DNA from: Oceanospirillales bacterium | Lineage (GTDB): Bacteria > Pseudomonadota > Gammaproteobacteria > Pseudomonadales > Balneatricaceae | Reading direction: 5' to 3' | NCBI GenBank assembly: GCA_018223185.1 | Contig: JAAEYW010000003.1 | Coordinates: 90,074 to 154,073, forward strand | Length of the DNA: 64,000 nucleotides | The notes under the pieces: model-generated | What the model saw: the letters and a program-made list of their open reading frames with translations, nothing else | The model's database searches: none | What the model was told of the DNA's origin: nothing | Shown: positions 1 through 64,000 of the stretch, one piece after another | Layout: the number at the start of each line of letters is the position of its first letter | Numbering within the stretch: position 1 is the first letter of the stretch | Made by a program: the position numbers and the translations under genes

Positions 1-46
1 ATAGAAAGCGAATCCCCTCTGTCTTTTCTGCCCAAACGCCAGATCC

Positions 47-74
47 AAAAAAGCCTCACTAAGTAGCGAGGCTT
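47..74 (-). terminator. Rho-independent terminator, duplicate copy
   Basis: On the minus strand the stem AAGCCTC / GAGGCTT closes a loop of about 10 nt and is followed by a run of T. It is the same hairpin as at 200-227 and now follows a degenerate tRNA copy. Confidence 0.65.
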
Positions 75-88
75 TCTCTTCACGTTCA

Positions 89-178
89 TGGTATCAGTGG
101 CCGCAGATTCCAGGGCTTGAACCGGCACGCTTTTAAGGGTGGGCAGAGATCTTCTGGAAAGCGAATCCCCTATGTCTT
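89..178 (-). pseudogene. Decayed tRNA-Leu copy
   Basis: The 3' portion (CCA end, acceptor 3' strand, most of the T arm and variable arm) matches the intact tRNA at 242-328. A short insertion breaks the T arm, the 3' half of the anticodon stem is replaced, and the 5' D-arm/acceptor half is missing. It cannot fold as a tRNA. It is probably a by-product of the tandem duplication. Confidence 0.6.
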
Positions 179-199
179 TTCTGCCCAAACCTCAGATAC

Positions 200-227
200 A
201 AAAAAGCCTCACTAAGTAGCGAGGCTT
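200..227 (-). terminator. Rho-independent terminator of tRNA-Leu
   Basis: Minus-strand hairpin AAGCCTC / GAGGCTT followed by a T run, about 15 nt beyond the encoded CCA of the tRNA at 242-328. Confidence 0.8.
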
Positions 228-241
228 TCTCTTCACGTTCA

Positions 242-328
242 TGGTACCAGTGGCCGGACTCGAACCGGCACGCTTTTAAGGGCGGGGGATTTTGAATCCC
301 CTATGTCTACCAATTCCATCACACTGGC
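242..328 (-). tRNA. tRNA-Leu (anticodon CAA)
   Basis: Read on the minus strand, this 87-nt gene starts GCCAGTG, pairs with CACTGGT at its 3' end and encodes the terminal CCA. The anticodon stem GGGGA/TCCCC encloses the loop TTCAAAA, giving anticodon CAA (decodes UUG). A long variable arm, as in class II tRNAs, and the GGTTCGAGTCC T-arm are present. A terminator follows directly. Confidence 0.93.
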
Positions 329-449
329 ACAAACGTGAAGCGTATTATACGGCTCGTTTGCAAACGGTCAATGCGATTGATGAAATATCTTTGAAATCGT
401 TACGTCACAGCCCCTTTATACACAGAATGGGCGGTTGTGAGTCTTGATT

Positions 450-1223
450 TCAGCGCTCAACAAAGGCCCGTTCAATCACGTAGTGACCCGCATCGCCGTG
501 GCGGGCTTCGATAAAGCCCATGCCATCGAGAATGTCGGTGGTGTCTTTGAGCATGCTCGGGCTGCCGCAGATCATAAAACGGTCATTTTCCAGACTCAGA
601 TCAGGCAGTCCCAGATCCCGGGTAAGCTTGCCGGTGGCGATCAGGTCGGTCAGCCGGCCCTGATTGCGGAACGGTTCACGGGTAACGGTGGGGTAATAAA
701 GCAGCTTGTCGCTGACCATATCGCCAAAGTATTCGTTACCTGGCAGGTGATCCTGAATAACATCGGCATAGGCCAGTTCTGACAGTTGGCGAACGCCGTG
801 GGTGAGGATCACTTTGTCGTACTGTTCATAAATTTCCGGATCTTTAATGATGCTCATGAACGGTGCCAGACCGGTGCCGGTGCTGATCAGATAGAGATGT
901 TTACCCGGCAGCAGGTGATCATTGATCAGGGTGCCGGTAGGCTTGCGGCTGATGAGAATCTGATCGCCGGGCTGGATCTTCTGTAGTTTAGAGGTCAGCG
1001 GACCGTCCTGCACTTTGATGCTGAAGAATTCCAGCTGATCTTCGTGGTTGGCACTGGCGATACTGTACGCTCGCATCAGTGGGCGGCCTTCGTGTTCTAA
1101 ACCGATCATGGTGAAGTGACCGTTTTTAAAACGAAAACCAGGATCTCTGCTGGTGGTAAAGCTAAACAGAGTATCGTTCCAGTGATGTACGCTGAGCACC
1201 TCTTCACGACCGATGTTTGACAT
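450..1223 (-). CDS. fpr: Ferredoxin--NADP(+) reductase
   Basis: FAD-dependent oxidoreductase that passes electrons between NADPH and ferredoxin or flavodoxin in the cytoplasm. It is often induced by oxidative stress and supports Fe-S cluster assembly and repair. The 257-aa length is normal for the bacterial family. Visible features are the FAD-binding RAYSIAS motif (about residues 51-57), the pyridine-nucleotide motif GTGLAP in the middle, MICGSPSML near residue 220, and the short C-terminal tail ending FVER typical of the bacterial subclass. The ATG at 1223 is preceded by GAGG at good spacing. It is transcribed away from a LysR gene across 142 bp; the same divergent pair, fpr with finR, is known in Pseudomonas. 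Confidence 0.93.
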   Translation of the reverse strand: MSNIGREEVLSVHHWNDTLFSFTTSRDPGFRFKNGHFTMIGLEHEGRPLMRAYSIASANHEDQLEFFSIKVQDGPLTSKLQKIQPGDQILISRKPTGTLINDHLLPGKHLYLISTGTGLAPFMSIIKDPEIYEQYDKVILTHGVRQLSELAYADVIQDHLPGNEYFGDMVSDKLLYYPTVTREPFRNQGRLTDLIATGKLTRDLGLPDLSLENDRFMICGSPSMLKDTTDILDGMGFIEARHGDAGHYVIERAFVER

Positions 1224-1277
1224 GGAGCTACCTCAAAACTGTTTGATTGATTGCTTATGCTTTAAAGCGATTAAAAA

Positions 1278-1346
1278 ATTTATCTATCTGTTGAGTGCAT
1301 GTTAGAGCGGGTTTATATATTGTTAAAGTTGATTATTTAGATAAAT
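1278..1346. promoter_or_regulatory. Inverted repeat in divergent fpr/LysR promoter region
   Basis: A perfect 9-bp inverted repeat, ATTTATCTA at 1278-1286 and TAGATAAAT at 1338-1346, lies 51 bp apart in the 142-bp gap between fpr and the LysR gene. The arms are candidate half-sites for the adjacent regulator; the wide spacing could suit a LysR tetramer. Chance pairing in AT-rich DNA is possible. Confidence 0.35.
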
Positions 1347-1365
1347 GTAATCGGAAAAACCGGAT

Positions 1366-2244
1366 ATGAAATATACCCTGCGTCAATTGGAAGTGTTTCT
1401 GGCCGTGGCTCAGTTTGACAATATTACCCGTGCAGCCGACAGTTTATCGATGTCGCAATCGGCAGCCAGCGGTGCATTGCGTGATCTGGAGACGCAGTTT
1501 GATATCCAGCTGTTCGACCGGGTAGGTAAGCGGCTGAAGATTAATGAGCTGGGACGTTTACTGCGTCCCCGGGCGGAAGCCCTGCTGGAACGAGCCCGCA
1601 GTCTGGAACAGGATATGACCCGGCATCAGGCGGTGGGGCAACTGAAGATTGGCGCAACCATGACTATCGGTAACTATCTGGCGGTGGGGCTGATCGCCCG
1701 CTATCTTGAGGAACAACCCAGAGCGAAGCTGGATCTTCAGGTGGCCAACACTTCGGCTATTGCTGCCCGGCTGGTTAACTTTGATCTGGATATTGGTCTG
1801 GTGGAAGGGGAGGTACAGCATCCGGATCTGGAGGTAATCCCCTGGCTGACTGATCAGCTGGAGGTGTTTTGTGCTCCGGATCATCCATTAACGCAGAAAT
1901 CTCAGTTGAGTGATACCGACCTGCTCTCGGCCCGGTGGATTCTGCGTGAACAGGGGTCCGGAACCCGTCAGGCATTTGACTGGGCGCTGCACGGATTGTT
2001 GCCCGGTCTTAATGTGTTGCTGGAGCTGGAGCATGCAGAGGGGATTAAACAGGCGGTGGCGCAGGGGTTAGGTATTGGCTGCTTATCGCGAATCGCTCTG
2101 CAGGAATCCTTTGAACTGGGAACGCTGGTTCCGTTAAGGGTGGCGGGGCGCGATTTCAGCCGGCAATTGTATCTGGTGATTAACCGGCATAAATACCGCA
2201 GCGCCGGTATCGAACGCTGGATTGAACTGTGTCATCAGGCCTGA
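1366..2244 (+). CDS. LysR-family regulator, FinR-like
   Basis: Cytoplasmic transcription regulator of 292 aa, normal for LysR proteins. The N-terminal winged helix-turn-helix (about residues 3-62) has the usual LysR pattern with RQLEVFLAVA, SQSAASGALRDLE and LFDRVGKRL. The rest is a type-2 periplasmic-binding-protein-like effector domain (about 90-290) with GSGTRQAFD and GLGIGCL segments. Divergent placement next to fpr suggests it is the counterpart of Pseudomonas FinR, which activates fpr under oxidative stress; that role is inferred from position, not proven. It converges with trhO downstream, with a hairpin between them. Confidence 0.85.
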   Translation: MKYTLRQLEVFLAVAQFDNITRAADSLSMSQSAASGALRDLETQFDIQLFDRVGKRLKINELGRLLRPRAEALLERARSLEQDMTRHQAVGQLKIGATMTIGNYLAVGLIARYLEEQPRAKLDLQVANTSAIAARLVNFDLDIGLVEGEVQHPDLEVIPWLTDQLEVFCAPDHPLTQKSQLSDTDLLSARWILREQGSGTRQAFDWALHGLLPGLNVLLELEHAEGIKQAVAQGLGIGCLSRIALQESFELGTLVPLRVAGRDFSRQLYLVINRHKYRSAGIERWIELCHQA

Positions 2245-2254
2245 TCTGGTTTAA

Positions 2255-2294
2255 CCGTCCGGTCTTGCTTGAGGTAAAGATGCCGACCGGACGG
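2255..2294. terminator. Possible bidirectional terminator hairpin
   Basis: A perfect 10-bp inverted repeat, CCGTCCGGTC at 2255-2264 and GACCGGACGG at 2285-2294 with a 20-nt loop, lies between the convergent LysR and trhO genes. There is no strong T tract, so termination is inferred mainly from stem strength and position. Confidence 0.45.
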
Positions 2295-2313
2295 CGATAA
2301 CACTTGCGAAAAC

Positions 2314-3294
2314 TCAGTTTTTCTCCTGCTGAGACAGGCGTTCCTGTATTTTCCGCTCCCGCCGTTTGTTGCTGGTTTCATTGGCATCGGCACCCAGATG
2401 GGCTTCGCCCCGTTGCTGCGCAAGCTGCATCTGCTTCTGTCGTTCGATAAAGCGCTCGCGCTGCTCATCACTCAGGCTGTCATAGCAGTTCGGGCAGCTG
2501 ATGCCCGCCTGATATTTGTCACTCTGCATCTGTTCTGCGGTAAGGGGCAGGCGGCAGGCGTGGCACTGGTCGTAGCTGCCCTTTTCCAACTGATGGTTCA
2601 CGGTAACCCGGTTGTCGAACACGAAGCATTCCCCTTCCCACAGCGAATTTTCCTGGGGTACCTCTTCGAGATATTTGAGGATGCCGCCTTCCAGATGGTA
2701 GACCTCATCAAAGCCCTGTTCTTTGAGGTAGGCGGTGGATTTTTCACAGCGAATCCCCCCGGTACAGAACATCGCCACTTTGCGGTTTTTTTCCGGATCC
2801 AGATTTTCTTTTACATAGTCCGGAAACTCACGGAAGGTCTCGGTATGCGGGTTGACCGCTCCCTTAAAGGTTCCCACCTGAACTTCATAGTCGTTTCGGG
2901 TATCCACCAGAATAACGTCGGGGTCAGAGATCAGGGCATTCCACTCTTCGGGTTTGACGTAAGTGCCCACTACCCGTTTAGGATCGATCCCCTCTACGCC
3001 CATGGTAACGATCTCTTTTTTCAGCTTAACCTTGGTGCGGTGAAAGGGGTTGCTGTCATCCAGTGATTCTTTGTAAACGATATCGGCCAGCCGGGGATCC
3101 TGCTGCAGCCAGGCCAGCAGGGCATTAATGCCTTCGCGGCTTCCGGCGACGGTGCCGTTAATGCCTTCACTGGCCAGCAGCAGGGTGCCGCGTACGCCGT
3201 TATCCAGCATGACTTTATGCAACGGCTCACGCAGGGTTTGGAAATCTTCCAGCGCGACAAATTTATACATCGCGCAGACTATGGTGTGTGACAT
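2314..3294 (-). CDS. trhO: tRNA uridine(34) hydroxylase, rhodanese-type
   Basis: TrhO (formerly YceA) hydroxylates the wobble uridine of certain tRNAs using oxygen, the first step toward cmo5U/mo5U. The 326-aa protein has an N-terminal acylphosphatase-like region (about 1-95) with [10 protein letters not shown], then a rhodanese domain (about 115-220) with DTRNDYE. The active-site loop is [11 protein letters not shown]; the catalytic cysteine is about C177, with the conserved second cysteine near C183. The C-terminal part carries two CxxC pairs (CHAC, CPNC) and a basic tail. It starts at ATG 3294, downstream of a clear purine-rich ribosome-binding site (GGAG/GAGGAGAA region). It is a stand-alone gene. 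Confidence 0.93.
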
Positions 3295-3634
3295 TATTTC
3301 TCCTCAGCCGGTCGGAACGTAAATCCGGAGCCTGTGGGTTATTGTAGGTGGGTTTATTCAATTATCTATTGGATAGAGGGGTGCCATTATACCCACATCC
3401 GCCTCTCAGGAAGACGGATAAAGAGTAAGGGCAATCGGATGAAGTGGCGGGCTTATCGGTATACCGGTTCCGGGCGATCGCTGTGCCGATCGTGATCTGT
3501 ATCAACGTGCCAGACATTATGGGGAAACCCTGGTGTCTTTTGGCTCGCAGGTTCACGCTTTGAGCTATAGTTGACTAGATCGATAAAAAAACCGGGATGG
3601 AATTTTCTGGTTTACACAGTTTGAGGGATGATCT
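3295..3634. other. Intergenic region between trhO and the cytochrome pair
   Basis: Divergent promoter region of about 340 bp. A GAGGGATGA stretch at about 3622-3630 serves as ribosome-binding site for the plus-strand cytochrome gene, and TTGACT near 3571 is a possible -35 box. A 64-codon minus-strand frame at 3362-3556 has no recognisable features, and I do not call it a gene. Confidence 0.4.
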
Positions 3635-4726
3635 ATGCAAAGATTCATTAAAACGTCAGCGGGTTTTGTTGGTTCACTGGTGATCCTGAGTGGCGTTGCT
3701 TTAAGCGGAATAACGTTAAGTAGTGCCGTTCAGGCCGCAAATGAGACGCTGACCAGTGTAAAGACTGATACCACCATTATTCTCGATGGTCTGGCTGACA
3801 GTGCCTGGGATAAGGCCTCAGCACTGAGTATCCGGCTCGATAATATGCCCTATAAAGCGAGCAATTATGGTGGCATGACTAGTGTCAATGTGCAGCTTAA
3901 ATCCCTCTATGATGAAAACTTCGTCTATTTTCTTGTGCAATATGATGATGCCACTAAAAGTCTGGCCCGTTTCCCCTGGGAGAAACAGGCGGACGGTTCA
4001 TGGAAGCAGTTGAAAGATAAGGATCAGACCGGTCACGATAACGTCTACTATGAAGATAAAGTTGCACTTTTCTGGAATATTAATGCCCGGGGGTTTGCCA
4101 AAAAGGGCTGTGATGTTGCCTGCCATATGCAGGATGACGACGGAAAAATTAATGGTTTTGATCAGCGGGGCAAAGCCCCGGGGCGTAAATATACCCGCGA
4201 AGGAGAAACCATTGATATGTGGCACTGGAAAAGTGTGCGTATGAACCCGGTGGGCGTGATTGATGATCAGTTTGTCGATAGTGTGAATGACCCGTCAGTG
4301 AATAAAAACTGGGGGCGGCATGGAGATAGCAAAACCGGTGGCAGCTATGTTGATAACGTGAACGCGGATAAGAGCGCACCGGCATTCATGAATCGCAGTC
4401 AGGGTAATGTTGATGGTTACACGATTACACCCTCACAGAAGACCCCTTTTGTTGATACGTTTAACCCCGGTGACCGGATTCCGGGAATTATGTCTGAAGC
4501 GTTTACCGGTTCCCGGGGGGATATCTGGGCTAAAGGGGAGTGGCAGGATGGCAGGTGGACCATCGAAATCAAACGGGCACTGGTGACTACCGGAGAGAAT
4601 GCGGACGTTCAGGATGTACAGTTCAGTGATCTGAGTCAGGCCTATAGTTTTGGTGTTTCTGTCTTTGATAACTCACAGATTGACCACCTGTATCACGAAG
4701 GTGCCTATGATCTGATCTTTAAGTAA
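3635..4726 (+). CDS. Ethylbenzene-dehydrogenase-related haem-binding protein (EB_dh family)
   Basis: Predicted periplasmic haem protein of 363 aa. A signal peptide is visible (basic start MQRFIK, long hydrophobic core, cleavage after VQA near residue 34). The mature part begins with a DGLADSAWDKA segment, the start typical of EB_dh-type haem-binding domains related to the gamma subunit of DMSO-reductase-family dehydrogenases. A c-type haem site is present as C159-D-V-A-C163-H164, the CxxxCH variant instead of CxxCH. It precedes a membrane-bound CxxCH cytochrome on the same strand (98-bp gap), suggesting a small electron-transfer unit. The redox partner and substrate are unknown. No molybdopterin catalytic subunit is nearby, so it is probably a cytochrome rather than part of an ethylbenzene dehydrogenase. 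Confidence 0.75.
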   Translation: MQRFIKTSAGFVGSLVILSGVALSGITLSSAVQAANETLTSVKTDTTIILDGLADSAWDKASALSIRLDNMPYKASNYGGMTSVNVQLKSLYDENFVYFLVQYDDATKSLARFPWEKQADGSWKQLKDKDQTGHDNVYYEDKVALFWNINARGFAKKGCDVACHMQDDDGKINGFDQRGKAPGRKYTREGETIDMWHWKSVRMNPVGVIDDQFVDSVNDPSVNKNWGRHGDSKTGGSYVDNVNADKSAPAFMNRSQGNVDGYTITPSQKTPFVDTFNPGDRIPGIMSEAFTGSRGDIWAKGEWQDGRWTIEIKRALVTTGENADVQDVQFSDLSQAYSFGVSVFDNSQIDHLYHEGAYDLIFK

Positions 4727-4824
4727 CAGCGTCGTTGTTATAACCGGCTATCAATCAATGGGAGCCTTCCCTCAACGGGGGGAGCGCTTTCCTTTTTTGT
4801 TGCGTTACTTGAAGAGGATGATCT

Positions 4825-5568
4825 ATGCGCATAGAAACACTTAACTTTCCGGCAAAACTGGGGCTGTCCGGCTTTCTGATTACGGTCATCCTGGGAGCAC
4901 TCAGCGCTGTCACGCTGATCGGCTTGCTGTATTCACAGAATGACCGGGGTTTTAATATCCCGGAGATGGATAAGGTTAAGTCACACTACAGCGACTCACT
5001 GTTGATCTCGGCCATGAAAGGCTCAATGTATCAATATGTTGCTGAGGATAGCGATATCGATCTGATTGCTCAATGGATCGCTGACGGAGCTGAGAATGAT
5101 GGCTTTTTTAAACAGGAGGTAATGTATATTATTTCAGAGGATTGTCAGAAGTGTCATAGCCGTAACGCCCAGGTGAGCGGGGCGATCACCTCCATGCCTT
5201 TCAGCAGCTATGAAGATATTCTGCAATATACCGAAGGCGGGTACAGCTGGACGAAAATGGCGAAAAGCGCACATATCCATCTGTTTGGTATCGCGGTATT
5301 TCTGGTGCTGGTTTCGATGATCATGGCCTATAGCAGTTACGCTGTATGGATTAAGACCCTACTGATTACAGCGGGCTGGATCGCATTGTGGCTGGATATC
5401 GCTTCCTGGTGGCTGACGAAATTCTTCAGTGGCTTTGCATATGTTATATCGGTGGCGGGTTCTGTCGAGATCGGGGCCGTGTGTGCAATGAGTGGCCTCT
5501 GTCTGTTGAATCTCTGGTTTCCGTTGCCGGCGATCGTGCTTGAGCCTGCGGAGCATGAGGTTGATTAA
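4825..5568 (+). CDS. Membrane-anchored c-type cytochrome, unknown role
   Basis: A 247-aa inner-membrane protein with one N-terminal membrane segment (about 14-36), a periplasmic loop of about 110 residues, and about three membrane segments in the C-terminal half (about 150-222). The loop carries a single c-type haem motif C107-Q-K-C110-H111. The preceding gene encodes a periplasmic haem protein, so the two may form a membrane-to-periplasm electron path. I do not recognise a named family. An AAGAGGATGATCT stretch before the ATG provides the ribosome-binding site. A terminator lies about 75 bp downstream, which closes the unit. Confidence 0.7.
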   Translation: MRIETLNFPAKLGLSGFLITVILGALSAVTLIGLLYSQNDRGFNIPEMDKVKSHYSDSLLISAMKGSMYQYVAEDSDIDLIAQWIADGAENDGFFKQEVMYIISEDCQKCHSRNAQVSGAITSMPFSSYEDILQYTEGGYSWTKMAKSAHIHLFGIAVFLVLVSMIMAYSSYAVWIKTLLITAGWIALWLDIASWWLTKFFSGFAYVISVAGSVEIGAVCAMSGLCLLNLWFPLPAIVLEPAEHEVD

Positions 5569-5902
5569 TCCTGGCTTTTAGTTGGTTGATACGCCCGGCT
5601 GAAAGTCTGGATTATAAACCCGGATTCTAAGCCCGGATTATAAGCATCGACCGGATGAAACCGGTTGATGCTTTTGCCTGTTACAGAGTCCGGGCCCGGC
5701 TGTTTCAGGATACGCTGACGCTGTGAACCTCCTTTCCTCTCTCCGGCGTGAGTTATTCTCATGGCTGAGAACATTATTCATCGTGCAATTTAGCTGAAAT
5801 TTCACCGTAAATCGGATAGGATACGCTCCCTTTTTGTCGGCTGGTCAGTGGATCATCGGCCGTCTTCAGCTAATTTATTGTGTGTCAGGTTAACGTTTCT
5901 CT
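5569..5902. other. Intergenic region upstream of queA
   Basis: 334 bp holding the terminator of the cytochrome pair (5644-5675), a short degenerate direct repeat (GGATTATAA / GGATTCTAA / GGATTATAA around 5608-5643) and, presumably, the queA promoter. I see no gene. Confidence 0.5.
5644..5675 (+). terminator. Rho-independent terminator after the cytochrome pair
   Basis: Stem GCATCGACCGG (5644-5654) pairs with CCGGTTGATGC (5661-5671) with one G-U, closing a 6-nt loop and followed by TTTT. Confidence 0.75.
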
Positions 5903-6937
5903 ATGCAGGTAAAAGATTTTCATTTTGATCTTCCCGACGAGCTTATCGCCCGCTATCCATTGGAAAAGCGTAGCGACAGCCGTTTGTTCTGTGTGGATGG
6001 CAATAGCGGTGAATTTCAGCACCGACAGTTTTTCGAAGTGTTGGATCTGCTTGAGCCCGGCGATCTGGTGGTGTTTAACAACACCCGGGTGATTCCGGCG
6101 CGAATGTTTGGCCAGAAGGCCTCTGGCGGTAAGATTGAAGTGCTGATCGAGCGGGTGCTTGATGAGCGCTCCGCGCTGGCCCATATCCGCTCCAGCCGCT
6201 CGCCAAAGCCCGGTGCAGAACTGACATTTGAGGGTGGCCTGAAAGCGACTATGGTGGCCCGTCATGATGACCTGTTTGAGTTGCAGTTTGATCTGCAGGA
6301 GGTTCATCTGGTTGAGGCGCTGGAACAGTTCGGACACATGCCGCTGCCCCCCTATATGAAGCGGGAAGATGAACTTTCTGACCGGGAACGCTATCAGACC
6401 GTTTATAACGAAAAGCCGGGTGCTGTCGCAGCGCCAACCGCGGGTTTGCATTTTGATGAGGCACTGCTCGCTGCGCTGGCAGAAAAAGGGGTTAATAAGG
6501 CCTTTGTTACCCTGCATGTGGGAGCCGGAACTTTCCGTCCGGTCAAGGTCGATAATATTCATGATCATAAGATGCATGCTGAATATATCGAAGTGCCGGA
6601 AGAGGTGTGTCAGGCAGTACGTGAAACCAAAGCGTGTGGAAACCGTGTGCTTGCAGTGGGAACCACCTCCGTACGCTGCCTGGAAACAGCCAGTAAGGAT
6701 GGAGAGATTCAGCCCTTTTTTGGTGATACAGATATCTTTATCTTCCCTGGGTATCAGTTCCGCACGGTGGATCTGTTGATTACCAACTTCCATCTGCCGG
6801 AGTCCACATTGCTGATGTTAGTGTCGGCGTTTGCCGGTTATGAACATATGATGGCGGCCTATAAAGAAGCGGTGGAACAGCGATATCGTTTCTTTAGTTA
6901 TGGCGATGCGATGTTTTTATCAAAAAAAGATAGTTAG
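5903..6937 (+). CDS. queA: S-adenosylmethionine:tRNA ribosyltransferase-isomerase
   Basis: QueA transfers and isomerises the ribose of SAM onto preQ1 at tRNA position 34, forming epoxyqueuosine. The 344-aa product has the family start ([17 protein letters not shown]) and the conserved segments [12 protein letters not shown], the PTAGLHF loop, [10 protein letters not shown] and [19 protein letters not shown]. It is followed by tgt, the enzyme that inserts preQ1, and then by yajC-secD-secF; this order is conserved in many gammaproteobacteria. The start at 5903 gives the standard N terminus. Confidence 0.97.
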
Positions 6938-7031
6938 CAGAGAGACTGTCTGAGGCGAAAAAACAGCGATCAGCCTTTAATTTATTTTATTCAGCCTTAT
7001 ATAGGGAGAAGATCGCAACTCCCCAGGCGAA

Positions 7032-8207
<1,176 letters not shown>

Positions 8208-8248
8208 CTTTAATTTATTGATTTTATTAAGTACTAGGAGAAGCCGTA

Positions 8249-8584
8249 ATGAGCTTTTTTATCTCTCCAGCTTACGCTGAAGCAGCTGCCGCACCGGGTG
8301 GTTTAGATCCAAGCATGTTCAACCTGATTTTTCTGGTTGGTTTCGGTGTTATTTTTTACATGTTTATGTGGCGCCCTCAGGCTAAACGCGCCAAAGAGCA
8401 TAAAGCGCTGCTAAACGGACTGAGCAAGGGTGATGAAGTGATCACCGCTGGCGGTCTGATCGGAAAAGTAGTGCGTCTGAATGAAGACTATGTGGTACTG
8501 AGCGTAAATGACACAACAGAGCTGACTTTTCAGAAAACTCATGTAAGTGCTGCGCTGCCGAAAGGCACTATTAAACAGATCTAG
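8249..8584 (+). CDS. yajC: Sec translocon accessory protein YajC
   Basis: Small inner-membrane partner of SecDF. The 111-aa protein has one membrane segment (about 24-41, FNLIFLVGFGVIFYMFMW) followed by the hallmark RPQAKRAKEH and a small soluble domain with GDEVITAGGLIGKVV. It lies in the conserved tgt-yajC-secD-secF order. An AGGAG stretch precedes the ATG. Confidence 0.96.
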   Translation: MSFFISPAYAEAAAAPGGLDPSMFNLIFLVGFGVIFYMFMWRPQAKRAKEHKALLNGLSKGDEVITAGGLIGKVVRLNEDYVVLSVNDTTELTFQKTHVSAALPKGTIKQI

Positions 8585-8601
8585 TCATAAATCCATAATT
8601 A

Positions 8602-8627
8602 AACGCCACTATCGTGGCGTTGTTTTT
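8602..8627 (+). terminator. Hairpin with T tract after yajC
   Basis: AACGCCAC (8602-8609), loop TATC, GTGGCGTT (8614-8621), then GTTTTT. It sits within the yajC-secD gap, so it may attenuate rather than fully end transcription before secD. Confidence 0.65.
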
Positions 8628-8768
8628 ATGTGATTAAAGCAGCGACGGTTCAGGCCGTTGCCTGCTTGTTAAATCGTTTAAATCTAATCATTGGAGCCGG
8701 GTCAGAGACGAGCGTTTTTTGATTAAACCGTTTGAGCTTATAACCGGGCTAGTTAGGGACAGAGCGCC

Positions 8769-10619
8769 ATGCTCAATAAATATCCACTGTGGAAAAACGC
8801 GCTGATCGTGCTGGTACTGCTGGTCTGTGGTATCTACGCCGCGCCTAACCTTTTTCCAGACGATTATGCTGTTCAGCTTTCCGGCACCCGGGAGTCGAAT
8901 ATTGTCAACCAGCCGTTGCTGGATCAGGTGACACAAGCCTTGCAACAGGCAGATATCAGCGTTAAAGGTGAAGAGCTGACTAATAATGGTGGTCTGATCC
9001 GTTTCAGGGACAGCCGCACTCAGCTGGAAGCCAAAGAAGTTATCAGCAGAACCCTGGGTGATAAATATGTAGTGGCCCTCAATCTGGCGCCTACCACCCC
9101 TGAATGGCTGAGATTTGTCGGCGCTGGCCCGATGAAACTGGGTCTTGACCTGCGTGGTGGTGTGCACTTCCTGCTGGAAGTCGACATGGTTTCCGCCGTG
9201 GCGCAGCGCCTGGATGTCTATGTCAGCGAGATTAAAACCAAGCTGCGTACTGAAAAATTGCGTTATCGCTCAGTTGAACATCGTGAAGATGGCAGTCTTG
9301 AGCTGAAATTCTCGGCTGCCGATGTGCGTGATCAGGCGGTAGCGTTGTTGCGCAAAGATTACTCCGAGTTTCTGATTAACACAGAAGATATCGATGGCGC
9401 TTTTTATCTCACCATCAATCTGGTGGAAAGCAAGATCCGCGAGATCGAAGATTATGCGATCAAGCAGAATCTGACCACCCTGCGTAACCGGGTTAATGAG
9501 TTGGGTGTTGCGGAGCCGCTGGTACAGCGCCAGGGACGCAACCGTATCGTGGTTCAGCTGCCGGGTATCCAGGATGCTGCTGCAGCGAAACGGATTATCG
9601 GTAAGACCGCGAACCTTGAGTTCCGTCTGGAAGCCAAGACTGATGCCTCCCGGGTGACCACTGAAACCTACGAGTTCCGTAACGAGAGTCGTGAGGCAAC
9701 CCTGGAAAAAGACGTTATCATTACCGGCGCCAGTGTATCTAACGCCCAGTCCTCGTTTGATGAGAATGGTCAGCCACAGGTTAACATTTCTCTGGATGCC
9801 AAGGGCGGTCAGCTGATGAACCGTACCACCCGCAACGCAATTAAGCGTCGCATGGCGGTACTGTTTGTTGAGCATAAGAGCCGAACTCTCTACGAAACCG
9901 TGGAGGGTGAGCAGGTTGCCAAGCGTATCCCTTACGTCGAGAAGAAGATTATCTCACTGGCGACTATTCAGAGTGTACTGGGTGCCAGTTTCCGGATTAC
10001 CGGGCTGGACAGCGCAACAGAGTCGTCTGAGCTGGCATTGCTGCTGCGAGCCGGTGCTCTGGCCGCTCCCATCTACTTTGTTGAGGAGCGTACGGTTGGT
10101 CCAAGCCTGGGTGAGCAGAATATTGAGCTGGGAGTGATGTCGGTGCAGATCGGCTTTGCTCTGGTACTCCTGTTTATGCTGGCTTACTACCGCGTGTTTG
10201 GTCTGCTGGCGAATGTTGCGCTGACGCTGAACCTGGTGATGCTGCTGGCGGTGATGTCGATGTTGTCGGCGACCCTGACCCTTCCGGGCATCGCAGGTAT
10301 CGTGCTGACAGTGGGTATGGCCGTGGATGCCAACGTTCTGATCTTCTCCCGAATACGGGAAGAACTGAAAAATGGGATGCCTCCGCAGTCGGCTATTAAT
10401 GCTGGTTTTGACCGCGCATTTTCGACTATCTTTGACGCCAATATTACCACCCTGCTGGCGGCAGTGATTCTGTTTGCGATGGGCTCCGGTCCGGTCAAAG
10501 GGTTCGCGATTACCCTATCGGTCGGTATCCTGACCTCCATGTTCACCGCGATCATGGTCACCCGGATGCTGGTTAATCTGGCCTACGGCGGTCGTGCGCT
10601 GAAGAAACTGTCGATCTGA
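8769..10619 (+). CDS. secD: Protein translocase subunit SecD
   Basis: Inner-membrane RND-type subunit that, with SecF, uses the proton motive force to help complete Sec-dependent export. The 616-aa protein has the N-terminal membrane segment (about 9-25), a large periplasmic part containing LGLDLRGGVHFLLEVD, and five C-terminal membrane segments (about 450-605) with the GMAVDANVLIFSRIREE motif. It precedes secF by 14 bp. Full length, with no anomaly. Confidence 0.97.
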   Translation: MLNKYPLWKNALIVLVLLVCGIYAAPNLFPDDYAVQLSGTRESNIVNQPLLDQVTQALQQADISVKGEELTNNGGLIRFRDSRTQLEAKEVISRTLGDKYVVALNLAPTTPEWLRFVGAGPMKLGLDLRGGVHFLLEVDMVSAVAQRLDVYVSEIKTKLRTEKLRYRSVEHREDGSLELKFSAADVRDQAVALLRKDYSEFLINTEDIDGAFYLTINLVESKIREIEDYAIKQNLTTLRNRVNELGVAEPLVQRQGRNRIVVQLPGIQDAAAAKRIIGKTANLEFRLEAKTDASRVTTETYEFRNESREATLEKDVIITGASVSNAQSSFDENGQPQVNISLDAKGGQLMNRTTRNAIKRRMAVLFVEHKSRTLYETVEGEQVAKRIPYVEKKIISLATIQSVLGASFRITGLDSATESSELALLLRAGALAAPIYFVEERTVGPSLGEQNIELGVMSVQIGFALVLLFMLAYYRVFGLLANVALTLNLVMLLAVMSMLSATLTLPGIAGIVLTVGMAVDANVLIFSRIREELKNGMPPQSAINAGFDRAFSTIFDANITTLLAAVILFAMGSGPVKGFAITLSVGILTSMFTAIMVTRMLVNLAYGGRALKKLSI

Positions 10620-10633
10620 CGGAGTAGAGTAAG

Positions 10634-11557
10634 ATGACGACTGAAAAAATTTATAACTTCATGGGGCTGCGAAAAGTTGCGGCCGCATTTTCGATTACGT
10701 TGCTGCTGATCTCTGTCGCTTCACTGGCGATTAACGGCCTCAAGTTTGGTCTGGATTTCACCGGTGGTTCGCTGATCGAAGTGGGTTATCAGCAAGAGCC
10801 GGATCTGAATAGTATCCGCGATAAGCTGGAGAATGCCGGTTATGAGGATGCTGTTGTACAAACCTTTGGCTCACCGGTGGATATACTTATCCGCATGGGG
10901 GTTGCTCATGATCCCAAGCTGGGAGATATGGTGCTGCAAACCCTGCAGAGCGGTGAGCCTCAGGCGCTGACTTTGCGCCGCAACGAGTTTGTCGGCGCTC
11001 AGGTGGGTGAAGAGCTTCGCGAGCAGGGCGGTTTAGGCATGTTGCTGGCGCTGTTTATGGTGATGGTATATGTAGCCTTCCGCTTTCAGCTGAAGTTCTC
11101 CGTTGGTGCGGTAACCGCGCTGGCGCATGATGTGCTGATCGTGCTTGGCTTCTTCTCTATACTGCAGCTGGACTTTGATCTGACCGTGCTGGCCGCTGTT
11201 CTGGCGGTGATCGGTTATTCACTCAACGATACCATTGTGGTCTCCGACCGTATTCGGGAGAACTTCCGGAAACTGCGTAAAAGTGAACCGATTGACGTAA
11301 TGAACGTCTCGCTGAGTCAGACTCTGGGCCGTACGATGGTAACCTCTCTGACCACTCTGCTGGTGCTGGTAGCACTGGCGGTGTTTGGTGGTGAGATGAT
11401 CCATGGCTTCGCAGTGGCGCTTTTGGTGGGTGTTTTTATCGGTACATATTCTTCTATCTATGTGGCCGCGAACATACTGATCATGCTGGGGATCTGTAAA
11501 GAGGATCTCCTTCCGCCAGAGAAGCAGGAAGGTGAAGAGGTCGACGAAATGCCCTGA
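10634..11557 (+). CDS. secF: Protein translocase subunit SecF
   Basis: Partner of SecD in the inner membrane. The 307-aa protein has an N-terminal membrane segment, the GLDFTGGSLIEV motif, and C-terminal membrane segments with GYSLNDTIVVSDRIREN. Start ATG 10634 follows a GGAG site in the short gap after secD. A terminator follows the stop codon and ends the queA-secF transcription unit. Confidence 0.97.
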   Translation: MTTEKIYNFMGLRKVAAAFSITLLLISVASLAINGLKFGLDFTGGSLIEVGYQQEPDLNSIRDKLENAGYEDAVVQTFGSPVDILIRMGVAHDPKLGDMVLQTLQSGEPQALTLRRNEFVGAQVGEELREQGGLGMLLALFMVMVYVAFRFQLKFSVGAVTALAHDVLIVLGFFSILQLDFDLTVLAAVLAVIGYSLNDTIVVSDRIRENFRKLRKSEPIDVMNVSLSQTLGRTMVTSLTTLLVLVALAVFGGEMIHGFAVALLVGVFIGTYSSIYVAANILIMLGICKEDLLPPEKQEGEEVDEMP

Positions 11558-11581
11558 GTTGCATTTTGCACAGTACAAAAA

Positions 11582-11609
11582 AAAACCGGCTATCAGCCGG
11601 TTTTTTATT
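11582..11609 (+). terminator. Rho-independent terminator after secF
   Basis: AAAACCGGC (11582-11590), loop TATCA, GCCGGTTTTTT (from 11596), flanked by A and T tracts, so it may work in both directions. Confidence 0.85.
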
Positions 11610-11739
11610 TACAGATCCGGCCGTTTACCGGCCCTCCGGTTTTTAATTATTTTACTAAACTACAGGAACGGGAAAACGCTCCAGATTAAGCAGTGGTTGG
11701 AGTATAGTTATTCAAAACGGATATAACAGAAGATGATTA

Positions 11740-14445
11740 ATGTCTGATTCAAAAAACTTTTCTGAAGACCCTTATGCCGACCGTGAAGCGGAAAAATATG
11801 ATCGCCCGATAGCCAGTCGGGAGCTGATAATGCAGCTGCTGGCAGAGCAGGGGGAACCCCTCACCCGTCCTCAGCTGGAGGTGTTGCTGGAGATTGGTGA
11901 TGAGGAGAGTGCAGAAGCCCTGCGCCGTCGTCTGAGAGCGATGGAGCGGGATGGCCAGTTGATGCGTAACCGCAAGGCTCAGTATGTGCTGCTGAGTAAG
12001 CTGGATCTGGTGGCCGGACGGATTATGGGACATCGGGATGGCTTTGGTTTTCTGATTCCCGATGCGGGCGGTGATGATATCTTTCTGTCGGCCCGGGAGA
12101 TGCGTCAGGTGTTTGACGGTGACCGGGTGCTGGTGCGGGCCACCGGTGAAGACCGTAAAGGCCGGACAGAAGGTGCGATTGTCGAGGTGCTTGAACGTAA
12201 AACCCATAAGCTGGTTGGACGGTTTAATGGTTACGGTGGTTTTGGCTATATGACCCCGGAAAACCAGCGAATTACCAATGATATTCAGATTCTGCCCGAC
12301 CCTGATGGCGGACTTGAATATAAACAGGGACAGCTGGTGGTGGTAGAACTGATCACTCCGCCCTCTAAGCGTGCCAAAGCAACCGCCCGGGTGACGGAGG
12401 TGCTGGGTGATCATATGGCGCCCGGCATGGAGATCAAAGTTGCTATCCATAACTATGATATTCCCAACGAATGGACCGATGCGATACGTCAGGAGGTCAG
12501 TGAGTTTGGCCCCGACGTCCCGGATACGGCTGTAGAAAACCGGATTGACCTGCGTGATTTGCCGCTGGTTACCATCGATGGTGAAGACGCCAAAGACTTC
12601 GATGATGCGGTCTACTGTGAGCCCAAACGCGCTGGCGGCTGGCGCTTATGGGTGGCCATAGCCGATGTCTCCTCCTATGTTCATCCCGATAGTCAGCTGG
12701 ATATCGAAGCACATAAACGGGGCAACTCGGTGTATTTCCCTGAGTTTGTCGTGCCGATGCTGCCGGAAGTGCTGTCTAACGGACTGTGTTCGCTTAACCC
12801 GGATGTAAATCGGCTGGCGATGGTGTGTGAGATGACGGTCAGTGCTGCCGGAAAGCTCAGCAACTATACCTTTTATGAGGCGGTGATTCGTTCCAAAGCG
12901 CGACTGACCTACACCAAAGTCGGTGCCATGTTGCAAGAGCCTGATTCTGACTTCGGTATGGCGATGCGCCAGCACTATGCTGAAGTACTGCCCCACATCG
13001 AAGATCTGCATGAGCTGTATTGTGCGCTTCGCCGGGCCCGGGAGGAACGGGGAGCAATCGATTTTGAAACTACTGAAACCCGGATTCTGTTTAGTGAAGA
13101 CCGCAAGATCGAGAAGATTGTGCCGGTGGTGCGCAACGATGCTCACAAGATCATTGAGGAGTGTATGCTCTGTGCCAATGTGGCTGCAGCACAGATGTTG
13201 CAAAAGCTGAAACAGCCCGCGCTGTTTCGGGTGCATGAAGGCCCGAAAGAGTCTAAATTGCAGACCTTACGCACCTATCTTGGCCCGCTGGGGCTGAGTC
13301 TGGGGGGCGGTGATGAGCCAACGCCTCCGGATTACCAGGCACTGTCTGAATCCCTGGAGGGGCGCGCAGATAAGCATATTATTCAGATGATGATGCTGCG
13401 CTCCATGTCGCAGGCGGTCTACAGCCCGGAACATAAGGGCCATTTTGGTCTGAACTATCCCGCCTACACCCACTTTACCTCACCGATCCGCCGTTATCCT
13501 GATCTGCTGGTTCATCGGGCGATTCGGGGGATTATTCATTCTGATAATGATAGCCATCATGTTACCCGGCCGGATAGCTTCCGTGTTGATAAGCGGTTTA
13601 TACATCGCTATACCATGGAACAGATGGTGGAGCTGGGCGAACACTGTTCCATGACCGAACGTCGTGCGGATGATGCCACCCGTGATGTGATGTCCTGGCT
13701 TAAATGTGAGTATATGCAGGACTGTGTCGGTGAAGAGTTCAGCGGAGTCATTTCGGCCGTCACCGGTTTTGGTGTGTTTGTTGAGCTGGAAGAGGTTTAT
13801 GTTGAAGGATTGATTCATATCTCAGCACTGCCGGGGGATTACTATCATTTCGATGCCGCCCTGCAGCGTTTATATGGCGAGCGAAGCGGTAAATCTTTCC
13901 GTCTGGGAGACCGGGTTCAGGTGCAGGTTGCGCGAGTGGATCTGGATGACCGGAAGATCGATTTTGAGCTGGTTAAAAAGCTGGATGCGACGGCGAAACC
14001 GGGAGCTGATTCCGGCAATCCTGAGGCTGAGCCAAAGCGTCTGAGCAAACGGGAGCTGCTGCGTAAGGGCAAAATTGCGCTCGCAGAACTGGAAAGCCGT
14101 CAGGGACAAAAGCCTTATGGAGGCCGGCCATCACGGTCTCCGTCGGGTAAGCCCGAAAGTAGTCGTGCTACGCAACGTAACCGGGCCGATACCGAAACGC
14201 CCTGGGGCAAAACCGATGACAGAACCCGTCCGGGGAAGTCGTCCCGCAAGAATGGATCGGAGAGTAAAGCTGGAAAAAGCGTTAGAAATAAGTTCGAAGC
14301 AAAACCCGACAGTGCAGGCAAGGCGCGTTTAAGCGAATCGGAGCTGGAGGTGATCAGGGTATCGAAAAAACCTGCGAAAGGGCTGAGTAACCGGGCTAAA
14401 AAACGTAAGCTGAAGAAGTTGCGGGGCAGAACGTCGCGTAAATAA
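11740..14445 (+). CDS. rnr: Ribonuclease R
   Basis: 3'-5' hydrolytic exoribonuclease that degrades structured RNA. The 901-aa protein has, in order, a helix-turn-helix (about 25-90), cold-shock/OB domains (about 95-230), the RNB catalytic domain (about 265-600) with DGEDAKDFDDAV (acidic residues about D280, D286, D288, D289), an S1 domain (about 650-735) and a long lysine/arginine-rich tail (about 745-901). The tail is longer than in E. coli. In many gammaproteobacteria rlmB follows rnr; here a strong terminator and the giant-protein locus follow instead. Confidence 0.96.
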   Translation: MSDSKNFSEDPYADREAEKYDRPIASRELIMQLLAEQGEPLTRPQLEVLLEIGDEESAEALRRRLRAMERDGQLMRNRKAQYVLLSKLDLVAGRIMGHRDGFGFLIPDAGGDDIFLSAREMRQVFDGDRVLVRATGEDRKGRTEGAIVEVLERKTHKLVGRFNGYGGFGYMTPENQRITNDIQILPDPDGGLEYKQGQLVVVELITPPSKRAKATARVTEVLGDHMAPGMEIKVAIHNYDIPNEWTDAIRQEVSEFGPDVPDTAVENRIDLRDLPLVTIDGEDAKDFDDAVYCEPKRAGGWRLWVAIADVSSYVHPDSQLDIEAHKRGNSVYFPEFVVPMLPEVLSNGLCSLNPDVNRLAMVCEMTVSAAGKLSNYTFYEAVIRSKARLTYTKVGAMLQEPDSDFGMAMRQHYAEVLPHIEDLHELYCALRRAREERGAIDFETTETRILFSEDRKIEKIVPVVRNDAHKIIEECMLCANVAAAQMLQKLKQPALFRVHEGPKESKLQTLRTYLGPLGLSLGGGDEPTPPDYQALSESLEGRADKHIIQMMMLRSMSQAVYSPEHKGHFGLNYPAYTHFTSPIRRYPDLLVHRAIRGIIHSDNDSHHVTRPDSFRVDKRFIHRYTMEQMVELGEHCSMTERRADDATRDVMSWLKCEYMQDCVGEEFSGVISAVTGFGVFVELEEVYVEGLIHISALPGDYYHFDAALQRLYGERSGKSFRLGDRVQVQVARVDLDDRKIDFELVKKLDATAKPGADSGNPEAEPKRLSKRELLRKGKIALAELESRQGQKPYGGRPSRSPSGKPESSRATQRNRADTETPWGKTDDRTRPGKSSRKNGSESKAGKSVRNKFEAKPDSAGKARLSESELEVIRVSKKPAKGLSNRAKKRKLKKLRGRTSRK

Positions 14446-14500
14446 TAGCGCTGTCCTGGCCGGGTTTTCCCGGCGGACGCCGCTCATCGGTAAAATCAAA

Positions 14501-14536
14501 GGCAGATATCACCTCCGGGGTGGTATCTGCCTTTTT
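14501..14536 (+). terminator. Strong Rho-independent terminator after rnr
   Basis: A 13-bp stem, GGCAGATATCACC (14501-14513) with GGTGGTATCTGCC (14519-14531) and one G-U, followed by TTTTT. It insulates rnr from the following locus. Confidence 0.9.
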
Positions 14537-14926
14537 GCATTTATAAAGGGCCGATTTAAATAGACAGGTGGGTAAGATTTAACCATTGGTATTCGGTTTT
14601 ATTTAAAAAAAGTCACATCAATGTTTGATTCGGTTGTTTGAAAATTGATTATTACCCATTCTGGGTAGGTATATTAGGTGTATATAATCTATTGTTTTTA
14701 CTAAATTTTTTACTAATTGTTTGATTTGTAATGGTTTGTTTCTAAGGAAAGGTTAATAGGCCCTATTGACATTATTTTATTTGAACAATTGTTTTTATTT
14801 AAGCATACTGGTTGACGTAATCTATGCAGTTCTTGAATAACAAATAACTATTTTCAGTAACGGATGCTGAATCTTCTGTAAGGTTACCATTGGGAGAGTT
14901 CTCAGGATGAGGTCAGGGGAAATGAC
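14537..14926 (+). promoter_or_regulatory. AT-rich leader and promoter region of the giant-protein locus
   Basis: About 390 bp, clearly AT-rich, with no gene. It includes a TATAAT at 14683-14688 directly downstream of a small palindrome ACCCA-TTC-TGGGT (14654-14666, a possible operator), the palindrome AACAATTGTT at 14784-14793, and TTGACA/TTGACG boxes at 14766 and 14812. AGGGGA before the ATG at 14927 is the ribosome-binding site of tolC. Which box is the true promoter cannot be decided by eye. Confidence 0.45.
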
Positions 14927-16282
14927 ATGTTCAATAAAAAATTAATTCGTGTTCTGACGAATACGGGTTTTTGTTCGGTATTGTTTTGTTCAGCTCAGGC
15001 GCAGGCCGATGACTTGATGGATGTATGGAAAGTCGCTGAAGAGAACGATACTAAATACCTTTCTGCATACCACAAATTCCGCTCGGGCCAAGAAATTATC
15101 AATTTGAGTCGTGCGGATTTGTTGCCGACCATATCGCTCCAGTATGAGCACAAAGAGACCAGTAAGACCATCAATGAGTCTGATAACGCTGTGTTTTACG
15201 GCAACTCTGCTGATTATCCCACTGATAGCTACGGTCTGACACTTACTCAATCAATTTTTGATTACTCCCGCTGGCAGCGTTATGACCAGTCAAAGATCAG
15301 CGCTAACCGCGCAGAGGTAGAATATAAGCTATCCAAACAGCAGTTGTTGTTGAGGCTGTCAGAAAGCTATTTTTTGGTTCTTGAGCGGAGTGATCAGCTT
15401 CAGGCGATTGAAGCCGAAAAGACCGCGATGTTTAAACATTATGAAGTGTCCGAAAAGAAGCATAAAACGGGTCTTGTCAGAACGGTAGATCTACAGGATG
15501 CATCAGCGCGTTATCTGAATGCGCTGAGTAAAGAGATCGAGTTACAAAGCCGCTTAATGGATAGTCGCTATGCACTGCGGGAATCTTTGGGTTCGATGCC
15601 GGGTGAGCTCTCCCGATTGCGCAGTGATATTCAACTTGAAATGCCTGTGCCATCTGATCCTGAAGAGTGGGTAAGGCTTGCGGCAAAAAATAATCCGGAA
15701 TTACATGCGCTGAATCTCACTTTAAACGAGGCGGATAAAGAGATTAAGGCCTTACGAGGCGGACACTACCCAACCCTTGATCTGGTCTTAACACACGGTA
15801 ACGTTGTGGTTGAGGGTTCTCCATTCGGCGGTAGTAGTGATATCGATACAACCGAGATGGCAATTCAGTTTAATTTACCTCTTTATTCAGGAGGAAAAGC
15901 CTCTGCCAAAATCCGTCAGGCCATGGAAAAACGTAATAGCGTGCTTGAAGATCGCAATGATAAAAGGCGTGCTGTTGAACGTTCCGCTCATGATGCTTAT
16001 CACCGTATAAATGAAGCTATCGTGCAAGTTAGCGCTCTTGAGAAATCCCTTCAGGCGCAGGAAAGTCGTTTGAAATCTAAGTCGGCTGGTTACCGTAGTG
16101 GTCAAAATAGCCTGGTAGAGGTTCTGGATGTTGAACAGGATCTTTCCGATGCAAGGCAGGCTTTGATCAAGGCCCGATACGATTATGTGCTTAACGTTTT
16201 GCGGCTCAAGTTTGCGGTTGGCGCGCTACAGGAAGAAGATCTGTCAGCAATAAACAACTGGCTTACAAACGATCAGTCATAG
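14927..16282 (+). CDS. TolC-family outer-membrane channel protein
   Basis: Predicted outer-membrane exit duct for a multi-component exporter. The 451-aa protein has a signal peptide (basic start, hydrophobic core, cleavage after AQA near residue 27) followed by the two repeated OEP halves of TolC proteins, with long coiled helices. The second half contains the typical FNLPLYSGGKASAKIRQA segment and a SGQNSLVEVLDVEQDLSDARQAL-like helix. It is the first gene of the giant-protein locus and lies 123 bp before the giant gene. The locus also has adaptors and an ATPase, so this is probably a dedicated channel rather than the general TolC. Confidence 0.9.
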   Translation: MFNKKLIRVLTNTGFCSVLFCSAQAQADDLMDVWKVAEENDTKYLSAYHKFRSGQEIINLSRADLLPTISLQYEHKETSKTINESDNAVFYGNSADYPTDSYGLTLTQSIFDYSRWQRYDQSKISANRAEVEYKLSKQQLLLRLSESYFLVLERSDQLQAIEAEKTAMFKHYEVSEKKHKTGLVRTVDLQDASARYLNALSKEIELQSRLMDSRYALRESLGSMPGELSRLRSDIQLEMPVPSDPEEWVRLAAKNNPELHALNLTLNEADKEIKALRGGHYPTLDLVLTHGNVVVEGSPFGGSSDIDTTEMAIQFNLPLYSGGKASAKIRQAMEKRNSVLEDRNDKRRAVERSAHDAYHRINEAIVQVSALEKSLQAQESRLKSKSAGYRSGQNSLVEVLDVEQDLSDARQALIKARYDYVLNVLRLKFAVGALQEEDLSAINNWLTNDQS

Positions 16283-16293
16283 TCTGCACGTAG

Positions 16294-16387
16294 TCTCTGC
16301 GTATAAGTTTGTTTCGTTTATCGCGCAGAGAAGCTTGCTTTCCTTCCGTATCAACTGAAAAAAGCGTATTGAGTAGTTGCTTTTTTT
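16294..16387 (+). promoter_or_regulatory. Hairpins between tolC and the giant gene
   Basis: Three pairings are visible: TCTCTGCG (16294-16301) with CGCAGAGA (16324-16331); AAAAAAGC (16358-16365) with GCTTTTTTT (16379-16387); and CAACT (16352-16356) with AGTTG (16375-16379). The last two overlap at G16379 and so compete. The second ends in a 7-T run and could act as a weak terminator or attenuator that lowers expression of the 38-kb gene relative to tolC. All three stems are short. Confidence 0.35.
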
Positions 16388-16405
16388 AAATGAAATATTC
16401 ATTGG

Positions 16406-16576
16406 ATGAAAATTATGTCGTATATATTTAATCGTCTTTTCAGAATGCGTTATGACAAATTTCGTAACTTAAGACAATTCATATGGACTAGTCAGGGTAT
16501 CACTGCCCGACGACGTAATACTTATCTGATGGAACAGATGGAAAATCGTTATCTGTTATCTGCAGATGCGGCCCCT
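16406..16576 (+). other. LEPR-XLL-type N-terminal leader of the giant protein
   Basis: The first 57 residues are rich in Arg, Phe and Tyr (for example FNRLFRMRYDKFRNLR, ITARRR) and contain no long hydrophobic core. They end in MENRYLLSADA, a variant of the LEPR-x-LL-SADP motif found at the start of giant bacterial surface proteins. The position and conservation of the motif suggest an export or processing signal. That use is inferred. Confidence 0.7.
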
Positions 16577-19500
16577 CTTGCGTTAAGTGCCGAGCTGCTT
16601 AACGAAAATGTCATGGTAGAGCAACTAATTGATGCAGGCTTAGCGGAAGCGAGTAACTCTGAGGAGTTACAGCTGATTCGTCAGCATGATTATGATCAGT
16701 ATGACGGGGATAGCAGTGCAGAGGCTACAGCTGAGATTGAGAATCTTCAGGTTGCGGAGCTGCCTTCTTCCTCAGCAGTAGAAGACGAACTTGAAGGAGT
16801 TCAGCCTAAAGATAGTGTTGATGATAAGGCCGTTGCGGATGCTGAGACAGCAAAATCTGTCGCTTCGATTCAGCACATTCAGCAATTGTCAGGTCATCAG
16901 TTTGTTGTTATTGATCGTTCCGTTGACGATTATCAAGCGTTGTTAAGTACCTTTATGGGGGATGCAGCCGATAGGCTTGAATGGCATGCTGAAACCACCA
17001 GTGATGGCAGTGTATTAGTGGCCGATTGGTATCCGGCAGAGGAAATTACGGAAGAGTCTTTAGCCTCAGAAAACGAATTAACTGATGCCTTAGTGGATGC
17101 GTCATTGGAGCGTAAGCAGGCCGAACGAGTGACGGTCGTTTTGCTGGATGCCGACATGGATGGTGTTGAGCAGCTTGCTGATGTTCTTTCCGCCTATGAA
17201 GATGTTTCCGCGCTGCATGTATTGTCACACGGTGCTTCAGGCTTACTTCGCCTGGGCACCGCTACTCTGGGAAGTGCTTCCTTAGAACGTTATCGTCAAC
17301 AGCTGGAAGCCTGGGGCAAAGCGCTGAAGTCAGATGGTGATATTCTTATCTATGGCTGTAACGTTGCGCAAGGTGATGTTGGTATCGCGTTTGTTGACCG
17401 GCTGGCGGGTGCAACGCAGGCGGATATTGCCGCGTCAGACGACTTGACCGGTAATCGCTTTATCGGTGGAGACTGGATACTGGAAACAGAGTCAGGCTAT
17501 GTCACGCATACCCTTGATATGATGTCTTCTGAGCAGTTGTTTTTTGCATCGAATGATCCTCTGTATGCCGGGCTTCTGGCCGCAGATAAATCGGTTAGTT
17601 TAGGTGAGTTAAATGGCTCGGCGACACCGGTAACCCTTGCTGCGGGTACAGATACAATCAACTTTACCGGTGTCAGCAGTGATATTCGCATTATCGTGAC
17701 GGGGAAAACCGCCACAACTCCATTTAAAATTACAGCACAGGTAATAAATGAAACCACGGGCGCCCTGGTGCCTAATACGTTACGAACTTTTCAGTTTGCC
17801 GACGGTGATGATTCAACTATTAAGACAATTAAAGTGGGTAAGCTTGGTTATAAAACTGAGCTTGAGTTACAGACCAAAATAGATGTTTTAGATACATCAA
17901 CACTAGCGGCCGCCCACATTGCTATCAGCAAAAAAGGCACGGCTTTATCGAGTGATGATGCATTTAAGTGGGTGAAAGACTATGCGGTAATGGGGATCGA
18001 CCCAGAAGCCGCTGATGCCGCCGCTCAGCTGAATACTAAAAACGCGGTTGCGGTGGTTACCACCGCAACGGGAGAAATTGGCAAGTTATCGGTTGGTAAG
18101 GCCCTGGATATAGGGAATACCAGGCTTATTATCGATGATACTGGCGCACCCATAGATATTAATAAAGCCAACACCAATTACTCCGGGAAAATTGATCTGC
18201 TGTACAATTCTGGCGGCTCAGGTACTGTGCTGACGAATTACGTCAACCTGTCAGCGGGTAATATCATCAAAGGTGTGGGCACTTTAACAGGCTTTACCAC
18301 TGCATCATTTGCCTCGTTCACGGCTGATAAAGGCGATCAGAAATTTGATATTACCGGTTTAACCAATGTCACTGTGGATGCCGGTGCGGGTGAAGACTAT
18401 CTGGTGGGGGGCACAGGTAGCCAAACGTTAGTGGGTGGTTCCGGAACAGACACTTATCTGTTTAAAGACAGTTGGGGTGCTGATCAGATTATAGAAAGCG
18501 CCGATACCAAAGACGGTTTAACGGTGATTAAGGGCGGCGACGCCGATGCCCTGGATTTCTCTGCGCTGACTCAGGCGATTACGGTTGAATTTCACCCTTC
18601 TGTTAAGTCGACCAAACCGCTGTCAACAACTACTGTGCCGGGTATTCCGGTGGTTTCTGAAGTGTTGGAAAGTGATAGAACATCGACTGATAAATATGGT
18701 GTTCAGGTTTTCCAGGGCCAGAATGTAACCACCAGTGCACACTCAGTAAAAAATGCCATCAATGTTGAAAAAGTGATCGGTGGCCTGGGTGATAATACCT
18801 ATAAATTCAATAATGACTGGGGTCAGTTTTATCAGGGCGCGACGCCGGCGCTGACAGAAACCGTTAACTTTTTTATTGACGATACTCAGTCAACCAGCAA
18901 GAAAGGGACGCTTGATTTCCGTGAGGTCACTCACGATCTGATTTTCGAACTGGATAGTATCAGTACGACCTCTACCGGGGTTCCGGCGGTCACGACAATA
19001 ACGTCAAAAGTGAAAGTGACGGCGGTCGTAGAGAAACAGATCAATATTGGTACGACTGCGGTACCTATATTAAAAACAGTCACTTACACCTATGTTGTTA
19101 ACGCGGATAATATTGCCAACATCATCGGTGGTCAGGGTAAGAACACTTATATCATCAAAGATCAGGATGCCTTGCCCGGTAAAATTCTGACCGCGAAGAC
19201 AACCGGTACGGTGGCTGAGGGACTGGTAACAGGTATCGTCTATGTCGCGGGTGCCGATATCGCTAAAACCGATGGCGTTAATATTCTGGATTACTCGCAA
19301 TATAAGTCTACAAACACTAACGATGTGATTGTGGATCTGGGTAAATCAACGACGGGTGTAGTCAATAAAGCGGTAACCGGTATTCTTAATACCGCCGATG
19401 GTGTGCTCCCCGCTACGGCCACCAACGAAGTACAGAAACTGACTGTTCCGAAAATTAAAGTGGGTACGCCTGCTTCGCCTCTTTCCAGTGCTCAGGAGCT

Positions 19501-22500
19501 GAGTAACATCAAGAGCTTCCGGTTGTCTCTGGGAGGCGTAGAAACCATAGAAATTAGTAATTCGGGTACTGCGGCATCGATTGCAGCAGAAATGGCTAAA
19601 GCTCTTAATGGATTATTGTTAAAAGCGACGCCGGTTGTTTCTACAAATACAGCCCCGGCCCCGCCCGCCGCCACGCCTGCTGCTATGGTTAATGTGACCG
19701 GTGCAGGTACTGCGACGGGTACCAGTCCATACGATTTCACTATCACATTCCAATCGTTAGCGGCTGGAATGAATATTCCAGAGATTAAGCTGATAGCGGA
19801 AGCTCGTTCAGAGAAAAAAACCGCAGGAGGAAGCAATCAGACGACCATCGTTTTAAGCGCTGAGACTGAAACGAATCCTGATCCTCTTACCGTTATTAAA
19901 AAGTACACTTCCAGCGGGCCTACGGTTGAAGATCGTTACACACTGACGACCACCATTAAGACCATCATCATTGATGCGGTAGAATTTACCGGCGCCAGTA
20001 CCGGATTAAAAGCGGGGGCTATCGATCGCATAGATGGCCTGAGAGGCACCAGTGATTCGGGTGCGGGTACGATTAAAAGTATGACCGTTTTAGGCGACTT
20101 TGGCTTGTTGGTCAATGGTACGGGTAGTGGTGACGACCTTATATTTTCTGATAATTATACCCAAGCCGTTAGTGTTAAAACCGGGCGGGTCTGGGATGGT
20201 GGTGCCGGCCAGGACATTATCACCGGCACGCTACAGGGCGATATCTTGTATGGAGGCCTGGGTAATGATGCCATCGGTGGTGGGGAGGGCGATGATAACC
20301 TCAGTGGTGGCGCAGGCAATGACCGAATCAGTGGCGGCTTAGGTGACGATGTTATCAGCGGTGGTGCTGGCAATGACTACCTGAGTGGTGGTCTGGGCGA
20401 TGACAGTATCGTGGGTGGTACGGGTCATGATGTTCTCTATGGTGGAATAGGTGACGATACCCTTATTGGCGGCAAAGGCTACGATCATTATGTGTTCATC
20501 AATGACTGGGGACAGGACGAAGTTATTGAAAGTCAGAAAGGGAAAGATGACACAACCACTGATGAAGGGCTGAAAACCCGTGGAGATGTGCTTGATTTCT
20601 CCAATGTTACCCAGGAGATGACTTACCTGTTCAACAGCAATAACTTATTGGCAGGTACCGGTACTTTTATTAAAGATAAAACCAGCTGGACTAAAACCCT
20701 CTCCGGATTTGGTGATGTCTCTGGCCATTTTGCGCTGACAGCCAATACTGTTCGTGTTAACAGTGAAGGTAACGCCAATGATGTACAGCGAATATTTCTG
20801 GGTGGTGCTGTATCGGGTAATTTCACGGTAAAACTGAATAACTTCCCCAAACCGGATGGTACGGTTGAGACAACAGCGCCGATCTCAATCACAGTAGCCA
20901 GCACCACGGCAGTGACAGCGAGCAATATAAAAACGGCACTGGAAACTAAGCTGAGAGTCCTTCTGACACCCGTTGGTGGTGTAGCGCCAGTTGGTGACCT
21001 GGTAACCGTGAAGTCTGCAGGGTCAGGAACCGGGGCGTTTGATGTTGAGTTCAAAAAACCGATCTACACCAATATACCTTTAATGACGATTGTCAGCACC
21101 ACTGGGCTATCTTATGCGATTCCGACGGTCGGCACGTTGGTGCCGGGCGTTAATACGGTTGATGCTAATACGGGGTTAATTACTCAGCATACCAATGGTT
21201 CCGTTAAGATCGATCTGGGGCTGGCAGAGTCCGGTAGTTTTACAATGGGTTTCAAATACACTGAAACCATCGGTGGGGTAGCGACACCTAATAAGGCTGT
21301 ATCCATTACGGTACCTATCGCATCAGGTTCGACTCCTAATGATATAGCGGCACAGATTCAACAAAAATTAAACCAGCATAGCCCACAAATATTTGCCAAT
21401 GTGGTGGTTTATGGTGCAGGCAATAAATTTGAAATTACTGTTTTAAATCCCGAAATAAGCGATCTCAACACGGTTTCACTCACTAACTATTCAACGTTAA
21501 AGGGTAAGCCCGATATCTGGACAACCGTTGAGGGCTCTTCGGTTCGTGAGATTAAGCAACTGACACTCAATAATGTCACCGAAGGTAGCTTTGTTTTAAC
21601 TATTGGTAAGTATTCCACCGGCCCTATTACCATTGATACCACGGCCACTACACTTGTGGATCAGGAAAAAAATACTAGCCTGTCTATTCAGACTGCATTA
21701 AATAATCTGAAGCAAAATTTTGTCCAGAAATACACGGTAGAGGTCCGCGCCGATAGTTTTACCGCTGACCTGAAAGAGTGGCAAATTACCTTTACAGCGC
21801 CGGGTGAAAATGATGTGACGGATATGTCTGTCGACGTGACGGGCTTAAAAGGGACTAATAATTTACAGGGACGGGTTACCACGCTGGCTGATGGTAGTCG
21901 GGCCGGCAACATACATGCCTTTGAGACTATTCTGGCGCCTAATGCCGACGCGACCTTTATTTTTGGCTCTGCCTCGGCAGCCGATATGCTGGCGGCGATT
22001 GCCGTTCCAGAAGCGTTACGCAAAACAAATACCGTGACCATCGATACCAGTACGCTGACGGCAAATGGACATGTTCTGGACATCGATTTCAGTCAGGTTT
22101 CGGATGAACTGAATTTCAACTTTGAGCAGAAGGGGGCGGTTAAAGAGGTACAGCCGCTTATCATAGATACCACTACGGCGGGTGAGTTTGCTCTCGATTA
22201 TAAAATTGAAGAGATTCAGCGACTGGCCTTCACCGGCTCTGAATTGCCTACTGGAACCTTTAAGCTAAGTTTTAAAGATCCTCATACGGGTACCGTTAAA
22301 ACTACAGCGACTCCGATTGAAATTATTACCAATGCCGCGACCGGTAAAGTAGACGTTAAAGCGACCGCTTTAAAAATTCAAACAGAATTGAATAAACTGA
22401 AATTCAGCTCTGCGACAGGTTCTCAGGTGAGCCTTAATGTGAAAGTGACCGGTGTGACTGTTGATGGATCACCCATTACCGCTGAAACAACTAATGAAGG

Positions 22501-25500
22501 CTTTAAGGCCAATAGTTGGGATATCACCTTTACCAACAAAGAGTTGGTCAATGTGGATCTGTTACAGGTTACCTCTGCATCGGTGACACCTACCGTTACT
22601 ACGGTCAAGGATGGTGAGCACAAAATAACCGATAAGATTACTTTTGTTGCGGACAATAAAGCGGCAAATATTATTGAGCTGAAGAATAAGCTTAACGAAT
22701 TACTGGGTGCCGGTTCGGTCAGCATTAAAGAACCGCGCTTTGGCAGTACGGCGGCAAACACTAAACTGAATATTACCTTTAATGATCCGGGTAATGTGGT
22801 CTTAACCAAAGCGTTAACGAAGCTGGATGGATCGGCGTTGGGGTATGCCTCTCCAGTGAGTGGCAAATTTGAACTGACGACGGACGTTGCAAAAGGGAAG
22901 GTCGAAGGTAACACGGGTCAGTTGTCACTGACTGTAGAGCGAGTTGCACCAAGACCAACGACCCTGAGTACAGATGCTCAGGCATCGGGCCTGGTTGATA
23001 AGTTACTGGGTGAGAGTGTTTTTGAGACCTTTGTCTTTACGAGTGTTGGCGAAAATACCATCGTGCGTGGTGGCGTGAATGCCAATACCTTCTCCATTTC
23101 GGGAAATACGACCTTTAAAGGGACGGTGATTGGCGGTACGGGTATCAAACCGTTATCAGCGCAATTGCTTAATGTTGATGGCCTGGTGGGTATGCTATCG
23201 TTAACGCCACCTGATTTTGCAGTCAAAAATACCGTTGATATCTCAGGTGGTAGTTTCGCAGATCTGCGTAAGATTACTTACGTGAATTTGGCGGAAACCT
23301 CTAAGTCATCCGTGGCCGTTGATACGGTTGTTGATGGCCATCGAGGCTCTGAAGTTCAACGTTTGTCTATCCCCGAAGCTCAGCGTGGTAGCTTCACATT
23401 AACTGTTGAGGGGGTGACCACTTCTCCAATCTATATGGTGCCCCCGGTTCAGCAACAGCTGTTGGTAACCGATTCGACAGACTTTAATCTGACCTATGTC
23501 ACGACAGCAGGTGTTCAGACCATTGCCGGTTTAAGCACCGGCGCAGCGGCGGACGATATATCGACGACCATTGCCAGTGTAATAAACACCAAACTGGCCA
23601 CAGAATTCAGCCTGGCTGCGGGAACAAAGGTCGTCTCGGTGACTAAGAATGAGGCCGGATACCTCATCACTTATACGAACCAGAGCAACATGGTGGAGTT
23701 CACCGGTGTTGTGACGTCTGCGTCTGGCAGTGCGGCGGTATTTACTAAAGAGAGTAATGCGCCTCTCAATTATGCAGCCCTGGCGCAACGTATTGAGAAC
23801 GCTATTTACAAAGCGATGGCTCTGCCTGCCGGGACGCCAAAAACGGTTTTGGTCACGGCAGACGAAACAGCGGGAACATTTGATCTGCGTTGGCGTGTAG
23901 TGGGTAATAAAGCTGTTACCACGCTGACTGATATTTCGCTCTCTGCGCCAGCGGTTGATCTGGTGTTAACGCCCTCAACTACCGCTACGCCACAGGTTCA
24001 CGATATTACTATTACTCATGGTGCTAATTCAGATCCTTATAATTTATATATCGGCACCTATAAGACAGCAGACTTAGCCCAGGATGCCGATAAAAATGCT
24101 ATTCAGGCCGCACTACAGCAGCTCATTAATCAGCAACCGACTCTAACGGGGACGGTGACCGTTACCGGAACTGGCCCGTTCACGATTAGCATTGCGGGTG
24201 GCTCTGTGGCATCCATTGTAGCTAAGAACAGTATCTTTACCGGTACTGTTCTGGGCACATCGACGATCACAAGTCAGCTTACCAATGGTCAGGAGGTTCA
24301 GAGTCTCAATATCAATGGTGCTTCGCAAGGCATCGTGGGGCTGAAATACAACCTGAAAGCCCTGAGCGACAACAGCCTGGTCACCGGTTCTGTGTATGTG
24401 GATGTTGCGCTGCAGGCAAATCAGACGGCCGCTGACCTGCGTGGACGTATCGAAACGGCGCTTAATACTCAATTGGCAGGTGTTGCAACGGCCGCGGTTA
24501 CCTTAGTTGGCGATAAATTCAGCATTACGCTGACATCTCTCACGCATATTGTCGAATCAATGGGTGGCACCGGTTACGGATTATCATCGGCCACAACCGA
24601 TCAGTCTTTAACGCCGGTTAAGGTGGGTCGAATCGATGCCTATCTGGATCGCACCGATAGCAGTAATCCCGCTCTGGTTGAAACTAACCGGATCTATAAG
24701 TTTTCAATGCCTCCCGTGGTTGCTGGTGAAACCATCAGCGGAACATTTACACTTAGTTTTGGTGGTGTAACCACGGGGCCTATTGACTACAACGCTGTCA
24801 ATAATACGTTGCTTGCGCGCATTGAGGCGGCCCTGACCGCGTCGGCTATAAACACCCTGCCCGTCACCCTGGTTGGGAATGAGTTTATCGTCGAAGTGGT
24901 GGCTGATCTCGATGCGGCTGAACAGCCGTTAATCATTGATGCATCAGCCCTGCAAATTGTTAAAGACACCGCAGTTGCTGCCCCGGGTGTGGCAGCCAAT
25001 ATAATTACTGTCGCCAATGGCAGTGCAGTGAACGTAGCAGAAAAGCAACGCGTCACCTTAGTTGATCAGTCACTTACCACGTTCCGCTTATCCGTTAATG
25101 GCGTCAGTACCCTTGATATTCCGGTTAATCAGAATGATGCGACCACGCGGGGGGCGATTCAAAGCGCGCTTGATGCGGCGTTAGGTGCAAATAAAATCAC
25201 GGTTACGGTGAATCCGGATAGCGGTAAAACCAAGTCCTGGATACTTGAAGTTACCGGAGCTACTCGCCTTAGTGATACGGATAATCTTGTTATTGGCGAT
25301 AACGCTAATGCTCTTACTGGCTATGCGAAAGATGATTTCACCCAAACGGTGTTAACCAGTTTATTGGGTAAGAAGGCAGGCTTTACCGGCCGAATTCAGA
25401 ATATCGATAATGTTACCTACGGTGCAGGTATAAATATCGCGTTAAACACAACGCTTAACCCTGTTGCAGCGTTGGGCAATGCCTCATTAGGCAGTAACCT

Positions 25501-28500
25501 ATTTGAGGTTGGCGGTAACTTAATTGAAAACTCAATTGCCAACCCTTATGCGCAATTTGTTGCAAACACTGTTATGTCGACGGTGATCAACGGTGAGCCT
25601 TCACTGTTTTCAGAGAATGTTGTTGCGCCTGGTTTTCATGTGCTTGCGGGAGGCTGGGGTGCCGATACCTATAAGTTCAGTGGTCTGTGGGGCGCCGCTG
25701 CAGTCATTGAGGCGCCCGATATTAAGATCGCAGGTGTCAGTGACTTCTTTGATACATTAGATCTTTCCGAGGCGGGTTTTGGCCTCAAAGGTCAGTTGGG
25801 TAGCGGTGAAGTTAAAAATACGTTGCACTACGATATTTGGGAAATTACGACTGATAATATTAGTGAGCTCACAGACCTTATCAGTGTTGGGCGAGATGAT
25901 GCTGAAGTACCTCTCTTATCGATTGGTGCTAATTTTATTATGGTTCGGGATGAGATATTCGGATCAGCACTGAAGCGATTCGGTATTCCATTGTCGGATG
26001 ATGTTTTATTAGGTAACTATGTTTTTGCGACAGGTATAGAAAATATTGTTGGCGGCGGTGGTGATAATATCTTCACCTTCCACGGTAATGCCCGTTTACG
26101 CGGCGTGATCTCTTCTGAGGGTGATATCACCCTTAATTATCAAGACTATGACAATAACACCGATGCTTCAGATACCGTTACCGGTGTTACGGTAGATGGC
26201 ACCGCGGGTATTGCTTATACCTTATGGGATGCTGTTGAGGTGCCGGTCTGGGGGGAGATTGCCGAGTCTAAAGTGTTATTTGGCAGTGCGACCTCGGTAT
26301 TGGGGGAGCGCTGGAATTCACTTTCCGGGGCAATTAATGCGGCTGTGGCTGCGGATTCGCAGTGGAACCTGTCTAATAACGCTGTTGCCGGTTTTACCAA
26401 AGTGATTGGTTCCAGTGGTGATGACACCTTTGTCGGTAACGACAATGACAATATCTTTGTGATTGGTCAGGGAGGTGTCGATACGATAGATGGTGGTGAA
26501 ACCGATGAAAACGGCAACACTATTAGTCTGGAGGGCCAGACCTCTAATTATTCCGTCAATTTAGCTCTGGGTACCGCGTCGCGGGAGCAGGGTGATGAAC
26601 AGCAGTCTTTAGTACTCAATGCTGTTGAAGGCGATCAGTTTACCCTCGAATTGCCCGAAAGTGATTACTCTGCGGTTGGCGGCTTTACCACGTTAGATAT
26701 TATGGTTGGGGCAACCAACGCAGCCACCGCTGCGAATATCAAAACTGAGCTCGAGTCTTTTCTGGGAGTGAATAATGTCAGTGTGACGCCTGATGGTGCG
26801 ACGCCTGGTACGTTTACTATCACTTTTTTGAATCTTGATAGATTCGATAATCCAGAACAACTTATTTTTACCCCAACCCATTTAACGGTTTCAAGCGACC
26901 GTCAGGTTCAAGCCGCGGTTGCGCCGCAGGACCCATTAGATGGTTCTGAGAAAAACTATATTCACCAGATTACCCTGGGTAATCAGATAAGTGGTGGTGA
27001 GTTTTCTTTTGAATTTGTACATCCTGATGGGACGACGGGGACGGTTAGCGTTGCTATTCCTGCACTGGCTGATTATCAGACGATGATGCAGCAGATCGAA
27101 GACAAGCTGAATGAGGTTCCTGGCCTGCTGGTGGATGTGACTCAGCCCAATCCTGCGGATGTCGAAGACCTGCGCAACTTTACCTTTAATATTGAATTTA
27201 TTACCCCGGGTTATACCGATGTGACGGGCATTGTTCTGGATACCGCGAATCTGGAAACGGGCTCGATCACCACAACGGTTCTTGATGGTTCTACCATTAT
27301 TGCCACCTTTAAAAATATTCAAAACCTGGAGGGCGGCAAAGGGAATGATGTCTTTAGGAACATCAACGGTGGCGTCGTTATAACGGATCTGATAGACAGA
27401 ACAGCGAATCCGACCGCTCAGGCTTCGTTTGAGCTGGATTTCACCGCGAGCTCTTTCGATGAAGGTGAGTTGGTTACCCTGTCGTTTGCTAATTTTGAAG
27501 AGACTGTCGGTGTTACGCCTGATCCTGCCCGTTTGCAGGTAACGTTTGCTATTGGTGATGACGATGCTGCAACAACCGCTAACATAGAAGCGGCTCTGAA
27601 TGAGCTGACGGGTATTACCGTATCAGTAACCAGCACCATCGCTGAACGGTTTACGGTCGACTTTTCAGCCTCGCCTGACCCTGTGATCAACGACTTTAAA
27701 CTGGATTTGGATAAAACCACTTTTACTTTTAAAGAAAAATTTGGTCAGGATCAGGTCTTTTCCACCGGTACATCAGATGTCCTCGACTTTTCATCGATCG
27801 CGGCAGAAATTACTAAGTCTGCACCGCAAACAGACATCGATGGTGTATATACAGAGTATTTTTACACCGATGACTCTGGCATCCGTCATTCCGTCAAGGC
27901 TTACGGTACCTTTGAAGTTAAAGGTTTAGATGCGGTTAGTGGGGGGGAGGGGCTGTGGACGGCTTTCAAATCATCTCAGGGCTTTGGTGAGTTTGTTACC
28001 ACAGCGACGGTGGGTACCGGGGCGACGATTGACGCGACAACCGATGCCGCTGCGATCGATAAGTTAAAAACTGAAGCGATTGCCCGTTGGACCGAAGTAT
28101 TGCCTGCAGCTGCGCTGATTAATTTACAAAATATAACGGTTACAGTAGGCGCTATTGCTGACGCCGGTGTGGTAGGTAGAACCACCAGTGTGCCCGGCGC
28201 GAATGGCCTGGATTACACCATCACACTTGATGATAACGCTGCCGGTGCGACCTGGTATGTGGACGCGACAGAGCAGGATGACACTGACGATGGTGCTTAT
28301 GACAGCATTGACCTGCTGACCGTACTGATGCACGAAATGGGTCATGTGCTGGGCATGAGCCACCCTGATTTCCCTACTACCGATCTGATGATGGAGGAGA
28401 TTGATAAAGGTCAGCGTTTGTTGCCAACCTCCGATCATTTTAAGAGCTTGTCCGATCAAACCAAGTTAAGTATTGGTCTGGGTGAGCTGGCTACCTGGTC

Positions 28501-31500
28501 TTCACATCTGGGTACTAAGATTGATAACTATCTGGACGACTCCACGGCTATTCCGTTTACAGATCTATCCTTGTCTGATCTGCTGGGTGATAAAATCACC
28601 AACTTAGACGGCACTATTCAGGCTAAAGTTCAGGCTTTTGTCGACACGATCGATGCCTATCTTGATCTCAATAGTTCTGCCACCACCAAAGATCTGCTGG
28701 AGCATTTGCAAACCACTGGCTTGAATGATGGCTTTGCTATCAATGTCGCCTCATCTTCGAATTTGAAAGAGTACAGTGTTGCTCTGACCCTGGAGAGCTT
28801 CAGCGAACTGGTCAATCTGGATCTGAATGAACTGATTTCATTTGGTGATTTTAATTTTGACCTGCCGATTGATATTACCCAGTCTCAGCCACTGGTGATC
28901 AGTGGCGGCATCGACTTCATGTTTAACTTTGGTGTTGACGATGACGGCGACTTTTATGTGCGGGATCCTGGCCTGGATGCGCACTTCAATTTCGGCGAAG
29001 AATATATTGATATTACCGGTATTACTGCCGGTTCTGCTGATGCCACGCCGGCCACGATTACCATTGCAGGGAATCATATCGGTGCAGTTAAAAGCACAAG
29101 CGCCGGTATGTTTATGGTCGGTGATGCTTTCTACCTGCAGGGGTCTGGCAATACCGATGAGCTCTACACAGTTGCGGCTATCGAATTAAGCGCAGATGGC
29201 TTCTCGACGATCATTACGGTGGCCGAGGAAATTTTAGCCCCCGATCTGGCGGATGATGTTGCCGGTAATCTTATAAAAGCCTTTGATTTTGGAGTCAATT
29301 TAGGGCCGATTGGTTTTGAAGTGAATGATGCGGCACTGTCACTGGGCGCGTCAGTTGGCATGGGTTTCGATGGGGTTCTTAATTACCAGGATATGCTTAG
29401 TGATAGCACGGCCTCTCTAATGGGCTTGCCTGAATTAGAGGGTGATGCTCACTTTGAAGTGTTATTGCCGGTATCTCTCTCTGGGGCGCTGGATGGCTTC
29501 AGTAATGAAGTTGGTTTTATTACTGCCAGCAGTAGCAGTTTGCCCGAAGATGCTTCAATGGCACAGTTTCTTTCCAGTATTCCAAGTTCTGTTCAGTTTG
29601 ATAATTTGGAAGAGGTATTCTCATTAGGTGGTTTGTCACTGGATATGATTATCGGTGGGATCGATGAGATTCTCAAAGACATTGTCGGTACTGATCGTGA
29701 AGTATGGGGTCAACAGAGCGGCAATATCGTCAATTTTTATGAAGAGCGCTGGGGGGCCGGTTCTGTTCTTGCGACGGATAGTTATGAAATAGCTCCGGTC
29801 GGTGGGCCGCAGGCCAGTCGCTATGAAATCCTTGAAGATGGTAAAGGCATCACGCTTTACGAGTGGAAAGATACAGCCAGTACCGATACTTTCTGGGGCG
29901 TTGAGCTGTTCCAGAATAGTGAACGCGTTGTTCAGACATACTCTCATACATCATGGGAGTTAATGGGCAGCTTCGATGAAAACGATGTGTTGGTTGAGCC
30001 AATAGCTGAGGAGATAACGGGCGCGAAGTTTATCGATACAACGGGTACCAATCCCGCCACGACGGGGGAAACTCTGTCACGCTTCAATATCAAAGATGGT
30101 TTACTGTATGACAAAATTGCATTAATTGATGCCAGCCTTGCCGATATTCTGGGTGATGGCGGCGTGAGTTTTGCGGCGGGACTCAGCAATGCTGTGAGCA
30201 CTGTTCGTGATGCAGCACGCAACGTTCAGCAGCTGGAAGATATGCTCAATGAAGAGCTGCGGATTCTGTTAGCTCCACTGGGTATTGCAGCAGATGCAGA
30301 CCTTGTTGATATGAGCTACGCTAATTCGTCTTTTGATTTCGATCTGAATCTTGATCTGATTGCTGAAAAACAATTTGATCTGGCGCTGGATATTGATGAC
30401 CTTGGTTTAGATACATGGTTAGGTCTGGCAGATGGCGCATTAGACGCCATCAACGTAGAAGCGAATGGAAAAATAGACCTGAGAGCAGAAGCCGGTTTAG
30501 ACCTCGGCTTCGGGTTTGATTTAAGCGATGTGCGCACGCCGATTTTCTACATTGATGAAGCAACTGGCATTCATGCATCATTACATGGCGGGGTAACCGG
30601 TCTCGATATTGAGTTAGGCTTTGACGCAGGCCCATTGGGTACCATTGGTTTGTTGGGTAAAAGCGGTAGCGCCAATATCGATCTGGGTTTTTACGCCAAC
30701 CTTGGCAGCCCTGGCGCTGACGCCAATGGCAACGGCTATTTAGATTTAACCGAAGTTAAAGACAGCTTCCAGGCGTCAGCTTTTGGTTCTGCCGGTCTTA
30801 ATTTGCCGATGTTCTTCCCCATCGAGGCGCTGCCTCTGGGCGGGACCGACAGAGACCTCAATGCTGATGGTGTTGCGGATAACGTCTTGTTTGCCAAGGC
30901 CGCATTCAGTATCGATCAAAGCCAGAATTTTGTTAGTACATTCGATTACAACTTGCCGAAATTCGATATGAATTTCAACGTCATCGTGCTGTTGCTAGAC
31001 CTGTTGAATGATCCGAAAACTGTTCGGGAAGGCTTGGAAGGCGCGTTCTCAGCCATTAACGAAGTAGCTAATGGTATTGATAATATTGAACTGCCTTTGG
31101 TGGGCGGAGAGCCGTTCGATGATCTGGCTAATAGCCTGCGTAGCATTGAAACCAGCGTGCTGGGCCATAAAGATGCCAGTGGTTACACCGACGGGCTGGG
31201 TAAAAAACTACAGGATCTTGAAGACAGGGGCGGCAAGGTCTTTGAAGCTTTGCTTAACGAAATCCGTCAGGGACTTTATGACGGACTGAAAACTATCAAT
31301 AGTCCACTGTTCTCCTTTGTGGTGCCATTGTTAGATGCTTCTGGTGCAATTCAATACGATGAAAACGGTAAGATAAAAACACGTCTTCCTACCAGTGCAG
31401 ATGACATTGAGTTGACCTTCTCTGCCAATGGCTTACTAAGCTTCAATATTAAGTTTGGTGGTGTGCTGGTTGACGGTGAACTGCCGGTTGATTTTTCCGT

Positions 31501-34500
31501 GGGTATGCCAGGTTTAGGCCTGGATGTTGATGCCTCCCTGATAGCTGAAATTGATTACCTGATGGGGTTAGGCATAGGGCTTGGCAATATGGCCTCGCCA
31601 GATAGTAACACCCCTGATTTAGGCTTGTTCCTAAATACTTCAGGTATCAACGCTAAGGGGGAAGAGATCGCCCTGGATGTCGATGCTCGTCTGAAAAACG
31701 GTTCCACCGCGCAGGGTACGTTGGGCTTCTTAAAGGTCGATGTGACTGACGAAACCGCGGGTAAGGTGCTGCAATACGATACTGATGGTAATCTCATCAA
31801 TGACAAAGGAGCAGGCATCAGCGGCCACTTTGGTTTTGATATTAAAGATATCGGTGGAAAAACCGGCACCGTTGCCGCTGATGGGCGTTTAGAGCTCGGC
31901 GAAAAAGTTGAGCTGGTCATCAATGCCAACGCTTACGCTGAGGCGAAGTTGTTTACCAAGGTTTCCACATCGGCGGCAGATGTGTTGCCGTCTATCGATA
32001 CCACCATCATTTATTATCAGGATCTAGCCAGCGGCTCCCTCTCGACAAAGAGTGGTGCGAGCATTTCGTTTGGCGACCCGAATATCATTTTACAGAATGT
32101 ACGCTTAGATGCGGGCTCGGTGTTTGAAAGCTTCCTGGGTGATACCTTCGATACCATTGGCGACATTATTCTGCCACTTAAGCCGGTTATTGATCTGCTT
32201 AATACTGATATCGATATGGGTGTTGCCAAGCTTAAAATCATCGACATTGCCTATCTTCGTTTGCCTGCCACAACGGTTGATACTGCGAAGAAAGTTATTG
32301 CTGCTCTGGCGGCCACTATCGACTTTCTAGAAAAGGCGAAAACGCTTAAGTCTGCTGGCTATATAGACTTTGGTGACTTTAATTTAACTGGTGGTTACGC
32401 AACAGACACTTCATCGGCGGTAACCTCGAAGAATACTGCGGGCGCAAAAACAGAAGCTGATCGAAATGCCCAGTTGGGTACTCATGCATCAACCATTGCC
32501 GGTCCGTCTCAGGACGGCGTAGAAGGCGGTGTATCCAGCGCGAATAAACCGACTAATAATCGGGCAACCTTTGGTAATCCTGCCGGACAGAAAAACTTCA
32601 GAATTCCGATTCTGGAAGATCCGGCCAGCCTGCTGCAGTTTATTACGGGCCGCGGTGAAGTCGATCTGTTCTGGTATGATCTGCCAGACCTTGATCTGTT
32701 CTTTGAATATCAGAAAACCTTCCCGGTCTATCCTGGTTTTAACGTTGGTTTCTTCGGTGAAATTGGTGCCAGTACCAACTTTGATTTTGGTTTCGATACA
32801 CGTGGATTCCGTGAGTGGATGGAAACCGATTTTGATGTGGCTGAATCCTGGCGCTTAATAAATGGCTTCTATTTAGACGATCATGGCCTGGAAAATACCG
32901 TTGAAGATAAAGCTGAAGTAACACTGCGTGCTGCGGTAGGTGTTATCGCCAGTCTGGGGCTTGGTGGCCTGGTAGAAGCGGGTGTCAAAGGCGGTATTGA
33001 AGCGATTATTGGCTTCGATCTCAACGATATGGAAACTAACTTCCTCGATGATTTACCTGTCGGTGATGGCAAGCTCTATGGTTCAGAACTGATTGAGCGA
33101 ATTACCCATGGCCCTCAGTGTTTGTTCGATATGACGGGCTCCCTGAACCTGTTCTTAGAAGCGTTCTTGTGGGTTGGTATTGATGCAGGCATCAGCAAAA
33201 TAACCCTGTTTGAGGCTCGTAACCGCTTCGTTAACGAAGTGCTGGCAACGTTTGAACTTGAATGTATCCACCACGCGCCGGATCATATTGCTTCCTGGGA
33301 AAACGATGATCAGAGCACCGGGAACCTCATATTAAGCTATGACAAAGGCGCCGATAGCGATGCGCACAGCTACATAGTTGATGTCATTACGCCCGATGTT
33401 GATTTAACACTTCAGATGTTGTCTGAAGAGGGCTATCTCGATACCGAGTATTACACTAAGGCGGAAGAGACCGCTTTGCGTGATCGCATACGCACCTTGA
33501 AACAAGACAATCCGGATGAAGAGATCATTGTTGTCAGTACCGGGCTGGTAGCCGAAGTCTATCTTGCTAAAAATGTCAGCACCTTAACGATTGCGGGTAC
33601 TTCACATAATGATCGCTATAGTTTGAAACGCTTAAACGGTCGCGTTGATTACATTGAGGTTGACCTGGCTGGCGGCAGTGACTTCATTGAAATGATTGCC
33701 GATCCTGATAAAACGGAGTTCCTGACGGGGCTGTACGTTAATGGTGGTGTGAACACCGGAGCGTCACTGGCGGAAGGTATCGAGGATGATGTTATATCCA
33801 TAGATACTGCTTATCTTGGTAGTGGTAATGCGAACGATACCTATCTGATTGAAACCGGTGACGGTAACGACCAGGTGGTGGTAAAAGGTGAAAACTTTAG
33901 TTATGACGGTCTCACTGTTCGTGGTAACGCTGGCGACGATATCATCTTTACCGGTGACGGTCATGATCGGGTATTTGGTGGCGACGGTTTCGATACCATA
34001 GCGACTTATGGTGGTGATGATTACGTTGAAGGTGGTGATGAGGACATCACGACAGATATCGCGACCTTTACCGACCCGGATGGTAATCTGCGGTTAACCC
34101 CGATTTACCAATTAGATGGCACGCCTTACGCGCACTACAACGATCAGGGAATACCAACAGATGGTCCGGGTGGTCCAGCTTTAATCATTACTAAAGACAA
34201 TTCGGTGTTCAGAACACAGTTTGGTGACTTCATCGACGGTGGTTTAGGCAGTAATACCATCCGAGGTGGTGCCGGTAATGATGAGATTTCCGTCGGTGGC
34301 GTAGACGAAGAAGGCAACCCTATCCTGGGTGGTGTAAATGATATTCAAGGTAATGCCGGCGACGATATCATCAATGCGGGTACCGGTTCAGTCGATGTCG
34401 ATGCGGGGGATGGCGATGATACTGTTGTCTGGAATTACGCTCCGCTGGCGGCTGGCGCCAATCTGTTAATGTTGGGTGGGCAGGGTACAGATACCTTCGA

Positions 34501-37500
34501 TATAAAAGTCAATGACGACGCCAGTCATGTTGATCTGCGTAAGCTCAATGCAGCACTTTTCTTAGCCGATGGCGTAACAAAAGATACCCGGGCTAAATTA
34601 ACCATCGATTTCGCGTCTGATTATATTGTCATGGACAATATCGAATCGTTAAAACTCGATACCCAGAAAGAAAGTGACGATATCACTATCGGTGATTTGA
34701 TGGACACTTCCCTGGTGAGTGTTGATATCACGTTAGGCCGGGATAAAGCCCGTGAATGGCAACCCGACCGTGATGTTGATGGTAATTATCAGGTGTATCC
34801 AGCTGATTACTCCGCCTTCCTGGCGCAAACACCTAAGTTGGATGAAAACGGTGATGTGGTTAAGGATTCCAATGGCAACATCATTTATGAACTGAAAGAA
34901 CCTCAGAGCTATATCACAAATGTACGCCAGGGCGAGTACTTCTATCGTTATGATTTGCAGGAGGGTGGCAAGTATCTGACCACCTCTAATGGAGCACCGG
35001 TACTCGAGTCCATCGTTAATGTTGCCGACTATTTAGCCTCGTCACCGGAAAACAATCAGCAAGAACTGTGGTTGGCTGATGGACTGGATAACGTGACTCT
35101 GTTTTACGGCTACGATGATACGAAAATCGATGATGGTCGAACAGCAGGTAACTCAGCAACGATTACTGCCGGTATGAGTGCGGCTGAGGTGCAGGCCGCG
35201 CTGGAGTCTATTACCGCTATTGGTGTGGGTAACGTCACTGTTACACCGGCTGCAGCGGCAACTTTGAGTACTCATGGCACCCAAGCTAATCCATGGGTCA
35301 TTACCTTTGACGGCGCGACCACTGATCTGAACAGCAACTATCTGGTGCTGGCACATCAGTATTATGTGCAGAAACATAGCGGCCCGATGACTGAGCGCAG
35401 CGATACTCGTGCACAGCAGTATCTGTATCATCTGGATGTGTTGGGGGCTGACTATCTGTCTAATCCGGATCACACACCCAATGTCACCACCATTACCGAT
35501 ACCATGAACGAGGTGCCTCGTAACGGTGCTCAGCTGTTGGCCTTTGACGTACTGGATTACAACGAAGACGCGCCTGCCGAAGTGAATGGCATTGTTTGGT
35601 ATAGCAATGAAGGTGTTGCGCTATCGTCATTAATGACAACCGCAGAAGTGCAGGCGGCACTCGAAAGCCTGACCGGTATTCCCGCCGGAAGTGTGGGAGT
35701 GAGTGGTCAGGGAACGACGAATAACCCATGGTTGATTCGCTTCTCTGATAATCCGTCAGGGCCTGCAGCTGATGAAGCCTCTAAAGGTGCGGATGGAAAT
35801 TTCCATACCTTTGAGTTTGTTACCGGTGGTAGCGCCCTCGGGGCCGGTATCATCACCAGAACCACGGTGTTAGGTGATGACATCAATCTGCCGACTAACG
35901 CAGAGCAATCGTTTACTATTCCGGCTGATACTAAAATAGCCGCTATTAGTTACGGCGGTGGCACTGTGATAGTCGACGTGGATGGCACACAAGCCTCTAT
36001 CGAAGCAGCGTTGTTATCGCACTTTGCTCTTGATGATGTAATAGTGACTGCGGGTGATACCGCGGGTAGTTGGGTCGTACAAATACTGGATGCCATCACT
36101 GACGCGGATGACAATTATAGCGTGCTGAGTTTTGGCCTGCTTGATAGTAGTGCCAGTCCTGTCGCAGTTTCATCGCCTGTGTTTAGCGATGGAAATGGAC
36201 AAACTAATGACAATAACAATCCACAGATTGAGTTTGCCAGTTCCTCGGCTATTTTGTATTACGGCAGTTCAGAGGTCTTTATTGACAAGAGTATGTCTGA
36301 TGAGGAGTTGAGTCTTGCGATTCAATCATTAGGCTTAAGTGATGCTCTGATTGTGGTTGTGGGTGGTGACGGCAATGTTGGCACGCCCTGGGATATTACC
36401 CTTACGCCAGCAGATGGCGTGGCGATTGATTATAGTCAATTTAGTCTGTCAGCACTGACTACACAAACGGCTATATCTTCGACAGTTACCGATCATGTGA
36501 CATTCCCTGCAAATGACCGTCAGGCCCTGAGTGTGCCTGCGGGCTCATTTGCAGCAGAGTTTTCTTATAACGGTCAGGCGGTTGATATTTCGCTTGATCT
36601 GGCTGCTTATAGCTTTGTCAACGTTGCCGGTCAGACAGTGCAGGTGTCACTGGCGCAGGCAACGGCTGCGGCCATAGAAGCGGCGCTTCTGAGCCACCCG
36701 GATATCACAGCAGTGAAAGCCACCTGGGGGTCTGAACCAGGCCAGTGGATCATTCAGTTGCTGGATGCCACGACGAATACCGATGATGACTTCTTTGACC
36801 TGAATCTGACCGTTGTAGAAAAGATTGCTGATGCGCTGTCTGTATCGGCCACGAATACTACACTGCCTAACCCTGACTATGTTGACGGCGTTAACGACCC
36901 AGCAGATGCGCTGTTCACCTTCACGAATGGAGAGCAGAATATCAACTTCAGTACCGATTCTGCCATGGTTTGGTACGGTACTGAGAAAGTGCTACTGAAC
37001 AGCACGATGACTGAGGCCGATATTCTGGCCGCGTTTAGTACTATCGATGCGTTAAGAGCCTCCGTTGTTGACGTTGTTATCAGTGGCGATGGTGACTGGA
37101 CAATCAGCTTCTCTCCTCTGGATACGACTAACACCGATTATGACGTGATGAAGTTGGCTGAAATTTCTGAGGTCGCTGTTGCGGATCAGGAGACAATTGA
37201 ATCTCAGGTGATGGTCAACAACGGGCGAGTACAGAATTTAACGCTGACCGCGGGTCCTGTGTCGCTTTGGTATGGCGATAAAGCGATTGATATCAGTGTT
37301 TTGAGCGCTGCATCGATAGAAGCAACCCTCGAAAAATTTGATGCTATTGATGATGTGTATGTCACCGGGACGGGTTCTTCTGTTGATCCATGGCAGGTTA
37401 CTTTCTTGCAAGCGGAACAATCAGAGGATGGCTCTTATCTGCAGTTGCGCTCAGAGCAATACACACTGAGCGGCACCGTCGTGCAGGCTTCTACAGCGTA

Positions 37501-40500
37501 CTCGCGCGACCTGAGTCATGGGGTCATCGCCACGCAAGAGTTGTATCTGGAAGACTGGCAGGATCATGCCTATTTTTCTTACAACGGCGAATCGGTGGTC
37601 TTACAGCGTGATATGAGCGCGCTTGAAGTGGAGCTGTATCTTGAAACGCTGGATACCATTACCGATGTCTGGGTGGGTGGTACGGGTATTGAAAATGATC
37701 CATGGACCGTCGCCATTCTTGATGCTGATCTCAACAACGATGCCCCTTATGTTATGGACCGCTTCATCAACATCCAGAATATGGAAGTGAAAGCGGATGT
37801 TAATACGTCAGATAACAAGCAACAGCAATATATTAATAAAGCGGATGTTGTTACAGGAACCTACCTGTATTACGGCGATCTCAGCATCCAGCTAGGCACC
37901 GCTGATCTGACCGAGAGTGGTTTACAAACTGCTTTGCTTAATGGGGGTATAGGCGGACCTAATGTGTCTGTTCATGAGGAAGGAAGCGTATTCAGAATCG
38001 CTTTTGACACTACGGCCAGCCAGGCGATTGTGGTCAACCCTGCGGATGCAGGTTCTCTGGAGAGTTTAGCTGTCGGGCTGGATATTAACGTCAACATGAC
38101 GCTGCCGTTGGGTGTCAACAGCACAACATTCAGCCACCCGGATTACGCTTCAATAACGGTAGACTTAACCGCTTTGAATGCCGCTAAGATCGTTGCCGAT
38201 GAAGCTGCGGATGCGGCAGCACTTTTACCCAGCGATGTGGCTCTGGAGAATACCGCTATTGCCGCTGCTACGGCCGCGAGTAATGCTGCCCTTGCCGTTG
38301 TTACTGAACTGCAAACAAAGTTCGCTGCCTGGAACGCTATTGACCCATTGGGTAATGCGACTCAGGTAACGGTCGATGGTGATGGCTTAAGCCGCAATAC
38401 GACCTTTACGATTGCTTTAGCCGGATTTTCTTCTCAGGTACCGATCATCCAGACTTACGACTTCAGTGGGGCTGGCGTACAAGCGCTGATTGACAATATG
38501 TCATCCAGCTACAAAGTCATTGAACGGGTAGACTCTGCGGGTAACTGGAGCATTGAGCTCAACGGCGCAGGTGATTACGCGGTACTGCCGCTGAATTCAT
38601 CAACAGGCACCTCTGAAGGCTATTTGTCATCGTTCCAGACCATTGAGCAAAATGTGCCGCGCATGGTTGAGAAACCTACCTGGTCCATTCCTGCTGGGGG
38701 CGGTGAAGCGGTATTGGATGGCGGTACCGATTGGTTTGAAGACCCTACTTACAATACCGATAACGCTAACGATAGCGTGTTAATTGAAGGGGGGGACGAT
38801 GCCAGTATCCAGGATTACTTTACCGTAGGTCACGAGCTGCGCGAGACCGGCCTGGTGGATGATAACCTTGATCCTATCTTCTCAAAAGATCCCGAAACGG
38901 TACAAGTTGTCCATCGACGTGTTGATTTCGCTGAAGCCGATAACTTAAGTGAGCGTCAGGTGACGATCATTATTCGTGGTATTGATCGCAAACCAAACGA
39001 GTCGGACGTCACTGATAAGTTCGATACCATTAATATCAATGCACTGGGCGGTGATGATTTCATCATTGCGGGCTTCAGCCCGAATGAAGAACCTATTCTG
39101 GGCAATAGAATCAATTCTGATGCGGTCATACTGTCACGGGCTGTGGATAATCTGGGTCTTAGCGGTGGTGATGGTGACGATCGTCTGATTGGTAGTAACT
39201 ATAACGACCGAATCAACGGTGGTGAGGGTAATGATGTTATTACCGGTGGTCGTGGTACCGATATATTCGAAGATATCGATGTCGATAATAATGACATCGA
39301 TACCCTGATAGAACAGCGTGACCTGAACTTCAGCTTGTCGGATGATTCATTCAAGGTGACAGGCCAGCAGCAATCATTGCTGGATTCTACAAAAGATGTC
39401 GCCATTAATGAAGATGAGACAACGGTTGGGGTTTTTGAGCAGTTTGAAATATACGGTGGCGCAAGTGGCAATGACTATGGCGTGAGGGATTTCACCAAAG
39501 GCGCTTATTTTGACGGCGGCTTTGGTTCCGATAACTACGTGATGACCCTCAGCGGCAACGTTGATGATCAGTCCAATATTCATATCATGGATAGCGGTAC
39601 CGGTGCGACTGAAAGCGATGTGCTGGAAATTTGGGGTGCTGATGATGCGGATGACCTGCTCCACTTAGATGTTGATACTCAGTATCAGCTGTTAGAGCGG
39701 AACAGAGATTCAATAACTAATGCTCTCAGTGATTTCGTTCTGAGTTATGACGATATAGACATCAATGTATCTGCTTCGGATACTGCAGGCAGCATACAAA
39801 CCAAATTGGCTAGCGCTGGGATAACCGCTCGAGTGGCTGCTGTAGGTGGTGATGCGCTGATGATTGAGCTCATAACAGCGCCCCTGACCTCAGAAGATAA
39901 ATTCATGCGCTTTGAGGTTGCAGATGCGACGGCGGCTACGGTGTCTGTTATTCGCTCCTTTGTTGAACGTCTGGCTGAAGATGGCACCGGTGCAGCGTTG
40001 TTGGCTGGCAAGCCTGATATCGACGCGATGTTTGAGCGTAAAGATAACGAGATTCAGGTCTTCAGTATATTGCCTGATCAGACTGGCAGTTATACCTTAA
40101 GTTACGATGGTGTCTCTACCAGCCTATTAAACAGTACCGATGATGCGGCCACTATAAAAGCGGCGCTATTAGCGCTTACAGATCCAATCACCGGCGAGAA
40201 GAAGATCACGGATGTTAATATCAAGGGGACAGGGACTAACCGTGACCCCTGGTATGTAACGTTTAAGGATGCGGTACAGGATGTTCAGGGCAACTTCCAT
40301 CTATTACAGTCAAGCAACTCTGCACTGATCAATAAACCGGTTGATATTGCTGATGCGATTGCCAGCACTACCCCATCAATCTCAATGGCAGACCCTGAGT
40401 TCTATCAGCGGGTTTATTACACCGAAGGCCTTGGCACTGTGTCGGTTCATGGTGGCGGTGGCAACGATACCTTTGTTGTCGATGGCACCATGGCTTCTCT

Positions 40501-43500
40501 GAATGTCTCCGGCGATGCGGGTGATGATAACTTCCTGATCGGACGTGTTATCGAAACCCACTTTGTGGATGATGGCCATGGCGAGCTGATCGAAGTGGTC
40601 AAAGGTCGCAATGGTATTACTGACGGTGTTAATGACAATAGTTTCTTCTATGGCGGTATCGGTGACGACTATTTTGAGGTCAACCACAACATTGGCCAAC
40701 TGTCCTTATATGGTGAGGCGGATGACGATACTTTCTTCCTGAAATCTCACTTACAAAGTGGGGTAGCCCCTTCGGGTGCTGCGACTGACACCGGCGGTGG
40801 CGGTATTGTTGCTGGCGCTGGCGATGAGAATAATCTCACCGCTGAAGATGAAAAAGACACCATGATTAACTACGTGCAAAATAATCGCGTATCTATTTTT
40901 GGTGGCTCAGGTTTCGATACGCTGATTCTGTCAGGCACGCGTCTTGGCGATGAGTTTAATATCTTTACCGATGAAAACGATAAACAGTATATCTACGGTG
41001 CGGGCCTTAAAGTTGAAGGTGTTAAGGGTATCGAACGTCTGGCCCTGCTGACCGGTGCAGGTGAGGATATTATTAACCTGTACGGACTGAATGCCGATAT
41101 AACCCTGTTGCTGAGTCTGGGGTCTGGCAATGACCATATCAATTACGGTGGTGCCGGTGGAACGTTTAACGTTACTTATCCGGAATCCAATGCCACCTAT
41201 ACCGTCGAGCAGAATGTGCTTGATGACGCGTTGGTTTCGCAAACTATTACTGATAATAAGGTTGTCTTCACCAAACGTGATAACAGCTTCGATGCAGCCG
41301 CGTGGGAAGCCTTCTTCCAGAAATGGGTGAAGGCAGATGCCAACCCTGTTATTGATGAGGCTCACTGGCGTCTGTTTGAGGCTAACTTAACCGTAGCCTT
41401 GAAACTCTTCGCCCAGGGCGTTGAACGGGCACGCTACAACCCCGTGAATGGCGTAAGCTTGTCCAGTATTGAGCAGAAACGCTATGGCAACTGGCTTTTC
41501 AATGTCCGTCAGGATAATACCGCAGCAGTGAACGCTTACGTTCAGAATACCAACTTGCTGGAACAGGCTCTGAACTTCTCTGGTCAGGAGTGGGGACAAA
41601 GCTTCCCTGATGGTGACTGGGAAAATTATTTCGCCAGTTACGCTCCGATAGAAGATGTAAAAGTAATCGAACTTGGTCACGCTATAGCGCCAGAGTTGCC
41701 CGATGAGATCGATTTTGATCTGTTCAATAGCCTGGCTGATACGGGGTCGATCAATGCGGGCAATATAGCGCTGGACGATGTTTTCTTCGGAACCTACTTA
41801 AACTGGGTTATAGGCCAGACGGCCGCCGGCAGTATTATTCAGAGTGATGGAGTTCGCCTGGGCTCGTCTAACAGCGACACTGAAATTGATAATTGGGGAT
41901 ACGATCCCGATCTGTATCAGACTGATGTCTATGTGCGCAATGTGCCGGTTTATCATCAGGCCAGTTACTGGTTCTTTGGGACACATCACTACACCTATAC
42001 CACGCCCTGGGGGGGCGTTACCGGCGTAGGCAAAGAAAAATACGCGTCATTTGATCGAATCGGTGTTGAGGGAACAACGCCGGGTAAAGATATGTTCTGG
42101 GATATGATCTCGTTGTTTTACGATGTTGAGGCGAAGAAGGAAAGCGATACCACCATTAACGTCGTCCAGGATTATAGCGCCGAAGAAATTACCGGTACGG
42201 CGGCGTATAAATTTGACAATCTGCCTGAGCGTAGCGTGCTGAAAGTACTGCCTGCGAACTACGATATGTCGCGGATTGCCGGTTTAGTGCGTGTCGTGGG
42301 CGGAGCGGATACCGATACGGTTACCGTGAATGCCAGAGATACTTCAGGCCTGGACATTACTTTAGAGAAACAAGAATTAGAAACGGTGGATTTTGATTTT
42401 AATCTCACCAAATTAGCTGAGCTGACCGACGGTACCGGCTTCACCCCGGATGACTTGAAGAGCGCTTTAGTCCGCGCGCATAAAGATACTCAGGTGGGCG
42501 TTCTCGATGACCTGCTGAACGGAGTTGTCGCTGAGGCCAGCATTACCTTGTCGAAAGACCTGCTGGTGGAAGAATTCACAGCACTTCAATACCTCAACCC
42601 ATTACAAACCGCAGTAACGGCATTGGCAAATTCAAACCCTGTTGTGTCGGATACGACCTTTATCGATCGCTTAGATGGTTTTGTTAAACGCGGTTTGCAG
42701 TTGATGGGCGAGAACCTTATCAGCACTTATGATTTCTCTCTCGATGTATTGGATGCCTTGCTGATTGATCCCATGCTGGATGAAATACCTTCTTCTGGCC
42801 TGAAGACTGATGTTATTGCTCGTCTTGAAGGTTTGAGAAGCTATCTGGATCTGTCCGGCGTACGTGCGCAGCTTAAAGACGGTAGTTTACCGGGCGGCAG
42901 AGTGTACGACATCGCGTCTGATTCCGCTCTTAGAGTGTATAAGCAGACTCAGCTGGATACATCGATTCGTTCTACGAGCTATGAATATTCGCAGAACATC
43001 TGGGATGACGCTACCTGGGATGCGGCGTATGACTGGAATGCGTCTCTGGGTGACTATGTTGGTCGTTTAGACCCTAACGCCGATGATGTTCAGGCACTCA
43101 CCCGTAATGATAATGGCTGGGGGGATGGCCCGCAGGCTGATAGTACGGCGGGTAAAACCAACTACAACGTTGTGCGTGAGATTGATACCCGTGAAATTCT
43201 GGCGATCAATTACACCGTGGGTGATACCTCTGGTGTTCAGGGTGTTAATTGGGTCAGCGGTACTGTTGGTAATAGCAACGATACACGGGGTAAGGAGATT
43301 CTTCTTAATAACATGTATTCAGAGATCATCGATAATCTGGATCACTCCTATTACAGCTATTCTTACTATGGTGTCGGTGCCAATCACGAAGTCATTCTGG
43401 AAGCGGTCGCGCTGCGTCGCTTTAATCAGGATAGCGGGGCCAATGATGTTGCGGCCAGTAATACGTTAGATGACGGTGTTTATCTGACGGCTGATAACTG

Positions 43501-46500
43501 GAAAGCTTATGCTGTTGTGGTGGGACAGAGTGCCATAGGTGATCTTGAGTTCAATGATGCTAACGTCACTCTCCTGATCGAAACCCTGGATGGTGGCCAG
43601 GCGCTGCGCACCGATGTCGAAGCCCCCTTGCTGGATGGCTTAATTATTACCCGTGATATCAATGGCCAGGCCGTGGATCATGAGATCAATATTAATGGCG
43701 TGCAGGACGACTATGGCTTCTATTTAGCTGAGTCGGTAGAAATTATCATGACGATCAACGAAACGCTGGTCGTCACCGATGAATTCGTGACCGGTAAAGG
43801 CGTGGTAGAGAGCGTTGTATCGTTCGATACGCTGCAAGGTTTAGGGCAATACGCAGTGCGTATGGTTGGCGTCGAAAACGTCGTCCTCTACCTGAATGCC
43901 GACGATGCCAATGACAACACACAGGTTGTCGTTGATAAAGTCGCGATCGAAAGCCTGCACCATGCAACCGACATTACGGTTAACACCGGGGCCGGTGGCG
44001 ACAAACTATTCGTTTCAGCTGCCGGCGCTTCGAACATCGAATTAAATACGGGGGAAGGTAATGACTTCATCACCCTGTCTGATACCGGAGCATACGCTGA
44101 AGTTAATGCGGGGGCTGACGATGACACTATTCGGGTCAACTACAATGCCAGTGATTTGCAAACGAACCTTGATGGAATCGGTGGCGAACTGGTATTACGG
44201 GGTGAAGGTGGCTCTGATTGGTACTACATTGGTCTGGCCACTGAAGGTGAGTCAGAGATCACCATTGATGACGATGCTACCGATACTGGCTTTGACCGGG
44301 TTGCGATTCAGGGAACTGATCAGGCGGATAGCTTCCTGTTCCGCCCGGATGCTATTTTTGCTTTGCAGGTGGATGAAGAGGGTAATCCGATTGTTGGGGC
44401 ACCCGTTCAGCGAGTTAATTATAACATCGATACTAACGACGAAATTAACGTCTATGGTCGCGCTGGGAATGACAGTTTCACCTTTGATGATACCACCGCA
44501 AAGATGTCAGTTTATGGTGATGCCGGTGACGATACTTTCCAGGTAGGGCAGGTATTTAATTCAGCCAGAAACAATGTTGAGTCTGGTCTGAAGCCGGAGG
44601 ACTATTTTGATACTACCCTTGTGACCCAGGGTTATATCAGTAACGGTATCAGCTACGATGCGTCGCTTAACGGTGGCATCGGTGAGGATAGTTTTGTTGT
44701 CTATCGCAACGTTGCTTCTGTTGATCTGAACGGTGATGAAGATAACGATACCTTCCTGATTCGCAGTTTCGTCCTGGTAGATCCTGAAGATGAAAACGCC
44801 CCTGTTACCAACATCAATGGTGGTCAGGGGGCTGACTTCATCAACTACGCGATGAATGCACCGGTGAATATACGGGGCGGTGATGGTCTGGATACCGTTA
44901 CTATTCTGGGTACTGAGTTCGGTGATGATTATGTGATTACTGAAAACGGTGTTTATGGTGCCGGTCGTTTTATTGGCTTTGAAGGGGTAGAACGATTAAT
45001 TATTAATGGTATGGAAGGTAACGATAACTTCTATATTTACAGTACCAGTGAAAATCTGGACCTGAACCTGATCGGTGGCCTGGGCAGCGATACCTTTAAT
45101 ACAGCCGGTGGTAATGACGGTAATGCAGTGACCGTTGTTGCTGATGATCTTCAGGGTCACAGTGGTCTGTTGGAACATACCTTAACTACCAATGACAGTC
45201 GCTTCCTGGCGTTAACTAATACCATCTCTGCCGATGTGATGGACGATGATGAAGCGGGTGTTATTGTTCGTCCTGTCGGTTCATCAATCCGTACATTTGA
45301 GAAAGCCGCGGGTGTTGTTTTAGCCGATAGGAACAAAACCAATAATACCTATGAAGTGGTTTTGACCCGTGCACCGCAGGATGTTGTGCGGGTAACCGCG
45401 AGCGCAGTTCTGGCAACTGAGCTGGAATTGAAGCAGGGCGGTAAAGGTGTCGCTCTGAATGGCAGCGAAGACTCTACAACGCTTATGTTCGATCGGACTA
45501 ACTGGTTTATTCCTCAGCTGGTCACCGTCACGGCTCCTGACGATGATCTGGCTGAAGGTGTTCGTAATGTTGTGATTCGTCATGCGGTTCAAGAGGGTGA
45601 TACCGATCAGGATGGCGATGGGTATGATCGTATTCTGGTGGGTCAGATTTCAGCAGAAGTCGTGGATGATGATCTGACGTCACATAAAGTGATTGATAAT
45701 AATCCTGATGTGACCGTGACCCTGATGAGCAATAATCGCTACCAGGTAGCGTTATCCCAGGCGCCAACGGCGGATGTTAAAATTGAAATTGATACGCCAG
45801 ATTCCATGGCGACGGATAAAACAATTTTAACCTTTACCGCAGCAAACTGGGAGCCTCAGGTGGTCTCTTACAGTGACGCTAATGGCGGTGAGCCAGATGG
45901 TTTAATCTCCCACACCATAATCACTAATGATGCGTTCTTTAGTGGACAGGTCATGGGCAACATTGATGTACGTTCAGTATCTCCAACCGTTCTGATTGCT
46001 AAGAGTAGCAGTGAGCCGCTCGTCGCTGAAGCAGTCGCTTCTCTGCGTAGTGATAGCTATGAGTTGATGTTAAGTCATCAACCATCGGCTAACGTGACCA
46101 TCACTATTGAGAGTGACGGGCAGTTATCAACCGGTGGTGTAACCCAGCTGATTTTCACTCCGCAGGATTGGTTCAAGGCTCAAACGGTTACCTTTACTGC
46201 CATAGATGATTCAGTCACTGAAGGAATTCATTATGGTCGTTTAAGCCATACTGTAAGCAGTACTGACCCATACTACAACGGTCTGGCTATGGGTGTGATT
46301 GATGTCACCATCGCGGATGACGAATCACCCACCTTGTTGATTCTTCAGGATAATGGCCGTGCGCAAGTCACTGAAACGGGGGCTGAGGCGGTGCTGGGCG
46401 AAGGCATGGTACTGGTTAACAGTACTGGCAGCTCGGTTGACGCGAGCTTTGGCCTGGCGGAAGTGGAAGAGTTGCAAGGCAATGATACCTTCAAGACGGC

Positions 46501-49500
46501 TCAGGATCTGAGTGCAGCGCGCTGGACAACTGCGACAGACCCTACTATCGCAAATTCTAAAGCGGCACCGCACATTACTGTTAATGGCCGTGGCGATGGC
46601 ACGAGAGATTACTTTAAGTTCACCGTGACTCAACCGATGATTGATGCTGCAGGTCTTGCCGGGATTGATTTCTGGGCGGATGTGGATTCGGATTATGCTT
46701 ATGGAGACAGTGTTTACTGGCAGAGCAAAACCAACTTGTTGAAACTGGATCAGGGGCAAACGTCGGTTCTGCCCGCTACCTATTACAACAACAGCTACAT
46801 TAATTACAAAATCACCGAAGCGGGCACCTACTTTGTTGAGGTTGAAGGTAATACGAATCGCAACAATCCCGTATGGGAAGGCGTGCCCGAAGGCACTGAT
46901 TATAAGCTGCATCTGAGTTTGCCGCAGCAGGTCACTACAGAGTTCGACTTCACCCAGTCACCACTTCTGGAGGTCGAGGATGAAACGTACTTCTACAACG
47001 GCACCGGTGGACAAACCATCAGTGACATTGATGGTGACATTCTGACGGGCAGTAACAACAAAGGGTGGTATACCGAACCCAATATTCTGATTGGTAATGT
47101 CGACGTAGGTGGTGCAATTGACGACTCTATGTCACACATTACTATTGAAGGTGGTGGCTCTTATAAAGCGGATAGTTACATATTCGAAGTGACTAATGAC
47201 ATGTTGTTCAGCGCAGCAGGTTCCGTTAACAGCGGTGACTCTACCCTCGGTAGCTCCAGCGGATGGTATACGTCGGCGGGTATAAACTTCCCGGCAACAG
47301 TTAAAGCGGGTGATAAATGGCATGTGACTGTTTCGGGTGTGACTTATGATGTTGAGGCTGCGGGTACCAGTGGTGTCGATGTTGCTACGTCACTGCTGAA
47401 TAAGCTAAAAGATGCCAATACCGGATTGGATAGCTTCTTTACCGTAGCTAAAGGCAGCTCTTCAGACGATGTCGTGATTACCAATACGACAAACGGCTTT
47501 AAGTTGTCGATTACCCATGAAACTGCTTATTCTGCGGTGCAAACATCTACGGCATTGCGGGAAACCAGTCTGGTTCTGAAAGCACCTTCATTTGGTGTTG
47601 CTAATGGACAGGATTGGATCGTCACCATTGATGGTCAGGATTACACCTTCGATAAGTCTTCCGGTGCGGATAACCTCAATACTGTTGGTGCGGGTATGGT
47701 TGGCGCAGTCAAAGCGGTGCTGGGCCAGGACTATCGGATTGAATACGACAATGGTACTAAGACGTTAACTATTACGGATAATGCCAGTAAAGCCGTCAGC
47801 GTCAGAGTGGTCGATGACAGGACTGTTGATACAGGCTCCACTCAGTTAATTGAAGCGACCTTCACTGTATCCGGACCAGTCAGTACGGCTAAGACCTGGT
47901 GGGTAGAGGTCGATGGCCAGCGAGGCAGCTATACCAGCAGTTATACCAAAGCCTCTGACGCGCCTAGTCTGGCAGATATCGCTGCGGGTATTCAAACGGA
48001 CCTGAATACGAAGTTACAGGCCTTGGCTGCTTCCACTTATCAACTTACGGCAACCACTAATGGTTTCAGTGTTAAGCAACTGAAGGGTCAGGATATGACC
48101 ACCGCTGATAGTGGGGCCGGTAGTACAGGAGCCGTAGCCCGATCCGCAGAAGTTATTCAGCAAACACTGGTTCTTGATGGAAGCATAAACGCTGAAAACT
48201 GGCGTGTTCTGGCTGACTCAACAGCCGTGGCCAGCAATGCCACTGCCCCAACGACCGATACTGAACTTGATGCTGTGGGGACCGATCTGGCCACACAGCT
48301 GACGTCTGGTGCTTATACCGCTACTTATGTCACCACAAGTAATACTCTGATGATCACCCTGGACAGTGGTACGACAAGTCCTGGTTTGACGCTGAATGCG
48401 GTGGTGACGGAGAGTGTTGAAGCTTCTCGAGCAAGCGCTGACGTGACGGTTTACTCTCAGGCCTTAACGATTGATTCTGGTTACAGCCATAGTAGTAGTG
48501 ATGTCTGGACCATAGAGGTTAAGGATTCTGATAATAATGACGTTGCCTACACCGGCAGTTCATTGTCGACGATTTATGGCACTGCCGGAGCGTCTGGGGG
48601 ATTAGCGGGTGTAGCCACAGCGCTGACTAACGGATTAGCGGGTATTACGGTGACAGTGGTGGCGAATGCCTTAGTGTTCGTCGCTGATGATGAAAGTAGT
48701 GTTACAGCCAGTCTGACGATTAAAAACAATGAATCATTAGACCAGCCAAGCTCTGATAGCAGAGAGCGGTACGATCTGTATGCCTTGGATTTGGATACTG
48801 ACTCTTCACCTGCTGTCGGTGATGCGTGGTCAATTACAGTCAATGGCATCACGTACACGCATTTAGTGACTCAGAGCGATATAGATGCGGCTGATCCGAT
48901 TAATCAGGTCGTTGCCGATGGTTTGATGAGTCAGCTTTATACCGCCGGTCTTAGCAACACGGCAACTGCCGCTGGTAATCAGGTGTTAGTTAATGCCGGT
49001 ATTGATGACGCCATTATTTCGAATGGACGCAAAACTCAGGTTCAGGGCTTGTTCGATATCGACTACGGTAAAGCCTATAGCGATAGTTCAACTTACAACT
49101 ATAGGAGTGATTCGTTTACATCTTCAGGCACTATTTTTGACACTCTCACAGAGTCCAGACGTGTAGTTGACACTCAGGTGACATACTCACAAGCCTATGT
49201 GCCTTATATGAAAGTGTTTGACATGACATCTCTGCCTGGGGATCCAAATTACAGTGTTAACGGCACAGAGATGACGTTTGATAAAGACTTTAGCTGGTTA
49301 GCGGATAACGGCAGTAGTAGTGGGCAGGATCCTATGCTGGAATTCCTGTTTGCTAATCAGGGTAGTTATCGGGTCGAAGTCGGTTATTCAGTGACGTACA
49401 CAACAGATGTTATGGTGCGTACTGAAGTCACTACCTATACGCAGACGTTGTTTACCAGCTCATATAGCAATTCAGTCACCTATGACAGCAATACCTATTC

Positions 49501-52500
49501 AAATACCTATCTTCAGGGTATGACTGAAAACTATAAGCTGAATATTTCACTCGATGGTCATGCTACCGACAGTAATTATGTGAAGATGGACGGTATGTTG
49601 TTGAAGGTAACCTCGGGTATGAATGCGGGTAAGGTAGCGATTATTGATAGCTATGATGCGGAAACCGATACCTATACCTTTAAGAATGCTGCTGATGTTC
49701 TGGCGGACAAAAACTACGACGAATATAACCGTCGTCATGGGGATAATCTGGTTTCAACTCTGAGCCTGAGTGCGGGTGATCGTTTTGAAGTCAGCTACCT
49801 GATGACTGACGTGGAAGGTTATGTCGACGAAACCTGGCAGGATGACTCCTATCAGGTGGTGTTGTCAGGTCAGCCAATGGTCCTCGATCCAGTTACAGGT
49901 TTAATGGTGCCGGGTTCTGTTACCGTTGATTTTGCCGGAATAGAAACGCGTACGTATCATAGTAACTACGCCTTCGAAGACGGTAAAACGGCTGAGCACA
50001 ATCTGGTTCAGGTAAATCCGGGTACGTCGAGCATCACCTTTACGGGTGGTACGCCTGCGGCCGGGCAGGTTGCCTGGGATGACATTCAGACCGTTACCCT
50101 GTCCGCAGTCGATGACAACATTATTGATGGTGGTGATGCGCAGGTATTTGAGCCGTTAGGCGAACGCCTTAACCGTATTCGCGGGCCTATCTCTATCGAC
50201 GGTGGTTTGGTTGAAAGTGCCGGTCAGACCCTTAAAAACCCACTCTTATTGCCAGAGGAAAATAACTGGTATAAAACCGAAGGCACTCTCACCTCGATTG
50301 CTACTGTCGGTGGTGAAATCGTGGTAACAGACAGCGCCGCAGAGTATTGGGATAAAGACAGCTTCACACACGTGGATGGCTTCAATCTCGACCTTGAGAA
50401 CGGTCTGTTTGAACTGGTTGTGGTCGATAACGCCACGGGCGAAACCGTTACTATGGAGATTAAGTCTCAGAATGGTCAAACGTTCACCTTAGTCGGAGAC
50501 TGGCCAGATGGTGTTGAGCCAACGGCTCGGGATTACTACATTAATCCCGTGAACATGAACACCCGGGTGACAGAAGATACTCAGGTTGACGTGCTCAATC
50601 TTTATAATAGTGCCAGCCCTGCAGATGAAACTGGCATCATAACCGCCGACCGTATTAGCGGCTTTGGTATGGGTGAGCAAATCAAGCTGGGAGATGAAGT
50701 GATCCCTGGCGGCATCCGCTATGCGAACCTTGAAGCGCTTTCTATTGAGTTGAGCGAAGGTATTGATGACCTGACGATTCAATCGACCCATGAGGGCAGC
50801 ACTACGATTGAAACCAAAGGAGGGAATGACCGTATTTCCGTCGAAACGGTGGCAGGTGCGCTGACTCTTAAGACCGGCGATGATGACGATATTATTACCG
50901 TGGGTAGTCAGCAGCAATTAGCCGATGAGATTGCGGCATTGCTGGTGGTTGATGGTGGAGCCGGTAATAACCAGTTGATCATTAATGATTCTGGTGATGC
51001 CGATAGCAACGAAATGTTTGTGACTTACGATAGTATTACGGGTTTGGATATGCCGTCGTTGGCAGAGATTCAGTCGCTCTATATTCGGGCCGTATCCGGA
51101 AGTTACATCCTGGATATTGATGGTGTGGCGATAGCTATTCCTGATCTTGAAGAAGCGACGTTACTGACGGCTCTGAGGACTCACTATAGTGCTGGACCAG
51201 GCTTAGTGGTTGAGCGTGAAGAGGTCGTTAATGGTTATGCCTTTACTATTACCTTTGGTGGTGAATTGGCAGGTAAGTTGATTCCGCAGTTGGAAATTAC
51301 TGATATGACGGGTCTGAATGCGGCAGCTGATGCGACCGTCGAAGTGAGAGCCAGTACCGTGAGGCAGGGTTCTTTAACGGCGCAAACAGGTCAGATTCAA
51401 ACAGTAACACCGGCATCAACGGGTGCTTATCAGTTGGAAGTTCTGGGTCAGTTAACAGCATCTATTTCGGTAACGGCAACTCAGGCTGAAATCATAGAAG
51501 CGTTACGCCCAATATTGAACCCGAATAACAAGCCTGCTTCGTATGTAAATGATGATCTGTCGGATCAAAAAGATTTCTTACCGTACACTGACAATATCTC
51601 TGTCACACGGGTTGGCGATGAATGGCTGATTCAGTTCCGGGGTGAGTATCGCGATGTTGAAATTACTAACATCGTTGGTGATGCGACTTTTGAAACCCGA
51701 ATGGATGGTATCAACTACTACAACATTAATACGCTGGATATTAATTTAGGTAGCGGTAACGATAGCGTCAATGTGCTGTCGACTCATCAGGACACTGAAA
51801 CCAACATTAATACCTTTGCCGGTGAAGACTCGATCTATGTTGCCAGCGACGCCAACGGTGATTTAACCAATCAGGCGGGCGCTCACGGTGATTTGGATGG
51901 CATTCTTGGTGAGTTGAATATTGATGCTGGTGCCGACGCTAACTCACTATTTGTCAGCGACTTTGATACTCAGGTTGCCAATAATGCTACTTTAAGTTCG
52001 TTGTCGGGTGTCGGCAGCATAATAGGCATGTCGGTTGCTGATATTACCTACACCGCTAGCGGCGGAAATTATAATAACGATCTGGTTATTTGGGCAGGTA
52101 AAGGTGTCGATCAGTTCAGCGTCGAGAGCCTGTATCTGGAAGGCGTTAGTGTCACCAGCCTATACGGTAACGAAGGTGGCGATACCTTTACCATTACAGC
52201 GACAGATGATCTGCTGAACCCGGCTCATGCAATACTGGCGCCGCTGGGCGATAGTGAAGCCCGTCGTCTGGATATCTTCGGCAATAGCGGTGAAGATGAG
52301 ATTTATGCTGGCACTGCGACTATGGCTATTCGCGTTCACGGCGATGAAGATAATGACCTTATCTACGGCAGCCAGGGGGATGATGTGTTGTTTGGTGATG
52401 CTGGCGATGACCGTATCTTCGGCAACCAGGGTAACGATATTATCTATGGTGATGAAGGGCGCGATACGCTTGAGGGTAACGATGGCAGCGATACTATAAG

Positions 52501-54217: not shown

Positions 54218-54226
54218 GGAATAGAG

Positions 54227-54535
54227 ATGTCTGGCGATACTGTAGAAAAAAAGAAAGCAAGTGGACCGACAATTCGTTGGGACGATAGCAAGATGCGAAG
54301 TACTTACTCTAATGTATGCAATGTTTCCAGTACACGAGAGGAAGTGACTTTGTTGTTTGGAACTAATCAGGCGTGGCGTGCAGGACAAAAAGAAGTCGGT
54401 ATTGAATTAACTGATCGTATGATCGTCAGCCCTTTTGCAGCTAAGCGTTTATCTCTGCTGTTAAGCAGTGTGGTTGCAGAATATGAAAAGCGTTTTGGTA
54501 CACTCGATGATGCAGCAAGCATAAAGAAAGATTGA
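54227..54535 (+). CDS. DUF3467 family protein
   Basis: Small soluble protein of 102 aa with no signal peptide or membrane segment. It matches the DUF3467 pattern: IRWDDSKMRSTYSNVCNVSSTREEV near the N terminus, LFGTNQAW, then ELTDRMIVSPFAAKRLSLLL and a C-terminal helix with YEKRFG. The molecular role of DUF3467 is not established. It starts 9 bp after the giant gene's stop codon with GAGGA overlapping that stop, so the two are probably translated together. The position between cargo and machinery suggests a chaperone or export-coupling role, which is inference. Confidence 0.85.
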   Translation: MSGDTVEKKKASGPTIRWDDSKMRSTYSNVCNVSSTREEVTLLFGTNQAWRAGQKEVGIELTDRMIVSPFAAKRLSLLLSSVVAEYEKRFGTLDDAASIKKD

Positions 54536-54567
54536 TTAGTCGACAGTTGGCTGACTTATAAACGCTT

Positions 54568-54597
54568 CGGTATGTTTTGACATGCCGGGGCATTTTT
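54568..54597 (+). terminator. Hairpin with T tract after the DUF3467 gene
   Basis: CGGTATG (54568-54574), loop TTTTGA, CATGCCG (54581-54587) with one G-U, then GGGCATTTTTATATTTAT. It may partly separate the cargo genes from the downstream machinery genes. The gap is about 90 bp. Confidence 0.55.
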
Positions 54598-54628
54598 ATA
54601 TTTATACAGATAAAAAAAGAATTTATTT

Positions 54629-56452
54629 ATGGGTGTGATAACTGCTTCGTTGCCGGATTCAATTCAGCAGCTGAATGGGTTGCTGGATACCCATCATGAG
54701 AATTGGCACTTTACCTGGCTGGAGTGGTTGTGCAGTCAGCTACCCCAGGTTCGTGTAGGATTAGTCGTTGCCGATGAGTCACAAAGTGGGCAGTTTCACT
54801 CGGTTGCTGTCTGGCCGGAAGTGGACGTTCAGGACAAATTATTGCTGGATGCAGCAGAAGAGACTCTGAAGAAAAAGCAGCCACTTATCATGCCTTTAAA
54901 TGATGGTAAGCACCATATTGGCAGTTATCCTGTCTTTGTCGATGGAACCCTGCGCGCCGTTGTTACATTGATGCTCAGTGCAGAAGATGAAGCTGAACTA
55001 CACAAAGCGTTGGCGGTTATTGAATATTGTGCAGGATGGCTTGAGTTACGCTTTTCCCGAAACCTCTTAGGTGTTGTGGCCCGGGATAATCAGCGTCAGC
55101 ATATTGTCATTGATAGTATTGCTTATGTCCTCGGAGAGCGTGATTTTGAGCATGCCGCGCTGCGTTTTGTGAATCTGATGGGGCAATATCTGGATGCCGA
55201 GCGCGTCGTGCTGGGGTTTGTGAAAAATGCTGAGTTAGAGGTTCATTCTGAATCAGATAGTAGCGGTCATAGTAAAAAGCATGAGTTAGTCAAACTAACT
55301 ACACAGGCTATGCAGGAAGCAGTAGATCAGCAAGAATCCATTTTATGGCCAGAGTTGGATGACCATAACCGCGTGACCCATGCGCACAATTTGTTAGCAA
55401 GTGAAAAGGGCCAGCGAGCACTGATGACTATCCCGCTGGTGGATAAGGAATCATGCTATGGAGCGGTTCTTTTTGACCGTCCCTCAGATCAGCCGTTCAC
55501 CAAAGACGAACAACTGACAGCAGAAGCGTTGACTAATTTTGTCGGTGTTGTGCTTGAAGAAAAGCGACAATCTTGCTTGCCGTTGTATGCTTACATTTTT
55601 CGTAGTTTTAAAAATCAACTGAGTCTTCTGTTTGGTCCTGGACATCTGGGCCGAAAGATTGTGATTTTTAGCCTGCTTTTATTATCGCTCTTTTTTAGTC
55701 TGGTCTCTGGTAGTTACAACATAAGCGCGGATGCCGTTATTGAGGGGGCTGAGATACGCTCTATCGTTGTACCTTATGATGGTTATTTACAGAAAGCCAC
55801 GTCGAGGGCTGGTGATACCCTGAAAGAGGGGGCATTGTTAGCAGAACTGGATACGCGAGAATTGCGCTTGCAGTTGATGAGCTGGGTAAATCAGGAAGCA
55901 ACATCCCGGCGTAAGTATGAAGATGCATTGGCCCGAAGTGAGCGTACGCAGGTGCAGATCAATAATGCCGAGAGTCAGCGGGCGCGGGCAGAAATCGAAC
56001 TGCTTGAGTACCAGATCTCTCAGGCGGCCATGAAGGCCCCGTTTGATGCGCTTATTGTGTCGGGGGATCTGAGTCAGCGGATAGGCACGCTGGTTCGTCA
56101 GGGGGATGTGTTATTCGAGTTATCTCCTCGTAGTGATTTCAGGTTAGCAACGTATGTCGATGAGTTTCGTATCAACGATATCCGCCAGGGGCAAACGGGC
56201 CAGCTGGTTTTAGCTGCACTGCCCGATCAGAAATTTTCATTCAGAATCACCCGTATAAACCCGATGGCGGAAGTCAAGGAAGGTTCAACTGTTTATCGTG
56301 TTGAAGCCGTTTTTGAAAACCGGGATGAAATGTTACGGGTTGGTCTTGAAGGTGTGGCGCAGATATATGTTGATGAGCGCCTGTTGATTAGTATCTGGAC
56401 GCGTGGCCTGGTCGATTGGATGAAACTTCAATTGTGGCGTTTCTGGGGATAG
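54629..56452 (+). CDS. GAF-domain / HlyD-type membrane-fusion fusion protein
   Basis: 607 aa. The N-terminal half (about 30-320) is cytoplasmic and looks like two GAF-type domains; the second is clearer, with ALRFVNLMGQYLDAERVVLGF and ALMTIPLVDKESCYGAVLF. One membrane segment follows (344-362). The periplasmic half is HlyD-like: a split lipoyl/barrel-sandwich domain (SIVVPYDGYLQKATSRAGD and MKAPFDALIVSGDLSQRIG), a coiled hairpin between them (about 405-470), and beta-barrel/membrane-proximal parts (VDEFRINDIRQGQTGQLV). Predicted inner-membrane adaptor whose GAF part may sense a cytoplasmic ligand or dock the ATPase. No strong ribosome-binding site precedes ATG 54629. Such GAF-HlyD fusions are unusual compared with classic type I adaptors. 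Confidence 0.85.
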   Translation: MGVITASLPDSIQQLNGLLDTHHENWHFTWLEWLCSQLPQVRVGLVVADESQSGQFHSVAVWPEVDVQDKLLLDAAEETLKKKQPLIMPLNDGKHHIGSYPVFVDGTLRAVVTLMLSAEDEAELHKALAVIEYCAGWLELRFSRNLLGVVARDNQRQHIVIDSIAYVLGERDFEHAALRFVNLMGQYLDAERVVLGFVKNAELEVHSESDSSGHSKKHELVKLTTQAMQEAVDQQESILWPELDDHNRVTHAHNLLASEKGQRALMTIPLVDKESCYGAVLFDRPSDQPFTKDEQLTAEALTNFVGVVLEEKRQSCLPLYAYIFRSFKNQLSLLFGPGHLGRKIVIFSLLLLSLFFSLVSGSYNISADAVIEGAEIRSIVVPYDGYLQKATSRAGDTLKEGALLAELDTRELRLQLMSWVNQEATSRRKYEDALARSERTQVQINNAESQRARAEIELLEYQISQAAMKAPFDALIVSGDLSQRIGTLVRQGDVLFELSPRSDFRLATYVDEFRINDIRQGQTGQLVLAALPDQKFSFRITRINPMAEVKEGSTVYRVEAVFENRDEMLRVGLEGVAQIYVDERLLISIWTRGLVDWMKLQLWRFWG

Positions 56453-56486
56453 TTCATTTGTACCAGCTGACTGATATGGAGTTATC

Positions 56487-58631
56487 ATGAGTGCTAACCT
56501 GTTTTCCAGCGATTGGTATCAGATTGCCGAATTGAAACCCCGGTTACGCCGCCATGTTACGGTCAATGCTCATCGCTATCGAGGCCGGCGCTGGTATGTC
56601 CTCGAGGATCATGTAACCGGTCAGGTGCGTCGTCTTTCCCCTCAGTCTTATCTGATTGTGGGGTTGATGAATGGCGAGCGGACAATTGACCGGCTATGGG
56701 AGTTATCGTCTCAGCGGCTGGGCGAAGAGATGCCGACGCATGAGGAGATGCTGCAACTACTGGCCAGCCTGTATCAAGCCAACCTGGTCGGCATGGATAC
56801 CAGCGGTGATATCAGTGAACTGTTTGAGCGTGGTAAAGAGGCAGAAAGAACACGCTGGATGGCCAAACTGAAGTCGCCACTATCCATTAAAATCCCTCTG
56901 CTCGATCCTGAAAGGTTTTTAGTCGCTACGCAAAAATATGTGAAGCCATTGTTCTCCACGATTGCACTATTGATCTGGTGTGCAATGGTTATTGGCATGC
57001 TATTCATGGTTGGCCAGCATTGGGATGAACTAACATCAAACGTTATTGACCGGGTGTTAGCGGCGGATAACCTGCTGCTGTTGTGGTTTGTATATCCAAT
57101 AATCAAATTGTTGCATGAGCTGGGACACGCTTATTGCGTTAAACGGGGCGGCGGTGAAGTTCACGAACTAGGCATTATGTTACTGGTACTGTTACCAATG
57201 CCCTATGTTGATGCTTCGTCAACCAATGCATTTGCGAGTAAGAAACAGCGCATTTTAGTCGGCTCTGCTGGTATTATCATCGAGCTATTCATTGCTGCGG
57301 TGGCGATGTTTGTATGGGTGAATTCTGAGCCTGGTCTGATCAAGTCTATTGCTTATAACGTTATTTTTATTGCGGGATTATCCACCATTATGGTGAACGG
57401 TAATCCTCTGCTCAGGTTCGATGGTTATTACATACTGGCAGACTGTATAGAAATACCTAACCTTGGCCAGCGCTCCAATCAATACTGGGGATGGCTGACT
57501 AAGCGTTTCATGTTTGGCGTGAGTGGACTGACGTCACCGGCTTATGATCGGCGTGAGGCGCTCTGGTTATTTTTCTACGGCTTTGCATCCTATATCTATC
57601 GCATGTTTCTGATGGTCACCATCGTACTATTCGTTGCACAGAAATATTTCTTTGTTGGTATTGTGCTGGCGATCTGGGCGCTGGTTGGCACATTGATTGT
57701 GCCAAACTTCAAGCTGCTGAAAAAAGCCTGGCAAGACTCTGATATCCGGACGGGACGGCGAAGCCCTTCGGTCATGATTCCTGTGACGGCTTGTATCGTA
57801 TTGCTGCTTTTATGTGTGATGCCACTACCGTTGACCACGACGGTTGAAGGCGTGGTGCAAATGGGCGAACAGCGTCGTGTTCTGGCGGAAGAAAATTGTT
57901 TTGTTGAAAAACTGCATAAACCATCGGGTGCGATTGTTCATAAAGGCGACTTGCTGATTAGCTGCACAAATCCCCAATTGCGGAAAGAACAAGTCGTCTT
58001 ACAGCAGCAATTTATAGAGACAAGTGCTGAACGACAAGGTGTCTGGAACGACCCTGTTCAGTTGAAAATCTACGATGATCAATTGTCGCGATTAATCTCT
58101 GAATTGAAAGAGAATGAAACAAGACTTACATCATTACATCTATATGCTCAGGCTGACGGTATCTGGTCTCTGAGAAATCCAGCAGACCTGCCTGGGATGT
58201 TTATCAGACGTGGTGATCTGATTGGGCATGTCATAACAGATCAGAACGTTTCGATTCTTGGCATGGTGCCAGAAACTGATATTGAACTGGTGCGTGAAAA
58301 ATCTGAGACCGTCGTCGCGCTGCAAACATCTGATCTGAATACCGAATTAACACCTCAGAGCTGGTTTGTCTTTCCGGCAGCGACAAAAGAAGCCGTCAGT
58401 GGAATACTGACTGAAACGGCAGGCGGCACTATTATTACGGATCCTTCCTCTACTGCCGAGACACCTCAGGCATTGAGGCGATACTTCATCGTTGCACTTG
58501 AATTTGAACACTTTCCCACTGTTTATGTGGAAGAGCGTATTCATCTGAAGTTCGAGCATCCTCCTGAGGCAGTCATTTACAGGCTTTATCGCATCGTTCG
58601 TCGTACTTTCCTGGAGTACTTCAGTGTCTGA
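56487..58631 (+). CDS. PqqD-like / M50 metallopeptidase / HlyD fusion membrane protein
   Basis: 714 aa. Residues about 20-110 resemble a PqqD-like winged helix (YVLEDHVTGQVRRLS, MNGERTIDRLWEL, LLASLYQANLVG). A polytopic membrane part (about 150-450) carries both M50 site-2-protease motifs: H210-E-L-G-H214 inside a membrane helix, and NGNPLLRFDG with D312. Both are intact. After the last membrane segment comes a lipoyl/HlyD-like periplasmic domain (about 455-700) with VEKLHKPSGAIVHKGDLL and IWSLRNPADLPGMFIRRGD. It is predicted to be the inner-membrane core of the exporter and possibly a protease for the cargo leader. GGAG precedes the ATG, and the gene overlaps the SecA-like gene by 8 bp. In classic T1SS this place is held by an ABC transporter. 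Confidence 0.88.
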   Translation: MSANLFSSDWYQIAELKPRLRRHVTVNAHRYRGRRWYVLEDHVTGQVRRLSPQSYLIVGLMNGERTIDRLWELSSQRLGEEMPTHEEMLQLLASLYQANLVGMDTSGDISELFERGKEAERTRWMAKLKSPLSIKIPLLDPERFLVATQKYVKPLFSTIALLIWCAMVIGMLFMVGQHWDELTSNVIDRVLAADNLLLLWFVYPIIKLLHELGHAYCVKRGGGEVHELGIMLLVLLPMPYVDASSTNAFASKKQRILVGSAGIIIELFIAAVAMFVWVNSEPGLIKSIAYNVIFIAGLSTIMVNGNPLLRFDGYYILADCIEIPNLGQRSNQYWGWLTKRFMFGVSGLTSPAYDRREALWLFFYGFASYIYRMFLMVTIVLFVAQKYFFVGIVLAIWALVGTLIVPNFKLLKKAWQDSDIRTGRRSPSVMIPVTACIVLLLLCVMPLPLTTTVEGVVQMGEQRRVLAEENCFVEKLHKPSGAIVHKGDLLISCTNPQLRKEQVVLQQQFIETSAERQGVWNDPVQLKIYDDQLSRLISELKENETRLTSLHLYAQADGIWSLRNPADLPGMFIRRGDLIGHVITDQNVSILGMVPETDIELVREKSETVVALQTSDLNTELTPQSWFVFPAATKEAVSGILTETAGGTIITDPSSTAETPQALRRYFIVALEFEHFPTVYVEERIHLKFEHPPEAVIYRLYRIVRRTFLEYFSV

Positions 58632-60618
58632 ATATGCGCGTAAACAACCTGTTATTGCAGGTTTGCGAAACGAGTATAAATGGCAGGAGAGTAATCGTCT
58701 CGACACTTTTTTGAAGAAATCGAAAGAGCTTGCTAAGAAACTGAGTAACAAGTTGTTACGGCGCAATGAGCGAATCGTTAACGCAATATTTAAACGTTCC
58801 GGGGAACTTGAGCGTTATACCGCTGAAGAGCTGGAGCAGGCGCTGCTTAACGTTCGCCAGACTCTGCGGCTGGAAGGAATCAGTACGGCGACAATCATTG
58901 AAGCGTTTTCTGTGATAAGAGAGGTGAGTGGACGCGTGCTTGGTATGCGCCATCATCATACGCAAATCAGGGCCTCCCTGGCGATGTTGCGTGGCGGAAT
59001 TGCTGAGATGGCAACAGGAGAGGGGAAAACCCTGGCGGCTACGCTGGCCGCTGCGACTGCCGCGATAGCCGGTATTCCGGTCCATGTCGTCACCATCAAT
59101 GATTACCTTGCGGAGCGTGACTGCGAAGAGATGTTACCGCTGTACGAAGCATTGGGGTTGTCGGTAGGCGTTATTGTTCATGAAAAGGAGTTGCAGGAAC
59201 GGCGGCAGATTTATGCCTGTGATATCTGCTATTGCAGCAATAAAGAGCTTACCTTTGATTTTTTAAAGGACAGTCTTGTTCTGGCTCATAGAAAAACAAC
59301 GCGAATGCAACAGGCGTCCCTACTGACAGGGGATTCCTCCTGGTCGGATAATTTATTATTACGCGGTTTACATTTTGCGATTGTTGATGAGGCTGATAGC
59401 GTATTCATTGATGAAGCCAGAACTCCGTTGATTATTTCAGGGCAGGAAAAGTTTGGTCAGCGGGAGGAACTATTGTTGAAGACCGCTATGGATATTGCGG
59501 TGAAGTATGAAAAGGAGGTCCATTTTAAGCAGGATGAAAATTCACAGGTACATTTTACGCCTGCAGGGCATACGTTATTAGTTGAGTGTTGCGAACCGCT
59601 TGATGGTCTCTGGAATAGTAGCTTTTATCGTGAGCCTTTGGTGAAGCAGGCGCTGGCTGCCTTGCATGTCTACCATCTTGATAGGGACTACATTATTGAT
59701 GAAGAGGGCGCTGTGCAGATTGTCGATCTGTATACCGGTCGGGTAATGCCCGGACGTAGTTGGGGCCAGGGCCTTCAGCAAATGATTGAGATGAAAGAAA
59801 AGTGTGAGCTGACCAAACCCAGGGAAACGAATGCTGAGATCAGTTATCAGAATTTTTTCAGAAAATATCATCATTTGTGCGGTATGACCGGCACCGTCCG
59901 GGAGGTGGCAGGCGAGTTATTAGATGTTTATCGACTACGTAGTGAAACGGTACCCTTGTTGAAAAAAAGTCTGCGTCGGAAAGCATTTTGTGAAGTGTAT
60001 CTGACCGAACAGAAAAAGTGGAAGCGGGTTGCAGAGCTTACTCATGAACTTGTAGCGCAGGGGCAGGCAATACTTATTGGAACAAATTCAGTTGCCTCGT
60101 CGGAAGCCATCAGCAATATCCTTGCTAGTGAGTCTATTGAGCATAAGATATTGAATGCGCGTCAGGATAAAGAGGAAGCTGAGATCGTATCCGTCGCGGG
60201 TCATTCTGGAGCAGTCATGGTTGCTACCAGCATGGCTGGTCGTGGAACAGATATAAAGTTGACTGAGGAAACACGAGCATCCGGTGGATTACATGTCATC
60301 ATCACAGAGCTGCAGGATGCGGCTCGAATTGACAGACAGTTAGCAGGGCGGAGTGCACGCCAGGGAGACCCGGGGTCTGTCAGTGAGATTTTATCATTTG
60401 AGGATCAACTAGTAAAAAGGATGGCCGGACCTCTGCTCAGAAGGTTCATAAAGGTGATTAGCACTACGGGGATAAAGTTACCTAATCGGTTGGGTTATCG
60501 CATACAGTTGAGTTGCCAGAACAAACTTTCACGAAGTCATTACAAACAGCGTATGCAACTCATAAAAGTAGATACTCAGCGTCAGCGGACATTGGCATTT
60601 ACCGGGGATAAAAAATGA
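58624..60618 (+). CDS. Short SecA-like preprotein translocase ATPase
   Basis: 664 aa against about 900 for housekeeping SecA. Motor motifs are intact: Walker A ATGEGKT (K135), VNDYL-type TINDYLAERD, DEAD-like D255-E-A-D followed by SVFIDEARTPLIISG, the preprotein-binding region (about 275-390), MTGT, GRGTDI (R540, D543) and QLAGRSARQGD (R579). The sequence stops soon after NBD2, so most of the helical scaffold, the wing domain and the C-terminal zinc-binding tail are absent. The start is GTG 58624, inside the end of the M50 gene; no in-frame ATG lies nearby, so translational coupling is likely. It overlaps the next gene by ATGA. It is the only ATPase in the locus and probably its motor. The housekeeping secA must lie elsewhere. 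Confidence 0.92.
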   Translation: MSEYARKQPVIAGLRNEYKWQESNRLDTFLKKSKELAKKLSNKLLRRNERIVNAIFKRSGELERYTAEELEQALLNVRQTLRLEGISTATIIEAFSVIREVSGRVLGMRHHHTQIRASLAMLRGGIAEMATGEGKTLAATLAAATAAIAGIPVHVVTINDYLAERDCEEMLPLYEALGLSVGVIVHEKELQERRQIYACDICYCSNKELTFDFLKDSLVLAHRKTTRMQQASLLTGDSSWSDNLLLRGLHFAIVDEADSVFIDEARTPLIISGQEKFGQREELLLKTAMDIAVKYEKEVHFKQDENSQVHFTPAGHTLLVECCEPLDGLWNSSFYREPLVKQALAALHVYHLDRDYIIDEEGAVQIVDLYTGRVMPGRSWGQGLQQMIEMKEKCELTKPRETNAEISYQNFFRKYHHLCGMTGTVREVAGELLDVYRLRSETVPLLKKSLRRKAFCEVYLTEQKKWKRVAELTHELVAQGQAILIGTNSVASSEAISNILASESIEHKILNARQDKEEAEIVSVAGHSGAVMVATSMAGRGTDIKLTEETRASGGLHVIITELQDAARIDRQLAGRSARQGDPGSVSEILSFEDQLVKRMAGPLLRRFIKVISTTGIKLPNRLGYRIQLSCQNKLSRSHYKQRMQLIKVDTQRQRTLAFTGDKK

Positions 60619-61361
60619 ACAAAAAACAAGTCATGTTTATGCTTGCTGCAGGCCTTTTTTTCACTCAGGCCGGAAGCCTTCATGCGGATGAACTGATCTT
60701 ATCAACGCTGGGTTGTATGTTAGAACCGAGCGAGAAGGTGCAAATAAGTTCACCGGTTAGCGGCGTACTTGATAAGGTGCAGGTTAAACGCGGAGATAGT
60801 ATTAAAAAAGGACAGTCTTTATTCCAGCTAAAAGCCGGTGTCGAGAGGGAAGCTGTGCAATTAGCAAGCGTCAGAGCTGAGTTTGCTAAAAGAAAGCAGC
60901 AGCGCAACATGGATCTCTACGACGAAGATATTTTAACGGCTAATGAACGCGATGAAATTGAAACAGAAGTTCTCATCGCTAAGTCCGAGTTACGTTTAAA
61001 GGAGCAGGAACTCGAACTGCGTAAGGTTTTCAGCCCCATTAATGGCGTGGTTGTTAACCGCTTAAACAATGAGGGAGAGTATGTAAATACAGATCCTATT
61101 TTGTCTCTTGCTACGCTGGATCCTTTACATGTGGATCTGTTATTACCTGCCAGTTATTTTGGAAAAATTGCGCTTAAACAAGAGTTATTGATTAAACCCG
61201 AGTCAGAGGTCATTGCTGCCCAGCGTGCCAACGTTATGATTGTGGATCCTTTGATTGACTCAGGCAGCGGTACTTTTCGTGTGCAATTAGTGATGCGTAA
61301 TCCAGGTAATAAAATTCCTGCGGGTATCCGCTGTACAGCGCAAACAGTGAACAAGCCTTAG
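60615..61361 (+). CDS. Periplasmic adaptor (membrane-fusion) protein
   Basis: 248-aa HlyD/RND-type adaptor. A signal peptide is visible (MNKKQ, hydrophobic core, cleavage after LHA near residue 24). Lipoyl halves ISSPVSGVLDKVQVKRGD and VFSPINGVVVNRLNNEGE flank a helical hairpin (about 75-135), followed by a beta-barrel part ending with PAGIRCTAQ. It is short and has no membrane anchor. It overlaps the SecA-like gene by 4 bp. Probably it bridges the inner-membrane HlyD-type subunits and the TolC channel. Confidence 0.88.
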   Translation: MNKKQVMFMLAAGLFFTQAGSLHADELILSTLGCMLEPSEKVQISSPVSGVLDKVQVKRGDSIKKGQSLFQLKAGVEREAVQLASVRAEFAKRKQQRNMDLYDEDILTANERDEIETEVLIAKSELRLKEQELELRKVFSPINGVVVNRLNNEGEYVNTDPILSLATLDPLHVDLLLPASYFGKIALKQELLIKPESEVIAAQRANVMIVDPLIDSGSGTFRVQLVMRNPGNKIPAGIRCTAQTVNKP

Positions 61362-61365
61362 GATA

Positions 61366-61860
61366 ATGAAGAAAAACAACAGTAATGTACTTTTAGGTAT
61401 TATCTTAGTTCTGGTTTTACTAAATTTAGGGCTAACTGGATTAGTGCTGGTGAAGCAAAACACTGCCCCAGCGTTAGCGATAAATGACCGGATAGACAGT
61501 TTTGCCCCTTCCGTTGCTAAAGCGTGGGGGGAAAGAGTTACAACGCTGTATAACCGACAAGATCCTCAGGAACTATATGACTTGTTTAATGAGCAAGCTA
61601 AACAGAAGATCAGTTATCAACAACTACAAACCCAGTTAAAAAACCTTTTTCAGTTGTTTGGTGAAATACAGAAAACCACCTTTGTTAGCGCCGATAAAAT
61701 AGGTGAAAAGGGCGATGAGTCTTACTACCGTTTGCTTTTTAATATCAATGTAAATGAAGCCAGCAAACGATCGCCGAGGTTAACAATAGTGGTTATTAAG
61801 AGAGGGAAAGAAATGAGCGTTTATGGTGTCCGTATTAACGCTGATTACGACCTTGAATGA
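61366..61860 (+). CDS. Small membrane-anchored protein of unknown function
   Basis: 164 aa with one N-terminal membrane segment (about 8-30) and a periplasmic domain. The segment AWGERVTTLYNRQDPQELYDLF, the following helices and the final strands (LLFNINV, LTIVVIKR, MSVYGVRIN) resemble cystatin/NTF2-like small domains such as DUF3887/DUF4019; this is a fold guess only. It starts 4 bp after the adaptor gene and is the last gene of the locus. It could be an accessory or assembly factor. Confidence 0.7.
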   Translation: MKKNNSNVLLGIILVLVLLNLGLTGLVLVKQNTAPALAINDRIDSFAPSVAKAWGERVTTLYNRQDPQELYDLFNEQAKQKISYQQLQTQLKNLFQLFGEIQKTTFVSADKIGEKGDESYYRLLFNINVNEASKRSPRLTIVVIKRGKEMSVYGVRINADYDLE

Positions 61861-62197
61861 GTAAAGTGTTAAACATTCTATGCGTATAGGAGGGGGCTTG
61901 TGCCCAGCTAAGCACTTCTCCAAACTTATGAAGTAACAGCCCGGCGCTACTAGAATGCAAAATTTACCTAATGATAAACGGCTGACATTTTTATACTGGT
62001 TAATATTGTCAGGACAGCCCGGTGTCGTGTCTGCAGAATAATCATCATCACAAAGGATGGCTATCTGGACCGAAATAGCCGATAGTCTTGCTGATTGTCT
62101 GCCGGTCTGAAGTGCAGCATTCGTTTCGATCTTTAACAGCAATAAATTTTCGCGGTGGTATAATCTGCCCATCTTTAGCACGCATTGCGAATAGGTC
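61861..62197. other. Intergenic region between the giant-protein locus and serB
   Basis: 337 bp without a gene. I see only weak inverted repeats (for example GTGC/GCAC around 61900-61920), no clear terminator, and the serB promoter at the right edge. Confidence 0.45.
62159..62164 (+). promoter_or_regulatory. Likely -10 box of serB
   Basis: A perfect TATAAT lies 34 bp before the serB start. No good -35 sits at 17 bp; the nearest candidate, TTAACA at 62133, has a 20-bp spacer, so the promoter may depend on an activator. Confidence 0.4.
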
Positions 62198-63424
62198 ATG
62201 AAAGAGATCATCCTGCTTAACATTTCCGGCCGGGATAAGCCGGGAGTTACCTCGTCTATCACCAGTATTCTTGCCCGGTTTGATATCGATATTCTCGATA
62301 TTGGTCAGGCTGTTATCCATAACACCCTGTCTCTGGGGATTCTGATTGGCGTTCCCGCCAGAGCAGAATCTTCCAGCTTACTGCGGGATGTGCTGTTCAA
62401 AGCACATGAGATGGATATGAATATCCGTTTTGAACCGATCACGGAAGATGAATATAACAGCTGGGTGGGTGAGCAGGGTAAGTCCCGTCATATTATCACC
62501 CTGCTGGCACGCAAGATCACCGCTGAACATATTGGCAAGGTGACCCAGACCGCTGCCGATCATGGTCTGAATATCGATAACATCAGTCGCCTGTCCGGCC
62601 GGGTGTCTGTCGATGCGTCCGCTCAGGAAAGCAATGGTGAAAAGACCCGTGCCTGCGTTGAGTTTTCGGTTCGCGGTGCGCCTGCCGATTCTGCTCAGTT
62701 ACGTGAGGAATTTCTGCGTATTGCCAGTGATCTGGACGTAGATATCGCCTTTCAGAAGGACGATATCTATCGCCGTAATCGCCGTCTGGTGGTGTTCGAT
62801 ATGGACTCCACTTTAATCGAGGCCGAAGTGATTGACGAACTGGCTAAGGAAGCCGGTGTCGGCGAGCAGGTGGCTGAGATCACTGAGGCGGCGATGCGGG
62901 GCGAGATTGACTTCACCGAAAGCTTTGCCCGGCGTATGGCACTGCTGAAAGGTCTGGATGAGTCTGTGCTGGAGCGTATCGCTCACAGTCTGCCATTGAC
63001 TGAGGGCGTCGAGGAACTGGTCTCCAAACTGAAAGCGCTGGGCTTTAAAACTGCCATCCTGTCCGGTGGTTTTAACTATTTTGGCAACCATCTGCAGCAG
63101 AAGATGGGTTTTGATTATGTTTATGCCAATGAGCTTGAGATTGTTGATGGCAAGGTCACCGGTAATGTCACCGGCACTGTTGTCGATGGCAAACGTAAAG
63201 CGGAGTTGTTGCGCGAGATCGCCGCGAAAGAGGGCGTTAGTCTGGAGCAGACTATCGCTGTGGGTGATGGTGCCAATGACCTGCCGATGCTATCCATTGC
63301 GGGTCTGGGGATCGCTTTCAGAGCCAAACCGCTGGTACGTCAAAGCGCCAAGCAGGCGATCTCAACTCTGGGACTGGATGGTATTCTCTACCTGATTGGC
63401 TTCAGAGACCGGGATACGTTATAA
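62198..63424 (+). CDS. serB: Phosphoserine phosphatase
   Basis: Last step of serine biosynthesis: O-phosphoserine to serine, cytoplasmic, Mg-dependent. The 408-aa protein has two N-terminal ACT-type regulatory regions (about 1-75 and 95-180), as in the long SerB form of gammaproteobacteria, then a HAD phosphatase domain with nucleophile motif FDMDSTLIEAEVIDELA, motif II SGGFNYF and motif IV GDGANDLPM. The start at ATG 62198 gives the standard MKEIILLNISGRDKPG N terminus. Confidence 0.95.
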   Translation: MKEIILLNISGRDKPGVTSSITSILARFDIDILDIGQAVIHNTLSLGILIGVPARAESSSLLRDVLFKAHEMDMNIRFEPITEDEYNSWVGEQGKSRHIITLLARKITAEHIGKVTQTAADHGLNIDNISRLSGRVSVDASAQESNGEKTRACVEFSVRGAPADSAQLREEFLRIASDLDVDIAFQKDDIYRRNRRLVVFDMDSTLIEAEVIDELAKEAGVGEQVAEITEAAMRGEIDFTESFARRMALLKGLDESVLERIAHSLPLTEGVEELVSKLKALGFKTAILSGGFNYFGNHLQQKMGFDYVYANELEIVDGKVTGNVTGTVVDGKRKAELLREIAAKEGVSLEQTIAVGDGANDLPMLSIAGLGIAFRAKPLVRQSAKQAISTLGLDGILYLIGFRDRDTL

Positions 63425-63875
63425 GAGCCGTGGCTAGACGCGGCTTCGCTGCTTGCTCGTTGTTAGTTACTAGAAAAATCAAGAGCTTATAAATCCGCAT
63501 CTGGCAGCGGGTATGAGGCGAGAGTACCCAGCCCAGAAAATGGGGGTAACGTTAACAGGTACCCTCGGCTTATCTGTATGTGTGATATCCCCGTAACAAA
63601 CCACCGTGCGGACATTTGCTACACGGTGGCTTCCACTCTTGATGAAAAAAGTCCGCTTCCAGCACAGGGCAGACATCCTAACAGCACATAGCAAGGGCGA
63701 TTACGCTACCTTTGATACACCAGCATAGCAACGCCAAGAAGGTAAAGTTCCTGAGCTGTCCTGACTACACCCCAAAGTGATACCTGAATATTTACCACCA
63801 ATTTACTACAGTAATAAGGAAAAGATTTAATCGGAAGAGCTTTATTTGAGGCTCATTACAGGGGATGGGGTGCGT
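63425..63875. other. Intergenic region with hairpins, no convincing gene
   Basis: 451 bp. A perfect inverted repeat CCACCGTG (63601-63608) / CACGGTGG (63622-63629) has a 13-nt loop. Just beyond, near 63650-63675, is an imperfect GTCCGC...GCAGAC pair like short dispersed repeats that generate spurious MSALC-KRTF-type reading frames in other proteobacteria. AT-rich DNA at 63790-63835 probably holds the promoter of the next gene. Confidence 0.4.
63426..63445 (+). terminator. Weak hairpin after serB
   Basis: AGCCGTG (63426-63432), loop GCTAGA, CGCGGCT (63439-63445) with one T-G pair, directly after the serB stop. No T tract follows, so its role as a terminator is doubtful. Confidence 0.3.
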
Positions 63876-64000
63876 ATGCTTTCTCTCATGATGCTTGTTA
63901 TGTTTTTAATCCTCTCTTGTTTTGAGCCTGTCCAGGCAGGGAGCTTCAATCCCTCAGTATTTTCAGACGACTATCAAGAAGCACGGGATAAATTCATATC
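63876..64000 (+). CDS. Start of a secreted protein, truncated by the window end
   Basis: An open frame from ATG 63876 to the window edge (41 codons) encodes a clear signal peptide: MLSLMMLVMFLILSC core and cleavage after VQA near residue 22. AGGGG lies about 11 bp upstream. The mature start SFNPSVFSDDYQEARDKF resembles the N terminus of DUF2817/M14-like peptidases (pattern F-x-x-DY-x-x-AR-x-x-F). Too little is visible for a firm family call. Confidence 0.55.
   Translation, partial: MLSLMMLVMFLILSCFEPVQAGSFNPSVFSDDYQEARDKFI

What the first reader, a model, noticed from the sequence alone, without database searches (positions are those of the whole stretch)
14927..61860. Candidate SecA-powered, type-I-like export system dedicated to one giant protein
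Seen: TolC channel, giant protein, DUF3467, GAF-HlyD fusion, PqqD-M50-HlyD fusion, short SecA-like ATPase, soluble adaptor and a small anchored protein on one strand, with overlaps of 8 and 4 bp among the last genes. Known: classic T1SS uses an ABC ATPase plus HlyD plus TolC, and SecA normally works with SecYEG. Inference: here a SecA paralogue supplies energy, the M50/HlyD membrane protein replaces the ABC permease, and the machinery exports the 12,603-aa protein from cytoplasm to outside.
Basis: partly seen in the sequence, partly recalled or inferred. Interest (0 to 1): 0.93.

Follow-up and report, generated by a model that had tools for sequence, protein, structure and literature searches.

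The report
SecA-linked export machine for giant proteins
A marine bacterium carries, next to a gene for a 12,603-residue protein, a gene set resembling a type I secretion system in which a cut-down SecA motor and a membrane protease stand where the usual ABC transporter would be; the gene set was noticed in print in 2015 with no known job, and genome comparisons now suggest that its job is exporting such giant proteins.

Summary
One strand holds TolC, a 12,603-aa RTX/LEPR-XLL protein, DUF3467, GAF-HlyD, PqqD-M50-HlyD, a 664-aa SecA-like ATPase, HlyD and a small anchored protein, with the stated 8- and 4-bp overlaps. A second such cluster with its own giant lies upstream on the same contig. The core is conserved: in 80 named loci chosen by M50 similarity, GAF-HlyD precedes M50 in 74 of 75 and a SecA-like gene follows in 75 of 77 where contigs allow. 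The 42 SecA-likes scanned keep DEAD, P-loop and PPXD but lack the wing/scaffold domain. LEPR-XLL and the machine co-occur (strong M50 in 16 of 23 LEPR genomes, 5 of 251 others). Two single-contig genomes have machine and giants but no type I ABC transporter over curated cut-offs.

The machine, and the idea that SecA replaces the ABC ATPase and M50 the pore, were published in 2015 (PMC4452313), role 'completely unknown'. New here: the giant cargo, C-terminal motifs, single SecY. Against a simple SecA story: SecA-less sister loci and three SecA-likes without Walker A. No transport step has been tested experimentally.

The parts
14927..16282 (+). TolC-family outer-membrane channel, 451 aa
   Evidence: TIGR01844 279.8 bits over cut-off 225.15; PF02321 two stretches
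16406..54217 (+). giant protein, 12,603 aa, 3 Cys, candidate cargo
   Evidence: single open frame; composition; domains
16526..16591 (+). LEPR-XLL motif of the giant (aa 41-62), candidate leader
   Evidence: NF012209 20.6 bits, cut-off 17; found again in the genome search
17102..17533 (+). DUF4347 domain of the giant (aa 233-376)
   Evidence: PF14252 E 1.6e-46
28244..28402 (+). matrixin-like (M10) stretch of the giant
   Evidence: PF00413 E 1.1e-05, 25.8 bits, cut-off 24
52337..52444 (+). best RTX stretch in the last quarter of the giant
   Evidence: PF00353, 4 stretches in that quarter
53915..54214 (+). last 100 aa of the giant: hydrophobic stretch ending in GW, basic stretch, then W; candidate C-terminal export signal
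   Evidence: similar C-termini in giants of related loci
54227..54535 (+). DUF3467 protein, 102 aa, function unknown
   Evidence: PF11950 E 8.3e-22; within 700 bp upstream of GAF-HlyD in 26 of 70 loci; no PDB match
54629..56452 (+). GAF-HlyD: GAF part, one membrane helix (aa 340-365), HlyD part
   Evidence: PF01590, PF13437, PF16576; hydrophobicity
56487..58631 (+). PqqD-M50-HlyD: PqqD-like N-domain, 7 hydrophobic segments, HExxH (aa 210-214), NPLLRFD (aa 306-312), HlyD domain
58624..60618 (+). SecA-like ATPase, 664 aa, without wing/scaffold and SEC-C domains
60615..61361 (+). HlyD-type adaptor with signal-peptide-like N-terminus, 248 aa
   Evidence: TIGR01730 111.8 bits over cut-off 94.9; hydrophobic N-terminus
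61366..61860 (+). small protein with N-terminal hydrophobic helix, 164 aa; not a conserved part
   Evidence: weak DUF3887 match below cut-off; one homologue in 80 named loci

Best explanation
The genes encode a type-I-like exporter whose cargo is the giant RTX protein beside it. Proposed working: the cargo's N-terminal LEPR-XLL leader is held by the PqqD-like domain of the M50 protein (inferred by analogy with PqqD/RRE domains, recalled). The SecA-like protein, a minimal motor of two nucleotide-binding halves and a polypeptide clamp without wing/scaffold and two-helix finger, grips the unfolded chain and drives it with ATP (architecture shown, action inferred). The chain crosses the inner membrane through or beside the M50 membrane domain (inferred), passes a ring of HlyD-type adaptors (GAF-HlyD, M50-HlyD, secreted HlyD; arrangement inferred) into TolC, and folds outside on calcium through its RTX repeats (inferred from the family). 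The M50 protease, whose metal-site residues are conserved, may trim or release the leader (inferred). The Trp-containing C-terminus is a candidate second signal. The GAF part may switch the machine (inferred; also proposed in PMC4452313). Shown: gene content, conservation, domain loss, cargo association. Inferred: every transport step. Sub-claims: module exports the giant about 0.75; SecA-like is the energy source about 0.6; M50 domain forms the pore about 0.4.
For: Module found in Pseudomonadota, Desulfobacterota, Nitrospira and an Omnitrophota bin. Where contig ends allow, GAF-HlyD upstream of M50 in 74 of 75, SecA-like within 1.1 kb downstream in 75 of 77 (three full-length ones lack Walker A), HlyD in 60 of 69 loci; loci were picked by M50 only. 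Both loci without an adjacent SecA-like gene (L089, L130) and G081 have a short SecA with intact Walker A elsewhere in the genome. LEPR-XLL in 23 of 274 gammaproteobacterial genomes, 16 of them among the 21 with a strong M50 match, 13 family labels; Fisher 1.4e-16, not corrected for phylogeny, M50 cut set after seeing the gap. DUF4347 in 15 of 21 against 13 of 253. An RTX, LEPR or DUF4347 protein in view in 48 of 71 named loci with at least 5 kb on one side. Walker A and DEAD-type residues invariant in aligned rows (the three divergent SecA-likes were not among the rows); M50 HExxH and D312 invariant in 21 and 38 rows. 0 of 42 have SecA_SW, 2 of 2 housekeeping controls do. Short and housekeeping SecAs split with 100/100 support, 26 against 16 rows. 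Single-contig genomes G053 and G106 carry machine and LEPR giants but no type I ABC over cut-off.
Against: No experiment. M50-HlyD clusters without SecA sit beside LEPR/DUF4347 giants (L068, L071 and this genome's C1 giant). L095, L096 and L142 hold SecA-likes without Walker A; the genome of L142 shows only the housekeeping SecA besides. G206 and G190 have GAF-HlyD, M50 and LEPR giants but no short SecA was found (drafts of 160 and 90 contigs). In 23 of 71 named loci no such giant is in view. Eight of 21 genomes, this one included, also have a recognised type I ABC exporter. An M50 fold is not a known protein pore. SecYEG involvement is not excluded. G106 and locus 2 have a two-partner-secretion pair between giant and machine, so another cargo is conceivable.
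Confidence: 0.5

Rival explanations
1. Two-step route: the SecA-like protein works with the ordinary SecYEG channel to bring the giant into the periplasm, and the HlyD/M50/TolC proteins carry it over the outer membrane, with M50 acting as a site-2 signal protease.
For: It is a true SecA relative keeping the PPXD clamp; PDB profile hits are SecA or SecA2 chains or SecA chimeras; a SecY was found in 20 of 21 genomes.
Against: None of 42 has the wing/scaffold domain; the chain ends 74-87 residues after GRxxRQG against 309-339 in 16 housekeeping SecAs. No second SecY. No strongly hydrophobic signal-peptide core at the giants' N-termini, though this test is weak.
Confidence: 0.2
2. The giant leaves by the genome's unlinked ABC type I system, and this module processes, anchors or times the release of the exported giant.
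For: This genome has a LssB-type ABC exporter over cut-off at C4 with HlyD and TolC-like genes; the giant has RTX repeats like type I cargo; GAF and M50 parts suit regulated cleavage.
Against: The C4 exporter has its own RTX protein beside it. 13 of 21 machine genomes show no type I ABC over curated cut-offs, among them single-contig G053, where all candidates were scored. An ATPase and three adaptors for anchoring alone would be unexplained.
Confidence: 0.13
3. The module matures and exports something else, such as a peptide or the neighbouring two-partner protein, and giants are only frequent neighbours.
For: The M50 protein resembles a daptide (RiPP) protease family, 145.7 bits though cut-off 300; TpsB and TpsA lie in the cluster in locus 2 and G106; 23 of 71 loci show no giant in view.
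Against: Co-occurrence with LEPR-XLL across 13 family labels; two clusters and a third SecA-less one in this genome, each with its own giant; partly shared C-terminal motifs of linked giants.
Confidence: 0.12

Closest known systems
Secondary SecA_DEAD / type-I-related conserved locus (Kamneva, Poudel and Ward 2015, PMC4452313)
   Same: Same gene set: SecA_DEAD protein without full SecA_SW, Peptidase_M50-HlyD, GAF-HlyD, HlyD, sometimes OEP, no ABC transporter; same proposal that SecA supplies ATP hydrolysis and M50 a pore.
   Different: That paper names no cargo; its main text has no 'giant', 'LEPR', 'DUF3467' or 'DUF4347' and no 'RTX', and calls the role completely unknown. Here a cargo class, candidate signals, SecA-less sisters and Walker-A-less versions are described.
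Type I secretion system (HlyB/HlyD/TolC, LssB class)
   Same: TolC, HlyD-type adaptors, RTX cargo.
   Different: No ABC exporter domain on the contig; three different adaptors, two fused to GAF or M50; SecA-like ATPase.
Accessory Sec system (SecA2/SecY2) for large serine-rich adhesins (cargo recalled)
   Same: A SecA paralogue devoted to large surface proteins.
   Different: No second SecY; SecA-like lacks the wing/scaffold; TolC/HlyD parts present.
LEPR-XLL giant proteins (NF012209)
   Same: The giant carries the motif over cut-off; an about 8000-aa Vibrio protein with LEPR-XLL and C-terminal RTX is in print (PMC10868602, passage).
   Different: No export route was given in the passage seen.
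PqqD-M50 RiPP proteases (daptide, LiaK)
   Same: Matches the NF041824 model over aa 18-404, which includes the HExxH protease region.
   Different: Fused HlyD domain; score below cut-off; no peptide precursor was looked for.

Membership tests
Type I secretion system | ABC transporter energises export, in or near the cluster | tested here: not met
   PF00664 hits lie on C4, C11, C13, C26, C29, C30, C37, none on the window's contig C43
Type I secretion system | HlyD-type adaptor and TolC | tested here: met
Type I secretion system | RTX cargo | tested here: met
   PF00353 in all four quarters of the giant
Type I secretion system | uncleaved C-terminal secretion signal | tested here: inconclusive
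   recurring C-terminal Trp patterns, not universal; function untested
Canonical SecA | DEAD, P-loop and PPXD domains | tested here: met
   42 of 42 chosen rows; the divergent L095, L096, L142 show SecA_DEAD only
Canonical SecA | wing/scaffold (SecA_SW) with two-helix finger | tested here: not met
   0 of 42; 2 of 2 housekeeping controls have it; model ends in one 40-aa helix
Canonical Sec export | cargo with Sec signal peptide | tested here: inconclusive
   hydrophobic maximum 0.97-1.82 in 15 LEPR proteins against 2.14-2.27 in four controls, but a fifth control (TolC) is 1.50
Accessory Sec SecA2/SecY2 | second SecY | tested here: not met
   one SecY in 20 of 21 genomes, none found in G081
Secondary SecA_DEAD locus (PMC4452313) | SecA_DEAD without SecA_SW, with M50-HlyD, GAF-HlyD and HlyD, no ABC | tested here: met
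   definition read
LEPR-XLL giant proteins | NF012209 match over cut-off near the N-terminus | tested here: met
   20.6 bits, cut-off 17
Daptide HExxH protease | NF041824 over curated cut-off | tested here: not met
   145.7 bits, cut-off 300
Secretion function | giant is exported in a module-dependent way | not testable with these tools
   needs mutants

The most novel reading that the evidence does not exclude
A separate protein export route of diderm bacteria: a finger-less SecA motor, without SecY, drives giant RTX proteins in one step through an intramembrane-protease/HlyD assembly into TolC, with an N-terminal LEPR-XLL leader read by a PqqD domain and cut by the M50 site, in the way C39-ABC exporters read and cut their leaders, plus a C-terminal Trp signal; SecA-less sisters borrow another motor.
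Probability: 0.35. Interest if true: 0.92.

Novelty: new member of a known kind. Interest (0 to 1): 0.62.

Why it matters
RTX proteins are described as sharing one export mode, the type I system (abstract of PMC3034196, seen in the listing), and the inner-membrane transporters of tripartite exporters as ABC, RND or MFS proteins (abstract of PMC8277102, seen in listings). A SecA-driven tripartite exporter would be a further class. The locus was reported in 2015 with role 'completely unknown'; linking it to LEPR-XLL/RTX giants gives a cargo, candidate signals and organisms in which to test it. It would also show what a SecA can do without its wing/scaffold and finger.

Tried and rejected
Rejected: accessory SecA2/SecY2 system (no second SecY). 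Rejected: adjacent ABC exporter (no PF00664 on the contig). In the flanks held (up to about 10 kb) of the 80 named loci, a query with this genome's own type I ABC (E 1e-20 or better) hit proteins of about 600 aa in L088 and L090 (both Sulfuritalea) and short frames in L103 and L131; in the G-genome loci it hit a short frame in L053 and, directly after weak-type M50s, proteins of about 620 aa in L073 and L074. Rejected as a core part: the small anchored protein.

Led nowhere: DUF3467 has no PDB relative and no informative paper. The 50 Foldseek rows shown for the M50 model are periplasmic adaptors (MacA, MexA, AcrA, CusB, EmrA and the like), so neither the M50 nor the PqqD part was confirmed by fold; its pTM is 0.55, so the domain arrangement is not trusted. 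VIA-align was not available. The first SecA tree had at least one housekeeping row in a wrong frame and four very divergent rows; the second has corrected rows, leaves out those four and several other short rows, gains genomes, and lost one row (sh_G274) that the script's motif filter missed. In it the short SecA of G275 is a long branch next to the housekeeping clade, so the split rests on an unrooted tree. The first giant-neighbour count (44 of 63 and 7 of 18) missed DUF4347 proteins and short edge fragments; the wider rule, made after seeing that, gave 48 of 71 and 10 of 18. The C-terminal motif is not universal: of the 47 upstream proteins several (for example L057, L123, L155) show no such pattern, and some of the 47 may not be cargo (L040 lies downstream of a TpsA-like frame). 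In three half-splits the best hit lay in the last 110 residues for 9 of 11, 11 of 13 and 11 of 13 proteins with a hit, of 22 tested each; near-duplicates (giant1, L077, L078) inflate this and L040, L065, L109 were left out beforehand. W-x-x-[DE]-aromatic was found near the end of 12 of 1400 frames; 7 of the 12 are proteins of at least 1300 aa at the module, 5 are unrelated; the pattern was shaped on L043, L121, L138, L147.
Full report
What is there. Domain searches confirm TolC, DUF3467, GAF-HlyD, M50-HlyD, SecA-like and HlyD; the small anchored protein has only weak matches. The giant is one open frame of 12,603 aa with a LEPR-XLL motif at aa 41-62, DUF4347 at aa 233-376, RTX repeats in each quarter and a matrixin-like stretch; it has 3 cysteines. 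Upstream genes scanned include queuosine genes, secD/secF and an RNB/S1 (RNase R-like) gene, downstream is serB; none of these is an ABC exporter. The nearest named relatives by the M50 protein are Amphritea (90 and 88% identity), Oceanospirillaceae.

A second and a third cluster. On the same contig, C43:20088-74084, lies a paralogous cluster: an AMIN-OEP (TolC-type) protein, a LEPR-XLL/DUF4347 giant split by an assembly gap (1680 and 9025 aa), a ShlB/FhaC-type and a TPS-domain gene, then GAF-HlyD, PqqD-M50-HlyD (37% identical to the window's), SecA-like (44%) and HlyD. A third LEPR giant on contig C1 is followed by an HlyD-type protein and a weaker M50-HlyD, without a SecA-like gene.

Conservation. 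A profile of the two M50 proteins was searched in 274 gammaproteobacterial genomes: 35 matched at 1e-30 or better; 21 form a strong group (1e-124 or better; the cut was chosen after seeing the gap to 1e-93). In 20 fetched regions of the strong group (L040-L059) GAF-HlyD is found in 19, a SecA-like gene in 16 and HlyD in 15; of the four without SecA one is cut by the contig end and three (L044, L046, L053) lack it. Of these three, G081 has a short SecA on another contig and G206 and G190 showed none. Among these 80, where the contig allows the check, GAF-HlyD precedes M50 in 74 of 75, a SecA-like gene follows within 1.1 kb in 75 of 77, HlyD in 60 of 69, and DUF3467 sits before GAF-HlyD in 26 of 70. 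Titles name Gamma-, Beta- and Alphaproteobacteria, Desulfobacterota relatives, Nitrospira and an Omnitrophota bin. Both loci without an adjacent SecA-like gene (L089, L130) have one with Walker A elsewhere in the genome. The 80 were the closest to the window's M50, so these rates hold for this subtype only; in the weaker M50 loci (L060-L074, L032) a SecA-like gene was seen only in L069.

Cargo. LEPR-XLL (NF012209) was found in 23 of 274 genomes; 16 of these are in the strong M50 group of 21 (Fisher 1.4e-16; no phylogenetic correction, 13 family labels). LEPR genomes outside the strong group are G076, G119, G120, G177, G213, G224 and G237; G119, G177 and G224 have a weaker M50, and the matches in G120 and G237 are marginal. 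Strong-M50 genomes without a LEPR match are G008, G094, G258, G264 and G265; G094, G258 and G264 have DUF4347. DUF4347 was found in 28 of 274 genomes, 15 of the 21. Coordinates put LEPR giants in the same cluster as the machine in G053, G081, G106, G107, G190, G206 and G240, besides this genome; in several others they lie on different contigs of fragmented drafts. Within the flank held, an RTX, LEPR or DUF4347 protein is seen in 48 of 71 named loci with at least 5 kb on one side, and in 10 of 18 of the G-genome set; the rest show none.

The SecA-like motor. The 42 chosen relatives all have SecA_DEAD, P-loop and PPXD and none SecA_SW; both housekeeping controls have SecA_SW and SEC-C. The AlphaFold2 model (mean pLDDT 87.7) ends in a single helix 621-660. 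The chain stops 74-87 residues after GRxxRQG (25 short rows with the motif), against 309-339 in 16 housekeeping SecAs. In an unrooted tree 26 short and 16 housekeeping SecAs split with 100/100 support. Walker A and DEAD-type residues are invariant in the aligned rows. Three full-length loci left out of those rows break this: L095, L096 and L142 have SecA-likes without Walker A, of which Pfam recognises SecA_DEAD only. The genomes of L095 and L096 hold another short SecA with Walker A (that of L096 with an unusual C-terminus); that of L142 shows only the housekeeping one.

The M50-HlyD protein. HExxH and the NPLLRxD aspartate are invariant in 21 and 38 rows, which suggests an active protease. 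Pfam detects M50 in 30 of 38 and PqqD in 11 of 38. Seven hydrophobic segments would put PqqD in the cytoplasm and HlyD in the periplasm. The model (pLDDT 84, pTM 0.55) shows an N-terminal mixed domain, a helical membrane part and an adaptor-like part; the Foldseek rows shown are periplasmic adaptors.

Signals. The first 100 residues of 15 LEPR proteins lack a strongly hydrophobic core, but the measure is weak because one of five Sec controls overlaps. Trp makes up 2.3% of the last 100 residues against 0.75% elsewhere in 47 upstream proteins. Two patterns recur: a small-residue hydrophobic stretch ending in GW, then a basic stretch, then W followed by D, E or Q (the window's giant among them); and I-D/N-W followed by W-x-x-D-F-V near the end. 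Neither is universal.

Other exporters. The genome has a LssB-type ABC exporter at C4 with an RTX protein, an HlyD-like and a TolC-like gene beside it. Over curated cut-offs a type I ABC protein was found in 8 of 21 machine genomes: 3 HlyB-type, 4 LssB-type, 1 PrtD-type; G163 has one below cut-off that spans the model (626 bits). Single-contig G053 and G106 have none over cut-off although both carry LEPR giants (13,848 and 8,630 aa frames); both have ABC exporters scoring below it. In G053 all candidates were scored, in G106 33 to 41 of 40 to 46. SecY is single in 20 of 21 and was not found in G081.

Prior work. The full-text search found Kamneva, Poudel and Ward 2015 (PMC4452313), of which I saw the abstract, sections 16-18, the first part of section 19, parts 2 and 3 of 7 of the whole text, and passages. 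They describe the same machine, note the missing wing-scaffold domain and the missing ABC transporter, propose SecA as ATPase and M50 as pore, report that partners may lie elsewhere in the genome, and call the role completely unknown. Their main text holds no 'giant', 'LEPR', 'DUF3467' or 'DUF4347' and no 'RTX'; supplements were not read. Other searches listed no paper that I recognised as joining this machine to giant proteins; the library lacks most subscription journals and preprints.

Judgement. The strongest new point is the cargo. The weakest is energy: SecA-less sister loci and Walker-A-less SecA-likes mean that the SecA-like protein may be one of several motors, or partly a receptor or chaperone.

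Noticed in passing
G000:C43:20088-74084 (outside the window; L008, L009, L004): Second machine with its own LEPR-XLL/DUF4347 giant and a ShlB-type/TPS-domain pair between giant and machine; G106 (L040) has the same pair before its machine, so a two-partner protein may share the system.
   Followed up: partly
L184 (G000:C1:225576-245575); L068, L071: Sister type: LEPR/DUF4347 giants beside an HlyD-type protein in the GAF-HlyD position and M50-HlyD, no SecA-like gene seen; energy source unknown. L062 has the same gene order with a TolC-type gene, but its LEPR frame is on another contig.
   Followed up: partly
L095:12176-14101, L096:12200-14107, L142:11910-14087: SecA-like genes at the usual place that have lost the Walker A motif; two of the three genomes hold a further short SecA with Walker A.
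   Followed up: partly
L073, L074: Weak-type M50 genes directly followed by an ABC protein of about 620 aa, which may be an ABC-powered relative of this machine.
   Followed up: no
L182:4752-11707 (G000:C4): LssB-type ABC exporter with an RTX protein, HlyD-like and TolC-like genes in the same genome.
   Followed up: yes
L186:3-1946 (G213:C57): A 7373-aa LEPR-XLL frame in a genome with no M50-HlyD match at 1e-30 and no short SecA found, so the motif is not confined to this system.
   Followed up: no
window 5903-11557: queA, tgt, secD and secF lie a few kb upstream of the cluster; probably coincidence.
   Followed up: no
L190:4813 to L191:9805 (G053:C1:429812 to 474804): Two LEPR giants (frames of 13,848 and 3,186 aa) in one cluster, with an HlyD-like gene and a 550-aa gene between, before GAF-HlyD, M50 and SecA-like, in a 1.9-Mb single-contig genome.
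   Followed up: partly
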